DNA of 64,000 bases from Prevotella sp. (lineage in GTDB: Bacteria; Bacteroidota; Bacteroidia; Bacteroidales; Bacteroidaceae), in the NCBI GenBank assembly GCA_017475265.1, contig JAFVFY010000075.1:36942-100941 (forward strand), given 5' to 3'. Shown piece by piece: positions 1-64,000 of the stretch. Every line of letters begins with the position of its first letter. Position 1 is the first letter of the stretch. The position numbers and the translations under genes were made by a program. Below the pieces are notes generated by a model. That model did not search any database. It was not told the origin of the DNA and was given only the letters and a program-made list of their open reading frames with translations.

Positions 1-99
1 AAAAGGGTAGAGGAAAAGCCAGAAACAGAACACACTAATGGCCAGCATAGCCACGATGATATGTTGCCAATAATGCGATATAAAGTTGTTTAAAATCAT
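1..99 (-). CDS. N-terminus of a membrane protein (partial, runs off the window)
   Basis: An open frame reads leftward from an ATG at 99 and is still open at base 1, giving 33 residues. After a short polar start (MILNNFISHYWQ) comes a hydrophobic stretch rich in I, V, A, F, W and L (about residues 13-33), which looks like a first transmembrane helix. The pattern of an N-terminal aromatic membrane segment ending in FLYP resembles large Bacteroidales membrane proteins such as the DUF6057 group, but 33 residues are too few to assign a family. The opposite strand is also open for 30 codons but yields a polar peptide with no recognisable character. The start lies about 20 bp beyond a tandem repeat array (123-237). 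Function is unknown. Confidence 0.45.
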   Translation of the reverse strand, partial: MILNNFISHYWQHIIVAMLAISVFCFWLFLYPF

Positions 100-122
100 C
101 ACTCAGCGCTTTTGATGAACAA

Positions 123-237
123 CCCCGGCCACTTTGCTGAACAAACCCAGCCACTTTGTTGAACAAACCCAGCCACTTTGCAGTGCAAAAACCAGCCACT
201 TTGTTGAACAAATCCAGCCACTTTGTTGAGCAAAACC
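123..237. repeat. 22-bp tandem repeat array, 5 units
   Basis: The word CCACTTTG recurs at 129, 151, 173, 196 and 218, so the spacing is 22, 22, 23 and 22 bp. Each unit reads approximately CCCAGCCACTTTGTTGAACA followed by AA. Units are directly adjacent with no unique spacers, so this is not a CRISPR array. It lies between the start of the leftward membrane protein and the end of the leftward Rpn nuclease gene. Repeats of this kind also occur at the ends of some IS21-family elements, but no transposase is visible here. Confidence 0.85.
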
Positions 238-292
238 ATAGCTTTTGCTGAATTGGTCTATCCGCTCTGTCGTTGTTCGTTCTCGCTAAACC

Positions 293-1204
293 TTACAGCC
301 CCTCAATTTCCTCGACGGTGAGGCCGGTAATCTCCGCGATGTCCGCAATAGCATAGCCCTTGGCCTTCATGCGGCGGGCGGTGTCGATGTCCTTCTGCTT
401 TAGCTTGGCCTTTGCCTCCTCTGCCTCGGCATTGGCTTCCTCTGCCTTGGCATTGGCTACGGCTATCTCGGCCTTAGCTTTCTCCACCTCACGCCTGATA
501 TCGTTCGCTATGGTCCTCTGTCTGGAGATATAATCCCAGAACTTGTCGTAGGCCCGCATCTCGCCAGGGCTGTATGCTCCAATCTCCAGTATCTTCAGGG
601 CCTCGCTCACCTCGGGGTTCTCTAATAACTCTGCGGGAGCCTCCAGTGTTTTGTCGGTGATTTCGGTGAGGAAACGGAGCCATAAAACTTGCATCTTCTT
701 CTCTGTGAATGTCTGGGGTTTGAACTTTTTCAACTCCACGAAAACGAGGTGCAGGCCGTCGATCACCTTGTCGGTGTACTTGTCGTGGACGAGGTGATAG
801 TAGTGGTAGTAGTCGTCCACGTCCTTCATGAAATTCTCGTTGACGAAGTTCAAGGCATAGACAGGCTGTAGCGTATCGTAAACTCCACCCGCCTCCGACT
901 GCGCCACGTATGCCTTTGAGGCGTTGAGCAAGACACGCTTCTTGAACGATTCCGTCCACGTCATCTGCATCTCGACGATGAACTCTCGATTCTTGTTGTC
1001 TTTGCAACAGACATCCACGATGCTGTCCTTCTCGACCTGCGTCCGCTTGGGAATCTTCTCGGCTGGCCAATACTCGATGCTCTCCACGCGCTCGTCGTCC
1101 TTCAATGGCAGCAGCGCGTTAAGCAGGCTGATGACGAGGTTCTTATGCTCGCCGAATACCTTCTTGAAGGTCAGGTCGGCTCTCGGGTCTAAATACTTTC
1201 CCAT
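293..1204 (-). CDS. Rpn family recombination-promoting nuclease / PD-(D/E)XK putative transposase
   Basis: The 303-aa product matches the Rpn/PDDEXK_2 pattern: an N-terminal DPRADLTFKKVFGE motif (about residues 6-19) and a nuclease core with D in SIVDVCC (about 64) followed by the acidic-Gln motif FIVEMQM (about 75-81). Family members are DNA endonucleases shown to stimulate RecA-independent recombination, often annotated as transposases without IS ends. Residues about 240-275 form a low-complexity Ala/Glu/Lys coiled coil (AKAEEANAE repeats, encoded by 18-bp DNA repeats), and the last 25 residues (DIAEITGLTVEEIEGL) look like a small helix-turn-helix. A TATCTTTG box lies just upstream. The gene is divergent from the secreted-protein gene at 1466. 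A second, distinct copy is at 27140. Confidence 0.88.
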   Translation of the reverse strand: MGKYLDPRADLTFKKVFGEHKNLVISLLNALLPLKDDERVESIEYWPAEKIPKRTQVEKDSIVDVCCKDNKNREFIVEMQMTWTESFKKRVLLNASKAYVAQSEAGGVYDTLQPVYALNFVNENFMKDVDDYYHYYHLVHDKYTDKVIDGLHLVFVELKKFKPQTFTEKKMQVLWLRFLTEITDKTLEAPAELLENPEVSEALKILEIGAYSPGEMRAYDKFWDYISRQRTIANDIRREVEKAKAEIAVANAKAEEANAEAEEAKAKLKQKDIDTARRMKAKGYAIADIAEITGLTVEEIEGL

Positions 1205-1230
1205 AATCGTTGTTCTTTAGAATGATGGCG

Positions 1231-1238
1231 CAAAGATA
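1231..1238 (-). promoter_or_regulatory. Predicted -7 box of the Rpn gene
   Basis: Read leftward this is TATCTTTG, the Bacteroidetes TAnnTTTG -7 element, 27 bp before the ATG at 1204. No convincing -33 TTTG box at the usual distance was found. Confidence 0.5.
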
Positions 1239-1351
1239 CGAAACATTCCGCAAATACCCCGCAATTCCCCCGAAAAAACTACAAGTTTTAACGCTGACTC
1301 CCACAAAAGCCCTCGGCAAAACCTTCCATTATATAAATAATGTGAAAATAA

Positions 1352-1382
1352 TTTGCTGTCTTCCGAAAAATCAATACCTTTG
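1352..1382 (+). promoter_or_regulatory. Promoter of secreted-protein gene 1466
   Basis: TTTG at 1352-1355 and TACCTTTG at 1375-1382 are separated by 19 bp, matching the Bacteroidetes primary sigma consensus. The surrounding sequence (CTTCCGAA.AATCA.TACCTTTG..GCTAAAAG) closely matches the promoter of the toxin-antitoxin operon at 5735-5766, suggesting both derive from one ancestral promoter. Confidence 0.75.
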
Positions 1383-1403
1383 TACGCTAAAAGAGACGGT
1401 GTC

Positions 1404-1433
1404 ACGCCTACACCATCGACCACGACACGATAA
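1404..1433 (+). pseudogene. Relic of a relE-type toxin 3' region
   Basis: These 30 bp match 28 of 30 positions with 6291-6320, the part of the intact RelE-like gene that encodes YAYTIDNDTI. Here the fragment sits between a promoter and the secreted-protein start, with no antitoxin and no remaining toxin frame. The simplest reading is that this leader descends from a promoter-antitoxin-toxin-secreted protein arrangement like that at 5735-6430, with an internal deletion. Confidence 0.7.
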
Positions 1434-1465
1434 TTTTTATTATTTACTAACTAACATTTATAATT

Positions 1466-4400
1466 ATGAGAAAACTAAAACTATTCATGACTGCCCTCGC
1501 TCTGGTCGGGGGAGTGAACTTTGCGTTTGCGCAGACGGACGTGACTAGCACGTACATTACGAATGCGGATTTTTCATTTTCATCTATAGAAGATGGATGG
1601 ACACAAAATCATTCCGATGGTACTTATTGGGCATTAGGAAATGGTAACATTGGTTCTTATGCTGTTGCAAACAACAAGACATCTACAACAGACGAAACCC
1701 ACCTTGCAACAGAGTGTTGTTTAGGAATGCAGTGCCGCTGGTCAGGAAACTATGCCAATTTTAGTCAGGTGACAGCAGAGCTTCCTGTTGGAGTTTATAC
1801 TTTGACTTACGATGTGGAAAACACTAATACTTCTACATCCTCTGCCACCTACGAAAATCTCTTTACTGTAAAGGTTGGTGAGACAACTTATACGGATAGT
1901 AAAAAAGAGTGGATGAATGGCAGTAGTGGTTGGACGGAACATACCATTAGCTTTACCATTGAATCGGCAGCAACAGCAACCATTAGTTTAGGTTATGGAA
2001 CAGGTAGCAATAATTATGCTTCTGGTAACACTCCGCACCTCTATGTCAGCCACCTGAAACTCACATGGACTGACCTCCTTCAGGGTGCCAAGGATGCTTT
2101 ACAAGCTGAGATTGACAAGGCAAAGCTTTGTGATGCCAAGGAAGGACTGGCTGATGCCATCGCAGCCGCAGAGAATGCCCTTACTAATGCTACTACTGTT
2201 GCCGAGCTGGAAGAGGCTCTCGCAATTTTGCAGGCTGCTGACAAGGATGCCGTACTTCGCTATGAGAATGGCCTCGCTGATGCCACTTATTCTACTCCTA
2301 TTGTAACATCTTTCGTGGTGAATGGCACATTCGATAACGGCATCAACCCGTGGCAGCGTACAGGCAGCTTCCAGAATAACAAGACGGCAAACAATCAACA
2401 AGGTGCCTTCACGGGTAACTTCTATGAAAACTGGAATGGAAGTGCTCAAGTTAACAAGATGTACCAGACCATCAACGACGTTCCTAATGGAACCTATCGT
2501 CTGGACATCGCTGCCTTCGTGAACACTCTGGCCGACCCGAACGAGAGCCAGTATGTCTTTGCTAATAACGATAAGACTTATCTGACCACAGGTGCCCCCA
2601 CAGCCTACGAAGTCTACACCGTTGTAACCAACAACAAGATTGAGGTCGGTCTGGAGCAGACAACAGCCACCGCCAACTGGATGGGTATCGACAATGTGAG
2701 CCTGCGCTATTACGGTGCTGGTGACGTAATCAACGATGCCAAGAATGCCTCTCACAAGCTGGCTTGGCTGGAGGCCAAAGCTGCTGCCGAGGCTGCTATT
2801 GCCAATGAAGACTATGCCAATGTGACTGGTTCAGAGAAGACCGCCCTTGAGGCAGAGATTGCCAAGGCTGAACCTTCTACTGCTGACGGTTACGACGAGG
2901 CCGCCGCAGCTTTGAATACTGCAACTGCTGCCTTCACCGCTGCCAAGGCCAACTATGACATCTTTGTAACTTATAATGTTGATTTGACCTATGCTGATGG
3001 CAGCAAGAAACCTGCCATAACCAGCGAATCAACTGCCGCTACCATCATCCCCGCTTTGCGTGCTTACTACGAGAGTCACGCTATGGCCGAAGGTGTTACT
3101 GGTGTTGTTGACATGACTGACCGCATTGCAAACCCGAATGCAGAGGACGGCAACAACGGCTGGACTTGGACTGGAAACAAGAACAATCCTGCCAGCAACG
3201 AGCCTTGGACGGATGCCGACGGTAACAGCACTCATACGTATTTCGACGGTGGTAACTGGAACGGTTCAAACTGGACTACCACGATGAAGCAGACCATTAG
3301 CCTGCCCGCAGGTAGGTATCTGCTCACCGCCAAAGGCCGTGCAGCAACGAACACCACACTGACTATGGCAGTTGGCGAAGCCTCCGTTAACCTTCCTAAT
3401 GTCGGTAATGCTGGAAACGTGTTTGACCGTGGATGGGGTGATGGCTCCGTAGAGTTCACAACCGACGGCAGCGACGTAGAGATACTCGTAACTGCAACAG
3501 CTGAACCCACTCACGAGTGGTTCTCTATCTCTCAGTTCCGCCTTGTCCGTCTGGAACTCTACACCGAGATGGCAACAGCTGCTGAATATGAAGCTATGGC
3601 TACAGCCCTTGAAGCAGCAAAGACCAAGACACTCGGTTTTGCCACTGGTGAGTATGCTCCTTATAATAACGTGGAGGCAATCACAGCCATTACAACAGCA
3701 GAAGCAATCGACACCAATGCAGAGAATGCAAAGGCCGACATTGAGGCTATTACAACGGCTCTCGGCAACTGGACAGCAAACACAGAAGAGGTAAATGCAT
3801 TCTACGATGGAACATTTGCTATTCAGGAAGAGCACACCACTGGCCCAACCGCTCTTGTTGGTTGGAATAATCCCGAAGGTATTCGCCAGCTTATAAAGGA
3901 CACTGAGACAAATCCTGGCCTAAATAGTGCTACAGACAAGGCTGCAGTCTTTGCTTGGGGTGGCACAACTTTGACTTATGGCAACACCGAAGGCTACACG
4001 ATGCCTCTGGCCGCTCATACCCTCTATGAACTGACATTCAAGACTTGTGGCTGGAGAGATGGCGATATGGGCTATGTGAGTGTTACTGTTAAGAACAGCT
4101 CCAATGAGGGTCTTGGTGATACGCACAGTGTCACAGCTACCAAGCGTATTACAGAGGAAAATCCTTGGGACGAGTTCAAAGTTTACTTCGAAACAGGTGA
4201 AGCAGGTAACTATACCTTTGGCATGTGGACTAGCAAGCATACCACCTTTACCGATTTGATGCTGAAGAAGGCCGTGGCAAAGAATGTTACTATTGATGAA
4301 GCTGCTACTGCTGCACCTGAATACAATTATGCCAACGTGACCCTTACCCGCACGCTCAGCAAGGAATACTGGAACACATTCTCCGTGCCCTTCGACGCTC

Positions 4401-4912
4401 CGATTCCTGAGGGCTGGAAGGTGAAGGAGTTTGACAGTGCTTCTGGCGATTCTGGCGAGACATTGAACTTCAAAGCAGCAGAAAGCATTAAGGCTGGCGT
4501 TCCCTATCTGGTGAAGCCCGAAGCTGACGTGGTTAACCCCACCTTCAATGGCGTGGTTGTCAAAGCTACCGAGGGAGAGACCATGGGCACGGGTGACTAT
4601 AAGTTTGCTGCCCAGATCTACAACAAGGATCTCGCTACCGATGGCACCATCGCTTACCTCGCAACCGACGGCTCGGTTATGAAGCTCACCTCTGGTGGCA
4701 TCAAGGGTCTGCGTGCTTACTTTATCGTTCCCTTAAATGGAGCTGCTGCACGTATAGCCTTCATCGACGATGGCGGCACCACCACTGGCATTGAGGGCAT
4801 GGAGAGTGCTGCCCAGAAGGTAGAGAACGGTGTCTACGACTTGCAGGGCCGCCGTGTGGAAGCCATGAAGAAGGGTCTGTACATCGTCAATGGCAAGAAA
4901 GTCGTGAAGTAA
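1466..4912 (+). CDS. Large secreted surface protein with helical-bundle repeats and C-terminal sorting-like tail
   Basis: The 1148-aa product starts with a signal peptide (MRKLKLFMTALALVGG, cleavage likely after AFA before Q23). Then follow jelly-roll-like segments with Asn/Gly/Trp-rich starts (NGTFDNGINPWQR about 288; NPNAEDGNNGWTW about 555) alternating with Ala/Glu/Lys-rich helical stretches resembling FIVAR modules (about 207-265 and 428-495, containing YANVTGSEKTALEAEIAK). From W969 (WNTFSVPF) comes a module shared with other secreted proteins in this window, and the last 27 residues (VYDLQGRRVEAMKKGLYI...) resemble a T9SS-type sorting tail. It is a paralogue of 6430-10821; the signal-peptide DNA is almost identical. 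A 64-aa peptide gene follows 27 bp downstream. Ligand and function are unknown; adhesion or glycan binding is a guess from architecture. Confidence 0.85.
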   Translation: MRKLKLFMTALALVGGVNFAFAQTDVTSTYITNADFSFSSIEDGWTQNHSDGTYWALGNGNIGSYAVANNKTSTTDETHLATECCLGMQCRWSGNYANFSQVTAELPVGVYTLTYDVENTNTSTSSATYENLFTVKVGETTYTDSKKEWMNGSSGWTEHTISFTIESAATATISLGYGTGSNNYASGNTPHLYVSHLKLTWTDLLQGAKDALQAEIDKAKLCDAKEGLADAIAAAENALTNATTVAELEEALAILQAADKDAVLRYENGLADATYSTPIVTSFVVNGTFDNGINPWQRTGSFQNNKTANNQQGAFTGNFYENWNGSAQVNKMYQTINDVPNGTYRLDIAAFVNTLADPNESQYVFANNDKTYLTTGAPTAYEVYTVVTNNKIEVGLEQTTATANWMGIDNVSLRYYGAGDVINDAKNASHKLAWLEAKAAAEAAIANEDYANVTGSEKTALEAEIAKAEPSTADGYDEAAAALNTATAAFTAAKANYDIFVTYNVDLTYADGSKKPAITSESTAATIIPALRAYYESHAMAEGVTGVVDMTDRIANPNAEDGNNGWTWTGNKNNPASNEPWTDADGNSTHTYFDGGNWNGSNWTTTMKQTISLPAGRYLLTAKGRAATNTTLTMAVGEASVNLPNVGNAGNVFDRGWGDGSVEFTTDGSDVEILVTATAEPTHEWFSISQFRLVRLELYTEMATAAEYEAMATALEAAKTKTLGFATGEYAPYNNVEAITAITTAEAIDTNAENAKADIEAITTALGNWTANTEEVNAFYDGTFAIQEEHTTGPTALVGWNNPEGIRQLIKDTETNPGLNSATDKAAVFAWGGTTLTYGNTEGYTMPLAAHTLYELTFKTCGWRDGDMGYVSVTVKNSSNEGLGDTHSVTATKRITEENPWDEFKVYFETGEAGNYTFGMWTSKHTTFTDLMLKKAVAKNVTIDEAATAAPEYNYANVTLTRTLSKEYWNTFSVPFDAPIPEGWKVKEFDSASGDSGETLNFKAAESIKAGVPYLVKPEADVVNPTFNGVVVKATEGETMGTGDYKFAAQIYNKDLATDGTIAYLATDGSVMKLTSGGIKGLRAYFIVPLNGAAARIAFIDDGGTTTGIEGMESAAQKVENGVYDLQGRRVEAMKKGLYIVNGKKVVK

Positions 4913-4939
4913 TAACCCATTAAAAGAACAATTTGAACT

Positions 4940-5134
4940 ATGAAAAAGATGCAATATATCCAGCCACAGACCGAAGTGGACCTGATGCTGCCCGACACTC
5001 AGCTGCTTACTGCGTCAAATACGATTGACGACAAAGCCGACGACGTTATTCTTAACCCTGAAACGATGGAAGGAGGTGACGGTAGTAATGCTGCCTCCCG
5101 CCGCGCTGTATGGTACGATGAAGACGAATTCTAA
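4940..5134 (+). CDS. Small acidic-tailed peptide linked to the secreted protein
   Basis: The product has 64 residues, beginning MKKMQYIQPQTEVDLML, with LLTAS at about 22-26 and ending SRRAVWYDEDEF. Two other secreted-protein genes in this window are followed by equivalents (10847-11041 and 32064-32243), which share the start MK.xYxxPxxE, a central L[LM]xxS and the end SR[RI]xxxWDxxEE. The 27-bp gap after 4912 and the terminator at 5179 suggest co-transcription with the secreted protein. There is no classical signal peptide and no modifying enzyme nearby. I do not recognise a function; a precursor peptide, secretion partner or regulator are all possible. Confidence 0.75.
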   Translation: MKKMQYIQPQTEVDLMLPDTQLLTASNTIDDKADDVILNPETMEGGDGSNAASRRAVWYDEDEF

Positions 5135-5178
5135 CCCCGTCGCTTCATAGCTTTCAGCCCAGTGCTGACATAACTTTT

Positions 5179-5226
5179 CAGGGCGCAGCTGCCATCGTGG
5201 CGGACTGCGCCCTGAACGTTTTTTAA
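5179..5226 (+). terminator. Rho-independent terminator of the 1466-5134 unit
   Basis: The arms CAGGGCGCAG (5179-5188) and CTGCGCCCTG (5205-5214) pair perfectly and are followed by a T-rich run. The hairpin belongs to the same family as those at 11061 and 11916. Confidence 0.85.
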
Positions 5227-5734
5227 TGGGGGGCGCTACGCTCAAAATTGCAAAAAAATAGAATCACAAAATTATAACCTGAATTATTCATTAACTTTTC
5301 TTTTTTACACGAATTTTCATTAATTTATCACGAATTACTCATTAATTTTATTTTTGAATAATTTGTGTCTAATTCGTGGTAATTTGTGTTAAGAATCAAA
5401 GCCATTAGATTAATCCTCGTAATTCTCATGAATAATTCAAGATAGAGTAGTTACTAAGGAACTGACACTAAATAAAGTTGACAATTGGAAACGATGTTTT
5501 TAGTAAAACAGATAAATACAACAAAGACAGATAAAAACCATTCGTCTTGTTTTTCTCAGTATTTCTTGTTTTTTCCTGTATTTCTAAATAACAAATAGTG
5601 AAAACCATTTGACTACCTAATTAAAGTAAATCAGCACCTCTTCTGGAACTTATCATTTTGAGCGAAGCGACCACATTAAGAGAGGGTGCTGAGCAGTTAC
5701 TAATTAAATCACAGTTCCTAAATAATGTGAAATG
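5227..5734. other. AT-rich intergenic region with degenerate repeats
   Basis: No gene was found. About 5300-5395 contains repeated CGAATT / AATTTGTG words like the CGGATT-type repeats at 25.6 and 33.4 kb. An inverted repeat pairs TCAGCACCTCTT (5631-5642) with AAGAGAGGGTGCTGA (about 5678-5692), a possible hairpin before the toxin-antitoxin promoter. Confidence 0.6.
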
Positions 5735-5766
5735 TTTGGTTATCTTCCGAATAATCAGTACCTTTG
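5735..5766 (+). promoter_or_regulatory. Promoter of the Phd/RelE-like operon
   Basis: TTTG at 5735-5738 and TACCTTTG at 5759-5766 are spaced by 20 bp. It lies 36 bp before the antitoxin ATG. The sequence is closely similar to the promoter at 1352-1382. Confidence 0.75.
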
Positions 5767-5801
5767 CAAGCTAAAAGCTAAAACATATAGACCATTTCGA
5801 T

Positions 5802-6068
5802 ATGATAGTAACAGGCAGAGACTTCAGGGCGAACCAGTCGAGGTACATCAGCATTGCCCATAGCGGTGAGGACGTGATACTGAAATCGCGGGCAGGGAGC
5901 GTCAGGCTTATACCTGTAGATACCAGAGAAGCCACAGAAAAGGAATTGAACAGGGTATACATTGAAGATGGAGAGGTGAAAATGGATATCAAAACAGATG
6001 TCATGGAACTGGAAGAATTGAGAGATTTGCTTCACAAAATGGTTGATTTGGAATATTCTTTGCCATGA
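5802..6068 (+). CDS. Phd/YefM-type antitoxin
   Basis: The 88-aa product has the Phd/YefM start pattern: MIVTGRDFRANQSRYI aligns with the DNA-binding N-terminal fold in which a short strand is followed by a helix containing an R..Q..Y pattern, then DVILKSRAGSVRLIPV as the central beta hairpin. The acidic C-terminus (KTDVMELEELRDLLHK) would be the toxin-neutralising part. It overlaps the downstream toxin gene by 4 bp (ATGA), the usual translational coupling. Members of the family bind their own promoter, so 5735-5766 is a likely operator region. The pair is read toward the secreted gene at 6430 and may contribute to its transcription. Confidence 0.75.
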   Translation: MIVTGRDFRANQSRYISIAHSGEDVILKSRAGSVRLIPVDTREATEKELNRVYIEDGEVKMDIKTDVMELEELRDLLHKMVDLEYSLP

Positions 6069-6361
6069 AGTATAAGGTAAAGAAACGATGTTCAATAAAC
6101 ATCGTAAATTTCTATTTGAATGTGTCGCGGAAATATAAACATACGTATTCAAATAGTTTGATGCACAAAAATATTAATGATGCCATTGACGCAATGTTTC
6201 TCATAGAGAAAACGCTACATCGCCGCAAACCGACCATTACCAGGTGGCAAGAGCAGGGATGGCACATGGCAAACACCGAAAAATGGTACTACGCATACAC
6301 CATCGACAACGACACGATAACCATACAGGACGCATGCCACGCACAGAACATGCACGAATGA
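6065..6361 (+). CDS. RelE/ParE superfamily toxin
   Basis: The 98-aa product has a basic N-terminus, a helical region (about 30-60) and a C-terminal beta region WYYAYTIDNDTITIQDACHA ending QNMHE, typical of RelE/ParE-like toxins (mRNA interferase or gyrase poison; which of the two is not clear from sequence). The start ATG overlaps the antitoxin stop. The stop at 6361 is 68 bp from the secreted-protein start at 6430. Decayed copies of its 3' end are found upstream of the two other peptide-linked secreted-protein genes (1404-1433 and 28141-28212), so this is the only intact copy of the arrangement here. Confidence 0.72.
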   Translation: MKYKVKKRCSINIVNFYLNVSRKYKHTYSNSLMHKNINDAIDAMFLIEKTLHRRKPTITRWQEQGWHMANTEKWYYAYTIDNDTITIQDACHAQNMHE

Positions 6362-6429
6362 AAGACACTACAACGACAAATAGACCGAAACGATAATTAT
6401 CATTTATATTAACTAACATTCTTTAATTT

Positions 6430-9400
6430 ATGAGAAAACTAAAACTATTCATGACAGCCTTCGCCTTAGTCGGGGGAGTGAACTTTGCGTTTGCGCAGAC
6501 GAACATTATCGCTGGATGGGACGGTGGTAATGACACTTCATCGCCTTCTAACTTTGGTTGGACTTCTTCTGCTAATAGGACACTTAATGCCCGCAATGCT
6601 AGTGGTGGTATCCGTATGACAACCAACTATTCTGGTTATAAGTTGGAAGACGGAACTTCTTATTCCTATTCAGCCACATCTGACCTGAGCAGCGTTATTT
6701 TCTGGGTGCGATATAATACGTCTGGCGAATCATTCACGTACACATTCAAAGGGTTGGAAGCTAATTATTATTATGATTTTTCGGCCCTTGTAGGATGGCA
6801 TAATAACTCCGATGCCCCAACTTTTACGGTTAAGATAAATGACGGCACTAGTGATTTGGCAACAATGTCAAAGTCTGTTAGTACTAGACAAACATTGTAT
6901 TCTGTAAGTTCTCGATTTAAGACTCCAAGCACAATCACAAATACAACAGACATCAAAATTGTGTTTACTTGTAATAAGACGGGAGACTGTATGGAGGCCA
7001 TTTCTGCCTTAAGTTTGGTTAACGTTGTCCTGAAGGATGAGCTACAGGCTGCTTTGACTTATGCAAATAGAGTGAATACTGCGCTAAACAATAGCACACT
7101 GGCTTCTGCGATAACAACAGCACAGGATGTATATGACGATGCTTCAGCCACACAGGCAGAGGTTGACAGTGCTATACCCACACTGAAAGCAGCTGTTGCT
7201 ACGGCCATTAGCGAGGATTCTCCATCGGACATTTCTTGGGTTCTTGCTAATCCTGGATTTGAAGGCTGTACGGTTACGACAACTAATGCAGCGGCTACAG
7301 CAAGTGCTGCACCTCTTGACATAGCAGGAGATTGGACCCAGAGTAGTTCTGCAGCATGGAGTAGCTCTGCTGTAGTCGCTTATGATGGCGCTGGTCAAGT
7401 TAATGGTGCAAGTGCACCTTCAACTGACGACGCTGGCAATAGTGGTAATACGCTTGGCGTTTCAGTTGGATGGGATGGAATGGTTACCTATCAATCGCCA
7501 GCGATTCTCCTGCCTGCTGGTGTATATACACTGAAAGTGAACGCCTACAATGCCAACAGCGACGCAACACAATTCACCTCTAAGTTTGGCTTTGTTCCGA
7601 CTTCGGGTGATGCTACGTTATCTTCCAAGAATTCCTTCACGGCTAGCACATGGGAAACCGATGAAGTAACGTTCACACTCAATGCCAATACGGAAGGAAA
7701 AATTCAAGTTGGTGGTCAGGCTGTCAGTGGCGGTTCTGGCTCTAACGCCAAGGTTTTCTTCGATAATATTACTATTGGCTATGAAAATCCATTAGCAGGT
7801 GCTATTACAGCATGGAATAATGCACATAGCGCACTTGCTGCTCTTGACGCGACTGCTCTGCCAGATGCAGCTGAAACAGCAATCACAACAGAGTTGGCAA
7901 AGGAACGCCCAGCAACTCAAGAGGAAATCGTATCAGCGTCTGCTGCACTTCAGGCACTTATTGACAGCTATGATGGTATCAAGGCTGCTTTTGATGAGTA
8001 TAAAGCATTGAAGGCACAAGTGGAGGATTTGAAGAATACGAGCAAATACACTTTCACTGGTACAGAAGCTCTGAGTACTTTCAACAGTACCCTTTCCACC
8101 ATTGACACAAGTGCTGAGGGCGCTACCGATGCAGCTACTATTACTGCGCTACTTCCTGATCTGAAGGCTGCCGGAAACACATTCGTCGGGGCAATTGATA
8201 GTAACGACGGATTTGACGTTACTTACAACATCGTCAACAATTCCTTTGAGACAGGAACCCTTTCTCCTTGGACAACCAATGGAAGTAATGACACAGGTGT
8301 GAAAGAGAACAGCAACGGAACATATACTACGACGGGTGTTGATGGCTCATATCTGTTCAACACTTGGAATAATGATGCTGGTAGTAAGGTCAGCCAAACT
8401 CTTTCAAGCTTACCAAACGGTTATTATACCGTGACAGCCCTCGTTGCATCTGATGCAGGTAATACAATCAACATCCTTGCTGGTGCAACAACGAAGACAG
8501 TTGATGCTGACGGAACAAATGGTAAGACTCAATTTGTTGAAGGAACTACCGATAAGACTCTTGTTTCCGATGGATCTTTGGAAATCGGCACGAATTCCAG
8601 TTCATGGTACAAGTCCGATTACTTCCGTCTGACTTATTACACGGTGAAGGCTGGTGCAGCTGAAGCTTGGGCCGCCGCAAAGGCTGCTGCTGAAGCTGCT
8701 CGCGATAATGCTGAATACGCTAATGTAGCAGGTTCCGAGAAGACGAATCTGCTTGCTGAAATCGCAAAGGACGAACCTACTACAGCAGAAGCATACGGAA
8801 CGGCAACTACTGCACTTCAGGAAGCCACCTCTGCTTTCACTGCTGCTAAAGACAGCTATGATGGCTTGATTGCTAAACGTACAGAAGCCACTGCTTATAC
8901 TACCGTAGCTTGGCCATACGCCTCAACGGCTAAGAAGACTGCGTTAAACGATGCTGTGGAGGCTGTTCCCACGGATGCTGCAGATGCAGTGACAAAGACC
9001 AATGCCATAACAACAGCTATCCGTCAGTTCGTGGAAAGTAATGGTGTTGCTGAGGGCGTTGCAGTGGCTGTAAGCTATGCATCAGCCATTGAAGGTGCAG
9101 ACCCAGATGTTAATACAGGCTGGACTGATGGAATAGGTGTAGATAATCGTGGTAACGAAAAATACACCGATGGTAATGGTAACGTTTCTGGAAAGTACTA
9201 TGATGGCGGTTGGTCAACGTCAGCAGGCGTAAACATTAATATGACACGTACTCTGACTCTGCCTGCTGGTCAATACTTGCTGCAAGTCACAGCTCGTGGT
9301 TCTGAGAATCTAACAACATATACCATGTCTGTAGGAGGTGAGTCTGTAAATTTGCCCAAGCAGGGAAGTGGTGTTAATGTCGGTACTTTTGGACATGGCT

Positions 9401-10821
9401 GGAGCGACAAGTATGTTGTATTTACCAGCGATGGAACAGAACTGACTCTGACATTTGCAGCTACTTCAACGGAGTATCAACAGTGGATTTCATTCAATCG
9501 TCTGCGTCTGACAAAACTTGATGCTACTTTGGCAACAGCCGAGGATTATGAGAATTTGAATAACGCTATTGCTGCAGCAGAAGCCAATCTCGGTTTCGAG
9601 GACGGTCAGAGTGCCCCATATAATAATGTTGCTTCTATGGAACTGCTGGTAGCTGCTAAGGCCATAGACCAAACGATAAACAATGTACAGAGTGATGTCC
9701 AGGATGCTACAAGTGCTCTGTTAAGTGCTTCATGGACTGCCAATGACGGCGACGTGAATGCCATATATAATGGTGGGTTTGCTACTGTTGCAGAGGGTCA
9801 GAACTATCCTGACGGTTGGAAGCGCACCAATGGTTGGGGACAGATGCAGTCTGGTATTTCTGGTGATTATGCAACAGCCTACTACAACCAGCCAGGTTCT
9901 CTCCAGTATGGCAACCAAGGTGTCTACACGATGCCGCTTGCTGCCAACACCATTTACAAGCTGGAGTTCGCTTATCGTTCACATGAGGACAATTCGAATA
10001 CTGGTGTAACGGTTTCAGTCCTGAATGGTGAGGAAGGCTTGGCCAATTACACCTTCCCTGGCAACGGCTCTACTTCTAACTGGGCTCTCGTTTCAAAGCG
10101 TTTCAAGACTGGTACTGCCGGTAACTATGTGCTCACTCTTGCCAATGGTGGCAACACATGGATGACAAATGTCTCTTTGGTGAAGGCATCTGCCGACGAA
10201 ATCACCATTACCGAGGAAGCCTATGCTGATCCTGCTGCCAGCGACTATGCCAATGTTACCCTCGCCCGTTCCTTCAATGCTGGTTGGAATGCTGTGTGTC
10301 TGCCTTTCGCCACTACAGCTTTCGACGGTGCAGAGATTGCTGAGTTCACGGGTGACACAGGCGGTGACAACGTGACGCTGAACTTTACCAAGGTAGACGT
10401 TTTCGAGGCTAATAAGCCCTATCTGGTTTACTTCCCCAGTTCAGTTGATGCAGGCAAGGTGTTTGAGGGTGTAGCTGTTGCTCCCGCTGAGGTAAAGGTT
10501 GAAGGTACTGCCTTTGACTTCATGGGAACATACATTGTGAAGGAAATAGCCGCTAACGACTGGGTGGTTTCTGGAGGAAAGCTGATGAAGGCCAGTCAGA
10601 CTATCAACCTGAAGCCCACCCGCACATACTTCACCCCGAAGAGTCCTGAGGCACGTATTGCTCGCTTCACCATCGACGGTGTGGAGGCATCGGGCATCAG
10701 TGCCATCTTCACCGACGAGGCTAAGGCTACCGACGGCATCTACAACCTGCAGGGCCAGAAGGTCAGCGGCAAGATGCAGAAGGGCATCTACATTATGAAT
10801 GGAAAGAAGGTTATCAAGTAA
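6430..10821 (+). CDS. Large secreted surface protein, paralogue of 1466-4912
   Basis: The 1463-aa product has the same signal peptide as the 1466 protein apart from two residues. Jelly-roll-like segments (about 30-195, 270-455, 600-740, 870-1030, 1115-1250) alternate with Ala/Thr/Asp-rich helical segments; one of these carries YANVAGSEKTNLLAEIAK, matching a repeat in the 1466 protein. The shared C-terminal module begins at W1286 (WNAVCLPF) and the tail ends IYNLQGQKV...KGIYIMNGKKVIK. Families with this plan are exported, probably to the cell surface. It lies directly downstream of an intact Phd/RelE-like pair and 25 bp upstream of a 64-aa peptide gene. No catalytic motif was recognised; binding or adhesion is inferred only from architecture. 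Confidence 0.85.
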   Translation: MRKLKLFMTAFALVGGVNFAFAQTNIIAGWDGGNDTSSPSNFGWTSSANRTLNARNASGGIRMTTNYSGYKLEDGTSYSYSATSDLSSVIFWVRYNTSGESFTYTFKGLEANYYYDFSALVGWHNNSDAPTFTVKINDGTSDLATMSKSVSTRQTLYSVSSRFKTPSTITNTTDIKIVFTCNKTGDCMEAISALSLVNVVLKDELQAALTYANRVNTALNNSTLASAITTAQDVYDDASATQAEVDSAIPTLKAAVATAISEDSPSDISWVLANPGFEGCTVTTTNAAATASAAPLDIAGDWTQSSSAAWSSSAVVAYDGAGQVNGASAPSTDDAGNSGNTLGVSVGWDGMVTYQSPAILLPAGVYTLKVNAYNANSDATQFTSKFGFVPTSGDATLSSKNSFTASTWETDEVTFTLNANTEGKIQVGGQAVSGGSGSNAKVFFDNITIGYENPLAGAITAWNNAHSALAALDATALPDAAETAITTELAKERPATQEEIVSASAALQALIDSYDGIKAAFDEYKALKAQVEDLKNTSKYTFTGTEALSTFNSTLSTIDTSAEGATDAATITALLPDLKAAGNTFVGAIDSNDGFDVTYNIVNNSFETGTLSPWTTNGSNDTGVKENSNGTYTTTGVDGSYLFNTWNNDAGSKVSQTLSSLPNGYYTVTALVASDAGNTINILAGATTKTVDADGTNGKTQFVEGTTDKTLVSDGSLEIGTNSSSWYKSDYFRLTYYTVKAGAAEAWAAAKAAAEAARDNAEYANVAGSEKTNLLAEIAKDEPTTAEAYGTATTALQEATSAFTAAKDSYDGLIAKRTEATAYTTVAWPYASTAKKTALNDAVEAVPTDAADAVTKTNAITTAIRQFVESNGVAEGVAVAVSYASAIEGADPDVNTGWTDGIGVDNRGNEKYTDGNGNVSGKYYDGGWSTSAGVNINMTRTLTLPAGQYLLQVTARGSENLTTYTMSVGGESVNLPKQGSGVNVGTFGHGWSDKYVVFTSDGTELTLTFAATSTEYQQWISFNRLRLTKLDATLATAEDYENLNNAIAAAEANLGFEDGQSAPYNNVASMELLVAAKAIDQTINNVQSDVQDATSALLSASWTANDGDVNAIYNGGFATVAEGQNYPDGWKRTNGWGQMQSGISGDYATAYYNQPGSLQYGNQGVYTMPLAANTIYKLEFAYRSHEDNSNTGVTVSVLNGEEGLANYTFPGNGSTSNWALVSKRFKTGTAGNYVLTLANGGNTWMTNVSLVKASADEITITEEAYADPAASDYANVTLARSFNAGWNAVCLPFATTAFDGAEIAEFTGDTGGDNVTLNFTKVDVFEANKPYLVYFPSSVDAGKVFEGVAVAPAEVKVEGTAFDFMGTYIVKEIAANDWVVSGGKLMKASQTINLKPTRTYFTPKSPEARIARFTIDGVEASGISAIFTDEAKATDGIYNLQGQKVSGKMQKGIYIMNGKKVIK

Positions 10822-10846
10822 ACAAACTAAAAAACAAGCAACGATT

Positions 10847-11041
10847 ATGAAAAAGAATTATATTTCTCCTAAAACGGAGACCGTCAAAATAAAGTATAAG
10901 TCTCACTTAATGGATCCATCGGCAACGGGCACGAACATGAGTAGCCAAGGTTTTACCACTCCTATTGAGGTAGGGGGCAGTACAACAACAGCCGACTCCC
11001 GTCGCGCCTCCATTTGGGACGAAGAAGAAGAAGAGTACTAA
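10847..11041 (+). CDS. Small acidic-tailed peptide (second copy)
   Basis: The ATG at 10847 is preferred over an in-frame ATG at 10799, which lies inside the upstream coding sequence. The 64 residues start MKKNYISPKTETVKI, carry HLMDPSA at about 20-26 and end SRRASIWDEEEEEY. It has the same length as the 4940 peptide and the same start and end signatures despite little identity in between. The gap to the secreted-protein stop is 25 bp, and the strong terminator at 11061 closes the unit. Function unknown. Confidence 0.75.
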   Translation: MKKNYISPKTETVKIKYKSHLMDPSATGTNMSSQGFTTPIEVGGSTTTADSRRASIWDEEEEEY

Positions 11042-11129
11042 ACTCCAATTATAAACTACGCTTTCTGGGCGCAGCCGCCACCGTGGCGGTCTGCGCCCAG
11101 AAAGTTTTTATGGAAAAGTTTTGGCGGTT
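11042..11129. repeat. 88-bp direct repeat, left copy (terminator plus promoter half)
   Basis: Identical to 11897-11984 at 86 of 88 positions with no gaps. Each copy contains a terminator hairpin and, near its right end, the TTTG -33 box of the promoter that follows. The copies flank the MazF-like cassette. Confidence 0.9.
11061..11110 (+). terminator. Rho-independent terminator after the 10847 peptide gene
   Basis: The arms CTTTCTGGGCGCAG (11061-11074) and CTGCGCCCAGAAAG (11091-11104) pair perfectly, with an inner CCGCCA/TGGCGG stem, followed by TTTTTA. Confidence 0.9.
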
Positions 11130-11151
11130 ACGTGGAAAAGTGCTACCTTTG
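11120..11151 (+). promoter_or_regulatory. Promoter of the MazF-like operon
   Basis: TTTG at 11120-11123 and TACCTTTG at 11144-11151 are 20 bp apart; the ATG follows at 11185. The -33 box lies inside the left direct repeat. Confidence 0.75.
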
Positions 11152-11184
11152 CAGCCACATTGCAATTTATTTATCTGAGATAAA

Positions 11185-11487
11185 ATGACAACAGTTGCAT
11201 TAAACAGGGAAACCAGATGTTACTGGGATTTTATTAAGAATGCCAGCATCCAGGAGAAACAGATGCTGATAATGCTTCTCAGTGCTTCCATGAACAATGA
11301 GGAAGACGTGGTGGTAAGACAAAAGCCAGTTGAAGCTCGGCGTCTAAATACTATTGATGACGAAGTAATGCAGATGACTATGCAGGACGAGCCGACTGCA
11401 ATCGAAGCAACTGACGAAGCTTCTCTTTCTGACATAGTGAATTCAAATAAAGGAAAAATCGCTAACGGACTGGAACGATGGCTGTAA
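11185..11487 (+). CDS. Probable antitoxin of a MazF-like pair
   Basis: The 100-aa product starts MTTVALNRETRCYWDFIK and has a helical, acidic middle and C-terminus (DDEVMQMTMQDEPTA...). It has no strongly recognisable domain. The role is inferred from position: its last 10 bp overlap the start of the MazF-like gene at 11478, the coupling usual for toxin-antitoxin operons. The N-terminal part may be the DNA-binding half and the acidic C-terminus the toxin-binding half. The pair sits between two 88-bp direct repeats, so it looks like a recent arrival. Confidence 0.6.
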   Translation: MTTVALNRETRCYWDFIKNASIQEKQMLIMLLSASMNNEEDVVVRQKPVEARRLNTIDDEVMQMTMQDEPTAIEATDEASLSDIVNSNKGKIANGLERWL

Positions 11488-11843
11488 GTGTTGTAAGGCC
11501 TGGAGAAATAGTAGAAGTTCCTTTCCTGCTGCCAGGCGGCGAATTCAAGGCTCATCCTGCGTTGGTTGTTTCACCAACCCGTTTACAAGACGATGAGGAT
11601 GGACTGTTTTATGCCGTTCTAATATCTACAAAGAACCATAACCCGCAATATACCATAGAGCTTAAGAACGAGTGGCTGAACAAGCCAATGCTGCGTCAGT
11701 CATATTTCGTGACGCACATAATGAGTTCTTTTAAGACAGCCGATGTGTATAGTTCCCATAACGTCTTTGTTAAGTCAGAGTATTTCGATAGGATCTTAGA
11801 GAAGACTTTCCTCAGTATCTTTGATGTGGAGATGAAACTTTGA
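11478..11843 (+). CDS. MazF/PemK-like toxin
   Basis: The 121-aa product has the MazF/PemK N-terminal pattern: VRPGEIVEVPFLLPGG, then KAHPALVVSPT (about 27-37), and a central strand YAVLISTKNHN. In MazF proteins the G-[DE]-[IV] loop and the strand with P-[AV]-[LV]-V-[VI]-[SQ] shape the RNA-binding face of this endoribonuclease. The usual R-P at the second motif is replaced here by H-P, so activity is not assured. Length (121) is close to the family's roughly 110-120. It overlaps its partner by 10 bp. After the stop, a relic of a secreted-protein C-terminus leads into the right direct repeat. Confidence 0.72.
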   Translation: MAVSVVRPGEIVEVPFLLPGGEFKAHPALVVSPTRLQDDEDGLFYAVLISTKNHNPQYTIELKNEWLNKPMLRQSYFVTHIMSSFKTADVYSSHNVFVKSEYFDRILEKTFLSIFDVEMKL

Positions 11844-11903
11844 GGCGCAGCATATCCAGCAGCTCCTACTGGATCTAATGCCCGTATTGCTTTCATACTC
11901 CAA
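11844..11903 (+). pseudogene. Relic of a secreted-protein C-terminal module
   Basis: Read in the frame GCAGCATATCC..., the segment encodes AAYPAAPTGSNARIAFI, which resembles the RAYFIVPLNGAAARIAFI segment of the 1466 protein and RTYFTPKSPEARIARF of the 6430 protein. It then runs into the start of the right direct repeat and stops. This suggests that the repeat copy was brought in with, or exchanged from, another secreted-protein locus. Confidence 0.5.
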
Positions 11904-11984
11904 TTATAGACTACGCTTTCTGGGCGCAGCCGCCACCGTGGCGGTCTGCGCCCTGAAAGTTTTTATGGAAAAGTTTTGGCGGTT
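11897..11984. repeat. 88-bp direct repeat, right copy
   Basis: 86 of 88 positions match 11042-11129. It contains the terminator hairpin at 11916-11965 and the -33 box of the next promoter. Confidence 0.9.
11916..11965 (+). terminator. Terminator after the MazF-like operon
   Basis: Copy of the 11061 hairpin with one change near the base of the right arm (CTGCGCCCTGAAAG), followed by TTTTTA. Confidence 0.85.
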
Positions 11985-12006
11985 TAAGAAATAATGCCTA
12001 CCTTTG
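11975..12006 (+). promoter_or_regulatory. Promoter of the 65-aa gene
   Basis: TTTG at 11975-11978 and TACCTTTG at 11999-12006 have a 20-bp spacing. The ATG at 12033 follows 26 bp later. Confidence 0.7.
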
Positions 12007-12032
12007 CGGGCGATATTATACCGATAATCATT

Positions 12033-12230
12033 ATGGAGACAAGGAAATTCAAGCAAGTGCCATCAATCAATCGTATCGGAAGTGGTAATGCTAGCATCCC
12101 ACGTCCGGTCATCGTGAGTGTCGGCTCAAACAGGAAAGGTCATGAACGTATTATTACCCGCCCCATGCGTACAAATTCACGTACCATTGGTACTGGAGAA
12201 CCCATCAACTGGAACGAAGTGTATAGTTGA
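12033..12230 (+). CDS. Small basic protein of unknown function
   Basis: An in-frame ATG at 11994 would lie upstream of the predicted -7 box, so the start at 12033 is chosen, giving 65 aa beginning METRKFKQVPSINRI and ending EPINWNEVYS. It is rich in Arg, Ser, Asn and Ile with no membrane segment or signal peptide. It has its own promoter supplied partly by the right direct repeat. I do not recognise a family. The coding potential is plausible but not certain, because the gene is short and stands alone before a repeat-rich region. Confidence 0.5.
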   Translation: METRKFKQVPSINRIGSGNASIPRPVIVSVGSNRKGHERIITRPMRTNSRTIGTGEPINWNEVYS

Positions 12231-12793
12231 CGCGAAAATCGACACGGGGTCTTTTTGGGGAAACGGACTGGTTGGTATAGTCCTATAATCCTTTCAGGTC
12301 GCGCCTTAAACTCCAATCGGTCTTCTCATTAAAAATCTTAAAAACAGCCATCAGCCATCATCTTTGGTGTTAACTCTCAGAATACCAGAAGATTATCCTA
12401 TGACGGCTTGCCTCTGAAGCCGTCATATAGCCATCATATAGCCGTCATAATTCCAGTTCCCCTTACCTTTCTCCTACCATCATAGCCGTTCTCTCTCGTC
12501 ATCAGAACGGCAGTTCCCCATAGTTTCAACGGGGGAAACTAACAGTTTCCATGGGAGAAACAAGCTGTTTCTCCAATGGAAACAATTTGCTTCCGTTATT
12601 ATTGCTGTTATGAAACTCCGTTTAAACCAGTAAGTTAGCTTACTATTTCCTACATTTTTGACTACTTATCCAACAATAATGATGGCTAAATGACGGCTAT
12701 ATGATGGCTTAAAAGGCAAGCCGTCATAGGATAATGTTCTGTAAACCAATGATATGACTATAAGAATGACGGCTTGAGCCATTTTTTTAAATT
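12231..12793. other. Repeat-rich intergenic region with a large inverted repeat
   Basis: No gene was found. Arms at 12391-12448 and 12690-12735 are inverted copies: GATTATCCTATGACGGCTTG is answered by CAAGCCGTCATAGGATAAT, and AGCCATCATATAGCCGTCAT by its exact complement at 12690-12709. Between them, 12521-12586 holds three 22-bp units built around GTTTC...GGAAAC palindromes. The whole could be a roughly 350-bp MITE-like or regulatory element. Confidence 0.65.
12521..12586. repeat. 22-bp array of three GTTTCC-type palindromes
   Basis: Units TAGTTTCAACGGGGGAAACT+AA, CAGTTTCCATGGGAGAAACA+AG and CTGTTTCTCCAATGGAAACA+AT are each 22 bp and each contain an imperfect dyad GTTTC/GAAAC. Confidence 0.75.
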
Positions 12794-12908
12794 TCTTTTT
12801 GGAAACGAATTGCCATAATACGCATAATGTATTCCACTAATTGTCATCATTATTATTTCAATTTGCGGATAGAATTTTGTGTATTATGGTAATTTGTTTC
12901 TAAAGAAG
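12794..12908. repeat. 115-bp MITE-like hairpin element, left copy
   Basis: Matches 13703-13817 over 115 bp without gaps, with about seven mismatches. Each copy is itself an imperfect inverted repeat, GGAAACGAATTGCCATAATA near the left end answered by ATTATG.TAATTTGTTTC at the right. It contains no gene. The two copies flank the DUF4160/DUF2442 pair. Confidence 0.85.
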
Positions 12909-12970
12909 TAGGGTTAAATTCGCTTTTTTACGGATAGATGGGGAGAAATCATAAGAAAAAGGCGAAAAAG

Positions 12971-13002
12971 TTTGGAGGTAATAAAATAATTACCTATCTT
13001 TG
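12971..13002 (+). promoter_or_regulatory. Promoter of the DUF4160/DUF2442 operon
   Basis: TTTG at 12971-12974 and TATCTTTG at 12995-13002, 20 bp apart. Confidence 0.75.
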
Positions 13003-13019
13003 CACCTAAAATGAATGAT

Positions 13020-13259
13020 ATGCCTACAGTATTTAATCTATTTGGATACAGATTCTGGTTTTATGGTAATGACCATACGCCCATTCATATTCATGTGAAA
13101 AAGGGTGGTGCTATGGCGAAATTTAATATTTTGCCAATTTCGTTGGTCTACAACCATGGTTTCAAACCGTCTGAATTGAAGATGATTGAGGCGATTTTGG
13201 AAGACAACGAAGAGATTATTGCGCAGCACTGGAACATGTTTTTTAATAACTCTAAATAA
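13020..13259 (+). CDS. DUF4160 domain protein
   Basis: Two ATGs are possible, 13011 and 13020; the second gives MPTVFNLFGYRFWFYGND, the usual DUF4160 start, 17 bp after the -7 box. The 79-aa product shows the family core: FWFYGNDHTPIHIHV (conserved H-x-P-x-H-x-H) followed by a glycine turn and FNILP, then a C-terminal helix with H in AQHW. It lies 3 bp before the DUF2442 gene. DUF4160/DUF2442 pairs are common in bacteria and are suspected to be toxin-antitoxin-like, but no biochemical role is established to my knowledge. Confidence 0.85.
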   Translation: MPTVFNLFGYRFWFYGNDHTPIHIHVKKGGAMAKFNILPISLVYNHGFKPSELKMIEAILEDNEEIIAQHWNMFFNNSK

Positions 13260-13262
13260 GGA

Positions 13263-13676
13263 ATGGAGGTTGCTATGGAGAAGATTGAGAAGATTTGGCT
13301 TACAGATGATGCCGTATGGATAAGAACGGCCAGTGGAAAGGAGGCATGTGAGAAATTCTCTGACTATCCACGCCTGAGATATGCCACAACGGAACAGCGG
13401 GCTAACTATGAGGCTGATGAATATGGGCTTCATTGGGAGGATATAGATGAAGATTTGAGTTTTGAGGGTTTCTTTGACAAAAAAGAAACGACACAGCTCT
13501 ATAAGGTGTTTATGGCTCATCCTGAGTTGAATGTATCTGCCATAGCACGACGTCTTGGCATCTCCCAAAGTCTGATGGCTCAATATATCAGCGGAAAAAA
13601 GAATGCCAGCAATGCAAGGGTCACGCTGATTCTTGATACCGTTCGTGAAATAGGTCAAGAATTGATAGCGGTTTGA
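13263..13676 (+). CDS. DUF2442 domain protein with C-terminal helix-turn-helix
   Basis: The 137-aa product may start at 13263 (MEVAMEK) or 13275 (MEKIEKIW). Residues about 5-75 match DUF2442: IWLTDDAVWIRTASGKE, a beta-rich segment, then RLRYATTEQRANYE and GLHWEDIDEDLS, the family's hallmark W-x-x-[IL]-D-x-D/E-[IL]. Residues about 85-125 form an XRE-like helix-turn-helix (NVSAIARRLGISQSLMAQYI), which fits an autorepressing antitoxin. The two-gene unit sits between MITE-like repeats, so it may move or be lost as a block. Confidence 0.82.
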   Translation: MEVAMEKIEKIWLTDDAVWIRTASGKEACEKFSDYPRLRYATTEQRANYEADEYGLHWEDIDEDLSFEGFFDKKETTQLYKVFMAHPELNVSAIARRLGISQSLMAQYISGKKNASNARVTLILDTVREIGQELIAV

Positions 13677-13702
13677 TTCGGATATTCCCGTTTAAACAAG
13701 TC

Positions 13703-13817
13703 TCTTTTTGGAAACGAATTGCCATAATACGCATAATGTAATCCACTAATTGTCATCATTATTATTTCAATTTGTGGACAAAATTATGCGTATTATGTTA
13801 ATTTGTTTCTAAAGAAG
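13703..13817. repeat. 115-bp MITE-like hairpin element, right copy
   Basis: Same length and order as 12794-12908, with a more perfect internal dyad (CATAATACGCATAAT answered by ATTATGCGTATTATG). It lies 26 bp after the DUF2442 stop. Confidence 0.85.
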
Positions 13818-13852
13818 CGGGTTCGTGTTTATTATTCGGAAAATTTGGTTGC

Positions 13853-13895
13853 AGACCCCACCCCTGCCCCTCCCCTTGATGGGAGGGGAGTGGCT
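13853..13895. repeat. CCCCTCCC palindromic repeat
   Basis: ACCCCTGCCCCTCCCCTTGA is followed by TGGGAGGGGAG, forming a hairpin between the convergent DUF2442 and glucanase genes. The same repeat type is found inside the GH3 coding sequence at 22703-22752. Confidence 0.7.
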
Positions 13896-13928
13896 GCGCG
13901 TGGTTTTTGGAATTTTGTAAAAAGGTGG

Positions 13929-16900
13929 CTATTGGGTGTTTCCGGCCATGATGTCGATAACCATTGCAATGTCGGCCACATCGACTGTGCCGTCACCATT
14001 GACGTCGGCTTTAAGGTTATCGTCAGCTTCAGGGTCAGCGTCAGGATTAAGGCTCACTCCGGCCATGACATCGATGATGGCTGCAATGTCGGCCACGTCG
14101 ACTGTGCCGTCGCCGTTCACGTCGCCAGGAAGGGCGGGAGGTTCAGGCGTGCCCAGCTCGTCTTCCACACCGTGGATAGGCATCGTGGGACCGTCCCAGG
14201 AGCTGAAGAGCGGCATACCCTCGGCCTTGATGATGTAGGCGCAGTAGCTGCCGGGCTTGTAGTGCTCGTCGGTAGAGGCTATGCGGAACCACTCGCCGTT
14301 CTCGTTAAGCTGGTAGCTGCCTGAAGAGGCCCATCCGTTGTACTTGAAGTATCCGCGGAGGTTGCCCTCGTCACGTGATGGTATCGTGGCGGCCTCGCCG
14401 GAGGTGTAGAAGGTGGCCTGGGACAGGTTGGTGAACACGATGTAGGGATGTCCGGCTTCTGGCTCGGTGACCTCTTCGAGGCATACGAGGCTGTAGTCGC
14501 TCATGAGGCCTGCTATGCGGTAGAGGGTGACACCCTCGGGCACTTGGAAGGCGTAGGGCAGGCAGATGGTGGTCCAGCCATTCGGTGTGGGAGTCTTCTT
14601 GAACAGGGGATGGAAGAGGAGGCGGAAGCCGGTGGCGCACCACCAACCCTCTCGTCTGTCGCCTTTGTTGTTGGAGGTATCGCTGTTACCGTAGCGGCGC
14701 CAGGCGTAGTCGGTGGCTCCTTCCTTGGAGCTGGTGAAGCCAATGGTGAGGCTGCCTCCCTCGGGAACGTAGAGTGGAGTGGTGGTGAGGGTCTGCCAGC
14801 CGGGGAGGGTAGAGGGAATGTCGAGATAGTCGCGGGTGAGGGCGGGAGTGACGGCGGTTGCTTCCTCATCGCCGATGGTAGTAGTGATGAATCCGTGCTG
14901 GTCGCTCAGGCAGTAGTGCTGCGTGGAGCTTTTGCACTCCAGGGCATAGAGACCCTCGGAGAGACCTGTTACCTCCTGTTTAACCGTCATGGTCTTGGAG
15001 GTTCCCTCGCTGCTGCTCATTCCGTCCCACCAGGCGTTCCAGCAGGTGAGTCCTTGCTGTGTGGCTGTGCGCTGGTCGCCGCCGGTGTAGGTGCCTACCT
15101 TCGTCTGCCAGTTGGTCTCGTCTTCGAAGGCTGGTGAGAGGGGCTGCTTGGCGGCTTCGGTCAGGGGCATGAAGATGTCAAGTGCCTGTTGCAACTGGGT
15201 CAGGGCGGCGCTGATGTCGGCGGCGGTGGTGGCAGCAGTGGCCTGCTGTTCGGCAGCAAGAAGTTCTTTCTGGCCTTGGAAGAGCATGCTGTCGATGGCT
15301 GCGGCCACGGTGAGCAGCGAGTCGATGACGGCCTTTTGACGCAGGGCCTTGAGGGCAGCATTGGTGGCTTGCTCTATGGTCTTGAGGGCAGCCAGGTCGG
15401 TGCCGTTCTGTGCGTTGACGGCCTGCAGCAGCTCTGTGTTCAGGGCGGGCAGGGTGGTGTTGTATTCGGTGAATGTCTGGGCGCGACGGCGTGCCTGAGT
15501 CACACCGTCGGCGATGGCTTCCTCGTGGGTTTCGAAGAGGCGGTGCAGCTCGATGTCGCTGAGCTGACCTGTGGCAGCCAGCCAGCGGAAGGACAGCAGT
15601 GCCTCGTTATTGTTGCCGCTGTTGAAGATGCCCTGTCGGGTGGCCCAGTAGGTGCTGTTCTTCATCGTGAGACGGTTCTCATCGGAGGTGTTGCCCTTGG
15701 TGCGCACGTCTACCTTTACATAGTCGCCGAAGTTTTGTCCGGCCACCTGGAAGAGGTAGTCCTGTCCCGGCTCGATGTCGAAGGCGGTCTTCAGCGAGCC
15801 GACGTTGTCCTTACCCTGGTTGGCAAAGGCCTGCAGGAAGTAGCCGTCGGTGAGCCGCTTGGGGAATACCTCGAACCAAGGCTGAGAGAGCGGGTCGCCC
15901 ACCCCGTTGGTCCATCCGTGGAGTCCCATCTCGAAGTTGCCGTTGGCGATAATGTTGCCACCCACGTAGCGTGTACCTTTGTCGGTGGTGACGGCCTCGC
16001 CGGCCTCCAGGTCCTCGCTGCTGTAGTAGTCACGTCCGCTGAAGCTGCGTATGTGCAGACGATAGCGGGTGCCCTCGGCGTAGGCATCGTCGGTGAGGGA
16101 GTAGTCGGCCTCGGTGTCCTCAGGCGTGATGGTCTGCCATGTCTCCCAGCCGCCGCCGGGCTCTTTGCGCAGCACCTCCATGAGCTGGTCGTACTCGCCG
16201 TCATAGTCGTGCCAGGTGATGGTGGCCGTGCCGCCGTCGGTGTTCACGCGGAAGTCACGGAAACCACCACGCATGGGCGGTGTGTTGGGCACCTTGGCGT
16301 AGTTGGCGTTGTAGCCCATGCCGGTGAGCTGCTGGGCATACCATTGTCCGGCGCGGGTCAGCTCACCATTGACGTAGAGCTTCGACTTTTCGGCACCTTC
16401 GCTGTTCCAGTAGAAGTAGCGCTCTATGTAGCCCCAGCCGTTGAGCTTGGTACAAATGGTCTGCACGGCCCACTCGTTGTCCCACTCGTTCTTGCCGCTC
16501 TCGAAGATACCGTTATGGTTCCACGATGCGCCCCATATCCACTCTGAAATCCAGATGGGGCGCTTGTATTTCGACTGCATGGCAGCAATGTTGTTGAAGT
16601 CATCGACAGGCCAGTAGCAGTGCAGGTCGACAATGTCGCAGCGCCAGCCATGGGCGTCGATGCTGTCGAGGAAAGTCTTGATGAAGCCCGAACCATCCTT
16701 GTAGTCGCTGCCGTCCCATGACGAGGGCGAGCAGAGACGCATACCAGTGCGCATGAGGTTCTGCCAGTTGTCGAGGATGGTGGCCAGCGACTGCGGCTTG
16801 TCGTCGGCACTGTTGCGCGGCTCGTTGTTGGTCTTCAGATGGCAGGTCCAGGTGGCCTGTCCGCATTTGGCCGACGTGGGATAGTCCTCGTAAAGATGAT

Positions 16901-17660
16901 GGGCCACGCACTCTGCGTCGGGCCCTACGTCATGACCCTGATCCCAGCCATAGCAGCTGATGACGCCGAGGGCCTTCAGCGCGTTGGCATCGGTGCTGCT
17001 GGCCAGTCCTGCCTTTCCTGCGGTGTTCCACTTGAAGATGCGGTAGGACGAGATCTTGCCGTCGAGGATTTGCGGCAGGGTGGCCATCTCCAGGTCGGCA
17101 TTGTTGGCAATGAAGCAGCGCTGGTAGCCGTAGCCGCTTTTCTGCGTGGCGAAGGTCACCATGTAGCCGCGCTTCAGGCGGAAGGAGCGTATGCGGTTGT
17201 TCAGCTTCTGGTCGGTAAGGGTCACCATGTAGCCGCCGGCGTTCTCCAGTCCGAAGTCGCTGCACTGCTCGCCCTCGAAGTTCTGTTCACTATAGACGGT
17301 GAGGGGCTTGTCGGAGGTGGAGTAGGGGAGGATGATACAGCCGTGGGAGCCGTAGAGGCGCACCTGACAGTTCACGTTGTTGCGGGCCACGGCTCCATTG
17401 ATTTTCACACGTGAGGAAAGCATCGAGGCGATGGCCACTGAGGGCTTGATGCGCTCGAGGATAAGGACGGCGTGGTCGGTGTTCACGATGTCTACCTGTC
17501 CGTCGCCGTCAAAGGGCGTGTCGGTGTTTACAATGTAGTCTACGTCGTCGGTGAGGGTGATGCTCTCCGTGACCTGACTAACGGTGGTCTTGGTGTTGGC
17601 TGCAGAGGTGGGCAGAAGGAACGAGGCCACTGCAAAGAGAATGATGAGTAGTCTTTTCAT
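13929..17660 (-). CDS. Secreted GH128-like (Asl1) glycoside hydrolase with dockerin repeats
   Basis: The 1243-aa product has a signal peptide (1-20), a beta/gamma-crystallin-like region (about 122-212: EQNFEGEQCSDF..., IRSFRLKRGYMVTF), and an Asl1/GH128-type catalytic barrel (about 215-445) with candidate acid/base E280 in KTNNEPRN and nucleophile E373 in IWISEWIWG; GH128 members cleave beta-1,3-glucans. Then follow an Fn3-like domain (about 460-545), two jelly-roll carbohydrate-binding-like regions (about 565-690 and 830-970), and the shared module from W1029 (WTTICLPY). Two dockerin-type calcium loops (DVNGDGTVDVADIA) end the protein where other members have a sorting tail. A TAACTTTG box at 17695-17702 precedes it. 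It is divergent from rlmH. Substrate is inferred. Confidence 0.82.
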   Translation of the reverse strand: MKRLLIILFAVASFLLPTSAANTKTTVSQVTESITLTDDVDYIVNTDTPFDGDGQVDIVNTDHAVLILERIKPSVAIASMLSSRVKINGAVARNNVNCQVRLYGSHGCIILPYSTSDKPLTVYSEQNFEGEQCSDFGLENAGGYMVTLTDQKLNNRIRSFRLKRGYMVTFATQKSGYGYQRCFIANNADLEMATLPQILDGKISSYRIFKWNTAGKAGLASSTDANALKALGVISCYGWDQGHDVGPDAECVAHHLYEDYPTSAKCGQATWTCHLKTNNEPRNSADDKPQSLATILDNWQNLMRTGMRLCSPSSWDGSDYKDGSGFIKTFLDSIDAHGWRCDIVDLHCYWPVDDFNNIAAMQSKYKRPIWISEWIWGASWNHNGIFESGKNEWDNEWAVQTICTKLNGWGYIERYFYWNSEGAEKSKLYVNGELTRAGQWYAQQLTGMGYNANYAKVPNTPPMRGGFRDFRVNTDGGTATITWHDYDGEYDQLMEVLRKEPGGGWETWQTITPEDTEADYSLTDDAYAEGTRYRLHIRSFSGRDYYSSEDLEAGEAVTTDKGTRYVGGNIIANGNFEMGLHGWTNGVGDPLSQPWFEVFPKRLTDGYFLQAFANQGKDNVGSLKTAFDIEPGQDYLFQVAGQNFGDYVKVDVRTKGNTSDENRLTMKNSTYWATRQGIFNSGNNNEALLSFRWLAATGQLSDIELHRLFETHEEAIADGVTQARRRAQTFTEYNTTLPALNTELLQAVNAQNGTDLAALKTIEQATNAALKALRQKAVIDSLLTVAAAIDSMLFQGQKELLAAEQQATAATTAADISAALTQLQQALDIFMPLTEAAKQPLSPAFEDETNWQTKVGTYTGGDQRTATQQGLTCWNAWWDGMSSSEGTSKTMTVKQEVTGLSEGLYALECKSSTQHYCLSDQHGFITTTIGDEEATAVTPALTRDYLDIPSTLPGWQTLTTTPLYVPEGGSLTIGFTSSKEGATDYAWRRYGNSDTSNNKGDRREGWWCATGFRLLFHPLFKKTPTPNGWTTICLPYAFQVPEGVTLYRIAGLMSDYSLVCLEEVTEPEAGHPYIVFTNLSQATFYTSGEAATIPSRDEGNLRGYFKYNGWASSGSYQLNENGEWFRIASTDEHYKPGSYCAYIIKAEGMPLFSSWDGPTMPIHGVEDELGTPEPPALPGDVNGDGTVDVADIAAIIDVMAGVSLNPDADPEADDNLKADVNGDGTVDVADIAMVIDIMAGNTQ

Positions 17661-17694
17661 AGCTTTATGATTCGGTAGTTAATTATTGGTGGTG

Positions 17695-17702
17695 CAAAGT
17701 TA
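17695..17702 (-). promoter_or_regulatory. -7 box of the glucanase gene
   Basis: Leftward TAACTTTG, 34 bp before the ATG at 17660, divergent from the rlmH promoter. Confidence 0.6.
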
Positions 17703-17776
17703 AGCATTTTTTTACAAATAAAAGAGAATTGCGAAGAAATCTTCCAAAATCGCTTTCATTTTACAAGTTTTTTTCG

Positions 17777-17784
17777 TAACTTTG
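17777..17784 (+). promoter_or_regulatory. -7 box of rlmH
   Basis: TAACTTTG; it rules out an upstream in-frame start at 17782 and supports the ATG at 17800. Confidence 0.65.
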
Positions 17785-17799
17785 GCGCGCAATAAAATC

Positions 17800-18270
17800 A
17801 TGAAGACCGAATTGATTATGGTGGGCAAGACCACCGACAAGCATTTCCAAGCCTCGACGGATGAGTATGTTCGTAGGGTGGTTCACTACATGCCGTTCTC
17901 GCTGACGGTTATTCCGGAACTGAAGGCCACGCGCAGCCTCACGGAGGAACAGCAACGCCAGGCTGAGGGAGAGCAGATATTGCGGCTCCTTCAGCCTGGC
18001 GACACGGTGGTGCTCCTTGATGAGCATGGGCAGGAACTACGAAGCATAGAACTGGCCCGCTGGCTGGAACAGAAACGGCAGACAGCCCGACGGCTGGTGT
18101 TTGTCATCGGCGGCCCTTACGGTTTCTCGCCCGCTGTCTATGCCCGTGCTAATGAGAAGCTGTCGCTGTCGCGCCTGACGTTCTCACACCAGATGGTGCG
18201 ATTGGTGTTTGTCGAGCAGCTCTACCGCGCCTGTACTATCATCAAGGGAGAACCCTACCACCACGAATAA
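17800..18270 (+). CDS. rlmH: 23S rRNA (pseudouridine1915-N3)-methyltransferase RlmH
   Basis: The 156-aa product, starting MKTELIMVGKT, has the length and features of the SPOUT-class RlmH (E. coli 155 aa): DTVVLLDEHGQELRS in the middle, the S-adenosylmethionine knot LVFVIGGPYGFS (about 105-117), and the C-terminal LSLSRLTFSHQMVRLVFVEQLYRA with RxxxxxxxxxYHxx ending in PYHHE. It methylates N3 of pseudouridine 1915 in helix 69 of 23S rRNA on assembled 70S ribosomes. The ATG at 17800 is preferred because an earlier frame start overlaps the promoter. It is a single gene, convergent with the sirtuin gene across a repeat array. Confidence 0.97.
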   Translation: MKTELIMVGKTTDKHFQASTDEYVRRVVHYMPFSLTVIPELKATRSLTEEQQRQAEGEQILRLLQPGDTVVLLDEHGQELRSIELARWLEQKRQTARRLVFVIGGPYGFSPAVYARANEKLSLSRLTFSHQMVRLVFVEQLYRACTIIKGEPYHHE

Positions 18271-18273
18271 GTT

Positions 18274-18492
18274 TGGGGAGTTAAAGGGAGTTATGGGGGA
18301 GTTAAAGGGAGTTATGGGGGAGTTAAAGGGAGTTATGGGGGAGTTAAAGGGAGTTATGGGGGGAGTTAAAGGGAGTTATGGGGGGAGTTAAAGGGAGTTA
18401 TGGGGGAGTTAAAGGGAGTTATGGGGGAGTTAAAGGGAGTTATGGGGGGGGAGTTAAAGGGAGTAACGGGGGAGTTAAAGGGAGTTAAAGGA
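18274..18492. repeat. 21-24 bp tandem array of GTTAAAGGGAGTTATGGGGG
   Basis: About ten units start at 18280, 18301, 18322, 18343, 18365, 18387, 18408, 18429, 18453 and 18474. Period variation comes from the length of the G run. An inverted stretch (TTTAACTCCCTTTGACTTCC...) at 18539-18582 could pair with the array, so the region between the convergent genes could act as a two-way terminator. Confidence 0.9.
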
Positions 18493-18595
18493 CAATACTC
18501 TCTTCGCAGGAAAAGTGTGGGTCAACAAGACAAACGTCTTTAACTCCCTTTGACTTCCCCGTAACTCCCTTTAACTCCCCCCAACAAAGCTTGAA

Positions 18596-19288
18596 TCACA
18601 ACAGTTTTTCGCAGAGCTCGCGCATGCCTTCAGAGGCACCCTTTTGTATCTGCTTCACCCCGCTTCCTGCTGAGATGGGGTTCGGGTCGATGAGGTAGAT
18701 GGGCGTGCCCGGCGTGACGTAGTGGATGAGTCCTGCGGCAGGGTAGACGTTGAGGCTGGTGCCGATAACGATGAAGATGTCGGCCGTCTGTGCTTCCTCG
18801 GCGGCAACGGTGATGTTGGGTACTGCCTCGCCGAAGAACACGATGAAGGGGCGCAGCAGCGAGCCGTCGCCAGCCTTCGTGCCAGGCTTTATCTCGCAGT
18901 TCTCAGGCGTGAGTGTTTGCTGGTAGCGCGGGTCGTCGACGTCACGGCTGGAGCAGACCTTCATCAGCTCGCCGTGCAGGTGGATGACCTTCGAGGAACC
19001 AGCCTGCTCGTGCAGGTTGTCCACGTTCTGCGTTACCACGACGACGTCGTATTTCTCCTCCAGCTTGGCCACGAGGCGATGGCCCTCATTGGGTTTCACG
19101 CCCCAGCACTTCTTGCGGAGCATGTTGTAGAAGTTAGTCACCAGCGTGGGGTCAGCCTCCCAGCCTTCATGTGTGGCCACCTGTGCCACGGGGTACTCCT
19201 CCCACAAGCCATCGGCATCGCGGAAGGTCTTCAGGCCGCTCTCTACGGACATGCCTGCTCCTGTAAGTACAACAATTTTCTTTTTCAT
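18596..19288 (-). CDS. cobB: NAD-dependent protein deacylase (sirtuin), zinc-site-less
   Basis: The 230-aa product has GAGMSVESGL (9-18) for NAD binding, TQNVDNLH (86-93), catalytic H105 in HLHGEL, and later FIVIGTSLNVYPAAGL. Sirtuins remove acyl groups from lysines using NAD. The small domain lacks the usual two CxxC zinc pairs: only single cysteines occur (C112 and another near 130), as in other Bacteroidales homologues. In class III sirtuins a Y-x-x-R pair reads the acyl group; here the segment is FYNMLRKK, with Arg one position later, so acyl preference is uncertain. It converges with rlmH and stands alone, with repeats on both sides. Confidence 0.92.
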   Translation of the reverse strand: MKKKIVVLTGAGMSVESGLKTFRDADGLWEEYPVAQVATHEGWEADPTLVTNFYNMLRKKCWGVKPNEGHRLVAKLEEKYDVVVVTQNVDNLHEQAGSSKVIHLHGELMKVCSSRDVDDPRYQQTLTPENCEIKPGTKAGDGSLLRPFIVFFGEAVPNITVAAEEAQTADIFIVIGTSLNVYPAAGLIHYVTPGTPIYLIDPNPISAGSGVKQIQKGASEGMRELCEKLL

Positions 19289-19328
19289 AATTTTATCTTT
19301 TATTTATGGAGTGAAAGGGAATTGAAAG

Positions 19329-19423
19329 GGGAGTGAAGGGGGAGTGAAAGGGACGTTACTTTTAGGTGTGAGAGTGGGGGCTACGCTTGAAAGTGACGTC
19401 CCTTTCACTCCCCCCTTCACTCC
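19329..19423. repeat. Long inverted repeat, GGAGTGAAGGGGGAGTGAAA type
   Basis: The left arm 19329-19355 pairs with the right arm 19396-19423 over about 27 bp. The right arm covers the stop codon of the YitT gene. It probably ends transcription of that gene. Confidence 0.75.
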
Positions 19424-20325
19424 TCTTTGACTCCTTTTTCACTCCCTGATGTCTTCACCTTGAAGTGGTCGAACCCCTCGCCGTAGACACCGATGACGGC
19501 GCTTTGCGAGACGAAGGCGTTGGGATCCACATCGTTGATAATCCTGAAAATCATATCGCTCTGCCTACGCTTGGCCAGCACGAAGAGCATCTTCACGTCG
19601 CGCCCGGAGTAGAAGCCCTGGGCATCGATGACGGTACAGCCACGGTGGGGCTCACGGTTGATGCGTTGGCCTATCTCCTTGTATTTCTCGCTGATGATGA
19701 AGAACTGCACCGACGAGCGCATGGTGTTCACCACCCAGTCGATACAGAAGGCCGTGACGTAGAGCACGACATAGCCGTAGATGACACGCTCGAAGTCGCG
19801 CAGCACCAGGTAGCTCGAAGAGATGATGAAGATGTCGCAGAACATGATGACATGGCCTAACGACACGTCGCGGTACTTGTTGATGATAGCGGCGATGATG
19901 TCAGTGCCGCCTGTGGAGCCGTTGTTGGCCAGGCATAGGCCTACGCCGCAGCCGCAGAACACCGAGCCAATGATAGCCGCCATGAAAGGCTGGTCGCTCA
20001 GCCAATGCTCATGGTAGAGACTGCCCACGATGCTCGACGACACGGTAAGCATGATGACGGCGTAGATGGTCTTAACGCAGAACCGCCACCCCAGCACCAC
20101 CAGGGCGATGGCCAGCAGCACAAGGTTGATGGCGAAATAGGACAGCTGGGCGGGGATGCCCGTGCCCCAGTAGAGGATGGACGAGACACCGGCGATGCCG
20201 CCCGTGGAGATGTTGTTGGGCAGCAGGAAAATAATCCACCCAATGCAGTAGGACAGCATCGAAATGGTTATCATCGCGTAGTCTTGCAGTTCACGTGTGA
20301 TAGAATTCTTCGTGGGTCGGTACAT
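19417..20325 (-). CDS. YitT family membrane protein
   Basis: The 302-aa product has five to six hydrophobic helices (about 15-35, 50-75, 80-105, 115-140, 160-180) with the family's N-terminal motif LLPNNISTGGIAGVSSIL and the repeat LCLANNGSTGGTDIIAAI, followed by a soluble DUF2179 domain (about 220-290; CTVIDAQGFYSGRDVKMLF). These proteins are widespread; the transported substrate is not established. The last residues (SGSEKGVKEE) are encoded by the GAGTGAA-type intergenic repeat that overlaps the stop, so the tail is repeat-derived. A leftward TAACTTTG box is at 20380-20387. Confidence 0.92.
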   Translation of the reverse strand: MYRPTKNSITRELQDYAMITISMLSYCIGWIIFLLPNNISTGGIAGVSSILYWGTGIPAQLSYFAINLVLLAIALVVLGWRFCVKTIYAVIMLTVSSSIVGSLYHEHWLSDQPFMAAIIGSVFCGCGVGLCLANNGSTGGTDIIAAIINKYRDVSLGHVIMFCDIFIISSSYLVLRDFERVIYGYVVLYVTAFCIDWVVNTMRSSVQFFIISEKYKEIGQRINREPHRGCTVIDAQGFYSGRDVKMLFVLAKRRQSDMIFRIINDVDPNAFVSQSAVIGVYGEGFDHFKVKTSGSEKGVKEE

Positions 20326-20379
20326 ATAATATATGTATAGGGTTATCGCTAAGGTTAACGCTAGGGCTTATTCCGCTTG

Positions 20380-20387
20380 CAAAGTTA
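20380..20387 (-). promoter_or_regulatory. -7 box of the YitT gene
   Basis: Leftward TAACTTTG about 55 bp before the start. Confidence 0.5.
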
Positions 20388-20469
20388 CGGCTTTTTTGTG
20401 ATATGGCCAAATAAAACACCAAAGTTTATAAATAAAGTGAAATTCTTCGTCGGTATCGGGATAATTAAT

Positions 20470-20477
20470 TACCTTTG
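20470..20477 (+). promoter_or_regulatory. -7 box of the GH3 gene
   Basis: TACCTTTG 19 bp before the ATG at 20497. Confidence 0.65.
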
Positions 20478-20496
20478 CAAAGCAAAAATCTAAACT

Positions 20497-23214
20497 ATGA
20501 ATACAAGAATTATCCTTTTGGGTTTGACGCTGTCGGTTTCATTGGCTGTCGGAGCCCAACAGCTACCTTATCAGAACCCTGACCTACCCGTTGAGCAGCG
20601 TGTAGAAGACCTTCTCTCTCGCCTGACGCTGGAGGAGAAGACCAAGTTGATGATGAACGGCTCGCCAGCCATCGAGCGGCTCGGGCTGCCGCAGTTCGAC
20701 TGGTGGAGCGAGGCCCTCCACGGCGTGGGTCGCAACGGGCTGAGCACCGTGTTCCCCTCGTGCATTGGCATGGCCTGTTCCTTCGATGACGCCCTGCTGG
20801 AGATGATTTATAATGCCGTGAGCGACGAGGCCCGCGCCAAGAACACACAGCTGCGCCGTGAGGGTAAGCCCGTTGGCAAGTATCAGAGCCTGTCGTTCTG
20901 GACGCCCACCATCAACATCTTCCGCGACCCGCGATGGGGTAGGGGACAGGAGTCGTATGGCGAAGACCCCTACATGAATGGTCGCATGGGCAGTGCCGTG
21001 GTGCGCGGACTGCAAGGGCCGGGTGAGAAATACTACAAGCTGCTGGCCTGTGCCAAGCACTTCGCCGTGCACAGCGGTCCGGAGAAGACCCGCCACCACT
21101 TTAATATAGAAGACCTCCCTGCCCGTGACCTTTGGGAGACCTATCTCCCAGCGTTCCGCGACCTGGTGCAGAAGGCCGGTGTGGAAGAGGTGATGTGTGC
21201 CTATCAGCGCTTCGAGGGCGACCCCTGCTGTGGCTCCAACCGGCTGTTGCAGCAGATACTTCGCAAGGACTGGGGCTTCCAGGGACTGGTGGTGAGCGAC
21301 TGCGGTGCCATCGGCGACTTCTACCGCCAGGGGCGTCACGAGGTGTCGAAGGACTCGAAGGCCGCCGCCGCCCGTGGTGTCATCAGCGGTACCGACGTGG
21401 AGTGCGGCTCGGTCTACAGGAACCTGCCCGATGCCGTGAGGCGGGGCGACATCAGTGAAGAGCAGATTAATACCAGTGTTCGTCGTCTGTTGCGCGGACG
21501 CTTCCTTCTGGGCGAGCTAGACCCCGACAGCCTCGTGCCCTGGACGAACATTCCCACTTCGGTCATCAACAATAAAGATCACCGCGAGCTGGCTTTGCTC
21601 ATGGCCCGAGAGCAGATGGTGCTGCTGAAGAACAAAAGCCTCCCCAACCCCTCCAAGGGAGGGGCTTTAGAGCCAGTGCTCCCGTTGAGCAAGTCCTACC
21701 ATCATAAAGTGATGGTGATGGGGCCCAATGCCGCCGACTCCCTCGTGATGTGGGGTATCTACTATGGTCAGCCGGCCCATACTGTCACCGCCCTGGAGGG
21801 CATTGAGACAAGGCTGGGCCGCCAGGTGCCCTATCAGCAGGCCTGTGACATCACCTCCATGACTGAGAACCAGAGCATCTTCGACTTGATGCGCGACGCC
21901 AATGGCCAGCCCGGCATGAGTGCCCGCTACTGGAACAACACCCGCATGGCGGGTCCGACGGCCGCCACCGCTACCTATACCAGTCCGCTGCATTTCGACA
22001 ACGGAGGCAACACCGCCTTCGCAGCGGGGGTGGAGCTGACAAACTTCACCGCATCGTATAAGGGAACTTTCACCGCCGAGAAGACGGAAGAGTTACAGAT
22101 GGTGCTGGCCAACGACGACGGGCTGCGCATCATCGTCAATGGTGACACCGTGCAGAACCGATGGAACGAGAACCGCCTCACCCACGCCACGCGCAAGCTG
22201 AAGGTAATAGAGGGTCAGCAGTACACCATCCAGATTGACTACATGCAGTTGGAGGGTGGTGCCACGCTCGGCTTCGACATCCAGCGGCACAACGAGACCA
22301 CCGTCAGTCAGGTGGTGGAGCGTGCCCGCGATGCCGAGACCGTCATCTTCGTGGGAGGCATCTCGCCCCTGCTGGAGCGTGAGGAAGCCAATGTCAACTT
22401 GCCCGGCTTCGATGGTGGCGACCGTAGCAGCATTGAACTGCCACAGTGTCAGCGTGATATCCTTCGCGCCCTCCATGAGGCTGGTAAGAAGGTGGTCTTC
22501 GTGAACTGTAGCGGCTCGGCCGTGGCACTCACGCCTGAGCTGGAGACCTGCGATGCCATTCTCCAGGCCTGGTATCCCGGCGAGCAGGGCGGAAACGCTA
22601 TCGCCCACGTGCTCTTCGGCGACTTCAACCCCTCGGGCAAGCTTGCCGTCACCTTCTACAAGAGCGACGCGCAGCTGCCGCCCTTCGACGACTACCGCAT
22701 GGCACCCCACCCCTCAATCCCCTCCCCTCAGAGGGGAGGGGCAGGTGTGGGGAGTGAAGGGCGCACCTACCGCTACTTCCGTGGCGAACCGCTCTTCCCC
22801 TTCGGCTATGGACTCTCCTACACCACTTTCAAAATTGGTAACGCGAGTGTCCGTGCGCTTGAGTATGTCGATGACAACACCAATGCTGCCCGCCCCGACT
22901 CTGCCAAATACCAGGCATTCAATATCTCCGTCCCCGTCACCAATACGGGTGATGTCGAGGGTGCCGAGGTGGTGCAGGTATACCTGCGCCGTCCTGCCGA
23001 CACCGCTGGGCCGCTGAAGACCCTGCGTGGCTACCAGCGAGTGAACCTAAAGCCCGGTCAGACCAAGACCGTTACCATCGCCATGGCCCGTGACGACTTC
23101 GAGACTTGGGACGAGACAACGAACACCATGCGTGTCATCGGAGGTGAATACGAGCTGATGATTGGCAACAGCAGTGCCGATAAAGACCTCCAGACCGTAA
23201 GGGTGAATCTTTAA
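20497..23214 (+). CDS. Glycoside hydrolase family 3 (beta-glucosidase/beta-xylosidase) with PA14 domain
   Basis: The 905-aa product has a signal peptide (1-19), the GH3 N-terminal barrel (PQFDWWSEALHGVGR about 65-79; FRDPRWGRGQESYGEDPY; KHFAVHSGPE) with nucleophile D268 in LVVSDCGA, a PA14 carbohydrate-binding insert (about 458-600), the C-terminal alpha/beta sandwich and an Fn3-like end. It removes beta-linked glucose or xylose from oligosaccharides in the periplasm; the WSEALHG and PRWGRGQE motifs resemble xylosidase-type members. Two stretches are palindromic repeat DNA read in frame: residues about 380-392 (SLPNPSKGGALEP, 21633-21671) and about 736-752 (22703-22752). Both are probably surface loops. 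The sugar symporter at 23357 follows, so the two probably act in uptake of the released sugar. Confidence 0.93.
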   Translation: MNTRIILLGLTLSVSLAVGAQQLPYQNPDLPVEQRVEDLLSRLTLEEKTKLMMNGSPAIERLGLPQFDWWSEALHGVGRNGLSTVFPSCIGMACSFDDALLEMIYNAVSDEARAKNTQLRREGKPVGKYQSLSFWTPTINIFRDPRWGRGQESYGEDPYMNGRMGSAVVRGLQGPGEKYYKLLACAKHFAVHSGPEKTRHHFNIEDLPARDLWETYLPAFRDLVQKAGVEEVMCAYQRFEGDPCCGSNRLLQQILRKDWGFQGLVVSDCGAIGDFYRQGRHEVSKDSKAAAARGVISGTDVECGSVYRNLPDAVRRGDISEEQINTSVRRLLRGRFLLGELDPDSLVPWTNIPTSVINNKDHRELALLMAREQMVLLKNKSLPNPSKGGALEPVLPLSKSYHHKVMVMGPNAADSLVMWGIYYGQPAHTVTALEGIETRLGRQVPYQQACDITSMTENQSIFDLMRDANGQPGMSARYWNNTRMAGPTAATATYTSPLHFDNGGNTAFAAGVELTNFTASYKGTFTAEKTEELQMVLANDDGLRIIVNGDTVQNRWNENRLTHATRKLKVIEGQQYTIQIDYMQLEGGATLGFDIQRHNETTVSQVVERARDAETVIFVGGISPLLEREEANVNLPGFDGGDRSSIELPQCQRDILRALHEAGKKVVFVNCSGSAVALTPELETCDAILQAWYPGEQGGNAIAHVLFGDFNPSGKLAVTFYKSDAQLPPFDDYRMAPHPSIPSPQRGGAGVGSEGRTYRYFRGEPLFPFGYGLSYTTFKIGNASVRALEYVDDNTNAARPDSAKYQAFNISVPVTNTGDVEGAEVVQVYLRRPADTAGPLKTLRGYQRVNLKPGQTKTVTIAMARDDFETWDETTNTMRVIGGEYELMIGNSSADKDLQTVRVNL
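21633..21671. repeat. Palindromic repeat read in frame inside GH3 (copy 1)
   Basis: AAAAGCCTCCCCAACCCCTC continues into an AAGGGAGGGGCTTT arm. The hairpin belongs to the CCCCTCC/GGGAGGGG family. Confidence 0.75.
22703..22752. repeat. Palindromic repeat read in frame inside GH3 (copy 2)
   Basis: CCCCTCCCCTCAGAGGGGAG forms the centre, with outer arms CCCCAC and GTGTGGGG. It resembles the intergenic copy at 13853-13895. Confidence 0.8.
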
Positions 23215-23356
23215 GCGAATAGGGGCCTAATGTTTCAAAATATGTATGTTTTTGTCTCATTTACCCCTTATTTCCCTCCCTTCTTTGGTCGTTTTCGGAA
23301 TATACAGTAATTTTGCAGAACTTAAAGCTTATATGACCTAATAAACTTAAAACAAT

Positions 23357-24832
23357 ATGAACCAACAAAACACTGGTAGCCGCAGCTACCTCATTTCCAT
23401 CGTCATGGTAGCCGTTCTGGGAGGACTCCTCTTCGGCTACGACACCGCAGTCATCTCCGGAGCTGAGAAGGGACTGCAGGCTTTCTTCATGGAAGCCAAA
23501 GATTTCCAGTATTCTGATGCCTGGCACGGCTTTACCTCTGCCAGTGCCCTCATCGGCTGTATCATCGGTTCGGCCCTTTCGGGCTTCCTCGCCACAAACC
23601 TGGGCCGCAAGCGCTCGCTCATCGTTGCCGGTCTGCTTTTCTTTATCTCTGCACTGGGCAGCATGGAGCCAGAGTTCATGTTCTTCACCCACGGTGAGCC
23701 GACGTTCTCGCTCCTCATCATGTTCAACATCTACCGCGTTATTGGTGGTATCGGCGTAGGTCTTGCCTCTGCCATCTGCCCGATGTATATCGGCGAGGTA
23801 GCACCCTCCAATATCAGGGGAATGTTGGTGTCTTGGAACCAGTTTGCCATTATCTTCGGTCAGCTGGTCGTCTATTTTGTCAATTTCTTCATCCTTGGCG
23901 ACCATATCCAGCCGCTTGTGGAGGAGATGGGTAAGGGCATCGCCGCTATCACCCCCGCCGCACAATGGACTGTCACTACAGGTTGGCGCTATATGTTTGG
24001 AAGTGAGGCCGTTCCCGCCGGACTCTTCGCCCTGCTTATCTGCTTCGTGCCTGAGACCCCGCGTTACCTCGTCTCCATCGGACGTGACGATGTGGCCCAA
24101 CGCATCCTGGCCAAAATCAATGGCAGCAGCAAGGCCGCACAGATTCTGCAGGATATCAAGGACACTATGGTGGTGAAGACCGAGAAACTGATGACCTACG
24201 GCGCTATGTGTATCTTCGTGGGCATCATGCTTAGCGTCTTCCAGCAGGCCGTGGGCATCAATGCCGTGCTTTACTACGCACCGCGTATCTTCGGCGACAT
24301 GGGCATGGACAACCCGATGATGATTACCGTATTCATGGGTATCATCAACATCCTCTTCACCCTCGTGGCTATCTTTACCGTCGAGAAGTGGGGCCGCAAG
24401 CCGTTGCTCATCTACGGCTCGCTGGGCATGGCCCTTGGTGCCATGGGCGTTGCCCTCACCTTCGGACATGAGGGCATGGAGATGGTCACCGCCGCCAGCC
24501 TGCTCATCTACTCTGCCTCGTTCATGTTCTCATGGGGACCCATCACGTGGGTGCTCATCGCCGAGATATTCCCCAACACCATCCGTGGTGGTGCCGTGGC
24601 CATCGCCGTGGCCTTCCAGTGGATATTCAACTTCATCGTCTCGTCGAGCTTCGTGCCCATGTTCAACATGCACCTCACTGAGGGCGATGACTTCGGCCAC
24701 TGGTTCACCTACGGTCTCTATGGCATCATCTGTCTCTTGGCTGCCCTCTTCGTCTGGAAGCTCGTGCCTGAGACCAAGGGCAAGACCCTCGAGGACATGA
24801 CGCGAATGTGGAGTAAAAGATCTGCTAAATAA
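23357..24832 (+). CDS. Sugar porter family MFS transporter (XylE-like sugar/H+ symporter)
   Basis: The 491-aa product has 12 predicted membrane helices and the sugar-porter signatures: GGLLFGYDTAVISGA in helix 1, LGRKRSLI after helix 2, IGGIGVGLASAICPMYIGE in helix 4, PETPRYLVS before the central loop, QQAVGINAVLYYAP in helix 7, EKWGRKPLLI after helix 8 and VPETKGKTLE at the end. It imports a hexose or pentose with a proton across the inner membrane; xylose is favoured by resemblance to XylE, with glucose or arabinose as alternatives. It lies 142 bp after the GH3 gene in the same direction, suggesting linked use of released monosaccharides. Confidence 0.92.
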   Translation: MNQQNTGSRSYLISIVMVAVLGGLLFGYDTAVISGAEKGLQAFFMEAKDFQYSDAWHGFTSASALIGCIIGSALSGFLATNLGRKRSLIVAGLLFFISALGSMEPEFMFFTHGEPTFSLLIMFNIYRVIGGIGVGLASAICPMYIGEVAPSNIRGMLVSWNQFAIIFGQLVVYFVNFFILGDHIQPLVEEMGKGIAAITPAAQWTVTTGWRYMFGSEAVPAGLFALLICFVPETPRYLVSIGRDDVAQRILAKINGSSKAAQILQDIKDTMVVKTEKLMTYGAMCIFVGIMLSVFQQAVGINAVLYYAPRIFGDMGMDNPMMITVFMGIINILFTLVAIFTVEKWGRKPLLIYGSLGMALGAMGVALTFGHEGMEMVTAASLLIYSASFMFSWGPITWVLIAEIFPNTIRGGAVAIAVAFQWIFNFIVSSSFVPMFNMHLTEGDDFGHWFTYGLYGIICLLAALFVWKLVPETKGKTLEDMTRMWSKRSAK

Positions 24833-24836
24833 ACAC

Positions 24837-25052
24837 AAATTGAGGGAAATGCGTCTCACAAATTGGGAGAAATGCGTCTCACAAATTGGGAGAAATACCT
24901 CTCACAAATTGGGAGAAATATAATTCACAAATTGGGAGAAATATAATTCACAAATTGGGAGAAATTTTTCATAATTTGTAAAGAGATTTATCATAATTAG
25001 TGTGAAGATTTATCCAAATTAGTGTAAAGAGATTTATCATAATTAGTGTAAA
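24837..25052. repeat. Two tandem arrays (23-bp and 22/24-bp) before the sigma gene
   Basis: Six units of ACAAATTGGGAGAAAT plus seven variable bases occur with a 23-bp period to about 24970, then three units of GATTTATCATAATTAGTGT start at 24985, 25007 and 25031. The second array runs up to the ATG at 25053. No TAnnTTTG promoter is evident, so the arrays may hold the control sites of the sigma gene. Confidence 0.85.
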
Positions 25053-25580
25053 ATGGACGAGAGCAGGGTCATACTGACACAATATTACGTCGCTGAGCGG
25101 CAGTCGCTGGTCGAAGAGACCACGCGACTGCTGCGGGGCGACCGTATGACCGCCGAGGACGTGGTGCAGACCACGTTCCTTCGACTGCTCAACTCCACAA
25201 CCCCTCACTTGTCACTCCACGCTCCTCACTCCTCACTTCCCGCCCTCGTACACGCCACGATGCTTAATCTGTTGCGCGACCTCTGGCGCCGCCGCCGTTA
25301 CGAGCAGGACTATGAGCACCAGTTGGCCACGGCCCCGTCTTGGGCACGCCAGGCCGACGATGTGTTCTCCATCTGTTCTGCCCATCAGATTACCGAGCTT
25401 CTGGAGCATCGTCTGGCACGCATGGACAGCACGGTGGCCCGTGTGCTCCGTATGAATATTGTGGAGGAAAAGCCCGTCTCGGAAATCAGCGACGAGCTGC
25501 AGATGAAGTACAAGACCGTGGAGAACCGCCTCCAGACCGGTCGCCGACAGCTGCGCAGCTATATGAAGCGCGCCGTTTAG
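25053..25580 (+). CDS. ECF-type RNA polymerase sigma factor
   Basis: The 175-aa product has region 2 (about 10-90: EDVVQTTFLRLLN, then LRDLWRRRRYEQ) and region 4 (about 120-172: VARVLRMNIVEEKPVSEISD, KYKTVENRLQTGRRQLR), the helix-turn-helix that reads the -35 element. Region 2 is interrupted by about 17 residues (NSTTPHLSLHAPHSSLPA) encoded by CTCACTCCTCAC-type repeat DNA (about 25191-25243), in frame. Whether the protein still folds is uncertain. No anti-sigma gene (FecR-like or otherwise) is adjacent. Tandem arrays fill the upstream region. Targets are unknown. Confidence 0.85.
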   Translation: MDESRVILTQYYVAERQSLVEETTRLLRGDRMTAEDVVQTTFLRLLNSTTPHLSLHAPHSSLPALVHATMLNLLRDLWRRRRYEQDYEHQLATAPSWARQADDVFSICSAHQITELLEHRLARMDSTVARVLRMNIVEEKPVSEISDELQMKYKTVENRLQTGRRQLRSYMKRAV

Positions 25581-25791
25581 CCTACATTATTGCAATATAG
25601 AAAAACAACGGATTTGAACTAATTTCATGGCAATATAAAAAACAACGGATTAAAACTGATTTCACGGATTATTTTAATCTCACCATCGAATCTGGAAGAA
25701 ATCTGTGAAATCAAAAAAATCTGTGGAATAAAAAAATAATCCGTAAAATCCGTGTAATCCGTAAAATCCGTTGTTGAAAATATAATCCTGG
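25581..25791. repeat. CGGATT-type dispersed repeat region
   Basis: Multiple copies of AACAACGGATT, AATCCGTAAAATCCGT and TCTGGAAGAAATCTGTGAAA form inverted pairs between the convergent sigma and DUF4421 genes. The same words, inverted, recur at 33354-33550. Confidence 0.8.
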
Positions 25792-26970
25792 TTAAAATCT
25801 TATTCCGACGCAAGCATTGACATACCAGTCGTGGAGCCGCCCTTTGACGCCTCCGTCTTTATAGTGGAAATTACTGAACTGTCCGTAGGCGTTGACAAAG
25901 AAGCGGTCCCAGTTGTAGGTCACTGATAGGCGAGCATCGACGGTAAACGTCATGTTGCTTTGAGTGTCGTTTACCGAGAGCGGATCTTCTTTTAGTTTCC
26001 AATCTTCCATGGGCAGGGTGTCTTCGTTGTGCAGGTCGTTGTCTAGCGCCAAGTCCCTGTAGTTTGAGTCATATCTCCACGTTTTGTGCCGGTTGATGAA
26101 GGTGAGCATGGGCATGGCCATTGCGTTGATGAGCAAACCGCGGCAAGGCACCAGGTTGTAGGCATAGCCCACGCCGACGCTTGCCTGCCACTGCTTGACG
26201 TGCCCGATATTGTCCATCATAAGAATAAAGTCGGCGTTCTCATCGGCAGTATAATTAATGTGGGAATAGTAGTACATCGCCCCCGCCATAAGAGAACCTG
26301 CGGAGCGGCGTTGGATGACGCTCTGGTCGTAAGCGGCAGAGTAGGAGAAATGTTTGCCGTTGAAGAGGTAATAGCCGTCGAGTATCAGCGTGTGCGTCTT
26401 AATGGGACTTGCGAGGTCTGCTTTTTCCCGGTACGAAAAATAGGTGGCACTCTCCACAGGGGCGTTTATTTCTTTGAGGAAATATCCGGTGTAGTGCACC
26501 TCCGGCTCGTCGTTCTCAAATCGGTGCACCCTGAGGTTGATGCCGTAGGAGCCGCCCATGGCACCGAAGGTGAGGATGCTACCCTTGTCGCCGCCAACGT
26601 TCCACGAGTAGCCCAGGCCATAGCCACGGTAGCCCGCCCAGATACCGACGTATGTAGCTGGAGCCGTTTTTATGCGGGGTTCCCAGTGCAGGTCGCCGTC
26701 GACATTCACGAACATCGAGCCACCGTCAATGTCCGATTTCAGCTTCAGGTCCGACTGGTTGACGTTACCGCGCAGAATAACCTGCCACGGACGCTTCGGA
26801 ACCTCAATGTAACTGGGATCCTTGCCCATAACGGTCATCGTGTCGATGAACGCCATCAGTCCCTTCGCTGCACGCACGGCCCAGTATTTGTCAAGGCCCT
26901 TTCGAGGTTCCGAGGCAAACACGGCCATCCCACAGAAGAGGAAGCAGAGCAGGATTGTTCTACGCTTCAT
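25792..26970 (-). CDS. DUF4421 outer-membrane-type protein
   Basis: The 392-aa product has a signal peptide (about 1-20, MKRRTILLCFLFCGMAVFAS) followed by a protein dominated by alternating aromatic and small residues, typical of a beta barrel, ending in an aromatic residue (CVGIRF). The pattern with ATYVGIWAGYRGYGLGYSWN and the repeated Y/F-rich strands matches Bacteroidales DUF4421 proteins. They are predicted to be outer-membrane proteins of unknown role. It has its own promoter (27009-27016) and is divergent from the Rpn nuclease gene at 27140. Confidence 0.85.
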   Translation of the reverse strand: MKRRTILLCFLFCGMAVFASEPRKGLDKYWAVRAAKGLMAFIDTMTVMGKDPSYIEVPKRPWQVILRGNVNQSDLKLKSDIDGGSMFVNVDGDLHWEPRIKTAPATYVGIWAGYRGYGLGYSWNVGGDKGSILTFGAMGGSYGINLRVHRFENDEPEVHYTGYFLKEINAPVESATYFSYREKADLASPIKTHTLILDGYYLFNGKHFSYSAAYDQSVIQRRSAGSLMAGAMYYYSHINYTADENADFILMMDNIGHVKQWQASVGVGYAYNLVPCRGLLINAMAMPMLTFINRHKTWRYDSNYRDLALDNDLHNEDTLPMEDWKLKEDPLSVNDTQSNMTFTVDARLSVTYNWDRFFVNAYGQFSNFHYKDGGVKGRLHDWYVNACVGIRF

Positions 26971-27008
26971 AGCTGTCTAGTCTTTGTCGCGTTTCAGTTA
27001 TCTGGCTG

Positions 27009-27016
27009 CAAAGGTA
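27009..27016 (-). promoter_or_regulatory. -7 box of the DUF4421 gene
   Basis: Leftward TACCTTTG 38 bp before the start at 26970. Confidence 0.6.
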
Positions 27017-27084
27017 TATATTATTATTGTGTCCTCCAAAAATATTTTTCTCTTTTTTTCCTTGGCTGGTTCATAAAAAGTCCG

Positions 27085-27092
27085 TATCTTTG
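27085..27092 (+). promoter_or_regulatory. -7 box of the second Rpn gene
   Basis: TATCTTTG 47 bp before the ATG at 27140. Confidence 0.6.
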
Positions 27093-27139
27093 CACCTTCA
27101 AAGAAAGGAGGAATAATAAAGTCCAGATTACAGATTGAT

Positions 27140-28072
27140 ATGCAGCAGCAAGCATCCAACCCTATCTACGACGCGGTGTTTAAATACCTCATGGAGGACG
27201 AGCGTATCGCCCGTACTATCCTTTCTGCCCTGCTCAAGGAGAAAGTGGTGAGGGTGAAGGACCGCCGCGACGAGAAAATAAATAAGCAGTTTGACAGCAT
27301 CACCGTGTTCCGTATGGACTTTGCTGCCACCATTGAGAAAGACAACGGTGAGGAGGAGACCGTGCTCGTGGAGCTGCAGAAGAACTGGGTACCCACGGAG
27401 ACGTTGCGCTTCCGCCAGTATCTCGGTGCGCAGTATTCCAATCCCGACAACGTCATTGGCTACGGCAGCAGTGGACACGCACTGCCCATGGTGGCCATCT
27501 ACCTCCTGGGACACCGTGTGGGAGACATACAGGAACCGGTCATCTACGTTGACCATCAGGTAAAGGACTATGACGGTCACCTTGTCACTGAAGGCATCCC
27601 TGACCCCTTCGTCAGCAGTCTGACGCACAACAGTATCATCGTGCAGATACCGCTGCTACACGGCAGGGTGAACAGCCGTCTGGAGCGCGTTCTTACCATC
27701 TTCGACCAGACACGCTTGTATAGCGGCAACCGTCACCTCATCAACATTGATGACGACGAGTTCCCCGATGATCCGGAGATGCAGCATGTCGTGCGCCGGC
27801 TCTTCAAAGCCGCCGCCAGTGCCACCATACGCAAGGAAATGGATGACGAGGATGTCTATATTTCGGTATTGGAGGAGAACAAAACGGAATTGATGAAGGT
27901 GCGCAAGGAGTTGGCAAAGAAGGAAGCCAAGATTGACGAACAGGCATCTATGCTCCGCACATCCATCCGCATGTTCCTCGACTCTGGAAAGACGGTCAGC
28001 GAGATTGCGAAATGTCTAGGCAAAAGCGAAGACGTCATCAGAATGTTGAGTAAGGACAGTCAGGATTACTAA
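27140..28072 (+). CDS. Rpn family recombination-promoting nuclease (second copy)
   Basis: The 310-aa product starts MQQQASNPIYDAVFKYLMED, the Rpn N-terminal pattern, with active-site D in FRMDFAATI (about 74) and E/Q/K in VLVELQKNW (about 91-99). A helical region (about 255-280: VRKELAKKEAKIDEQ) leads to a C-terminal helix-turn-helix-like segment (KTVSEIAKCLGKSEDVIRML). It differs markedly from the copy at 293-1204 (only the family motifs are shared). Like that copy it lies next to a large secreted-protein gene, here across a relE relic. Rpn proteins are DNA endonucleases; no terminal repeats mark this as a transposon. Confidence 0.88.
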   Translation: MQQQASNPIYDAVFKYLMEDERIARTILSALLKEKVVRVKDRRDEKINKQFDSITVFRMDFAATIEKDNGEEETVLVELQKNWVPTETLRFRQYLGAQYSNPDNVIGYGSSGHALPMVAIYLLGHRVGDIQEPVIYVDHQVKDYDGHLVTEGIPDPFVSSLTHNSIIVQIPLLHGRVNSRLERVLTIFDQTRLYSGNRHLINIDDDEFPDDPEMQHVVRRLFKAAASATIRKEMDDEDVYISVLEENKTELMKVRKELAKKEAKIDEQASMLRTSIRMFLDSGKTVSEIAKCLGKSEDVIRMLSKDSQDY

Positions 28073-28107
28073 ATTTGTTCCCAATTTGAATATTTTCCCA
28101 TATTTAT

Positions 28108-28138
28108 TTTGCCGTTACGGAAATAAAGCGTAACTTTG
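28108..28138 (+). promoter_or_regulatory. Promoter of the 28316 secreted-protein unit
   Basis: TTTG at 28108-28111 and TAACTTTG at 28131-28138, 19 bp apart. The relE relic begins directly after it. Confidence 0.7.
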
Positions 28139-28140
28139 CA

Positions 28141-28212
28141 ACGAAAAATGTGGTAATTGATGATACCATTGAAGTGCTGGATGCGTGCCATGCGTAGAAT
28201 ATGCATGAATAG
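28141..28212 (+). pseudogene. Relic of a relE-type toxin C-terminus
   Basis: In one frame the segment encodes VVIDDTIEVLDACHA, a stop, then NMHE and a second stop. The intact toxin at 6065 ends TIDNDTITIQDACHAQNMHE. The Gln codon has become TAG. No start, antitoxin or upstream toxin part remains. The relic sits between the promoter and the secreted-protein gene, as at 1404-1433. Confidence 0.78.
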
Positions 28213-28315
28213 AGCCGCAATCATTTTAGCGAGAAATAGGAGATACAAAAACATTAATTGCACATACATTTAGAACAAACAATCAACATTATTAACTTTA
28301 TAAAACTATTTAATT

Positions 28316-31300
28316 ATGAGACAAAAACATTTACTTAAATCAATGCTCCTGCTATGCGCCCTGATAGTAGGAAATGCGAGCGTATGGGCAGAAGAGGTGA
28401 CTATTGCCTCGTTCAACTATCCTAATTCAAATGAAGGTTGGACTGTTACTAATCCAAACGATTATGGTACTGGTGGTGGTGGATATTATATTTTATATTC
28501 TGGTGCTTCTATCGTAACGCCTTCCATTAACTGGTCTGGCTACGAAAACATCACTATCACTATTTCTGCACGTAAGTATGGTGGTCCCGACGCTACACAA
28601 GGTAAAATCTCTGTCAGCCAGGGTGAAACAGAACTCGCTTCATATAGTCCGGGTGGTACTAGCATTGTCGCCAGTTCAGCACTTTCTATTTCTCCCACGG
28701 ATGGTACTATTACGATTTCTTGCCCAGGAGCTTCAAGCTCAAAGGGTTGTGGTGTACAGTCGATTGTGATTAAGGGTACTGAGAAGGCTTCCGCTTCTCC
28801 TCTCGCTTCCATCGCTCTTTCTGGTGATTATCCTACAAGTTTCTTTGTTGGCAACGCTTTTAGCCATGAGGGAATGACCGTTACAGCCACATACGAAGAT
28901 GAGACAACGAAAGACGTTACCAGCAAGGCACAGTTCTCTGGATATGACATGGCTACAGTCAGTAGTAGTCAGGAAGTAACCGTTAGTTATACAGAGGGCG
29001 AAGTGACCAAAACCGCTTCATACCAGATAGAAGTAAATGCTATTCCTACGCATACCGTTACTTTCTCAGTTAATGGAACTACTACCACTCAGGACTTCGA
29101 AGAAGGTGCTGCGATTACATTCCCTGAAAATCCTGCTGACGTAGAAGGGAAAATATTCGTTGGCTGGACTGCATCAGCCATTACTGGCGTAATTGACGAA
29201 GCACCGACATTTGTCACTTCTGCTACGATGGATAAGGAGGCACTGACTTTCTACGCCGTGTTTGCCGAAAAGACTGCAGGCACTCAGACTACTAAAACGG
29301 ACAAACTGACATACGAGGTAACTGGTGTAACGAGCTCCTCTTATATGGATTTCTCAAATAAGCAAGTAACAGATGGTTCAGATGCTGTTTATGCTGGGCA
29401 GTGTGCAGGAGGAAGTGGAACGGTTATTCAATTACGTTCAAAAAATAGTAACAGTGGTATTATTTCCACTACCTCAGGTGGTAAATTGAAAAAAGTATCG
29501 GTTGTATGGAATGAAGAAGGTAGCAACACTAGAACGTTGGATGTTTATGGTAAAAATACGCCATATTCAGCCGCCACTGATTTGTATGACAATAGTAAGC
29601 AAGGTACATTATTAGGTGGTATAACCAATGGTTCAAGCACAGAACTGACCATTTCAGGTGATTATACCTATATTGGTCTTCGTTCAAGAAGCGATGCTAT
29701 CTATTTTACTTCGATAACTATTGAATGGACTGCGGGCACTCCCGATACTTATTCTGCATATTGCACTACCGTTGCAGCTGACACTCGCGACGAGGCTGGC
29801 ATCAGCTTCGCCGAGGCAACAGTTACAAAGGAAATAGTGGACAACTACACTGGTCAGACTCTGAATAACCCCAATAACGTTTCCCCGATTACTTGGACGA
29901 GCAGCAATGAGGCTGTGGCTACCGTTGAGAACGGCACCGTGACCGTGATTGCAGTTGGCGAAACGACTATCAAGGCATCGTTTGCTGGTGATGAAACCTA
30001 TAAGAAAGCAGAAGTAAGTTACACGCTGACAGTTCAGGATTCTCGTCAAGCTATTGACCTTTCATTTACTGAGACGTCGGTAACCGTAAATATTACTGAG
30101 ACTGTGGATGCTCCTACGCTGAATGGCAATACTGGCAATGGAGTTGTGACATACGAATCAAGTAATACTGACATTGCCACCGTGGATGCTTCGGGCGTTG
30201 TGACTGGCGTCGCTGTTGGAACCGCTACAATTACGGCTACTGTTGCTGCCACTAATGAGTATCTGGGTGGCACCGCTACCTTCACCGTAAAGGTTGTAAA
30301 CCCGAATGCCAACGACGGCTCAAGCATTGAAAAGGCTTTCACCGTGGCCGAGGCTATTGATGCTATCAAGGCTCTGCCCGACAACGAAGCTACCACGGAG
30401 AAATACTATATCAAGGGTATCGTTTCGTCATTCCAAAAGACAAGTATTGTTGGCGATGGCTCATATTATCGTTACTTCATCAGCGATGACGGCTCAACCA
30501 CAACTGAACTTCAGGTTTTCAAGGGCAAGGGTCTGAATGAAGCCACCTTCACAAATGCAGATGACCTCTTGGTAGGTGATGAAGTTGTGATTTATGGTCC
30601 GATTCAATATTATCAAGGTAAGACACCTGAGATTGCAGAAGGCAACTATCTTGTCAGTTGGAACCGTCCAGCCGACACCACTCCGAGTATCACTTTGGAT
30701 GAAAATACTATTGAAGCTACTGCTGCTGGTGCAGATGGAACAATTACTGTTACTTATAATAATATCACAAATGTGGTAGCAGAAGTTTATTTCTGCGATG
30801 CTGATGGCAATGCTGCCACTTACGACTGGATAACTGCTGACATCAATAATGAGAATAATGTGGAGTTTATAATTGATGCCAACACAGGTGCTGCCCGCAT
30901 GGCCTACATGAAGGTCTATGCCCTTGATGATGATGCTCAGGATGTTTATTCAGAACTCATCACCGTTACCCAGGCTGAGTATGTTGCTCCAGAAGAGACT
31001 ATCGGAAACTTCGTGAAAGTCACCAGCACCGACGACATTACCAGCGGCCAGTACCTCATTGTGTACGAGGATGGTTCCGTGGCCTTCGATGGCAGCCTCG
31101 AAACACTGGATGCAGCAAGCAATACCATTGGCGTGACTATCGAGGAAGGCAAGATTGCCGCTACAGCCACCAATGTCAAGTCGGTGTTCAGTTTTGATGT
31201 GACCGCAGGGACAATCCAAAGCGCATCTGGTCTTTATATCGGTGTGTCAAGCAACAGCAATGGCCTGAAGACCTCGGAAGAAGCTACAAAGTATACCAAC

Positions 31301-32002
31301 ACATTTAGTATTGACGACAGTGGCAATGCTAAAATCTTTGCCGATTTCAGTACGTCCACGATGTATCTAAAATATAATAGTGATAGTGGTCAGAAGCGTT
31401 TCCGCTATTTTAAGAACGATGGTCAGAAGTCTATCCAGCTCTACAAGTTCGTTGCTGATGCCGAAGATGTTGAAGTTACAGTCTCCGCTGCCGGCTATGC
31501 CACCTACTGCTCCACGAGCGACCTTGACTTCTCGGCTACTGGCCTGACTGCCTATAAAGCCACTATCACGGGCTCTGAGGTGAAATTTACTGAGGTTAAG
31601 CAGGTTCCCGCTGGTCAGGGCGTACTGCTGAAGGGTACTGAAGGTACATACTCTGTTCCCGTTGTCGCCAATGCTGCCGCTCTTACGGGCAACGCCTTCA
31701 TCGGTGTCACTGAGGTAACTCCCGACGTTCCCGCTGGCATCTTCGTCCTGATGAATGGTGACAAGGGCGTAGGCTTCTACAAGACCACGAAGACCTTCAA
31801 ATTGAGTGCAAACACAGCTTATCTGCCCGCACTGGCAGAAGGTGCTCGCTCATTCATCGGCCTCGGAGAGGCAACTGGCATTGATGGCATTGCCGCTGAG
31901 AAGATGATCAATGGTGTGGTGTACAACCTGCAGGGTCAGCGCGTTACGAAGGCTCAGAAGGGACTCTACATCATGGACGGGAAAAAGGTTCTGGTGAAGT
32001 AA
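28316..32002 (+). CDS. Secreted surface protein with bacterial Ig-like domains and C-terminal sorting-like tail
   Basis: The 1228-aa product has a signal peptide (about 1-25). After a jelly-roll region (about 27-155) come a bacterial Ig-like domain (about 160-243), an InlB B-repeat-like unit (about 245-320; EGKIFVGWTAS), another beta sandwich (about 325-480), two Big_2-like domains (about 500-570 and 575-660; TWTSSNEAVATVENG and VTYESSNTDIATVDASG), an OB-fold/DUF6359-like region (about 668-785; YYIKGIVSSFQK), and a BACON-like domain (about 790-880). The last 130 residues hold a variant of the C-terminal module and the tail VYNLQGQRV...KGLYIMDGKKVLVK. A 59-aa acidic-tailed peptide follows at 32064. 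Function is unknown; surface binding is inferred. Confidence 0.83.
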   Translation: MRQKHLLKSMLLLCALIVGNASVWAEEVTIASFNYPNSNEGWTVTNPNDYGTGGGGYYILYSGASIVTPSINWSGYENITITISARKYGGPDATQGKISVSQGETELASYSPGGTSIVASSALSISPTDGTITISCPGASSSKGCGVQSIVIKGTEKASASPLASIALSGDYPTSFFVGNAFSHEGMTVTATYEDETTKDVTSKAQFSGYDMATVSSSQEVTVSYTEGEVTKTASYQIEVNAIPTHTVTFSVNGTTTTQDFEEGAAITFPENPADVEGKIFVGWTASAITGVIDEAPTFVTSATMDKEALTFYAVFAEKTAGTQTTKTDKLTYEVTGVTSSSYMDFSNKQVTDGSDAVYAGQCAGGSGTVIQLRSKNSNSGIISTTSGGKLKKVSVVWNEEGSNTRTLDVYGKNTPYSAATDLYDNSKQGTLLGGITNGSSTELTISGDYTYIGLRSRSDAIYFTSITIEWTAGTPDTYSAYCTTVAADTRDEAGISFAEATVTKEIVDNYTGQTLNNPNNVSPITWTSSNEAVATVENGTVTVIAVGETTIKASFAGDETYKKAEVSYTLTVQDSRQAIDLSFTETSVTVNITETVDAPTLNGNTGNGVVTYESSNTDIATVDASGVVTGVAVGTATITATVAATNEYLGGTATFTVKVVNPNANDGSSIEKAFTVAEAIDAIKALPDNEATTEKYYIKGIVSSFQKTSIVGDGSYYRYFISDDGSTTTELQVFKGKGLNEATFTNADDLLVGDEVVIYGPIQYYQGKTPEIAEGNYLVSWNRPADTTPSITLDENTIEATAAGADGTITVTYNNITNVVAEVYFCDADGNAATYDWITADINNENNVEFIIDANTGAARMAYMKVYALDDDAQDVYSELITVTQAEYVAPEETIGNFVKVTSTDDITSGQYLIVYEDGSVAFDGSLETLDAASNTIGVTIEEGKIAATATNVKSVFSFDVTAGTIQSASGLYIGVSSNSNGLKTSEEATKYTNTFSIDDSGNAKIFADFSTSTMYLKYNSDSGQKRFRYFKNDGQKSIQLYKFVADAEDVEVTVSAAGYATYCSTSDLDFSATGLTAYKATITGSEVKFTEVKQVPAGQGVLLKGTEGTYSVPVVANAAALTGNAFIGVTEVTPDVPAGIFVLMNGDKGVGFYKTTKTFKLSANTAYLPALAEGARSFIGLGEATGIDGIAAEKMINGVVYNLQGQRVTKAQKGLYIMDGKKVLVK

Positions 32003-32063
32003 TGTGATTAAGGTTAATTCGAATTATTAGTTTCAAAAAACCAATAAAGAAAGGAACAACAAT

Positions 32064-32243
32064 ATGAAAACACAGTATCAGGCACCTGCGATAGAATTTC
32101 TCTTCGCTGACAGTGAGAGTCTTTTAGAAGGTTCACTGCCCCAGACCCTCACGGACGGCCAGGATCTCGGTAATGCCCCCACGACAGATGCTACAAAGGG
32201 TAACCTCTCCCGCATAAACATCTGGGACAACGATGAGGAGTAA
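32064..32243 (+). CDS. Small acidic-tailed peptide (third copy)
   Basis: The 59 residues begin MKTQYQAPAIEFLFADSESL, carry LLEGS at about 20-24 and end LSRINIWDNDEE. It has the same plan as the peptides at 4940 and 10847 (xYxxPxxE start, LLxxS, then SR..xxWD and acidic end), though the middle differs. It is too short to appear in many automatic gene calls. The stop is 61 bp... downstream of the secreted-protein gene's end begins its start codon, and a strong terminator follows at 32266, so the two genes form one unit. Function unknown. Confidence 0.75.
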   Translation: MKTQYQAPAIEFLFADSESLLEGSLPQTLTDGQDLGNAPTTDATKGNLSRINIWDNDEE

Positions 32244-32265
32244 TAGCTGAAAACAATAATCTACC

Positions 32266-32308
32266 AAGCAGGAGGCAGACGCTCTACAGGTGTCTGCCTC
32301 CTGCTTTC
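32266..32308. terminator. Terminator between the peptide gene and the AEC gene
   Basis: The arms AAGCAGGAGGCAGAC (32266-32280) and GTCTGCCTCCTGCTT (32292-32306) pair perfectly. It serves the rightward unit and may also stop the leftward AEC transporter gene. Confidence 0.85.
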
Positions 32309-32327
32309 GTATGCGGAAATTTGTTTC

Positions 32328-33353
32328 TCAGACGTTGAGCAACATGGCCATCAGGGGGATGGTAAGGATGGAAAACAGGGTGGAAATGAAGGTCAGCTCG
32401 GTGATGAGCGTGGTGTCTCGCCCCATCTTCAGGCAGAGGATGGTACCGTAGGTAGCCACGGGCATGGCGATGACCACGGTGTTGATGTTCACCGCCAGTT
32501 GCAGCCCCTGTGCCAGTCCATAGTGGCTGACGCTTCCAGATGTTGCATCTCCCAGGAGCAGTTCGCCCAGCACTCGGAATATCACTAGCAGTGCCAGTGG
32601 CAGCAGAATAAGACGGAAGAGTGTGGTAGCATAGACCGTGGGGCTGCCCATCATCGTACGTAGTGACAGGCGTGACATGCTCGACCCGATGATGAGCAGG
32701 GCGGCGGGAACGGTGATGTTGCCGATGAGCGTCAGCGGCTGGCTCACCACTGCGGGGATGTTGTCAATGCCACAGGCTACGATGACCATGGCCAGATAGG
32801 TAGCCAGCATGGGCGTGCTCAGGAGCAGTTTCAGCCATCCGCGCCGTGAGTGGGGAAGTCCCTGGCGGCTCGACGATGTAGCAGCAGGTTCCGTACCAGA
32901 CCGCAACAACAGCATCGTGCCCACGGTGAATACGGCGAAGGTGTTCACTACATTGAACACAGCGGCGTAGAATACGGCCTCATGGCCGAAGATAGAGGCC
33001 ACGATGGGATAGCCGATGAATCCTACGTTTCCGAACATCAGCGCGAAGCCCACCACGCCACGGTCATCTTCACGGCGGGTGAGCAGACGCGGGATTGTCA
33101 CGGCTGCCAGTGCCAGTAACACGTAGGTGATGAGGCTGATGCCCAGCAGGGGCAGGATGAGACGGCGGTCGGGCAGCGTGCCACTCATGGTCGATGAAAG
33201 AATGAGTGCAGGACAGGTGATGTCGATGACCAGCGAGGACAGCCGACGGTCGAACTCACCACCCATATACCCTCGCTTGCCCGCCACGTAGCCCACCATG
33301 ACAATGGCAAACAGCACCACCATTACTTCTACATTGTTCATTCTCTTAAACAA
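32328..33353 (-). CDS. AEC family (auxin efflux carrier-like) transporter
   Basis: The 341-aa product consists almost wholly of hydrophobic helices (about ten), in the two five-helix halves usual for AEC transporters. Conserved points include an N-terminal GYVAGKRGYM, DITCPALILSS, MFGNVGFIGYPIV (about 108-120) and, in the second half, NITVPAALLIIGSSMSRL with the family N/P-rich break. Bacterial members carry dicarboxylates such as malate, or other organic anions; the substrate here is unknown. The gene is read leftward from a repeat-rich spacer and ends against the terminator at 32266. Confidence 0.92.
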   Translation of the reverse strand: MFKRMNNVEVMVVLFAIVMVGYVAGKRGYMGGEFDRRLSSLVIDITCPALILSSTMSGTLPDRRLILPLLGISLITYVLLALAAVTIPRLLTRREDDRGVVGFALMFGNVGFIGYPIVASIFGHEAVFYAAVFNVVNTFAVFTVGTMLLLRSGTEPAATSSSRQGLPHSRRGWLKLLLSTPMLATYLAMVIVACGIDNIPAVVSQPLTLIGNITVPAALLIIGSSMSRLSLRTMMGSPTVYATTLFRLILLPLALLVIFRVLGELLLGDATSGSVSHYGLAQGLQLAVNINTVVIAMPVATYGTILCLKMGRDTTLITELTFISTLFSILTIPLMAMLLNV

Positions 33354-33567
33354 CGGATTACACGAATTTCACGAATTAGTTATAAACAACGGATTACACG
33401 AATTTCACGAATGAATTATAAACAACGGATTTTACGGATTACACGGATTATACTAATTATAATGGATTTCACAGATTTCTTCCAGATTCGATGGTAGGAT
33501 AACAAATAATCCGTGAAAATCCGTAAAATCAGTTTTAATCCGTTGTTTTGTTCCTTTCACTCCCCCT
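33354..33567. repeat. CGGATT-type dispersed repeat region (second copy)
   Basis: Repeats of AACAACGGATTACACGAATT and ACGGATTTTACGGATTACAC are followed by an inverted ATCCGTGAAAATCCGTAAAA and a TCACTCCCCCTTCACTCCTC stretch. GATTTCTTCCAGATTCGATG is the inverse of a segment at 25681-25700. No gene was found. Confidence 0.8.
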
Positions 33568-34797
33568 TCACTCCTCACAAAGTATACGACAAATCTTGTC
33601 CTGGAACTCGCGGGCCTCGCTAGCTTTCAACGTTCCCTGGTTAAGGATGGCGAAGCAGAGGCGGTGGCCGCTGGCTGCTGTGAGGTACCCAGCCAGCGAG
33701 ATGACACCCGTGAGCGTCCCCGTCTTGGCCTGCACGTTACCCTCGGCAGCCGTCCCCTTCATGCGCTTCTTCAGTGTGCCGTCGACACCTGCCAGGGGCA
33801 GCGATGGCAGCAGACGGTCGTAAAGGTCTACGCGCTGGTAGGCATAGCGTAGCAACGCCACCTCCAGCTCTGCCGAGAGGTAGTTGTAGAGTGACAGCCC
33901 GCTGCCGTCAGCGATACGATAGGGTTGGGAGTCGAGACCTACCCGCTCTATGAGGGCGCGTTCCAGCCGGGCTGCATCGATGGCGCGTGCCGGCTGATGG
34001 CCGCTACTGGCCGCCACCTGGTAGAACATGCACTCGGCATAGAGGTTGTCGCTCTCCTTCATCATTGTGTGAAGCACGTCGGCTATGTTATGGCTGCGGC
34101 GTGTGATGAGCGTCGCCTCCTCTCCAGTAGGGGCAGACCCAGTGCCAGTCCGCAGCGTTCCCGTGTCTGCCCGTACATTCATGATGTCCACGCCGCTGCG
34201 TTTCAGCTTGCTTAGCAACACCTGCGTGAACTCGTCCTTACAACCCACGAGCAGCGGCGTGAGCGTGACGTTGTCATCGTCCCAGCACCAGCCTTCACCC
34301 CAGCGCAGTGTGTCCTTCATCGATGTGTCGGCAACCACACGGCCTATGATGCGGTTCACCCCCAGCTCCTTCACTGCCTGCACCAGCGAGTCCATGTCGG
34401 TGTAGTCAAACATGGGATCCATGCCGCCCACGCAGTATAGGTCACCGTGGAGGGTGGAACCAGAGATGGTTCCCTTATAATATAAAGATGTGGAGAAACT
34501 GTGCTGTCCGCCCAGCTGGTCGAGGGCGGTGATGGCGGTGAGCAGCTTCATTGTCGATGCCGGCCGCATGATTTGCCGGTGGTTATAGCAGAAGAGCGAG
34601 CGCCCCGTCGACAGGTCCCACACCATGAGTCCCGCCTGTGTCGTGTCGAGCAGTGGGTCGCGCATCATTGAGTCCAGTCGCTGCTGCACACCTAGGGGCC
34701 ACGGCAGTGCTTCTTCTAAGTTTGACACAGATTCCGACTGTGCCCAGGCGATGTTCGACCATAGCAACAGCAGTAATCCAGATACTATCCTGTTCAT
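33568..34797 (-). CDS. dacB: D-alanyl-D-alanine carboxypeptidase/endopeptidase (PBP4, peptidase S13)
   Basis: The 409-aa product has a signal peptide (1-19) and the three penicillin-binding motifs: SxxK at S81-T-M-K84 in RPASTMKLLT, SxN as KESDNLYAE (about 243), and KTG in QAKTGTLTGV (about 365). The large insert between SxxK and SxN is typical of S13 enzymes. It removes terminal D-Ala from peptidoglycan stem peptides and cleaves D-Ala-mDAP crosslinks in the periplasm. It is leftward, with a TAATTTTG box at 34820-34827, divergent from the cyclophilin gene. Its stop codon lies at the edge of a GAGTGAA-type repeat. Confidence 0.95.
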   Translation of the reverse strand: MNRIVSGLLLLLWSNIAWAQSESVSNLEEALPWPLGVQQRLDSMMRDPLLDTTQAGLMVWDLSTGRSLFCYNHRQIMRPASTMKLLTAITALDQLGGQHSFSTSLYYKGTISGSTLHGDLYCVGGMDPMFDYTDMDSLVQAVKELGVNRIIGRVVADTSMKDTLRWGEGWCWDDDNVTLTPLLVGCKDEFTQVLLSKLKRSGVDIMNVRADTGTLRTGTGSAPTGEEATLITRRSHNIADVLHTMMKESDNLYAECMFYQVAASSGHQPARAIDAARLERALIERVGLDSQPYRIADGSGLSLYNYLSAELEVALLRYAYQRVDLYDRLLPSLPLAGVDGTLKKRMKGTAAEGNVQAKTGTLTGVISLAGYLTAASGHRLCFAILNQGTLKASEAREFQDKICRILCEE

Positions 34798-34819
34798 CGT
34801 TAGTCTATTTTTAGTGCTG

Positions 34820-34827
34820 CAAAATTA
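34820..34827 (-). promoter_or_regulatory. -7 box of dacB
   Basis: Leftward TAATTTTG 22 bp before the ATG. Confidence 0.55.
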
Positions 34828-34908
34828 CACATTTCTCCGCTCTTATGACTTAGCATCGCTCAAAAACTTTCTAAAATATATCGTTTTTTGTTAATAAGTC
34901 AATTGTTT

Positions 34909-34939
34909 TTTGTCGTTTGGAGAAAAGTTCGTACTTTTG
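34909..34939 (+). promoter_or_regulatory. Promoter of the cyclophilin-DUF389 operon
   Basis: TTTG at 34909-34912 and TACTTTTG at 34932-34939, 19 bp apart; supports a start at 34967 and not at 34910. Confidence 0.65.
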
Positions 34940-34966
34940 CCACAGTTTCCACTAAATGTTAAGACT

Positions 34967-35665
34967 ATGACACTTGACACCTTCCCAGCCATTGCCGCCC
35001 GACGCATGGTCTTGTCGTGCCTTCTTCTGTTGCTGGCACTCTTTCCTGCACAGAGTAAGACTGTGCTGTTGGAGACCACTATGGGCAATATCCGCATCGA
35101 ACTCTATGATGACACACCGTTGCACCGCGATAACTTCCTGAAGTTGGTGGACGAGCACTATTACGACTCGTTGCTCTTCCACCGCGTCATCTATGGTTTT
35201 ATGATTCAGACCGGCTCGCCTGACAGTCGCCATGCTGAGCCAGGGGCTCCAGTTGGCTATAAGGACAAGGACTACACCATTGAGGCGGAGATACGTCTGC
35301 CCCAGCACTTCCACAAGCGCGGTGCCGTGGCGGCAGCACGCGAGGGCGACCGTACGAACCCTGAAAGACGTTCCAGCGGCGGGCAGTTCTACATCGTCTG
35401 GGGAACGACGCACAGCACGCTTGCCCTGCAGCGCATGAACGAGAAGCTCGACTCGCTCAGTCACGGGACGATGAGCTTCTCCGAGGAGATGACCGACTAC
35501 TATCGCAAATATGGCGGCTCACCCCATCTTGACGGACAGTACACCGTATTCGGAGAGGTGGTGGAGGGCCTTGACGTGGTGGACAAGATACAGCAGGTGT
35601 ATACCGACGACTACCACCGCCCTGTGGACGATGTGCGCATCATCCGAGCAATCGTGGAGGAGTGA
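34967..35665 (+). CDS. Cyclophilin-type peptidyl-prolyl cis-trans isomerase, exported
   Basis: The frame is open from 34910, but that start precedes the predicted promoter, so the ATG at 34967 (MTLDTFPAIAARRMVL) is preferred, giving 232 aa; 35006 is a third option. A hydrophobic signal segment (VLSCLLLLLALFPAQS) is followed by the cyclophilin domain: TTMGNIRIELYDDTPLHRDNF, FHRVIYGFMIQTGSPD with catalytic Arg, GGQFYIVWG, and FGEVVEGLDVVDKIQ. It would catalyse proline isomerisation in folding of periplasmic or outer-membrane proteins. A lysine/arginine-rich insert (AREGDRTNPERRSSGG) is normal for Bacteroidales members. The DUF389 gene begins 3 bp after the stop. Confidence 0.93.
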   Translation: MTLDTFPAIAARRMVLSCLLLLLALFPAQSKTVLLETTMGNIRIELYDDTPLHRDNFLKLVDEHYYDSLLFHRVIYGFMIQTGSPDSRHAEPGAPVGYKDKDYTIEAEIRLPQHFHKRGAVAAAREGDRTNPERRSSGGQFYIVWGTTHSTLALQRMNEKLDSLSHGTMSFSEEMTDYYRKYGGSPHLDGQYTVFGEVVEGLDVVDKIQQVYTDDYHRPVDDVRIIRAIVEE

Positions 35666-35668
35666 TAA

Positions 35669-37018
35669 ATGATGAACATCAACTATATTATAAGCCACGC
35701 GAAGGTGTATTTCAACCTCATGCCCGACAAGGAGTCGGAGGAGGAGATTGTCAGTCAGATTAGCAGCGGCGTTTCATTTCGCGGTGCTAACCTGTGGGTG
35801 CTCATCTTCGCCATCTTCATTGCCTCGCTGGGCCTGAATGTCAATTCCACGGCCGTCATTATCGGTGCGATGTTGATTTCACCGCTCATGGGGCCCATCA
35901 TCGGTATGGGACTGGCGGTGGGCATCAACGACTTGGAGCTACTGAAACGGGCGGCGAAGAACTTTGGCGTGGCCACCCTCATCAGTGTCCTCACGGCGAC
36001 GGTCTATTTCTTCATCACCCCGCTAGGCGAGGCACAGTCAGAGCTGCTCGCCCGCACGTCGCCGTCGCTCTATGATGTGCTCATCGCCTTTTGTGGCGGT
36101 GCAGCTGGCATCATCGCCCTCTGCACACGTGGCAAGGGCAACGTCATCCCGGGCGTGGCCATCGCCACCGCGCTCATGCCACCGCTCTGCACTGCCGGCT
36201 ATGGCCTGGCCACGGGACACATCTTGTATTTCCTCGGTGCTTTCTACCTGTTTTCCATCAACACGGTGTTCATAGCTCTCGCCACGTACTGCGGTGTCAG
36301 GCTGATGAACTTCCAGCAACATGTGCACCTCTCGAAGGAAGTCGGCGCCAGGACACGCCGCATCGTCACAGCCATCGTCACCATTACAATGCTGCCCGCC
36401 GCCGTAGTGACGGTAGGTATCGTGCGCCAGAGCATTTTCGAGAACGCCGTCCGCAAGTTCATCAAGACCGAGCTGACGCAGCGTGGCACGCAAATCATAT
36501 CGAACGACGTGGAGGAGGACAGCCTGAAGCTGCGCGTCGTTGCCGTAGGTCGTGAAATCACGGAAGCCACACGCGCAGAGGCCGAACGTCGCATGGAGCA
36601 GTACGGCATGAAGGGTTATCGTCTGCAAATCATTCAGGGGGCACAGACCGACAGTGTCCTGGCACTCAACAACCGGCTCTCGCAGATAAGCACTACCCGC
36701 GAGGCTGACCGCCAGAAGCTGTTGGAGATGTCGGCAGAGAACGCCATGCTGCTACAGCGGCTTGAAGATTACACCCGTCTGGAAACACTCACCGCCGACC
36801 TGCGTCCAGAACTGACAGCCCTGTTTCCGCAGGTTACCAGCCTGGGACTGGCACGCATGACCATGAGCGTCAGCGACTCTGTGAAGCAGCAATCTTTTGT
36901 GACCGCACTCATAGGCACCAGTGACAATCATCGCCTGGCTCCTGACGACTACCAGCGGCTAAGCGAATGGCTAAAGGTGAGACTACAGGTTGACAGTCTG
37001 ATAGTCATGGAAAAGTAG
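35669..37018 (+). CDS. DUF389 (TIGR00341-type) membrane protein
   Basis: The 449-aa product has the DUF389 domain in the first 240 residues: LNVNSTAVIIGAMLISPLMG (about 55-74), GMGLAVGINDLELLKRAAKN, then TRGKGNVIPGVAIATALMPP (about 155-174), with about six membrane helices. The C-terminal 200 residues are soluble, with a helical heptad stretch (about 325-375) and a mixed alpha/beta end that could be OmpA-like in fold but lacks clear motifs. It shares an operon with the cyclophilin gene (3-bp gap). Its role is unknown. Confidence 0.88.
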   Translation: MMNINYIISHAKVYFNLMPDKESEEEIVSQISSGVSFRGANLWVLIFAIFIASLGLNVNSTAVIIGAMLISPLMGPIIGMGLAVGINDLELLKRAAKNFGVATLISVLTATVYFFITPLGEAQSELLARTSPSLYDVLIAFCGGAAGIIALCTRGKGNVIPGVAIATALMPPLCTAGYGLATGHILYFLGAFYLFSINTVFIALATYCGVRLMNFQQHVHLSKEVGARTRRIVTAIVTITMLPAAVVTVGIVRQSIFENAVRKFIKTELTQRGTQIISNDVEEDSLKLRVVAVGREITEATRAEAERRMEQYGMKGYRLQIIQGAQTDSVLALNNRLSQISTTREADRQKLLEMSAENAMLLQRLEDYTRLETLTADLRPELTALFPQVTSLGLARMTMSVSDSVKQQSFVTALIGTSDNHRLAPDDYQRLSEWLKVRLQVDSLIVMEK

Positions 37019-37155
37019 TACTATAATCATTGATATATAGCAAAACGAACGACTTTTACTGGTTAAGCAAAGTTAAATTGATTATATCTTGTTAAATTTG
37101 TCACCTTTTTAGGCTATCAATTAAGGGCTAATTAGGTGATATAAAATAAAATGTG

Positions 37156-37163
37156 TACCTTTG
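37156..37163 (+). promoter_or_regulatory. -7 box of the rpsL operon
   Basis: TACCTTTG about 94 bp before the rpsL ATG. Confidence 0.65.
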
Positions 37164-37173
37164 CAGCCCGAAA

Positions 37174-37197
37174 TACACCCTTTCCAAAGAGGGTGTA
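37174..37197 (+). promoter_or_regulatory. Leader hairpin of the rpsL operon
   Basis: TACACCCTTT pairs with AAAGAGGGTGTA soon after the predicted transcription start. It could be a 5' stability or attenuation element. Function is not shown. Confidence 0.45.
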
Positions 37198-37256
37198 GTA
37201 TGACATATCGAAATATACACAATAATATATATAATAAACAAAAAACAAAAACAATT

Positions 37257-37643
37257 ATGCCTACAATTTCACAATTGGTTCGCAAGGGCAGGAAAGTGAT
37301 CGTAGACAAGTCGAAGTCACCCGCGCTGGACAACTGTCCTCAGCGTCGTGGTGTCTGTGTACGTGTCTACACGACCACGCCCAAGAAGCCTAATTCGGCT
37401 ATGCGAAAAGTTGCCCGTGTTCGCTTGACCAACCAGAAGGAGGTCAACAGTTACATTCCCGGAGAGGGACACAACCTGCAGGAGCACAGCATCGTGCTGG
37501 TGCGCGGCGGTCGTGTAAAGGACCTTCCCGGTGTGCGCTATCACATTGTCCGCGGTACGCTCGATACCGCCGGTGTTGCTAACCGCCTGCAGCGCCGCTC
37601 CAAGTACGGAGCTAAGCGTCCGAAGGCTGCTAAGAAGAAGTAA
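37257..37643 (+). CDS. rpsL: 30S ribosomal protein S12
   Basis: The ATG at 37257 gives 128 aa, [12 protein letters not shown]..., with [20 protein letters not shown] and the decoding-site loop ([14 protein letters not shown], then [20 protein letters not shown]) typical of S12. Lysines of the PKKPNS and GRVKDLPG loops, known streptomycin-resistance positions, are the sensitive type K. A longer frame from 37161 lies upstream in the leader and is not used. First gene of rpsL-rpsG-fusA; rpsG follows after an unusually long 284-bp spacer. Confidence 0.98.
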
Positions 37644-37927
37644 GACGAGGAAGTGAGTTTTTGAGTTTTTAGGTTCTATGGGTGCTCGGTGATGAGCAGG
37701 CTCAGAACCGGGAAAAACAATAAACGTTAAACAATAAACAATAAACGTTTGCTCAAAGCTCAAACAACTCAAAAACTCAGAAACTTACTAAACTCAGAAA
37801 ACTTAAACAGAAATAACGTTTTGCTGGAAGGAAATCTTAAAGGTTGAGTAAATGTCCGAGCGACGGACGTTGAAGACGCAGACAAAGAACAGCCCCAAGC
37901 AGACAGAAAAACAGTTAAAACTTAAAA
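37644..37927. other. Repeat-filled spacer between rpsL and rpsG
   Basis: It contains GTGAGTTTTTGAGTTTTTAG and an inverted AACTCAAAAACTCAGAAACT, a hairpin with GGTTC...GAACC arms, and AACAATAAACGTTAAACAAT. No gene. Such a spacer is long for a ribosomal operon and probably results from repeat insertion. Confidence 0.65.
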
Positions 37928-38404
37928 ATGAGAAAAGCTAAACCAAAGAAGCGCGTGATCCTGCCGGATCCCGTATTCAACGACAAGAAAGTGTCGAAGT
38001 TTGTCAACCACCTGATGTTCGACGGTAAGAAGTCGAAATCGTATGAAATCTTCTACAACTCGCTGGAGATTGTGAAGAACAAGATGAAGGATGCCGAGAA
38101 GTCTCCCCTGGAGATTTGGAAGCAGGCTCTCGACAATATCACCCCTCAGGTGGAGGTGAAGAGCCGCCGTATCGGCGGTGCCACATTCCAGGTGCCCACA
38201 GAGATTCGCCCCGACCGTAAGGAGAGCGTCTCGATGAAGAACATGATTCAGTTTGCCCGCAAGCGCAGCGGCAAGTCGATGGCTGAGAAGCTCTCGGCTG
38301 AGATTATGGACGCATTCAACAACCAGGGCGGTGCCTTCAAGCGTAAGGAGGACATGCACCGCATGGCTGAGGCTAACCGTGCCTTCGCACACTTCCGCTT
38401 CTAA
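37928..38404 (+). CDS. rpsG: 30S ribosomal protein S7
   Basis: The 158-aa product begins [20 protein letters not shown] and contains [38 protein letters not shown], the central RNA-binding motif of S7, and the C-terminal [10 protein letters not shown]7 binds the 3' domain of 16S rRNA and nucleates assembly of the 30S head. It is one of the str-operon genes in their usual order. A long inverted repeat follows between it and fusA. Confidence 0.98.
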
Positions 38405-38585
38405 ATATTTTAGCCCCCTAAGTTAGGGGGTTGGGGGTCTGAACAAATGGCCCCCAACCCTATAACTTAGGGGCTATTTCTAATTAGGATAACATTTTAT
38501 AAACAATAGGTAACAACTAAACGGAGGAGAACAAGCGATTGTTCAGACCCCCACCCCCCTAACTTAGGGGGCAAAGAAAAAGATT
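38405..38585. repeat. CCCCCTAACTTAGGGGG repeat cluster between rpsG and fusA
   Basis: The arms at 38412-38438 and 38450-38475 form a roughly 26-bp imperfect inverted repeat (AGCCCCCTAAGTTAGGGGGT... against ...ACCCTATAACTTAGGGGCT). A third copy is at 38544-38572. This could reduce or terminate read-through into fusA. Confidence 0.8.
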
Positions 38586-40712
38586 ATGGCAAAACAGGAT
38601 TTGCATTTAACACGTAACATCGGCATCATGGCCCATATCGATGCCGGAAAGACCACCACATCAGAGCGTATTCTTTTCTACACCGGCAAGACCCACAAGA
38701 TTGGTGAGGTGCACGACGGTGCCGCCACCATGGACTGGATGGCCCAGGAGCAGGAGCGTGGTATCACCATCACTTCAGCAGCAACGACCTGCTACTGGGA
38801 GTGGAACCAGAAAAAATACAAGATTAACCTTATCGACACTCCGGGACACGTGGACTTCACTGCTGAGGTGGAGCGTTCGCTGCGTGTGCTCGACGGTGCC
38901 GTGGCCACCTACTCGGCTGCCGACGGCGTTCAGCCCCAGTCGGAGACCGTGTGGCGTCAGGCCGACAAGTATAATGTGCCGCGTATCGGCTATGTGAATA
39001 AGATGGACCGTTCGGGTGCCGACTTTTTCGAGACCGTGCAGCAGATGCGCGACATCCTCGGGGCCAACCCCGTGGTCATCCAGGTGCCCATTGGCGCCGA
39101 GGAGAACTTCAAGGGCGTGGTGGACCTCATCAAGATGAAGGCCATCCTCTGGCACGACGAGACAATGGGCGCCGAGTATGACGTGGAGGATATCCCCGCC
39201 GACATGGCCGACGAGTGCGACGAGTGGCGCAACAAGCTGCTCGAGGCCGCCGCCGAGTACGACGAGGCCCTCATGGAGAAATATTTCGACAACCCCGGAA
39301 GCATCACTGAGGCAGAGATTATCGCCGCCATCCGCAAGGGAACGTGTGCCATGGAGTGTACCCCGATGATTTGCGGCTCGTCGTATAAGAACAAGGGCGT
39401 GCAGCCCTTGCTCGACTATGTGTGCGCCTTCCTCCCCGCCCCCGTCGACGTGGAGGTCATCAAAGGCACCAACCCCAGCACCGAGGAGGAGGAGGACCGC
39501 AAGCCCAGTGAGGACGACCCAACGGCGGCCCTTGCCTTCAAGATCGCCACCGACCCGTATATGGGCCGACTGGTGTTCTTCCGCGTCTACTCAGGCAGCG
39601 TGAAGGCCGGCAGCTACGTCTTCAACCCCCGTTCGGGCAAGAAGGAGCGCATCAGCCGCCTCTTCCAGATGAACTCCAACAAGGAGATTCCCATGGAGAG
39701 CATCGACGCCGGCGACATCGGCGCTGGCGTGGGCTTCAAGGACATCCGCACCGGCGACACCCTCTGCGACGAGGAGAAGCCCATCGTGCTGGAGTCGATG
39801 ACCTTCCCCGACACCGTGATCTCTATCGCCGTGGAGCCGAAGAGCCAGGCCGACATCGCCAAGCTGGACAACGGTCTGGCTAAGTTGGCAGAGGAAGACC
39901 CCACTTTCACCGTGCGCACCGACGAGCAGAGCGGCCAGACCATCATCAGCGGTATGGGCGAGCTGCACCTCGACATCATCATCGACCGCCTGAAGCGCGA
40001 GTTCAAGGTGGAGTGCAACCAGGGCAAGCCCCAGGTGAACTATAAGGAGGCCATCACCAAGACGGTCGAGATTGACGAGACCTACAAGAAGCAGTCGGGC
40101 GGACGCGGTAAGTACGCCAAGATGCTCGTCCAGGTAGGTCCGGTCGATGACGACTGGAACATCAAGGAGAACGGTGGCCTGCAGTTCGTCAACGAGGTGA
40201 AGGGTGGTAACATCCCCAAGGAGTTCATCCCCAGCATCCAGAAGGGCTTCGAGACAGCCATGAAAAACGGTATCCTCGGCGGCTACCCGCTCGACTCCCT
40301 GAAGGTTACAGTGGTCGATGGTGCTTTCCATCCCGTCGACTCCGACCAGCTCTCCTTCGAAATTGCAGCCCAGATGGCTTACAAGGAGGCTTGTGCCAAG
40401 GCAAAGCCCGTCCTGATGGAGCCTATCATGAAGCTTGAGGTGGTGACACCCGAGGAGAACATGGGTGACGTCATCGGTGACCTGAACAAGCGTCGCGGTC
40501 AGGTGGAAGGCATGGACGAGGCCCGCAGCGGTGCCCGTGTCGTGAAGGCCAAGGTGCCCCTCTCGGAGATGTTTGGCTACGTCACCGCCCTGCGTACCAT
40601 CACCAGCGGCCGTGCCACCAGCTCTATGGAGTACAGTCACCATGCACCCCTCAGCAGCAGCATCGCCAAGGAGGTGCTCACCGAGGCCGGAGGTCGCGCA
40701 GACCTGGTGTAA
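38586..40712 (+). CDS. fusA: Translation elongation factor G
   Basis: The 708-aa product has the G-domain motifs [12 protein letters not shown] (P loop, about 17-28), [12 protein letters not shown] (about 87-98), NKMDRSGAD (about 139-147) and the switch 1/2 region [15 protein letters not shown], followed by domains II-V ending [18 protein letters not shown]. It catalyses GTP-dependent translocation on the ribosome. It is preceded by the repeat cluster, with no clear own promoter. Downstream there is no rpsJ; a terminator at 40757 and an opposing AraC gene end the operon, so the S10 cluster must lie elsewhere. Confidence 0.98.
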
Positions 40713-40756
40713 CTGCGCTTCGCTAATGAATAATAAATAGTGAACAATGAATAGTG

Positions 40757-40792
40757 AAAGCCGGAGGCCATGCGCCCCCGGCTTTTTCTTTT
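40757..40792 (+). terminator. Terminator after fusA
   Basis: AAAGCCGGAGG...CCCCCGGCTTTTT hairpin with a T run. A near-copy with its flanking AATAGTGAACAA sequence is at 57324-57356. Confidence 0.85.
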
Positions 40793-40843
40793 ATAAGTGA
40801 CTATTCCAATTGGCGTATCTTTACCGAAATGTTCCTGAATAAG

Positions 40844-40931
40844 ATTCCCACGGTGGGAACGATACATTCCCACGGTGGGAACAAATCATTCCCACGGTGG
40901 GAATAAAACGTTCCCATGGTGGGAATAATTT
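40844..40931. repeat. 22-bp tandem array of the palindrome TTCCCACGGTGGGAA
   Basis: Four units begin at 40844, 40866, 40888 and 40910, exactly 22 bp apart; the 15-bp palindrome is constant and the seven-base filler varies. It lies between the fusA terminator and the stop of the leftward AraC gene. Confidence 0.92.
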
Positions 40932-42072
40932 ATTTTTCCGCTTCTATGAACTGTGCGGGTGTCATGCCGGTGTTCTCTTTGAACACTGTCTGGAAATAGG
41001 AACGGCTGCCGAAGCCGCAGGCATCTGCAATGCTGTCATTCGACCAGTCGGGATGCGCCTTTAGCAGAATCTTTGCTTCCTCTATACGTAGATTGTTTAT
41101 CCACGGGTTGAACACCCGTTCCGTAGCCTTCAGCCATGCCGACAACTGGCTTCTCGGCACGTTCATCTCGTCGGCAACACGCTGGAGGGTGGCCTTCTTG
41201 TGCAGGTAGCCCTTGTTTGCCGTCCATTGTGCCACGACCTCCTCTACGTGCTGAAGCATCGCTTTGTTCGTCTCTGCCTTTTCCATCATCATTCCCCCTG
41301 CTTCTTCCTGGGGAGATGATGCGGTGTCCACTGCCAATTCTGACACACCAGCCTCGTCGACAAGCTGTGGTGTAGCGCTTACCGAGTAGCGGTAGAAGCG
41401 GATGATGCAGTAGTAGATAATGCCGAAGAAGAGGATGCTGAAAATTCCCAGCAGGTAGCCCGACAGGAAGATAACTAATGGTACAAACACGGCCGCCGCC
41501 GCCAAAAGCATCACATTGTTGTGCATCCACCGCAGCAGTTCGTCGCTGTCGTCATCGTTATAGCCGTCGAGCATCTGTTTCAGTTTCTTGTGCTCCTTGT
41601 TGTTCAGATAGAAGTACCAAATCTGTGTGGCGCAGAAACACAGGGCGGCGATGTATTCAGCCGTCTTCAGAGCCGGCGAGTCTGTCAAGAGCAGCCGCCC
41701 GTCGGCCATCGTCATGTCTGCCGTTGCCACTATCAGCAGGATGGCACTTCCCCAGCATGCGACGCCGGTGAGCCATGCCGACCGTGGCACTGTGCCGTGG
41801 CGTTGAAGGTAGAGTATGGCCACTGTGAGCAGACAGGATACGGGGATGAAGAACAGCAGATTGACGGCCACGGCCTGCGTTACGCCCTGTGAGCGGAAAC
41901 CAAAGATATATTGTACGAGGAACTGTGAGAAGAGCACCACCATGGCAGCGACCATCAGCCAGCGGGCACGGTTCACGGTATTGACAACACGCCGAGGCAC
42001 CTGCGTCACTAATGTCAGCGTCAGGAACGCTGTCACCATCATCGCTCCAAATTGCAGTTCCTCTATTCTCAT
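40930..42072 (-). CDS. Membrane-anchored AraC-family transcriptional regulator
   Basis: The 380-aa product has about seven hydrophobic helices (about 8-25, 38-58, 66-90, 100-120, 132-150, 188-212, 214-232), then a soluble linker and a C-terminal AraC/XylS-type DNA-binding domain (about 275-378): KKATLQRVADEMNVPRSQLS and the second helix-turn-helix SIADACGFGSRSYFQTVFKE with NTGMTPAQF. Membrane-embedded sensors of this type are frequent in Prevotella; signal and targets are unknown. A TAATTTTG box is at 42156-42163. The 3' end abuts the 22-bp palindrome array, which might be a binding array for this or another regulator. Confidence 0.88.
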   Translation of the reverse strand: MRIEELQFGAMMVTAFLTLTLVTQVPRRVVNTVNRARWLMVAAMVVLFSQFLVQYIFGFRSQGVTQAVAVNLLFFIPVSCLLTVAILYLQRHGTVPRSAWLTGVACWGSAILLIVATADMTMADGRLLLTDSPALKTAEYIAALCFCATQIWYFYLNNKEHKKLKQMLDGYNDDDSDELLRWMHNNVMLLAAAAVFVPLVIFLSGYLLGIFSILFFGIIYYCIIRFYRYSVSATPQLVDEAGVSELAVDTASSPQEEAGGMMMEKAETNKAMLQHVEEVVAQWTANKGYLHKKATLQRVADEMNVPRSQLSAWLKATERVFNPWINNLRIEEAKILLKAHPDWSNDSIADACGFGSRSYFQTVFKENTGMTPAQFIEAEK

Positions 42073-42117
42073 CCTTTTTTTTATGTGTCAAGGCGCCCGG
42101 ATGTCCCGTCTGCCACG

Positions 42118-42147
42118 GATGCGGGCGAGGACGCCCGCGCTCCCAGA
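42118..42147. repeat. GC-rich palindromic repeat GCGGGCGAGGACGCCCGCGC
   Basis: Intergenic copy of a repeat whose variant is read in frame at 46085-46111 in the BspA-like gene. Confidence 0.75.
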
Positions 42148-42155
42148 TTTTGCTG

Positions 42156-42163
42156 CAAAATTA
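42156..42163 (-). promoter_or_regulatory. -7 box of the AraC gene
   Basis: Leftward TAATTTTG about 84 bp before the start at 42072. Confidence 0.45.
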
Positions 42164-42283
42164 ATGTTTTTTTTCTTAAAAAACAAGGCATTTGGTGTTA
42201 AAAATCGCATTTTTTTAACACCTTCTTAATGAATTTCAAACACCTTTGTTGATTTTTGAACACCTTATATATATATGAAATAG

Positions 42284-42291
42284 TACCTTTG
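42284..42291 (+). promoter_or_regulatory. -7 box of the surface-protein operon
   Basis: TACCTTTG followed by the 35-aa gene and the BspA-like gene. A TTTG lies at 42255-42258, slightly too far for the usual spacing. Confidence 0.6.
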
Positions 42292-42316
42292 CACACGATA
42301 AATAGATCTATATCCC

Positions 42317-42424
42317 GTGAACTCTTTCGGTATTGCTCCATGGCTTTTGTGGCTGCTCGGCATCATCTATGCCGGGTTGGTCATTTTATTCCTGGTGCTG
42401 GTGGTAAGAAATTATAAACGATGA
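42317..42424 (+). CDS. 35-aa single-span membrane peptide
   Basis: A GTG at 42317 starts a frame of 35 codons that ends TGA at 42424. The product, beginning MNSFGIAPWLLWLLGI if GTG is read as Met, has one hydrophobic helix (about 7-30) and a basic end, RNYKR, which predicts the C-terminus inside. It lies 26 bp after the -7 box and 31 bp before the BspA-like ATG, so it is the first gene of the operon. No family was recognised; the coding call rests on the clean membrane-helix pattern. Confidence 0.5.
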   Translation: MNSFGIAPWLLWLLGIIYAGLVILFLVLVVRNYKR

Positions 42425-42455
42425 AAATAATAACACAATCTTACAAATTACAACT

Positions 42456-45400
42456 ATGAACAAGAAATCATTACTGACATGGGCATTCATTACGCTTGCC
42501 CGTAGTGTGAGAGCGAGGCAGGCCATTGCCGCCGTCCTGATGCTGTTCGCTGCCCCCACGGCGTGGGCTTCGGAACCTTTGAAAACCTTTAACTACAGTG
42601 TGGGCTACACTGGTAGTATCACCAAGGACGCTTTTATCAAGAATATCGATACCGATAACATTACAGATTTCTGGGAACATGGCATTAATACTCTATGGCC
42701 TGGGTTCGAGACTCATAGACTGGACATGCGCATGGAGGTGACACCGCTACTTGATCTTGATGCTACCCAAGATCATTTCAGAACCTCTAACACGAACTAT
42801 TTCTACTTCGTCAACGGTGGCGAAGGTCGCATTCTGGATGCGAAATTGAGTTACGGAGGTAATGCTATAGTTCCTATTAATACCTATCTCAAAGCCATAG
42901 AGTGCGACGTGGAGGTTGCCGGCGATACACACTTCGACGGTTTTACCGTAGTCTGGGTCGATAAAGATGTTAGTACCATCAGCCTCCCTGAAGGCGTAAC
43001 CCTTACGGCCAGTCCTTATTGCACCTACAACGGTACCGACTACTATGTAGTGGGAGACACCTATACGATTAGCATTGACGCTGACGACAAGGCGTTTAGT
43101 GACATCGAATTCCGTGGCGCTTACAATATCAAAATTGCCGCCGACAAACGCAGTGCCTCCTTCAAAGTAGCGGCAGATGTCACCGTCTCTGCCACCTTTC
43201 AGACCATCAGCGGTACCTGTGGCGACAACGCCACATGGGCACTCTCCCAGGATGCCGCCGGCAACTACACCTGCCTCACCATCAGCGGCAGCGGTGCCAT
43301 ATACGACTACAACCACACCACCGACGGCTCCACCACCACATGGCGCACCACTGCCCCGTGGGGCTGGGATCTGACCAGCATCACCATCGGCGACGAGATT
43401 ACGAGCATCGGCGACTATGCCTTCATCGGCTGCCAGCATCTCAGCAAACTTTCCCTTGGCAATGGTGTAAAAAGCATAGGCACCAACGCCTTCGACCACT
43501 GTGACGGACTCACCTGGGTCAGTCTGCCTTCCAGTGTCAGCACCCTCGCCGCAGGAGCCTTCAAGAACAGCGTGAACCTGCAGACGGTCTACATCCAGAA
43601 AAGCGACGGACTTGTAAGCATCACCGGCGTCAGTGCCTTCGACGGCTGCCACTCCAGCCTTGTCATTGACGTCCCCACGCCGGCCCTCGCACTGCAGTAT
43701 AAGACCGCCTCATACTGGAGCAACTACGCCGAGAGACTGCGCGTAGGCTTTGGCAACTATCTCTTCAGTGCCACCGACGAGGGAGGTACGCCCGCATACG
43801 CCATTTCCAATGCCGATGACCTGCGCAACCTCTCCGCTGCCGTCAATATGACTCAAGGTTACGCCTCTACTGGTAAAACCTTCCGCCAGACCGCCGATAT
43901 CGCCCTCAGCGGGAATTTCGCCCCCATCGCAAACTATAACGGTTATAATTTCGCTGGCACATACGACGGTGGGGGGCACGTCATCAGCGGACTCAGCATC
44001 AGCGGTAATGATGCTAATAATGCTTATAACGGCCTCTTCGGTGTTGTCAGTGGCGGCACCGTCAGTAACGTTATCCTGATGAACCCCAGCGTTACCGCCA
44101 CGGGTTCATATACCGGTGCCCTTATCGGCAGAATTGACAATCAAGGCAGTGCCATCAACTGCTACGCCTACGGCACTGACAACCTCATCGGCTCCACTGG
44201 CAAGGCCACCGTCACCAACGTCGCCCGTGCCCGCAAGGTCACCTTCAACGACGGCATCACTGTCACCCCCGATGCCAGCGACATTGCCAACGGCTTCGTC
44301 TATAGCGACGAGAGCTATTACCGCGAGGGTCTTGAGCTGAGCCTGAATGTAGAACGTCCGGGCTACGATGCCCACTACAGCTATACCGACGGAACGACCA
44401 CGACCAAGTTTGAAGTTGCGACACTCACCGTGCCAGCTGCAGACATTACCGTCAGTGCCACCTTCACTGTCAAGAAATGGGCAGGCACTGGCACAGTCGA
44501 TGACCCCTACGTTGTTGAGTATGTCTCACAGCTTAACGCACTGGCCGACAGCGTGAACAGTGGCATCAGCTATGCTGACATCTATTTCAAGTTAGGTGCC
44601 GATATCAGTTACGACACCAACGGTCTCTCCGACACCGAGAGCAACTTCACTGCCATCGGTGGCTACAAACATCCCTTCAACGGACACTTCGACGGTGCGA
44701 AGCACGTCATCAGCGGCATCCGTATCTATAAGGGAGGGTCATCTTTTGAGGACTATTATCAGGGTCTCTTCGGCCTTCTCGGTGCCGGTGCCTCTGTCAG
44801 CTATGTGCTCCTTTCCGATAGTCGCATCACCGGCTACCAGCATGTGGGCGGTATTGTAGGCAATAACAGCGGCGGCACCGTCACCAACTGCTTTGTGCTC
44901 AAGGACGTCACCATCAACGCCGTCAAGAGCATGAGTCTGTATCACGGTGGCAACGTGGGCAGTAACATGAATGGCGGCACAGTGACCAACTGTGCAGGTG
45001 CCGCCACCGTCACCTACGCTGATGGCATCAATTACTGCCAGTGCTACGGCGGCATCGTGGGTGAGAACGAAAACGCCAGCATCGAATACTGTCTCTATAC
45101 TGGTAACACCGTCAAAGGCAACTCTTACGTCGGAGCCATCATAGGCAATAATTGCGGTTCCAGCTCAAAGGTAGAGCACTGCTATTACACCAACAACTCT
45201 ATCACAGGTAAAGATAGCGACGGCAATGAGTTAGCCAACGCCGACTGCGCCGTCGGCGAGAATTCGGACAAATCTCCCAATCCCGAGAACATCGGACAGG
45301 TTGACTACCACGGCTTAGCACCGAAACCCCTCTTCTCCCAAATGGCTCCGCAGGACGACGAGGACAACAGCGTCTTCGTAGCCCTCATGGCCCGTCGTGC

Positions 45401-46184
45401 TGCTGCCCTCAAGGCTGCAGTTCCCCAGTACGACGCTTCAGTGACGCTCACCCTCAGAGGCCGCACCCTCAACAGGGACGGCAAGTGGCACACCATCTGC
45501 CTGCCGTTCGATGTTGACTTGACCAAGGCCGAGGGCGTGCTCTACGGTGCCGAGGCCCGCGAACTGACGAATGCCAGCATCACCGGCACAACGTTGCACT
45601 TAGAGTTCAGCAATCCGGTGGAGAAGCTCATCGCCGGTACACCATATATTATAAGACTGGGCAACACGGTGAGCGCAGCGAGGGCAGAGAGCTCAACGCT
45701 GACAGACCCGATATTTGCTAACGTGGACGTCGACGACACCGACCGCAGCTTCGACAACACCGAGAGCGGCAACCAGCGCGTCCGCTTCGTAGGTTCCTAC
45801 AAGATGACGAACTTCGACAATACCCTGAAGAGCACGTTGCTGGTGAACGGCACAGACAGTCCTTACTATCCAACAACCGGTACCAATATTGGAGCCTTCC
45901 GCGCCTACTTCACGATAGGCGATGGCGACAATCAGGGCACCGTCTCCATCACCGACTTCGATATCAAACTTGGCGATGACGAGTACACAGGAATAGTGGG
46001 CAACGCAGCTGAGCGTTGCACCGAGCGCCAATCCCGCAAGGTGATACTTAACCCCGGCGACGGCAATGGAAGTGTGGGCGACTTTGCGGACGAGGACGTC
46101 CGCGCTCCCAAAGAGTGGTACGACCTCAATGGCCGCAAGCTCAGTGGCAAGCCTTCGCGGAGCGGTCTGTATATCCAGAAATAA
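42456..46184 (+). CDS. BspA-type leucine-rich repeat / GLUG-motif surface protein
   Basis: The 1242-aa product has a signal peptide that ends near TAWAS (about 40). Leucine-rich repeats of the BspA/LRR_5 type occupy about 300-420 (GDYAFIGCQHLSKLSLGNGV, GTNAFDHCDGLTWVSLP). Two sets of GLUG-like repeats follow (about 450-600 and 690-900; YNGLFGVVSGGTVSNV, YQGLFGLLGAGASVSYV). The shared C-terminal module starts at W1011 (WHTICLPF). The final tail is cut short: WYDLNGRKLSGKP...GLYIQK lacks the NGKKVV part. Residues about 1210-1219 (ADEDVRAPKE) come from a palindromic repeat. BspA-like proteins mediate attachment in related bacteria; that role here is inferred. Confidence 0.85.
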   Translation: MNKKSLLTWAFITLARSVRARQAIAAVLMLFAAPTAWASEPLKTFNYSVGYTGSITKDAFIKNIDTDNITDFWEHGINTLWPGFETHRLDMRMEVTPLLDLDATQDHFRTSNTNYFYFVNGGEGRILDAKLSYGGNAIVPINTYLKAIECDVEVAGDTHFDGFTVVWVDKDVSTISLPEGVTLTASPYCTYNGTDYYVVGDTYTISIDADDKAFSDIEFRGAYNIKIAADKRSASFKVAADVTVSATFQTISGTCGDNATWALSQDAAGNYTCLTISGSGAIYDYNHTTDGSTTTWRTTAPWGWDLTSITIGDEITSIGDYAFIGCQHLSKLSLGNGVKSIGTNAFDHCDGLTWVSLPSSVSTLAAGAFKNSVNLQTVYIQKSDGLVSITGVSAFDGCHSSLVIDVPTPALALQYKTASYWSNYAERLRVGFGNYLFSATDEGGTPAYAISNADDLRNLSAAVNMTQGYASTGKTFRQTADIALSGNFAPIANYNGYNFAGTYDGGGHVISGLSISGNDANNAYNGLFGVVSGGTVSNVILMNPSVTATGSYTGALIGRIDNQGSAINCYAYGTDNLIGSTGKATVTNVARARKVTFNDGITVTPDASDIANGFVYSDESYYREGLELSLNVERPGYDAHYSYTDGTTTTKFEVATLTVPAADITVSATFTVKKWAGTGTVDDPYVVEYVSQLNALADSVNSGISYADIYFKLGADISYDTNGLSDTESNFTAIGGYKHPFNGHFDGAKHVISGIRIYKGGSSFEDYYQGLFGLLGAGASVSYVLLSDSRITGYQHVGGIVGNNSGGTVTNCFVLKDVTINAVKSMSLYHGGNVGSNMNGGTVTNCAGAATVTYADGINYCQCYGGIVGENENASIEYCLYTGNTVKGNSYVGAIIGNNCGSSSKVEHCYYTNNSITGKDSDGNELANADCAVGENSDKSPNPENIGQVDYHGLAPKPLFSQMAPQDDEDNSVFVALMARRAAALKAAVPQYDASVTLTLRGRTLNRDGKWHTICLPFDVDLTKAEGVLYGAEARELTNASITGTTLHLEFSNPVEKLIAGTPYIIRLGNTVSAARAESSTLTDPIFANVDVDDTDRSFDNTESGNQRVRFVGSYKMTNFDNTLKSTLLVNGTDSPYYPTTGTNIGAFRAYFTIGDGDNQGTVSITDFDIKLGDDEYTGIVGNAAERCTERQSRKVILNPGDGNGSVGDFADEDVRAPKEWYDLNGRKLSGKPSRSGLYIQK
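46085..46111. repeat. GC-rich palindromic repeat read in frame
   Basis: GCGGACGAGGACGTCCGCGC within the linker before the sorting-like tail of the 42456 protein; intergenic copy at 42118-42147. Confidence 0.75.
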
Positions 46185-46212
46185 ACAAGTATAATCTAAA
46201 AACAATAACAGT

Positions 46213-49200
46213 ATGAAACACAGAACATTTAACATCCGCTGGATGCTCGTCCTGCTGGCGATGGCTCTTGCCATACCCTCCTGGGCTAAAGTAGGAGAGC
46301 AATCGAAGGAAATGACGGAAAAAAAAGGCAACAAGAGCTATGGCAAATACACCATTTGGGCCAAGGGCGAAGACGTTGGCATCTTCTTCGATACTGGTGA
46401 GGATCATCTCAAAACGTTCCAAGACTCGAGGTTCTATTCCATCGAATACTTCGACAATGCCAAGGGTAAGTGGTGCTACAAGTTCTACATCCAGCAGTGG
46501 AACACCAAAACGTCGGGCGGATCGGAAGAGAGCCGTGTCCTTAGCGACATTAATGTGTATGTCAAGGCCAAGAATGGCAAAGAATATCACGTGGGAACGA
46601 TTGCCCATAGCGAGGAAGGCGAGGTGTCGGGTCTTGACCACACTGAGTATGCCAAATTAGAGCAAGGCTCAAACGACGGCGAATATCTGTTGTATCCCTC
46701 ACAGATGCTGTTGGAGGATGTCGGCATTCAGGAAATCTATCTGTCTTTCAGATACAAGATTGCCAGACATGAAATCTTTCATGCCAAAGACAAGGAATAC
46801 GAGATGAAGGTGATTAAAACCACCAGTCAGGGGTTGACTTTCACCTATACCCCCATGCCCACCGATGCAAAGTTCTCTGTTACCAGCGAAGGCTATCTGA
46901 AGATGGAATTGAGTAACGTGCCAGGCCACAGCTCTGAATGTAAATATAGCTGGTATTCCCGCCCTTCGAGTAAGTCAATGTGGGGTTCCCTGTACAGAAT
47001 GGATTTGACCCAGAGCGGTACTGGATGGAAAAAGAATGTTGACGTAAACAAGAGCGTCACCATTGTAGACAAAAATCAGCGATTCCAGCCATCGGATGCC
47101 CACACTATCCAGTACAGAGGCTACATGTTGGGCGACAAGTATGAATTCTCCAACCCCTACGCCGACTGGGCTGAACAGTATCATGTCATACCGGCATACT
47201 ACTATCCAAGCAAATTGGAACACGACGACTACGACCAGTGGGAAAACTCCGTTACAATCTCATGGAAAGTTCAGAAGACCTATAAAGACGTAACATCGAC
47301 AGGCTCGGAGCTAAATCGTAGCAATGATGGAATATGGTACTTATTACGCGAAGGTGGCGGTAAAGTGGATACGCTGACCACACTTCCAGGAAGCACTGAC
47401 GACAACAAGTTGAGCTACAAGGACACAACCCCAGCTCCCGAAACGGACTACACATACCGCGTACTCTTCATACCTACAGTGATGAAGAGTAAGGTTCCCG
47501 AAGCACTGACATGGTTCGCCGATTCGTTGAAGCCCTACACACAGTTAACTACAAGGCGCAATGTGAGTATCACCCTGAACCAGATCAACGATTCCACCAT
47601 AAATGGCGTCAAACTAAACTGGACATACCATATCGAAACCGGCAATTCATCTTTCGTCGTACAGCGTAAACTGGCAGGAACAGGCAACTGGGAAGACATT
47701 GCAACATTGCCTGTGGTAACCTCCCTGGAGGAGGCCACGTACACTGACACGCTTGTCGCCAACGCTTGCACGTTCTACGACTACCAAATCGTAGCCAATA
47801 CACTGGGTAGCAAATTCTACAGCAATACAGCCGAGAACTGCAACATGACGAGGGGCACCTCCATCACAGCCATCGATGTCACAAAGGGTACGGAGACCAA
47901 TGCGGTCATCGTCAACTGGAAAGTAGACCAGCGGGGTACTGACGACACCTATTTCAGCATAGAGCGCCGCCCCATTCTCAACGGCAACTACGGCGACTGG
48001 GTGAAGGCAGGCGAGACGTATGGCACGCTGCCACAGTACACCTTTACCGATACACGGGCAGAAGCCGGCAGCTACTATGAATACCGTGTCGTCGCATTCG
48101 GACAGAAGTGCGAGGGACAGATTGCCAGGAGCAGTGAACTCACTGACGTCGGTTTCATCATGTCGACAGGTACCGTTTCCGGACACATCAGCTATGGTAC
48201 GGGAAACAGCGTCGAGGGTGTGCGCGTTAACCTCATCAAGGGTGGAACGGATAGTGACATGCAGCGCGAATCCTACTCCCGCTTCATCCAAGGCAATCAG
48301 GACGGCGGACTCTTATGGGTGGCCGACTCTGCACACTATGCCGACAGGCTGAACAGCAACAAGCCGCTTTCAGTCCAGCTGTGGGCAGCTCCAATAAACG
48401 AGCGCCAGTACATGCCCATCTTCACACTGGGCAGCAATGTGGAATTAGGCTTGCTGTATCAAGACAACAACAGGTATAGGGTCACGTTCTTCCATGATAA
48501 AACGATGAAGCTTCTCGACCTCTATGTAACGGCTGCCCGATACAGCCATTACACCGTGACATACGACGGAACGGGGAAATGGCGATTCATCGTTGACGGC
48601 AACATAGCGGAGGCCGTGACGGAAAATTACATGGGAGATTGGACGCTTGCCGACGGCAAGACAAACTTCCACGTGGGTGGAGCCAGCGTGCAGTTTGACT
48701 CCAATTATTCCTTCTGCGGACTGGTAGACGAAATCCGTCTCTGGTCGCGTGAACTTACCGACAGAGAGTTGCCCACGAGCTACGACCGTTTGCTGGGCGG
48801 TAATGAGAGCGGACTGGTGCTGTACTGGCCCTTGGACGAGGGTATCGACGACTACACCTTCGACGTGTCGAGACAGAACGGCGTGAGCAACCAGAACCAC
48901 CCCACACTGTTCAAGAACACCAAGCCATCGAGAGTCGTCCCCCTGGATCTGGGTATCTACGGCGTGACCGACAGCGACGGCAACTACCTCGTTTCAGGTA
49001 TTCCATACGGTGCGGGAGGAACCAACTACAAGTTGCTTCCCGAATACGGCATCCACGAGTTCCACCCCGCCTCTCGCTCCCTTTACATCAGCTCGTCGTC
49101 GTTAACGGCCAACAACGTTGACTTTACCGACAAGTCCAGCTTCCGTATGTACGGGTACATCTATTATAAAGATACCAATATTCCTGTCAAGGGTATTTAC

Positions 49201-52200
49201 CTTTATGTCGATGGACAACTGGTGACCACCGACGGAAAGATTGCCGAGACCGACGAGGACGGATTCTATGAGATATCTGTCCCCATTGGCAATCACTACG
49301 TCGAGGCCAAACAGACGGGCCACGATTTTGTGGATGCAGGCCGTTGGCCAAGTCAGGGCTATTACGACTTCCAGAGCGAAGTGTCTCATAATTTCTCCGA
49401 CTCCACCCTTGTGAATTTCTGCGGCCGTGTGGCCGGTGGTCAGATTCAGGAGGAGAAGCCTGTGGGCTTCGGCTCGGAGAGCGGTGCATTGAACAACATC
49501 GGCCAGGCCGTCATCACGCTGGCGCTGAAGAGCAATCCCAACCTGAGCTTCAACTGTGAGGAGGGAACCACCAACAACTATCCGACCAATCGCCCCTTCC
49601 TGCCGAAGGACAATGACAAGACCGAAAGCATCAACAGTACGACATGGGCAGAGGGAAGCAAAATCTTTATCAAGACAGACAGCAAGACAGGTGAGTTCTC
49701 GGCCATGCTGCCGCCACTGAGATACAGTGTCACCAGCATCGAGATTCCGTCGAATACCGACCTGACCTTCTCAGACCTGCCTGATATTAACATGACCAAC
49801 CCCATCAGCATGAATGTTGACACGCTGCTGACGAAGACAATGAACGCTGACAGCACCATCAATATTGGCGTGAAGACGTATGGTTACAACCAGAAGATGG
49901 TCAGCATCTGGTATGCCGACCCGACACTGGTGGTCAAGGACAACAGCGACACGCTGAGGATAGGTGCTTTCGGCCGGCAGACTTGGAAGGACTACGAGGA
50001 CGCTTACGGCACGGTGGAGAGCATACAGGTCTACCACAAAGATGCCGACGGAGGTGTGGCCTACGACTATGACTATCCTGTCTTCAATATGGGCGAGAAC
50101 TATTCCTTCAGCCTGGAAGCCTACGAGAAATATGTGAACAAAGACAGTGGATATGATATTGAGGACCTTGTGAGGCTGAGCAATGTGGTGCTCGACTTGC
50201 ACAACGAGCTGAGTGACAATCAGGCCGTCGTTACAGAGAATGTTCCCGAAGAGAATATCAGCCAGGGCGACATTTACAACCTGAAGGCCAGCGAGCTTCA
50301 ACTGGACAGTGTGGGTAAGGCCACCTACAACTGGAAAGCCGGTATGCCCAACCCGACAGCCCCCTATACCCGTCATCTGAGCATCACCTACGAGCGCCGC
50401 AAGCGTGTCTACACCTTCGACGTGTTCGATGCCTACGTCTTCGGCTCCCTGCCCATAGGCAACAATTTCGTGACAACGGGTCCCGACAACGTGCTCATGG
50501 TGCTGCGCGATCCCCCAGGCAGCAGCTCATCGACATCGTGGACGAAAGGCAAGGTGAGTACGAAGATTGAGAAGATGAAATCGCGTGGCACGGAATTTGG
50601 TGCTGGCCTGAATCTTGAGTTCCTCTCTGGAACAGATATTACGACGGACACTGGTTTCGGTGTTGCCATCATCTCCTCAGAGAAGGCAGTCCTCGACATC
50701 AATGCGGGGCTTGAAGCATCATTCGAATACAACAACTCGTGGTCCACGACTTATACCATCACTAACACCGAGACCATTTCCACCAGTTCCGACACGGAGT
50801 TCGTCGGTGCCAATGGCGATGTATATATCGGCGTGGCCACAAACCTGATTATCGGTGACTGTAAGAAGGTGGGCTTCTTCCGCGACGGTCCCGATGAGCC
50901 TTTCGTTGTGAAAGACAGCCTGACGCTGTGCGTAGGCGACAGCGTGAAGACGACGTTCATGTACACCCAGGCCGAGATTGAAACCAGGCAGATACCCGAA
51001 TGGGAGAAGCTGAGGACATCGATGCTCATACCGGTAGGCTCTGAGGCAGAAGCAAAAAGCTTCCCGAACAACGACAAATACCCGAAGTATGTGACGTGGA
51101 AAGACCCCACGAGCGATGAGTGGACACCCGACTCCAAGTCTTATCTCATGGTGATGGGCACGGACACCTCGCTCAAGGAGGACAGCATTCAGACCCTGAC
51201 CAACCAAATCGAAAATTGGCAGGCGAGAATCAGGGACAACGAACAGGACAAACTGGATTCGCGGACCAATACCGGGCTGATGAAGAATATGAAGAATATT
51301 TCCTTCGACAGCGGCACAGCATACTCCTATACGGCAGGAACAGACACTGCCCACGTAGAAACGAAGGAATGGCACTGGAAGATTGGCGTTAAAGGCGATG
51401 GAAAGTTTGGATTTGGAATAGATGCCGCCTTGCTTGCAGGAATCAATATCGACATTGCCTTGAATGCCGCATACACAGGCAGTAAGACAACAGGCGATTA
51501 CGATGAAAACTACACCAATTCTTCAGAATTCACTTATAACTTCTCAGAATCGAGCATAGGTACGGCCCATACCATCAATTGCTACAAGTCAGGCAGGGGA
51601 TGGTCAGACCACTTCTCCACACTCGCCGGACAGACCTACTGCCCCTACGAGCCTGAGATTCTTACGAAGTACTACCTGCCCGGAACCCCGCTCAGCAATG
51701 CCACCATACCGATGCAGAAACCTCAAATTGGCGTCTCCAACGGCAGCCAGAACCCGTCGTTGCACGCCGTGCTGACCGATGTGCCATCGGGTACGCCTGC
51801 CATCTTCACCCTCTATCTGAGCAACGAGGTGGAGACCGACATGGCCATGACCTACGTACTGGGTGTGAAGGAGAACTCCAATCCCGACGGACTGCAGTTC
51901 ACCGTCGATGGTGTGAAGCTGGGCAACGGACGCAACATCGTCGTCGAGCCTGGCGAGACGGTCGTCAAGACCCTCGAGGTAACGCAGACCGACCAATCTA
52001 TCCTTGACTACAATGATGTGACGCTGACGCTCTTCTCAGACTGTCAGGACGACATCTCGAGTATCAACGGTGTCATTATGGACAAGTGTTCCATCGACGT
52101 GCACTTCAAGCCCAGCTCCTCGCCTGTGAAGCTGGATGCCGACGCCCTCGTGGCGAACATCGACAACGATGGCCAGGTGAAGTTCACCCTCTACGACTTC

Positions 52201-55200
52201 AACCGTTTGTTCAAGAACCTGAAGAGCATGGGAGTGGAGTACAAGGCCGAGGGCGACACCCAGTGGAGCCGCATACAGCGCTACGTCTTCAACGCTGCCG
52301 ACTCTACCGACCAGAACGACATCGTGGTGCCTGCTACGGGTGATGTCAAGCTGCTGCTGGATATGAACGATAACAACAGCTTCCCCGACCGTACCTACGT
52401 CTTCCGTGCATACACCGAGACGGAATACGGCACCGAGGGCGTACGCACCTACAGCGACGAGCTTGCCGTGGTGAAGGACATGCACCGTCCGACCGCCATT
52501 GGCACACCTCAGCCGTCCGACGGCATACTCCATGCTGGCGATGACATAATGGTGGAATTCAACGAGGACATCATCCCCGGTTTCGTCAATGCCTCGAACG
52601 TCACCGTGACGGGCAAGGTGAACAGCCAGCCCACCACCCATGAGGTGAGCATGCACCTCAGCGGACAGGAACCCACGGCAGCGACGGCCAGCGACTTCTA
52701 TATGCAGGGCAACAGCACCCTCGCAACATGGCTGAAGTACACCCAACCGGGCACGCTGCTTACACACTGCACCGGCGAGAATGCATTCACACTCACCATC
52801 GACGACGGTGGACACCTGACGGTGAAGGCCGGCCAACTCGACAAGACCGACACACTGACACTGCCCAAGAATGAGTGGATGTACCTGGCCTACTCGTACA
52901 ACGAGGAGACAACGGAACTCAGCTTGGCCATCCAGTATGGCAACCAGAGTTACTCCAAAAAGGCGTACATCGGTGCTGGCCGCACGCTGAAGCAAGTGGT
53001 GTATGCTGACGACAAGCGACTCTTCCTCGGTGGTAACGGGCTGGAGGCCGACTTGCACGACCTGCGCATCTACGGCATCTGCCGCGACCCGTTAGAGGTG
53101 GCAACGGAGAAATACAACACCTCCAACATCTACACCTCAGGACTAATGGCACACTGGCCCATGGACGAGGGACAGGGCACGAAGGCCCGCGACCTGCGCA
53201 ACGATGCGCACCCACTGGTGCTCACAGCAGCCAACTGGCGCATCGACGGCACGAACTATGCCGCCACTGTCGATGCCGACAAGCAGCAGCACCTCGACCT
53301 GAGCATCGCAGGAGCCTCTACCGACAATAACGGAAGCTACGTCGTGGAGTTCTGGTTCAAGGCCGACGGCGACATGGCTGGCAAGACCCTGATGCAGGCT
53401 GGTATCGATTATGGCAACACGCTGCGCCTCTTCACCCTGGACGATGGACAGCTGGCCTTCGAGTACGGCATCAACCGCAAGCTGGTGGCCCCCGACGACT
53501 TCGATCTCACTGGTGGATGGCATCACTTCGCACTCAACGTCACACGCGGCGCTTCGGCTTCGGTTGCCATCGACGGCAAGCGCACTGCGGTGATGACCGA
53601 AAGTGCAGTGCCCCCATTGGAGGGAGCCAAGCTGGTGATGGGTGCAGGCTATAAGGTGGCGCTCGACGGTAGTTACACCTACCAGGACTACATGACCGGT
53701 GCCTTCGACGAGGTGCGTGTCTGGAAGGGTGTGTTGAAGCCCGAAGTGGTGGAGTCCAACATGTACCAGTGCTTAGACACGCTCGATGCCGGGGCAAAGG
53801 GACTCACCGTCTATTATCCCATGGAGACCAAGACCACAGAGTATGGCGTGGAGGTGAAGAAGCCGTCGGACAAGGACTTCGCTCCCGGACAGATCATGCC
53901 TGGCAGCATGACAGGAAACTTCGACCTCAATGCCTTCTCCCTGAACGCACCGCCGGTCAGGAAGGCTCCCGAGGTGAAGACCGTCGTCAGCGACGCCACC
54001 GTCTCCGACCGCAAGGTGTACATACAGCTGAATCCTACATCGCTGGCTGAAATTGAAGGAACGACGCTCGACGTTACCGTCAACCAGATATTCGACACGA
54101 ACGGCAACTTCTCACTGCCCATTACCTGGCAGGTATATGTCCACCAGAATACCCTCGACTGGGCCAAGGACTCCGTGACCTGCATCAAGAACTACGGCGA
54201 CGAGGCCTCCTTCCAGGTGGAAATCGTCAACTCCGGCAAGGCCACAGAGTACTACACCGTCAGCGACATGCCTACATGGCTCAATTCTCAATTCTGCTTT
54301 CTCAATTCTCAATTCTCAGGCGAGGTGGCACCCGAGAGCCGTCAGGCCCTGCGCTTCGACGTTCTGCCCACGGCACCTGTAGGTACGTATGACGTTAACC
54401 TCACCCTCACGGGCAACAACGAGATTGCCGAGCCGCTGCAGCTCGTACTCAAGGTGAAGGGCGTCGCCCCCGACTGGGTAGTGCCCGACACCCTCGATGA
54501 CCAGATGAACGTCGTGAGTCAGGTGATTATCGACGGCATCGTCAACGAGAACGTCGAGAGCCGCCTGGGAGCCTTCATCGGCACGATGTGCGTGGGCGTG
54601 GCCTCGCCTGAGAAGGCCCGTGGCTCCTACTACGTGCCCATGACCATCTATGGCAATGTCAACGAGCACAAAGACCAGCCCATATCGTTCAAGTTCTGGG
54701 ATGCCTCTACGGGTATCACTTACGTGGGAATGAATGCCGAACCCAGCGTGAAGTTCCAGCAGGACGGCATGAAGGGCAGTTACAACTACCCCGTCATCCT
54801 CACCGATACCAACGAGGTGGAGCAGCGGCTCGACGTGGCTAAAGGATGGAACTGGGTTTCCATCAACGTCAAGCCCGCCGCTAACCTGTCGCTGACAGAG
54901 GTGCTCGTCGCCGACGGGTTCCTGCAGAACGACATGATCAAGGACAAACTTAACATCGGTTACTACGACGGCAACGGATGGAACTCAGGAACACTGAAGA
55001 GCATCCAGCCCGCCTGCATGTACAAGCTCAGCGTACAGCAGCCCGTCAATATCATCCTCAAGGGAGAGGAGTGCGTACCCTCGCTTACACCTGTCAGCCT
55101 CAGTCACGGGTGGAACTGGATAGGCTTCGTCCCACAGACTGCAATGGAAATCAACCAGGCATTAGGCGGAGCGGAAGCCATACAAGGCGACTACATCAAG

Positions 55201-55437
55201 TCGAAGACCGCGTTTGCCATGTACGGCCCCTACGGATGGGAAGGCAACCTCAAGACCCTCGAACCCGGAAAGGGCTACATGTACTACTCGCAGCAACACG
55301 ACTCCCTCTCCTTCCGCTATCCTGATGTATCGGCAGTAGGTGCAGCACGCCGCTCAAATCTCAATTCTCAATTCTCAATTCCTCAATCTTCACCCCCGTT
55401 GCCCCTGAGGCCTACCCCGACAATATGTCGCTCGTAG
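46213..55437 (+). CDS. Giant secreted LamG-domain surface protein (C-terminus frameshifted off)
   Basis: The 3074-aa product has a signal peptide (1-25), Fn3-like domains (about 330-640), a LamG/concanavalin-like domain (about 690-870), carboxypeptidase-regulatory-like folds (about 905-1090), a central beta-rich region (about 1380-1780), a Big_5-like domain (about 2095-2140; PSDGILHAGDDIMVEFNEDI), two further LamG domains (about 2150-2310 and 2330-2520), and C-terminal repeats with GWNW(I/V) motifs (about 2880-3040). The frame ends at 55437 after a stretch of TCAATTC heptamers (55354-55387) that encodes SNLNSQFSIPQSS. The original end continues in another frame (55383-55859). A second heptamer stretch is at 54280-54318. 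Fourth-largest unit of an operon starting at 42317 or 42456. Adhesion or glycan binding is inferred. Confidence 0.83.
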   Translation: MKHRTFNIRWMLVLLAMALAIPSWAKVGEQSKEMTEKKGNKSYGKYTIWAKGEDVGIFFDTGEDHLKTFQDSRFYSIEYFDNAKGKWCYKFYIQQWNTKTSGGSEESRVLSDINVYVKAKNGKEYHVGTIAHSEEGEVSGLDHTEYAKLEQGSNDGEYLLYPSQMLLEDVGIQEIYLSFRYKIARHEIFHAKDKEYEMKVIKTTSQGLTFTYTPMPTDAKFSVTSEGYLKMELSNVPGHSSECKYSWYSRPSSKSMWGSLYRMDLTQSGTGWKKNVDVNKSVTIVDKNQRFQPSDAHTIQYRGYMLGDKYEFSNPYADWAEQYHVIPAYYYPSKLEHDDYDQWENSVTISWKVQKTYKDVTSTGSELNRSNDGIWYLLREGGGKVDTLTTLPGSTDDNKLSYKDTTPAPETDYTYRVLFIPTVMKSKVPEALTWFADSLKPYTQLTTRRNVSITLNQINDSTINGVKLNWTYHIETGNSSFVVQRKLAGTGNWEDIATLPVVTSLEEATYTDTLVANACTFYDYQIVANTLGSKFYSNTAENCNMTRGTSITAIDVTKGTETNAVIVNWKVDQRGTDDTYFSIERRPILNGNYGDWVKAGETYGTLPQYTFTDTRAEAGSYYEYRVVAFGQKCEGQIARSSELTDVGFIMSTGTVSGHISYGTGNSVEGVRVNLIKGGTDSDMQRESYSRFIQGNQDGGLLWVADSAHYADRLNSNKPLSVQLWAAPINERQYMPIFTLGSNVELGLLYQDNNRYRVTFFHDKTMKLLDLYVTAARYSHYTVTYDGTGKWRFIVDGNIAEAVTENYMGDWTLADGKTNFHVGGASVQFDSNYSFCGLVDEIRLWSRELTDRELPTSYDRLLGGNESGLVLYWPLDEGIDDYTFDVSRQNGVSNQNHPTLFKNTKPSRVVPLDLGIYGVTDSDGNYLVSGIPYGAGGTNYKLLPEYGIHEFHPASRSLYISSSSLTANNVDFTDKSSFRMYGYIYYKDTNIPVKGIYLYVDGQLVTTDGKIAETDEDGFYEISVPIGNHYVEAKQTGHDFVDAGRWPSQGYYDFQSEVSHNFSDSTLVNFCGRVAGGQIQEEKPVGFGSESGALNNIGQAVITLALKSNPNLSFNCEEGTTNNYPTNRPFLPKDNDKTESINSTTWAEGSKIFIKTDSKTGEFSAMLPPLRYSVTSIEIPSNTDLTFSDLPDINMTNPISMNVDTLLTKTMNADSTINIGVKTYGYNQKMVSIWYADPTLVVKDNSDTLRIGAFGRQTWKDYEDAYGTVESIQVYHKDADGGVAYDYDYPVFNMGENYSFSLEAYEKYVNKDSGYDIEDLVRLSNVVLDLHNELSDNQAVVTENVPEENISQGDIYNLKASELQLDSVGKATYNWKAGMPNPTAPYTRHLSITYERRKRVYTFDVFDAYVFGSLPIGNNFVTTGPDNVLMVLRDPPGSSSSTSWTKGKVSTKIEKMKSRGTEFGAGLNLEFLSGTDITTDTGFGVAIISSEKAVLDINAGLEASFEYNNSWSTTYTITNTETISTSSDTEFVGANGDVYIGVATNLIIGDCKKVGFFRDGPDEPFVVKDSLTLCVGDSVKTTFMYTQAEIETRQIPEWEKLRTSMLIPVGSEAEAKSFPNNDKYPKYVTWKDPTSDEWTPDSKSYLMVMGTDTSLKEDSIQTLTNQIENWQARIRDNEQDKLDSRTNTGLMKNMKNISFDSGTAYSYTAGTDTAHVETKEWHWKIGVKGDGKFGFGIDAALLAGINIDIALNAAYTGSKTTGDYDENYTNSSEFTYNFSESSIGTAHTINCYKSGRGWSDHFSTLAGQTYCPYEPEILTKYYLPGTPLSNATIPMQKPQIGVSNGSQNPSLHAVLTDVPSGTPAIFTLYLSNEVETDMAMTYVLGVKENSNPDGLQFTVDGVKLGNGRNIVVEPGETVVKTLEVTQTDQSILDYNDVTLTLFSDCQDDISSINGVIMDKCSIDVHFKPSSSPVKLDADALVANIDNDGQVKFTLYDFNRLFKNLKSMGVEYKAEGDTQWSRIQRYVFNAADSTDQNDIVVPATGDVKLLLDMNDNNSFPDRTYVFRAYTETEYGTEGVRTYSDELAVVKDMHRPTAIGTPQPSDGILHAGDDIMVEFNEDIIPGFVNASNVTVTGKVNSQPTTHEVSMHLSGQEPTAATASDFYMQGNSTLATWLKYTQPGTLLTHCTGENAFTLTIDDGGHLTVKAGQLDKTDTLTLPKNEWMYLAYSYNEETTELSLAIQYGNQSYSKKAYIGAGRTLKQVVYADDKRLFLGGNGLEADLHDLRIYGICRDPLEVATEKYNTSNIYTSGLMAHWPMDEGQGTKARDLRNDAHPLVLTAANWRIDGTNYAATVDADKQQHLDLSIAGASTDNNGSYVVEFWFKADGDMAGKTLMQAGIDYGNTLRLFTLDDGQLAFEYGINRKLVAPDDFDLTGGWHHFALNVTRGASASVAIDGKRTAVMTESAVPPLEGAKLVMGAGYKVALDGSYTYQDYMTGAFDEVRVWKGVLKPEVVESNMYQCLDTLDAGAKGLTVYYPMETKTTEYGVEVKKPSDKDFAPGQIMPGSMTGNFDLNAFSLNAPPVRKAPEVKTVVSDATVSDRKVYIQLNPTSLAEIEGTTLDVTVNQIFDTNGNFSLPITWQVYVHQNTLDWAKDSVTCIKNYGDEASFQVEIVNSGKATEYYTVSDMPTWLNSQFCFLNSQFSGEVAPESRQALRFDVLPTAPVGTYDVNLTLTGNNEIAEPLQLVLKVKGVAPDWVVPDTLDDQMNVVSQVIIDGIVNENVESRLGAFIGTMCVGVASPEKARGSYYVPMTIYGNVNEHKDQPISFKFWDASTGITYVGMNAEPSVKFQQDGMKGSYNYPVILTDTNEVEQRLDVAKGWNWVSINVKPAANLSLTEVLVADGFLQNDMIKDKLNIGYYDGNGWNSGTLKSIQPACMYKLSVQQPVNIILKGEECVPSLTPVSLSHGWNWIGFVPQTAMEINQALGGAEAIQGDYIKSKTAFAMYGPYGWEGNLKTLEPGKGYMYYSQQHDSLSFRYPDVSAVGAARRSNLNSQFSIPQSSPPLPLRPTPTICRS
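54280..54318. repeat. AATTCTC heptamer stretch inside the giant gene
   Basis: TCAATTCTCAATTCTGCTTT followed by CTCAATTCTCAATTCTC; read as LNSQFCFLNSQFS. In frame at present; loss or gain of a unit would shift the frame. Confidence 0.8.
55354..55387. repeat. TCAATTC heptamer stretch at the frameshift
   Basis: TCAAATC, TCAATTC, TCAATTC, TCAATTC then CTCAATC. Adding one heptamer, or removing two, would join the frames of 46213 and 55859 with no stop in between. Confidence 0.85.
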
Positions 55438-55859
55438 TGAAGCTGCTCTGCGACGGCGAGCCTGTCGACACCTTCGAGGTGGCAGCATTCGTCGACGATG
55501 AGTGCAGGGCTGCGGCAAAGGCCGACAACGGCATCTACTACCTCATGGTGCAGGGCGAAGGCAGTGGACAGCCCATACAGCTGCGCACATACTACGAAGG
55601 TGAGGAAGTGGTCATTGATGAAGCACTGGTATTCCAGAAGGACACCAACATCGGTCTGCCATGGGATCCATACATCATCGAGATTGGAAACAATGCCACC
55701 GATGGAATAATGTCCATCGACAGTCAGCAGCTTGCCGGCGATGCGAAGTACTTCCTGCTCAACGGCGTGGAAATCGACAAGTCGCAAATCAAAAATCTCA
55801 AATCTCAGTTCTACATACGGTACGACCGTTCAGGAAAAGTAAGTAAACTCAAGAAATAG
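55383..55859 (+). pseudogene. Detached C-terminal domain of the giant protein
   Basis: From 55383 this frame reads SIFTPVAPEAYPDNMSLVVK and continues as an immunoglobulin/CNA-like sandwich (VVKLLCDGEPVDTFEVAAFV, PYIIEIGNN) to a degenerate tail FLLNGVEIDK...SKLKK. It has no promoter, signal peptide or convincing start of its own (first ATG 55425 overlaps the end of the giant gene), so it is best seen as the lost end of the 46213 protein. Its own linker also contains AAATCTCAAATCTCAGTTCT-type repeat words near 55790-55812. It might be restored to frame by slippage, in which case the two parts are one working gene. Confidence 0.8.
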
Positions 55860-55861
55860 TA

Positions 55862-55911
55862 GCCCACGCTTCCAAGCGTGGGAATCAGGAAGTAGCCCAC
55901 GCTGCCAAGCG
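55862..55911. repeat. CCCACGCTTCCAAGCGTGGG palindrome repeats
   Basis: Two units of GTAGCCCACGCT.CCAAGCG in tandem, the first a near-perfect palindrome, just before the 55933 gene. Confidence 0.75.
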
Positions 55912-55932
55912 TTGCAAAAGCAAAAACAGAAA

Positions 55933-57294
55933 ATGAAAAAGATTATTAAAACAATCATGATGGCTGTGGCCTGCGGGGGATTCTTCCCCGCAGCCGCTAC
56001 GGCTCAGTCCTACCAGCTCGTGACAAGTACGAGTGACCTTGAAAGCGGAAAGCGGTATCTCATCGTGGCAGAATACAGCAGTAATTACTATGCTTGGGCC
56101 GGACTCGATTTAAGTGATAAAAAGGGTAAAGTTACCTCCGTCTCAGCACCTAACGAGAACGTCATCACCTCCACGAACTCAGTAGTCCCCGTGCAGATAG
56201 TATATGTGAAGGAAGATAAAGATAAAAACAAATACTGGAAGATTATCGACACAGAAACGGAAGAATATGTGGGTGTTACATTGGAAAGCAGCACTTATAA
56301 ACTAGTCGGAGGTTCTGTGGTAAATGATAATTTCCTTTGGTCTATTGATGGGGGCAAGGTACAAAATTGCGGGCATCTCTCCTGTTATCTGAAATTCAAC
56401 TATAACTTAGGTAACTCCCTCTTCAGTATTTACGACCAAAGTGGAGGAACCGAAATCTCCCTCTATAAAGAGACAGGTTCTCCCTTGATACTTCATAACG
56501 ACAAAGACAACACCACTGCTATCAGCGAAGCCGCTAATGCTAATAAAACATACGATGTCATTCTGGAGAACCGTATGCTCTCCAAGGACGGGAAATGGAA
56601 CACGCTCTGCCTACCGTTCGACTACAGCAAGACATGGCCGTTGGCCGATGCTACCATCATGGAACTGGATGTAGATGGCTATTACGATTCCAACAACAAC
56701 CGTTACACACAGGCCGCTGATGGTCTCCACCGGACTGGTTTCGATGCCACCAGTAGCACTCTGTACCTCTTCTTCAAGACGGCTGAAAGCATCGAGGCCG
56801 GCAAGCCCTACATCATCAAGTGGGAGGGCACCAGCGGCACCATCGACAGCCCGACCTTCAGCAGCGTTACAATTTCCAACACCACAATCGACGTTCCCAG
56901 CCAAGATGGCTACGTGACGTTCAAGGGCGGCTACAATGTGAAACCCATCACTGGCGTGGACCAGAGCATCCTTTTCCTAGGCAGTAACAACAATGTGTAC
57001 TACCCCAGTGCCGCTATGAACATCAACGCCTTCCGTGCCTACTTCCAACTGAATGGGCTCACCGCCGGGGAACCTTATTCACCCGAATCTGGAACTGGAA
57101 ATGGCCCCACCAACGTCCGTGCCTTCGCGCTCAGCTTCGGCGACAACGAAACCAGCAGCATTGAAAATGTTCAATGTTCAATGTTCAATGTTCAATCAGA
57201 AGTCTGGTACACCCTCGACGGTTGCCGTCTCGACGGCAAGCCCACGGCTCGTGGCATCTACGTGAACAGTGGCCGCAAAGTTGTGGTGAAGTGA
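55933..57294 (+). CDS. Secreted protein with the shared C-terminal module
   Basis: The ATG at 55933 (MKKIIKTIMMAVACGG) is preferred to a TTG at 55912 that lies in a repeat; this gives 453 aa with a signal peptide to about residue 26. The N-terminal half (about 30-200) is a single beta-rich domain (YQLVTSTSDLESGKRYLIV) similar to one in the 28316 protein (FVKVTSTDDITSGQYLIV). The shared module begins at W222 (WNTLCLPF). Before the tail (WYTLDGCRLDGKPTARGIYV...VVVK) lie four AATGTTC heptamers (57166-57193) read as ENVQCSMFNVQ. Last gene of the 42.3-57.3 kb unit, closed by a terminator at 57324. Confidence 0.82.
   Translation: MKKIIKTIMMAVACGGFFPAAATAQSYQLVTSTSDLESGKRYLIVAEYSSNYYAWAGLDLSDKKGKVTSVSAPNENVITSTNSVVPVQIVYVKEDKDKNKYWKIIDTETEEYVGVTLESSTYKLVGGSVVNDNFLWSIDGGKVQNCGHLSCYLKFNYNLGNSLFSIYDQSGGTEISLYKETGSPLILHNDKDNTTAISEAANANKTYDVILENRMLSKDGKWNTLCLPFDYSKTWPLADATIMELDVDGYYDSNNNRYTQAADGLHRTGFDATSSTLYLFFKTAESIEAGKPYIIKWEGTSGTIDSPTFSSVTISNTTIDVPSQDGYVTFKGGYNVKPITGVDQSILFLGSNNNVYYPSAAMNINAFRAYFQLNGLTAGEPYSPESGTGNGPTNVRAFALSFGDNETSSIENVQCSMFNVQSEVWYTLDGCRLDGKPTARGIYVNSGRKVVVK
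57166..57196. repeat. Four AATGTTC heptamers read in frame
   Basis: AATGTTC at 57166, 57173, 57180 and 57187 followed by AAT. Located in the linker before the sorting-like tail. Confidence 0.9.
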
Positions 57295-57323
57295 TAGTAA
57301 TTCATAGTGAACAACAATTATTC

Positions 57324-57356
57324 AAAGCCGGAGGCACGTGCCCCCGGCTTTTTCGG
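57324..57356 (+). terminator. Terminator after the 55933 gene
   Basis: AAAGCCGGAGGCAC pairs with GTGCCCCCGGCTTT, followed by TT. Near-copy of the fusA terminator at 40757. Confidence 0.85.
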
Positions 57357-57410
57357 TCTTATTCGTAAAACCATTTTGGCGTAGTAGGGAAAGAAAAAAT
57401 CGCGGAATTC

Positions 57411-57442
57411 TTTGGTGGTTAGGAATAATATTCGTATTTTTG
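57411..57442 (+). promoter_or_regulatory. Promoter of the 57479 gene
   Basis: TTTG at 57411-57414 and TATTTTTG at 57435-57442, 20 bp apart. Confidence 0.7.
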
Positions 57443-57478
57443 CAGCATCCTAACAGAAAACAACAAACCATAAACATT

Positions 57479-60400
57479 ATGACAACTGAAAAGAATTCCC
57501 TTAGAGACTTGGTGCGACGCACGGCCATGCTGCTGCTCGCTGTGATGACCACGGCCACGGTGTGGGCGTATGATTGGTCGCAAGCGCTGAAATCCAACAT
57601 CGACTACTGCAAGGCAGGCATAAACTGTGTGTGCTTCGGCGGATGGATTTATGATAATTTCGCCACACAGTGGGAGCTGGGCGACGGGATAGAGATAAGT
57701 GCCATTATTTCCAATAAGCCCAACGAAAGCGACGATGGGTATGAACAGGTAAGAGGATTTGCGGAATACCTCGTGAGGGAGGACGTGAACAATGCCTTCT
57801 CCCTCTCGGGTATGCATGGATTCAGGGCGAAGATCGATTTGCAGCTTGAATTGTTCCAGTATGGGATTGATTATGGAGAAGGTGAAATGGATGAGCGCAC
57901 GTTCTATGTCAAGATCTATGCCACGGTGAATAACGGTAACGGCGATGAGGACATCCTGCTGAACAGCCCCTACACCGCCCTGACCGTGAGAAAGAACCTT
58001 GGCGACGGTGAGTATAATCCCTACATCATCAACAGTGTCCTCGACTGGTATGCGTGTACCAATGCCATTGCCGACAACGACATCGGCGACTATTTCAGCG
58101 GCTGTGACTATCAGTTAGGCGATGATTTCGACAACAGCCTAAATGCCGTCTCTACGATGTTCGGCACAAACACCCGTCCTTTCACCGGCACGTTCGACGG
58201 CAACGGCAAGATGCTGAGAGTCAATCTGAGCGGCGACCTCTATGTGGCGCCCTTCGCCTACACCGATGGCATTACCATCAAGGACCTCACCGTCTACGGC
58301 AACATCAGTGCCACGCAGTATGCGGGTGGCATCGTGGGATACGGCGGCAGCAACGCGCTGACATTGGAGAACTGTGTCTGCAGCGCCACCATCAGCAATT
58401 TCCAGAACTATGCCGGCGGACTGCTCGGCTGGTGCGACGACCTGTCGCTGACCATGAAGAACTGCCTGTTCAAGGGCTCGTTCGCGCCTGGCAGCGGAGG
58501 AAAGTTCCATCCCATTGCCCTCAAGAATCCTGAAGCGAGTGTCGCGGTATCTACCGGTATTAATATGTACTTGAATACGGCATCCCCGTCGAAGAGCCTT
58601 GGCAATCATCTTATCATAGGAACACAGGGATTCCCGGTGAGCACGTCTCAGGATGTCGACTTATGGATAGTTCCAGTGAGGGCTGCCGACGGTGTTATCT
58701 ATTACAGCCAGCCTGGAGCTCTGGATTTATGTCAGGGGGTGCGTGGAAGAATCATGGTAAAGGGATGGGTGCTTGACCCCGACTATCCATCAGAGTCAAC
58801 TTACGTGCGTGTGCATGTATATACGGATGCGGACTGTACCAATGAAGTGAAGAACGTGCTCCTGCCTGCCAACCATTCCAGGCCCGATGTCAATGACACA
58901 TACTTCGTTACAGGGTCACACGGATTCCAGGACTTCATCCCCATTTCCAATGCCGGCACCTACTATGTGAAATTCTTTGCCACAAACCTCACGGGCGATT
59001 ACAATCTGCAGCAGATTGGTGACACACAGGAGGTGACCGTGACAACAGGCAACCTTAGGTTTCTCAAAGAAATTATGACCACATACGATGTAGATTATAA
59101 TCCGACGGGGTGGTCATTCAAGTTAATACGTAGCATCTGGGGCAATGATTTTTCTCACGACAACGAAGGAGAAGGTATGTGTTTTGGTTGGCTTCTGGAA
59201 AATAGTAATGGCTTCAACCATGATTATATCACGGATCTTTATATCAGCAATGCTCCCAATCCTGTGCCTGAAGAACTGACTTATAACGGTCGCACCTATC
59301 ATCTGGCACCATACCAAATCTTCTGGGGTAGTTCTCATGACAAGGGTAGCATAACCTATAATACTCCCGGCGAACCCATCCACATCTACTATACACGCAC
59401 TCCCTTTGCTAACAACCGGGCAATATCAAATATTATTCTCAACAATAACAGCGATGGTGCAGTTGGCATAAATGGCGATGCCTCACAGGACTGTCGCATT
59501 AATTATGGAAACTTTACAAACCCCGTTTATTTGCACTTCACCACTGCTACAACCATACCACCATTTACGCATGAAGCACCTTATTCTTACAGCTTTGGCA
59601 GACCTTTGGACGAGGAAGGATGGAAAGCAGCTGAATGTGTCAACGGAACCGGCATACCAGAAGAAGCGGAATATTTCCATTTCGATTCTGCAAGTAAAAA
59701 CCAATACCTGGTTTCTTCGAAGTTTGAAAGTGGTGTTCCGATGATATTGACCTTCAATGCAAAAAGTAACGCATCAGACACACGTTTTTGCATAGGTTAC
59801 TCGAAAACGGGTAATGAAATCAGTGATTTCACTTGGATCGAGATGGAAACAGGCAACGATTGGCAGCAATTGGAATATGAAATACCTACAGACACAAAAT
59901 ATGTTGCCATAAAATACATTGAGAACACCCTTGACCTTGATGACTTCAATTTTGAGGCGTATTATAGTTTCTTACCCGAAAACCTCAGACTGAGCAATCT
60001 TACACAATTTGCAGCCACCCTTACATGGGATGTCCCCCAAACCACGCAGCCCATCAAGGAGTACGCCTATCAATTCAAGAATTCGAACGAAGAAAACTGG
60101 CCGGAGGAAGTCATTGTAAGAGGAAATTTACAAAGCTTCAATGTGAACTTCACGGACCTTGCCGACGGAACGTCATACGATTTCCGTGTCAGAACCATTT
60201 ACGAGAACGGTAATTCGAGCAAGTATGCGAACATTAGTTTCAGCACCCCCAATATGCCTTCGCCCACAAGTTTGTATGTCAGTGAGCAGACTGAACAGGC
60301 TGCGACATTGTCGTGGACAGCTCCCGAAACGGAGTTTACGCTAACGGGCTATAGCTACCAATACAAGAAAGGAGAAGATGAAGACTGGTCGGTGCCTGTC

Positions 60401-63400
60401 ATTACCACTGCCACCACTGCCACCATTAGCCTGGATGACCGGGCACGCTATATCTTCCGCGTGAAGGCCCTCTATGGTGCCCACGAAAGCCTTTATAAGG
60501 ATATCAGCTTTACGTCGTTCTATAATTTGCCTTATACGTATAGTTTTGACACGCCTTTGGATGAGGAGGGATGGCAGGAAGTGGACTGTCATTGGAATAC
60601 GAAACGCCTTGAGCTGTCAAATGGTAACAAAGGATTCTTTTTATATCTGTCACATAACTACAAGAAACATCAATACCTGGTTTCTCCAATGCTTAACAGC
60701 AGCAAGCCGGTTGCGGTGTCGTTCGACTATAGAGCATGGTTATATTCATATAAATGTGACTTACAGGTAGGTTACTCCACCACCAGCGATGAGATCAGCG
60801 CTTTCACTTGGGGCAATAGAATTAACGTTAAAAGTACACGGGAGACCCGATATGAGAAATTGTTCCCGAAAGAAACGAAATACATCGCTGTGAAGGCGAT
60901 TTTCAACTCTGATAATAGCACTAATGAAATATGGATTGACAATTTCCGTTTCGAGGAATACTCGAATCCCTCTATTTCAGATGTAACATTGGATGATTGT
61001 CAGGAAAATTCAGCGACGCTGACATGGACCACACCTCAAACAGACATGACCATTGAAGGCTATGGCTACCAATACAAGAAATTCAGCGAAAGCAGCTGGT
61101 CTGACGAAACGGTGGTGTCACCGAATGTGACAACTGCCTATCTGAGCTATCTTACATCGTGCACTGACTATGTGTTCCGCGTCAGAGCCTATTACCCCAA
61201 CGACCAACGCAGTCTCTATTATCCACTCAACTTCACCACAGCGTTGGCGCTGCCTTACGAATGTGGCTTTGAAAACGGCATGGACGGTCTGTTTATGGTA
61301 GACCCTTTCGACCCGTCATTTATAACGGGAATCAGAGATAAATCGCCCATGGACGGACAATATAGTTTTATGTTCCATTCGACCTATGTACCTGAAGGTC
61401 CTCAATACTTGATGACCAAACTATTGCCTACAAGTGGTGACAAGAAACTGTTATTCTACTATAAAACTGGTGGTTTAGATTTTTATGAGTATATCCAATT
61501 AGGCTTCTCGACGACATCTGATGACGTAGGTGCCTTTATATGGGACGACGAGATTGTCACCACGAATTATGAGACCTGGACGAGATATGAACGTGTGATA
61601 CCGGCCAATGTCCGCTATATCGCTATCAGATACAACGACAACCGCGCATACAGCGTTTACATCGACAATCTCAGCATCGAGGGCAATTCCGAATACGAAA
61701 TGCCTGGTAGCCTCACAGCAAAAGACCTGCCCTTTGAGATTGCCACCCAACTGACATGGGATGCTCCCAGTACACCTGTCACGGGCTATGCCTGGCAGTA
61801 TAAGAAAGCTGTCGAGAGCACATGGTCGGCCTTAACCACGACGGATGCTACAACCGTTACGCTTAGCGGGCTGACCGTTAACACCGACTACCAGTTCCGC
61901 GTAAAGGCCGTTTATGCCGATGGTGCGAGCAATTTCGCGACCGTCAGTTTCAAGTCTAATGGCGGTGTGGCATCCTTACCCTACGTGTGGGGCTTTGAAA
62001 ACGGATTAGACGGCTTCCGTCTTGTGAATAATGTGCAGGAATCCAAAATCCTTCAGTTCTACATCAGGCATGAAGGGACTCATATCTTCCGATTCTCTGC
62101 TACGAACTCCAACGGTTACAACACTCCCGATCCTCAGTATCTCATCTCGCCACGCTTTGACACCTCGTCTGCCGTGAGGGTTTCATTCTACTATGCCATG
62201 TCAAGCGGTGAATTATATCTTCCTGCTGCTTTCCAAGTGGGCTATTCGACCACGACCAACGACATTGATGCCTTCATATTTGATGACAGGATAGATGTCA
62301 CCGAGTCTGGTTGGTATCGATACGACGGGTATGGCCCTGAGGGTACTAAATTTGTGGCCATCAAGTGGCTGCCAGGCAGTTACTTCCTGCTTTTGGACGA
62401 TTTCCGATTCGAGGGCACAAATAACCTGCACCTCGCCGACAATGCCGACAATACGACCGTCATCAATGACAAGGACGGTATGCAGAACAGCACCGTATTC
62501 CTTGACGACCGCACGGTCTATTGCGACGGCGACTGGAACACCATCTGCCTGCCCTTCAACCTCGGCAGCGTCAGCGGCACACCGCTCGACGGGTTTGAGG
62601 TGAAGGAGTTAGACACTAACAACACCAACAATGGTCACAAAACCGGCTTCGAGAACGGCACGCTATACCTGAACTTCAAGAACGCTACGGGTATCGTGGC
62701 CGGACGGCCATACATCGTGAGGTACACACGTGTGGCAGGCGCCAATGCAAGTATCGTCAACTACTCAGCTTTCAACGGCTCACTTGGCTACAATGGTGAG
62801 GATCACAGCAAGCTGACAGATGGCAACAAAAACACAAAGTGGAGGAGCACTGAAACATGGAAATCGGAAGGCTCTTGGTACTGCGAATTCCTTACGTCAA
62901 ATCCTGTCAATGTCACAGGCTACACGATGACGACAGGCAATGACACGCAAAGCCACCCTGACCGTAACCCAAGAGAATGGAAACTGCTGGCCAAGGCGAC
63001 AAGGGCCGACGGCTGGACAATCATAGACGAGCGCAATGCCAACCGGAACAGTGGCGATGCCTTGCCAACGGCAAACCTCGCCTCGACAAGCTATGCCATT
63101 GCCGACAACATGCAGGGGGCCTACCAATACTTCCGCATCGAGATTTCCAAGTCTGGTGGCGAAGAGATGCAGCTTGGCGAGTTGACACTGCAGGGCACCA
63201 TTGCCCCCAGCACTGTCGCCAACATCATCGACCCAGCGTTCAGCGGCGTTACCGTCAGCAAGGTGAGTCCCGACGAACGCAAGGTCACTAGTCAGGACGG
63301 CAGAATCACCTTCCAGGGCACCTACGCCTCACAGTCTTTCACCAGTGCAGACCAGAGCATCCTGTTCCTCGGTGCGGGGAACACCCTCTACTGGCCCGAG

Positions 63401-63652
63401 GCCGGCGCCACCATCGGTGCACAGCGAGCCTTCTTCCAGCTGAACGGCCTCAGTGCCGGCCAAGTGAATGCAGCCCGTATGTTCTTCGGCGACGAGGAGG
63501 AGACGCAGAGCATCGGCGACGCTGCGCGTCTAAATAATAATGAAGAAAGAATAAATAATAAATGGTATACGGTAGACGGGCGTAAGCTTGACACGAAGCC
63601 GACGAAGAAGGGACTGTACATCCACGGCGGAAGGAAGGTCGTGGTACCCTAA
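57479..63652 (+). CDS. Giant secreted protein with alternating jelly-roll and Fn3 domains and an F5/8-like insertion
   Basis: A longer frame from 57338 crosses the promoter, so the ATG at 57479 (MTTEKNSLRDLVRRTAML) is chosen, giving 2057 aa with a signal peptide ending near VWA (about 30). GLUG-like repeats occur at about 275-345. From about 700 come four alternating pairs: a cleaved-adhesin/MAM-like jelly roll starting P[YF].Y.F (PYSYSFGRPLDEEGW, PYTYSFDTPLDEEGW, PYECGFENGMDGLF, PYVWGFENGLDGFR) and an Fn3 domain (ATLTWDVPQ, ATLSWTAPE, ATLTWTTPQ, TQLTWDAPS). The shared module begins at W1686 (WNTICLPF) but is split at about 1750-1912 by an F5/8 type C-like domain (KLTDGNKNTKWRS). A repeat-derived linker (NNNEERINNK, 63531-63563) precedes the tail WYTVDGRKL...KGLYIHGGRKVVV. 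Adhesion is inferred. Confidence 0.85.
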   Translation: MTTEKNSLRDLVRRTAMLLLAVMTTATVWAYDWSQALKSNIDYCKAGINCVCFGGWIYDNFATQWELGDGIEISAIISNKPNESDDGYEQVRGFAEYLVREDVNNAFSLSGMHGFRAKIDLQLELFQYGIDYGEGEMDERTFYVKIYATVNNGNGDEDILLNSPYTALTVRKNLGDGEYNPYIINSVLDWYACTNAIADNDIGDYFSGCDYQLGDDFDNSLNAVSTMFGTNTRPFTGTFDGNGKMLRVNLSGDLYVAPFAYTDGITIKDLTVYGNISATQYAGGIVGYGGSNALTLENCVCSATISNFQNYAGGLLGWCDDLSLTMKNCLFKGSFAPGSGGKFHPIALKNPEASVAVSTGINMYLNTASPSKSLGNHLIIGTQGFPVSTSQDVDLWIVPVRAADGVIYYSQPGALDLCQGVRGRIMVKGWVLDPDYPSESTYVRVHVYTDADCTNEVKNVLLPANHSRPDVNDTYFVTGSHGFQDFIPISNAGTYYVKFFATNLTGDYNLQQIGDTQEVTVTTGNLRFLKEIMTTYDVDYNPTGWSFKLIRSIWGNDFSHDNEGEGMCFGWLLENSNGFNHDYITDLYISNAPNPVPEELTYNGRTYHLAPYQIFWGSSHDKGSITYNTPGEPIHIYYTRTPFANNRAISNIILNNNSDGAVGINGDASQDCRINYGNFTNPVYLHFTTATTIPPFTHEAPYSYSFGRPLDEEGWKAAECVNGTGIPEEAEYFHFDSASKNQYLVSSKFESGVPMILTFNAKSNASDTRFCIGYSKTGNEISDFTWIEMETGNDWQQLEYEIPTDTKYVAIKYIENTLDLDDFNFEAYYSFLPENLRLSNLTQFAATLTWDVPQTTQPIKEYAYQFKNSNEENWPEEVIVRGNLQSFNVNFTDLADGTSYDFRVRTIYENGNSSKYANISFSTPNMPSPTSLYVSEQTEQAATLSWTAPETEFTLTGYSYQYKKGEDEDWSVPVITTATTATISLDDRARYIFRVKALYGAHESLYKDISFTSFYNLPYTYSFDTPLDEEGWQEVDCHWNTKRLELSNGNKGFFLYLSHNYKKHQYLVSPMLNSSKPVAVSFDYRAWLYSYKCDLQVGYSTTSDEISAFTWGNRINVKSTRETRYEKLFPKETKYIAVKAIFNSDNSTNEIWIDNFRFEEYSNPSISDVTLDDCQENSATLTWTTPQTDMTIEGYGYQYKKFSESSWSDETVVSPNVTTAYLSYLTSCTDYVFRVRAYYPNDQRSLYYPLNFTTALALPYECGFENGMDGLFMVDPFDPSFITGIRDKSPMDGQYSFMFHSTYVPEGPQYLMTKLLPTSGDKKLLFYYKTGGLDFYEYIQLGFSTTSDDVGAFIWDDEIVTTNYETWTRYERVIPANVRYIAIRYNDNRAYSVYIDNLSIEGNSEYEMPGSLTAKDLPFEIATQLTWDAPSTPVTGYAWQYKKAVESTWSALTTTDATTVTLSGLTVNTDYQFRVKAVYADGASNFATVSFKSNGGVASLPYVWGFENGLDGFRLVNNVQESKILQFYIRHEGTHIFRFSATNSNGYNTPDPQYLISPRFDTSSAVRVSFYYAMSSGELYLPAAFQVGYSTTTNDIDAFIFDDRIDVTESGWYRYDGYGPEGTKFVAIKWLPGSYFLLLDDFRFEGTNNLHLADNADNTTVINDKDGMQNSTVFLDDRTVYCDGDWNTICLPFNLGSVSGTPLDGFEVKELDTNNTNNGHKTGFENGTLYLNFKNATGIVAGRPYIVRYTRVAGANASIVNYSAFNGSLGYNGEDHSKLTDGNKNTKWRSTETWKSEGSWYCEFLTSNPVNVTGYTMTTGNDTQSHPDRNPREWKLLAKATRADGWTIIDERNANRNSGDALPTANLASTSYAIADNMQGAYQYFRIEISKSGGEEMQLGELTLQGTIAPSTVANIIDPAFSGVTVSKVSPDERKVTSQDGRITFQGTYASQSFTSADQSILFLGAGNTLYWPEAGATIGAQRAFFQLNGLSAGQVNAARMFFGDEEETQSIGDAARLNNNEERINNKWYTVDGRKLDTKPTKKGLYIHGGRKVVVP
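63531..63563. repeat. AATAATAAATGAAGAA-type repeat read in frame
   Basis: TAAATAATAATGAAGAAAGA and AATAAATAATAAATGG resemble intergenic TAAATAATAAA words (e.g. near 40730-40755). Read as LNNNEERINNKW before the tail of the 57479 protein. Confidence 0.6.
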
Positions 63653-63664
63653 GGAATAATTTAT

Positions 63665-63731
63665 GTCTACGGAGATATGGAGATAAGGAGATGCTACGCG
63701 CAGCCCTCCCTTCCTCCTAATCTCCGTAGAC
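63665..63731. terminator. Terminator-like inverted repeat after the 57479 gene
   Basis: GTCTACGGAGAT (63665-63676) pairs with ATCTCCGTAGAC (63720-63731) and is followed by AAAAAATAAT. The loop holds GGAGATAAGGAG and CTTCCTCCT, which can extend the stem. Confidence 0.7.
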
Positions 63732-64000
63732 AAAAAATAATCCGCAGAGAACAAAGCTTGTGCTGAAAAATCTTTACATTGACCCCTCTGAGAATTCGAT
63801 TTTTTGAATGAGGTGCTTGGTGGAATGCGTATGGGCCAGTTTTGAGAGGGGTCGTTTCTGCGTTTCTCACGCTACTGCTCAGCTATGGACTGATTGCCCC
63901 TTAAAACTGTTTCGTTTTAGTCGGTTTTTACCGAAAAAGGTGGTCTTGTAGTACAAGACCATATCTTTTGTAGTACAAGACCATATCTTTTGTAGTACAA
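63732..64000. other. Terminal intergenic region with 22-bp array
   Basis: No gene was seen in the part present. From 63940 to the window end, GTAGTACAAGACCATATCTT+TT repeats at 63948, 63970 and 63992, 22 bp apart, and the first copy forms the palindrome GGTCTTGTAGTACAAGACC. The array continues beyond the window. Confidence 0.75.

Follow-up and report, generated by a model that had tools for sequence, protein, structure and literature searches.

Small peptide genes behind Type 9 secretion cargo genes in Prevotella resemble dispersed precursors of modified peptides

Peptide genes behind secreted-protein genes

The window, i.e. the whole stretch of 64,000 nucleotides of a Prevotella sp. contig that was analysed, contains three loci on the + strand in which the gene of a large secreted protein is followed by a short peptide gene and a terminator-like hairpin. 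This arrangement had been proposed by a sequence-only reading and was borne out: the three peptide ORFs start with ATG, comprise 64, 64 and 59 aa, and lie 27, 25 and 61 bp behind their cargo genes. The features of the three loci are as follows (T9SS, Type 9 secretion; LPP is introduced below):

1466..4912, + strand: predicted T9SS cargo gene 1, 1148 aa, signal peptide by eye, short CTD at the C-terminus
4835..4912, + strand: short T9SS CTD module of cargo 1, from sequence and module family
4940..5134, + strand: precursor-like peptide 1, 64 aa, ATG start
4940..5008, + strand: putative leader of peptide 1, Y6xxP9, to L23; motif seen, cleavage point predicted from LPP
5009..5131, + strand: putative core of peptide 1, first residues T-A-S26, acidic tail with W
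5179..5224, + strand: terminator-like hairpin (about 5179-5214) and T run behind peptide 1, by eye
6430..10821, + strand: predicted T9SS cargo gene 2, 1463 aa
10741..10821, + strand: short T9SS CTD module of cargo 2, from sequence
10847..11041, + strand: precursor-like peptide 2, 64 aa, ATG start
10847..10912, + strand: putative leader of peptide 2, Y5xxP8, to M22; motif seen, extent predicted
10913..11038, + strand: putative core of peptide 2, first residues D-P-S25
11061..11110, + strand: terminator-like hairpin (about 11061-11103) and T run behind peptide 2, by eye
28316..32002, + strand: predicted T9SS cargo gene 3, 1228 aa, Big_2 and List_Bact_rpt domains
31922..32002, + strand: short T9SS CTD module of cargo 3, from sequence
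32064..32243, + strand: precursor-like peptide 3, 59 aa, ATG start
32064..32126, + strand: putative leader of peptide 3, Y5xxP8, to L21; motif seen, extent predicted
32127..32240, + strand: putative core of peptide 3, first residues E-G-S24
about 32267-32307, + strand: hairpin behind peptide 3, by eye

The three + strand hairpins were not listed by a simple terminator scanner, and promoter and terminator scans of the window were uninformative.

All three cargo ORFs end in the common module [VI]Y[DN]LQG[QR]..V....KG[LI]YI.[ND]GKKV..K. It had been called a sorting-like tail, rightly so, as it resembles the short T9SS CTD of Prevotella intermedia, which is described as a three-stranded sheet with 48 predicted cases, the first 22 of them comprising 40-51 aa (PMC11969387). 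Many cargos per genome are common to both: in the window's own genome, the short-CTD-like module was found at 127 places at E<=1, 90 of which were read downstream. PF18962 and TIGR04183 gave no match to the window proteins at E<=1. Based on the CTD at the C-terminus in a genome that carries sprA (SprA, 2541 bits, being the T9SS part used for the assignment), the upstream proteins can be classed as predicted T9SS cargo. The words 'downstream' and 'operon' do not occur in the main text of PMC11969387, and paired genes are not described there in those words.

The three window peptides are members of a real family and not chance ORFs. A profile built from them already retrieved further copies, and 28 intact copies were found in the own genome, of which 27 came from an enlarged profile (28 places, one fragment dropped) and one was read behind CTD genes. 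Twenty-seven of these stand behind a short-CTD gene and one (L026) 27 bp in front of one. The upstream CTD gene was recognized by profile for 26 of the 28; L084 itself was detected through its position behind a CTD gene. From a small genome sample, 118 distinct members were collected, with profile E-values down to 1.6e-20. Searches of Pfam and NCBIfam gave no match to the window peptides at E<=1, single further members matched unrelated families at E 0.026-0.14, none of them credible, and a plasmid search gave no match.

Compared to other genes, for which a following peptide was found in 0/208 cases, short-CTD genes showed one in 26/94 (80 named loci), a share that may exceed that of CTD genes in general because the CTD query was built from the CTDs of peptide-bearing cargos. 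A hand count in the own genome gave a peptide behind 24 of the 90 CTD genes read downstream, so that most CTD genes stand without one. The profile found 86 peptides in the own genome, in related genomes and in family genomes; for each related genome, the reading covered one or several of the best loci. Of these peptides, 72 lie behind a CTD gene, which for 71 was recognized by profile and for L084 by position. Two follow a different basic tail, three have too little upstream DNA, L026 precedes a CTD gene, and eight neither follow nor precede one. Some family peptides stand in front of lipoprotein-like genes. Altogether, the peptides were not equally common away from secreted-protein genes.

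Proposed leader, serine site and core

The start of the peptides is highly constant. YxxP was found in 117/118 peptides, and 112 of these 117 carry a Ser 18-21 residues past the Tyr; both counts lean upward, as the collecting profile includes the start and the site-placing rule prefers a Ser near 19. The distance is 19 in 78 peptides, 20 in 27, 21 in five, 18 in two and 23 in one, which gives a Ser in 113/117, while two peptides have a Thr at the site and two have no site. Plain alignments also show Ser in at least 90% of rows. Two residues before the Ser, A was found in 56/115 and C in 18/115. At the other end, a W occurs among the last 16 residues in 104/118 peptides, the Trp being less strictly kept than the Ser. 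Of the two kept ends claimed before, the start with the Ser near residue 24 is thus constant, whereas the C-terminal end is looser. The core is acidic with a median pI of 4.05, and no signal peptide was seen by eye. Separately, a possible charge pairing of the peptide tail and the CTD was noticed.

The most fitting reading of the peptide start is that of a RiPP leader, which would be bound by an RRE. The idea of a recognition end with a variable core fits well with these patterns, the recognition end now being the N-terminal YxxP leader of RiPP type for a PqqD-like RRE.

Putative maturation genes and their links to the peptides

The closest known counterpart are the LPP, linear (poly)phosphorylated peptides, which are RiPPs described in Bacillota in 2026 (PMC13381572). 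Their cluster comprises SpI, an RRE, an HprK-like kinase, an NTP transferase and an MsbA-like transporter. Binding by the RRE needs YxxP, with D70 and N33 of LppB holding Tyr and Pro, Ser3 is phosphorylated, and the leader is cut by SpI plus RRE (PMC13381572). Relatives of the window's genome likewise encode a PqqD-like RRE, an archaeal-type signal peptidase (SpI) and an HprK-like kinase, and the three profiles match together in 18/30 RRE loci. The RRE profile matches LppB itself (9x8z, E 1.1e-5) as well as lasso RREs. LppB residues N33 and D70 are kept in 14/14 RREs (13 relatives and the own genome), in a mapping that covers contacts up to M78 and in which the V63 column looks shifted. Ser, His and Asp of SpI are invariant in 13/13 aligned sequences, and the kinase P-loop is present in 11/11 HprK-like proteins.

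NTP_transf_5 (PF14907) was found in 4/4 proteins tested, picked from the genomes G082, G108, G318 and G018. An ABC exporter was recognized by motif next to the module in only 4/18 loci, which reach 1.5 kb each way; ABC domains were found in G344 and G134 and a partial ABC ORF in G323, and by eye several module loci continue with other genes in its place. The NCBIfam scores of SpI (TIGR02228; 47.3 and 35.8 bits), kinase (34.9) and ABC (212.9) all lie below the curated cut-offs.

Physical links between precursor, cargo and module were observed in a few genomes. In G323 the order is cargo with PF18962, RRE, YxxP peptide, HprK and SpI, with the partial ABC ORF further on. G082 shows CTD cargo, peptide, NTP transferase and SpI, and G108 CTD cargo, peptide, NTP transferase and RRE, both less than 5 kb from sprA. 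In G134, HprK-SpI-RRE-ABC directly adjoins sprA. The precursor lies inside the maturation cluster in G323, G082 and G108; otherwise precursors are mostly dispersed.

Among 201 family genomes, SpI was found in 162, the HprK-like kinase in 163 and both in 162; the kinase is present in 107/113 peptide genomes. Peptides occur in 101/136 genomes with HprK and SprA, 6/27 with HprK only, 6/19 with SprA only and 0/19 with neither, as compared by Fisher tests, which ignore phylogeny. Conversely, in 35 of the 136 genomes that contain HprK and SprA no peptide reached E<=1e-4, and 12/113 peptide genomes lacked HprK or SprA in our searches. RRE and HprK have a wider distribution than the peptides, being present in peptide-free genomes too, so the module has other substrates.

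In comparison with the LPP of PMC13381572, the Prevotella family shares the YxxP leader, the Ser soon after it and the variable C-terminal core, as well as RRE, archaeal-type SpI with Ser/His/Asp and, in relatives of the window's genome, the HprK-like kinase, while the nucleotidyltransferase and the MsbA-like ABC exporter stand beside the module in part of the loci. In contrast to the 1-3 precursors inside one LPP cluster, up to 28 are dispersed here, mostly behind T9SS cargo. The Tyr-Ser spacing of LPP is 18, the Ser being the third core residue, compared to mostly 19-20 here (18 in only 2/117). The Bacillota consensus YxxPxVLxHQxIxFETxxS is not found in full. Since HQ and FET are not conserved, the Prevotella family is regarded as a separate branch that works alike and not as a member of the Bacillota LPP. 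The hosts differ as well, Bacillota versus Bacteroidota, and the stem 'bacteroid' does not occur in the main text of PMC13381572.

With paeninodin-like lasso peptides, as covered in PMC13381572, the family has an aromatic-xxP leader, RRE, HprK-like kinase and NTP transferase in common; unlike in those, neither a macrolactam cyclase nor a B2 peptidase came to light when the loci were read by eye. In PMC10352776, precursors of Bacteroidales RiPP clusters also lie near rSAM genes, but most leaders annotated there are GG-type leaders accompanied by C39 peptidase transporters.

Interpretation and meaning

Altogether, the peptides are rather likely to be dispersed precursors of LPP type, each paired with a T9SS cargo in the same operon. 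Cargo and peptide would be co-transcribed, as the gene order suggests. The first 21-23 or so residues, MKKxYxxP...[ML][IL], would serve as leader, with Tyr and Pro bound by a PqqD-like RRE, usually one per genome, in which the corresponding residues are seen. An HprK-like kinase could then phosphorylate the conserved Ser after the leader, often in [AC]-x-S, as the counterpart of LPP Ser3, and the archaeal-type signal-peptidase-like protease could cleave before this triplet. An MsbA-like ABC exporter, the step with the weakest gene link, may carry the acidic core out of the cytoplasm. Outside, the core might act with the cargo, its middle matched to the cargo family and its W/acidic end meeting a common partner, which is speculative. 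What would be new is the layout, namely a single module acting in trans on many precursors that are scattered behind T9SS cargo genes. The sequence-only reading was partly supported in its overall interpretation; the maturation module, the 28 copies and the peptides in front of lipoprotein-like genes went beyond it.

A match between peptide and cargo may lie in the core. Core similarity tracks cargo homology, and leader similarity does so likewise (permutation, both p 0.0002); because the leader tracks the cargo equally, descent can explain this. The YGG[VI]D subfamily, in which one cargo family goes with a single conserved core in 8/8 readable cases, is a cleaner case than the permutation test. 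Together with the 26/94 cargo genes against 0/208 other genes, it supports in part the proposal of a dedicated partner of the large protein.

Type III chaperones keep their effectors export-competent. A comparable cytoplasmic helper, a small acidic protein that binds the nascent cargo and maintains its export competence, with the conserved ends on common parts and the middle on the cargo, would agree with the small size, the acidic core, the missing signal peptide (by eye), the adjoining cargo gene and the match in 8/8. It leaves unexplained the YxxP, the conserved Ser site, the operon link to RRE, SpI and NTP transferase, the invariance of the RRE residues that would hold Tyr and Pro, and the peptides before lipoprotein-like genes, and we consider it quite unlikely. 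The chaperone reading was set aside once the RRE-linked operons appeared.

The preferred reading of a phosphorylated precursor has to be weighed against the own genome, in whose assembly an HprK-like kinase was not found (best E 0.15). There, contig C30 shows the order rSAM, YxxP peptide, RRE and start of SpI before the contig ends, the SpI being a truncated start (E 9e-7 versus a best shuffle of 0.56). Since the operon is cut off by the contig end and the one RRE detected lies next to a radical SAM gene, tailoring in this genome may differ. The two rSAM-cluster precursors score just E 0.019 and 0.093, yet better than all 5000 shuffles. Accommodating this gene order, the RRE could deliver the leader to a radical SAM enzyme, with the W/acidic end as the modified part and no phosphorylation; G018, where rSAM plus RRE adjoin a CTD cargo and a YxxP peptide, and the W in the last 16 residues of 104/118 peptides would agree. 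However, rSAM was noticed by eye beside the RRE in only three stretches read (own genome, two in G018), whereas HprK and SpI accompany the RRE in 18/30 loci and occur in 162/201 genomes, and the Trp is less well conserved than the Ser. Modification by rSAM in place of phosphorylation is similarly improbable.

The repeated occurrence of CTD and peptide after unrelated domains (CBM26, Big_2, BACON, cohesin) could also mean that the N-terminal motif is a mere regulatory or targeting tag and that the peptide hitch-hikes with a duplicating cargo 3' end, as a cassette of CTD, peptide and terminator. Against such a cassette speak the Ser in 113/117, the peptides before lipoprotein-like genes and inside maturation operons, and pN < pS in 13/14 close peptide pairs, the exception having 0 synonymous and 2 non-synonymous changes; this last result lends weak support, as the pairs were chosen at >55% identity and overlap with one another, and several are saturated. 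The cassette is very unlikely. Chance ORFs or annotation artefacts, for which the short length and the missing family model might speak, have a negligible probability in view of the 118 distinct members, the profile E-values and the position behind cargo genes.

Beyond the layout with precursors of LPP type, it is conceivable, although doubtful, that each cargo is produced together with its modified peptide. The exported phosphopeptide would then be cargo-specific and attached to this cargo, or form an assembly with it, at the surface (e.g. as anchor, linker or brush), so that the RiPP pathway would be a built-in part of T9SS surface display.

Rumen Prevotella-type bacteria thus have as many as about 28 small genes, mostly right behind genes of proteins that are exported to the surface, and the products of these small genes resemble precursors of modified, exported peptides. 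This suggests an unrecognised partnership of a peptide-modification system with Type 9 secretion. If true, abundant bacteria of rumen and gut would use a pathway so far described in Bacillota for dozens of scattered precursors in each genome, every one of them tied to a secreted surface protein. This would assign a function to a large class of small proteins that lacks annotation, with 118 distinct members in a small sample, and RiPP chemistry would be linked to Type 9 secretion.

Peptide genes behind genes with a T9SS-like C-terminal module

The three peptide genes proposed by the sequence-only reading are present in the window, and their placement behind secreted-protein genes was confirmed, with gaps of 27, 25 and 61 bp to ORFs sharing one C-terminal module:

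4940-5134, + strand, peptide of 64 aa
10847-11041, + strand, peptide of 64 aa
32064-32243, + strand, peptide of 59 aa

The shared module resembles the short C-terminal signal (CTD) of T9SS cargo, of which 48 were predicted in Prevotella intermedia according to PMC11969387. At E<=1, a profile search of the own genome gave 127 CTD-like places, those with the poorest scores being doubtful, and SprA, the one T9SS part searched, scored 2541 bits. The large cargo proteins are of mixed domain make-up (CBM26, Big_2, BACON, cohesin-like, fn3). The window also encodes a dockerin type I domain protein (13929-17660; PF00404, 1e-8), and a cohesin-like T9SS cargo lies elsewhere in the own genome (locus L061; PF00963, 1.7e-6); cohesin-dockerin complexes of the two are possible.

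Searches of the own genome, 4.75 Mb in 135 contigs, with profiles built from the three peptides and then from ten located 28 places. The 27 intact ones and a peptide met by reading behind a CTD gene (L084), which was thus collected on account of its position, amount to 28 peptides; for 26 of these, the profile shows an upstream CTD gene. The L026 peptide is followed after 27 bp by a gene whose 1605-aa product has a CTD-like end and contains M6 peptidase and endonuclease I domains, and one tandem peptide pair (L024/L032) was found. A degenerate, L004-like peptide tail without leader was also seen (L029, contig C4, 25340-25426). By hand count, a peptide is present behind 24 of 90 inspected CTD genes of this genome.

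For the association, 80 loci from named genomes were fetched by the CTD instead of by the peptide; their titles name Prevotella, Prevotellaceae, Bacteroidaceae, Bacteroides or Bacteroidales and one Prevotellamassilia, mostly MAGs. A peptide lies <=350 bp behind 26 of 94 CTD genes compared to 0 of 208 other genes (Fisher p 4e-15), a rate that may be high because the CTD query derived from peptide-bearing cargos. The placement behind CTD genes is not due to chance. The peptide profile collected 86 peptides from the own genome, from related genomes and from those of the family, and a CTD gene precedes 72 of them. Close peptide pairs, picked for identity, overlapping and partly saturated, showed pN<pS in 13 of 14 cases; the L177/L178 pair showed the opposite, with two changes altogether.

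Within the genus, 31 of 36 genomes carry peptides (E<=1e-3); at E<=1e-4, the family total is 113 of 201 genomes, spread over 17 of 30 genera. At E<=1e-3, 0 of 24 genomes from other families gave a match, and across the order 8 of 247 did, the own one counted in. One of these eight, G344, gave 24 matches, with a CTD-like end by eye before all seven inspected. No CTD-like end precedes the inspected peptides of genome G289, nor some in G443 and G477.

Further placements and other features of the window

YxxP peptides also precede genes with lipoprotein-like signal peptides (L138, L139, L141, L142, L217, L277 and several G289 loci), some of them fimbrillin-like by eye. This is a second type of pairing with surface proteins. 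In G477 (L267:1501-2610), a single reading frame of 369 aa joins a YxxP leader to a lipoprotein-like protein, representing either a natural fusion or a lost stop. At L223:3111, a gene resembling, by eye, a radical SAM sulfatase maturase begins directly after a YxxP peptide.

Apart from the peptides, a PemK-like toxin is encoded between cargo genes of the window, as is a DUF4160/DUF2442 pair (11478-11843 and 13011-13676), and its start (1-238) holds a tandem array:

111-238, tandem array, 22-bp unit, 5.8 copies
293-1204, PDDEXK_2 gene beside the array

Leader and core of the peptides

YxxP was found in 117 of 118 distinct peptides, followed by hydrophobic positions and often by [ML][ILM]-[AC]-x-S. 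The distance from Tyr to Ser is 18-21 residues in 112 peptides, mostly 19 (78) or 20 (27), counts that are biased since both the collecting profile and the site-placing rule favour the pattern. In peptide alignments, the same Ser is present in at least 90% of rows. After the leader, the sequence varies and is acidic, with a median pI of 4.05, and 104 of the 118 peptides carry a W within the last 16 residues. Nine peptides have a YGG[VI]D core in common, and their cargos are homologous in all eight readable cases, and the core is absent from the next-nearest cargos. Over all pairs, cargo homology is tracked by core and leader alike.

The maturation module and its relation to LPP

Distant relatives such as G323 show what the YxxP leader belongs to. 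There, peptide and module genes form an operon in the order T9SS cargo (PF18962), PqqD-like RRE, YxxP peptide, HprK-like kinase and signal-peptidase-like protein (SpI), with a partial ABC ORF 1.1 kb beyond the latter. PqqD was found in 23 of 28 chosen genomes, as a single copy in 18 of these. Within 1.5 kb to each side of 30 PqqD loci, the RRE profile matched 26 and RRE, SpI and HprK occurred together in 18, four of which have an ABC segment by motif. Among the 201 family genomes, HprK was found in 163, SpI in 162 and both in 162. SpI is similar to SEC11A, with Ser, His and Asp kept in 13 of 13, and the kinase to HPr kinase; Pfam assigned NTP_transf_5 to all four neighbouring proteins picked for testing. 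NCBIfam scores of the module proteins were all under curated cut-offs.

The sole RRE found in the own genome lies on a 4415-bp contig:

contig C30, L328:404-1653, radical SAM (rSAM), 40-aa Cys-containing YxxP peptide, RRE and truncated SpI

These genes are a RiPP cluster of their own. The first SpI residues (..NGHSMLPF..) are present before the contig ends, and in G018 the same gene order is followed by HprK. Since HprK gave no match in a search of the own contigs, the own-genome module is documented in part, not in full. In G018, a protein with C-terminal PqqD domain (L331:7119-8102) was also seen near rSAM, RRE, YxxP peptide and CTD cargo.

With phylogeny uncorrected, 101 of 136 genomes that have both HprK and SprA carry peptides, as do 6 of 27 that have HprK alone, 6 of 19 that have SprA alone and 0 of 19 that lack both. 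Where HprK and SprA places were listed (119 genomes), most pairs are on different contigs, and HprK lies <=18 kb from sprA in three (G134, G204, G102); in G134, HprK-SpI-RRE-ABC immediately adjoins sprA. Of four SpI places compared, those of G082 and G108 have a copy within about 11 kb of sprA. Less than 5 kb from sprA, both genomes carry CTD cargo, YxxP peptide and NTP transferase, together with SpI in G082 and RRE in G108. In G018, rSAM and RRE adjoin CTD cargo and YxxP peptide.

According to PMC13381572, the linear phosphorylated peptides (LPP) of Bacillota have the same gene set, a YxxP leader, cleavage at T-1/A1-Q2-S3 and phosphates on Ser3; in their RRE, LppB, D70 forms a bond with the Tyr of the leader, and N33 keeps the kink at Pro in place. 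Our RRE profile matched LppB (9x8z) with E 1.1e-5, and the D70 and N33 positions are invariant in 13 RREs of relatives and in the own-genome RRE. In the literature covered, namely titles and abstract openings plus passages of PMC10352776, PMC11969387 and PMC13381572, with subscription journals mostly outside, YxxP peptides behind T9SS genes are not described. By analogy, the RRE would bind the leader, and leader cleavage, phosphorylation and export would be expected. Altogether, we take the peptides as LPP-type precursors, served by one trans-acting module and each paired with a T9SS cargo.
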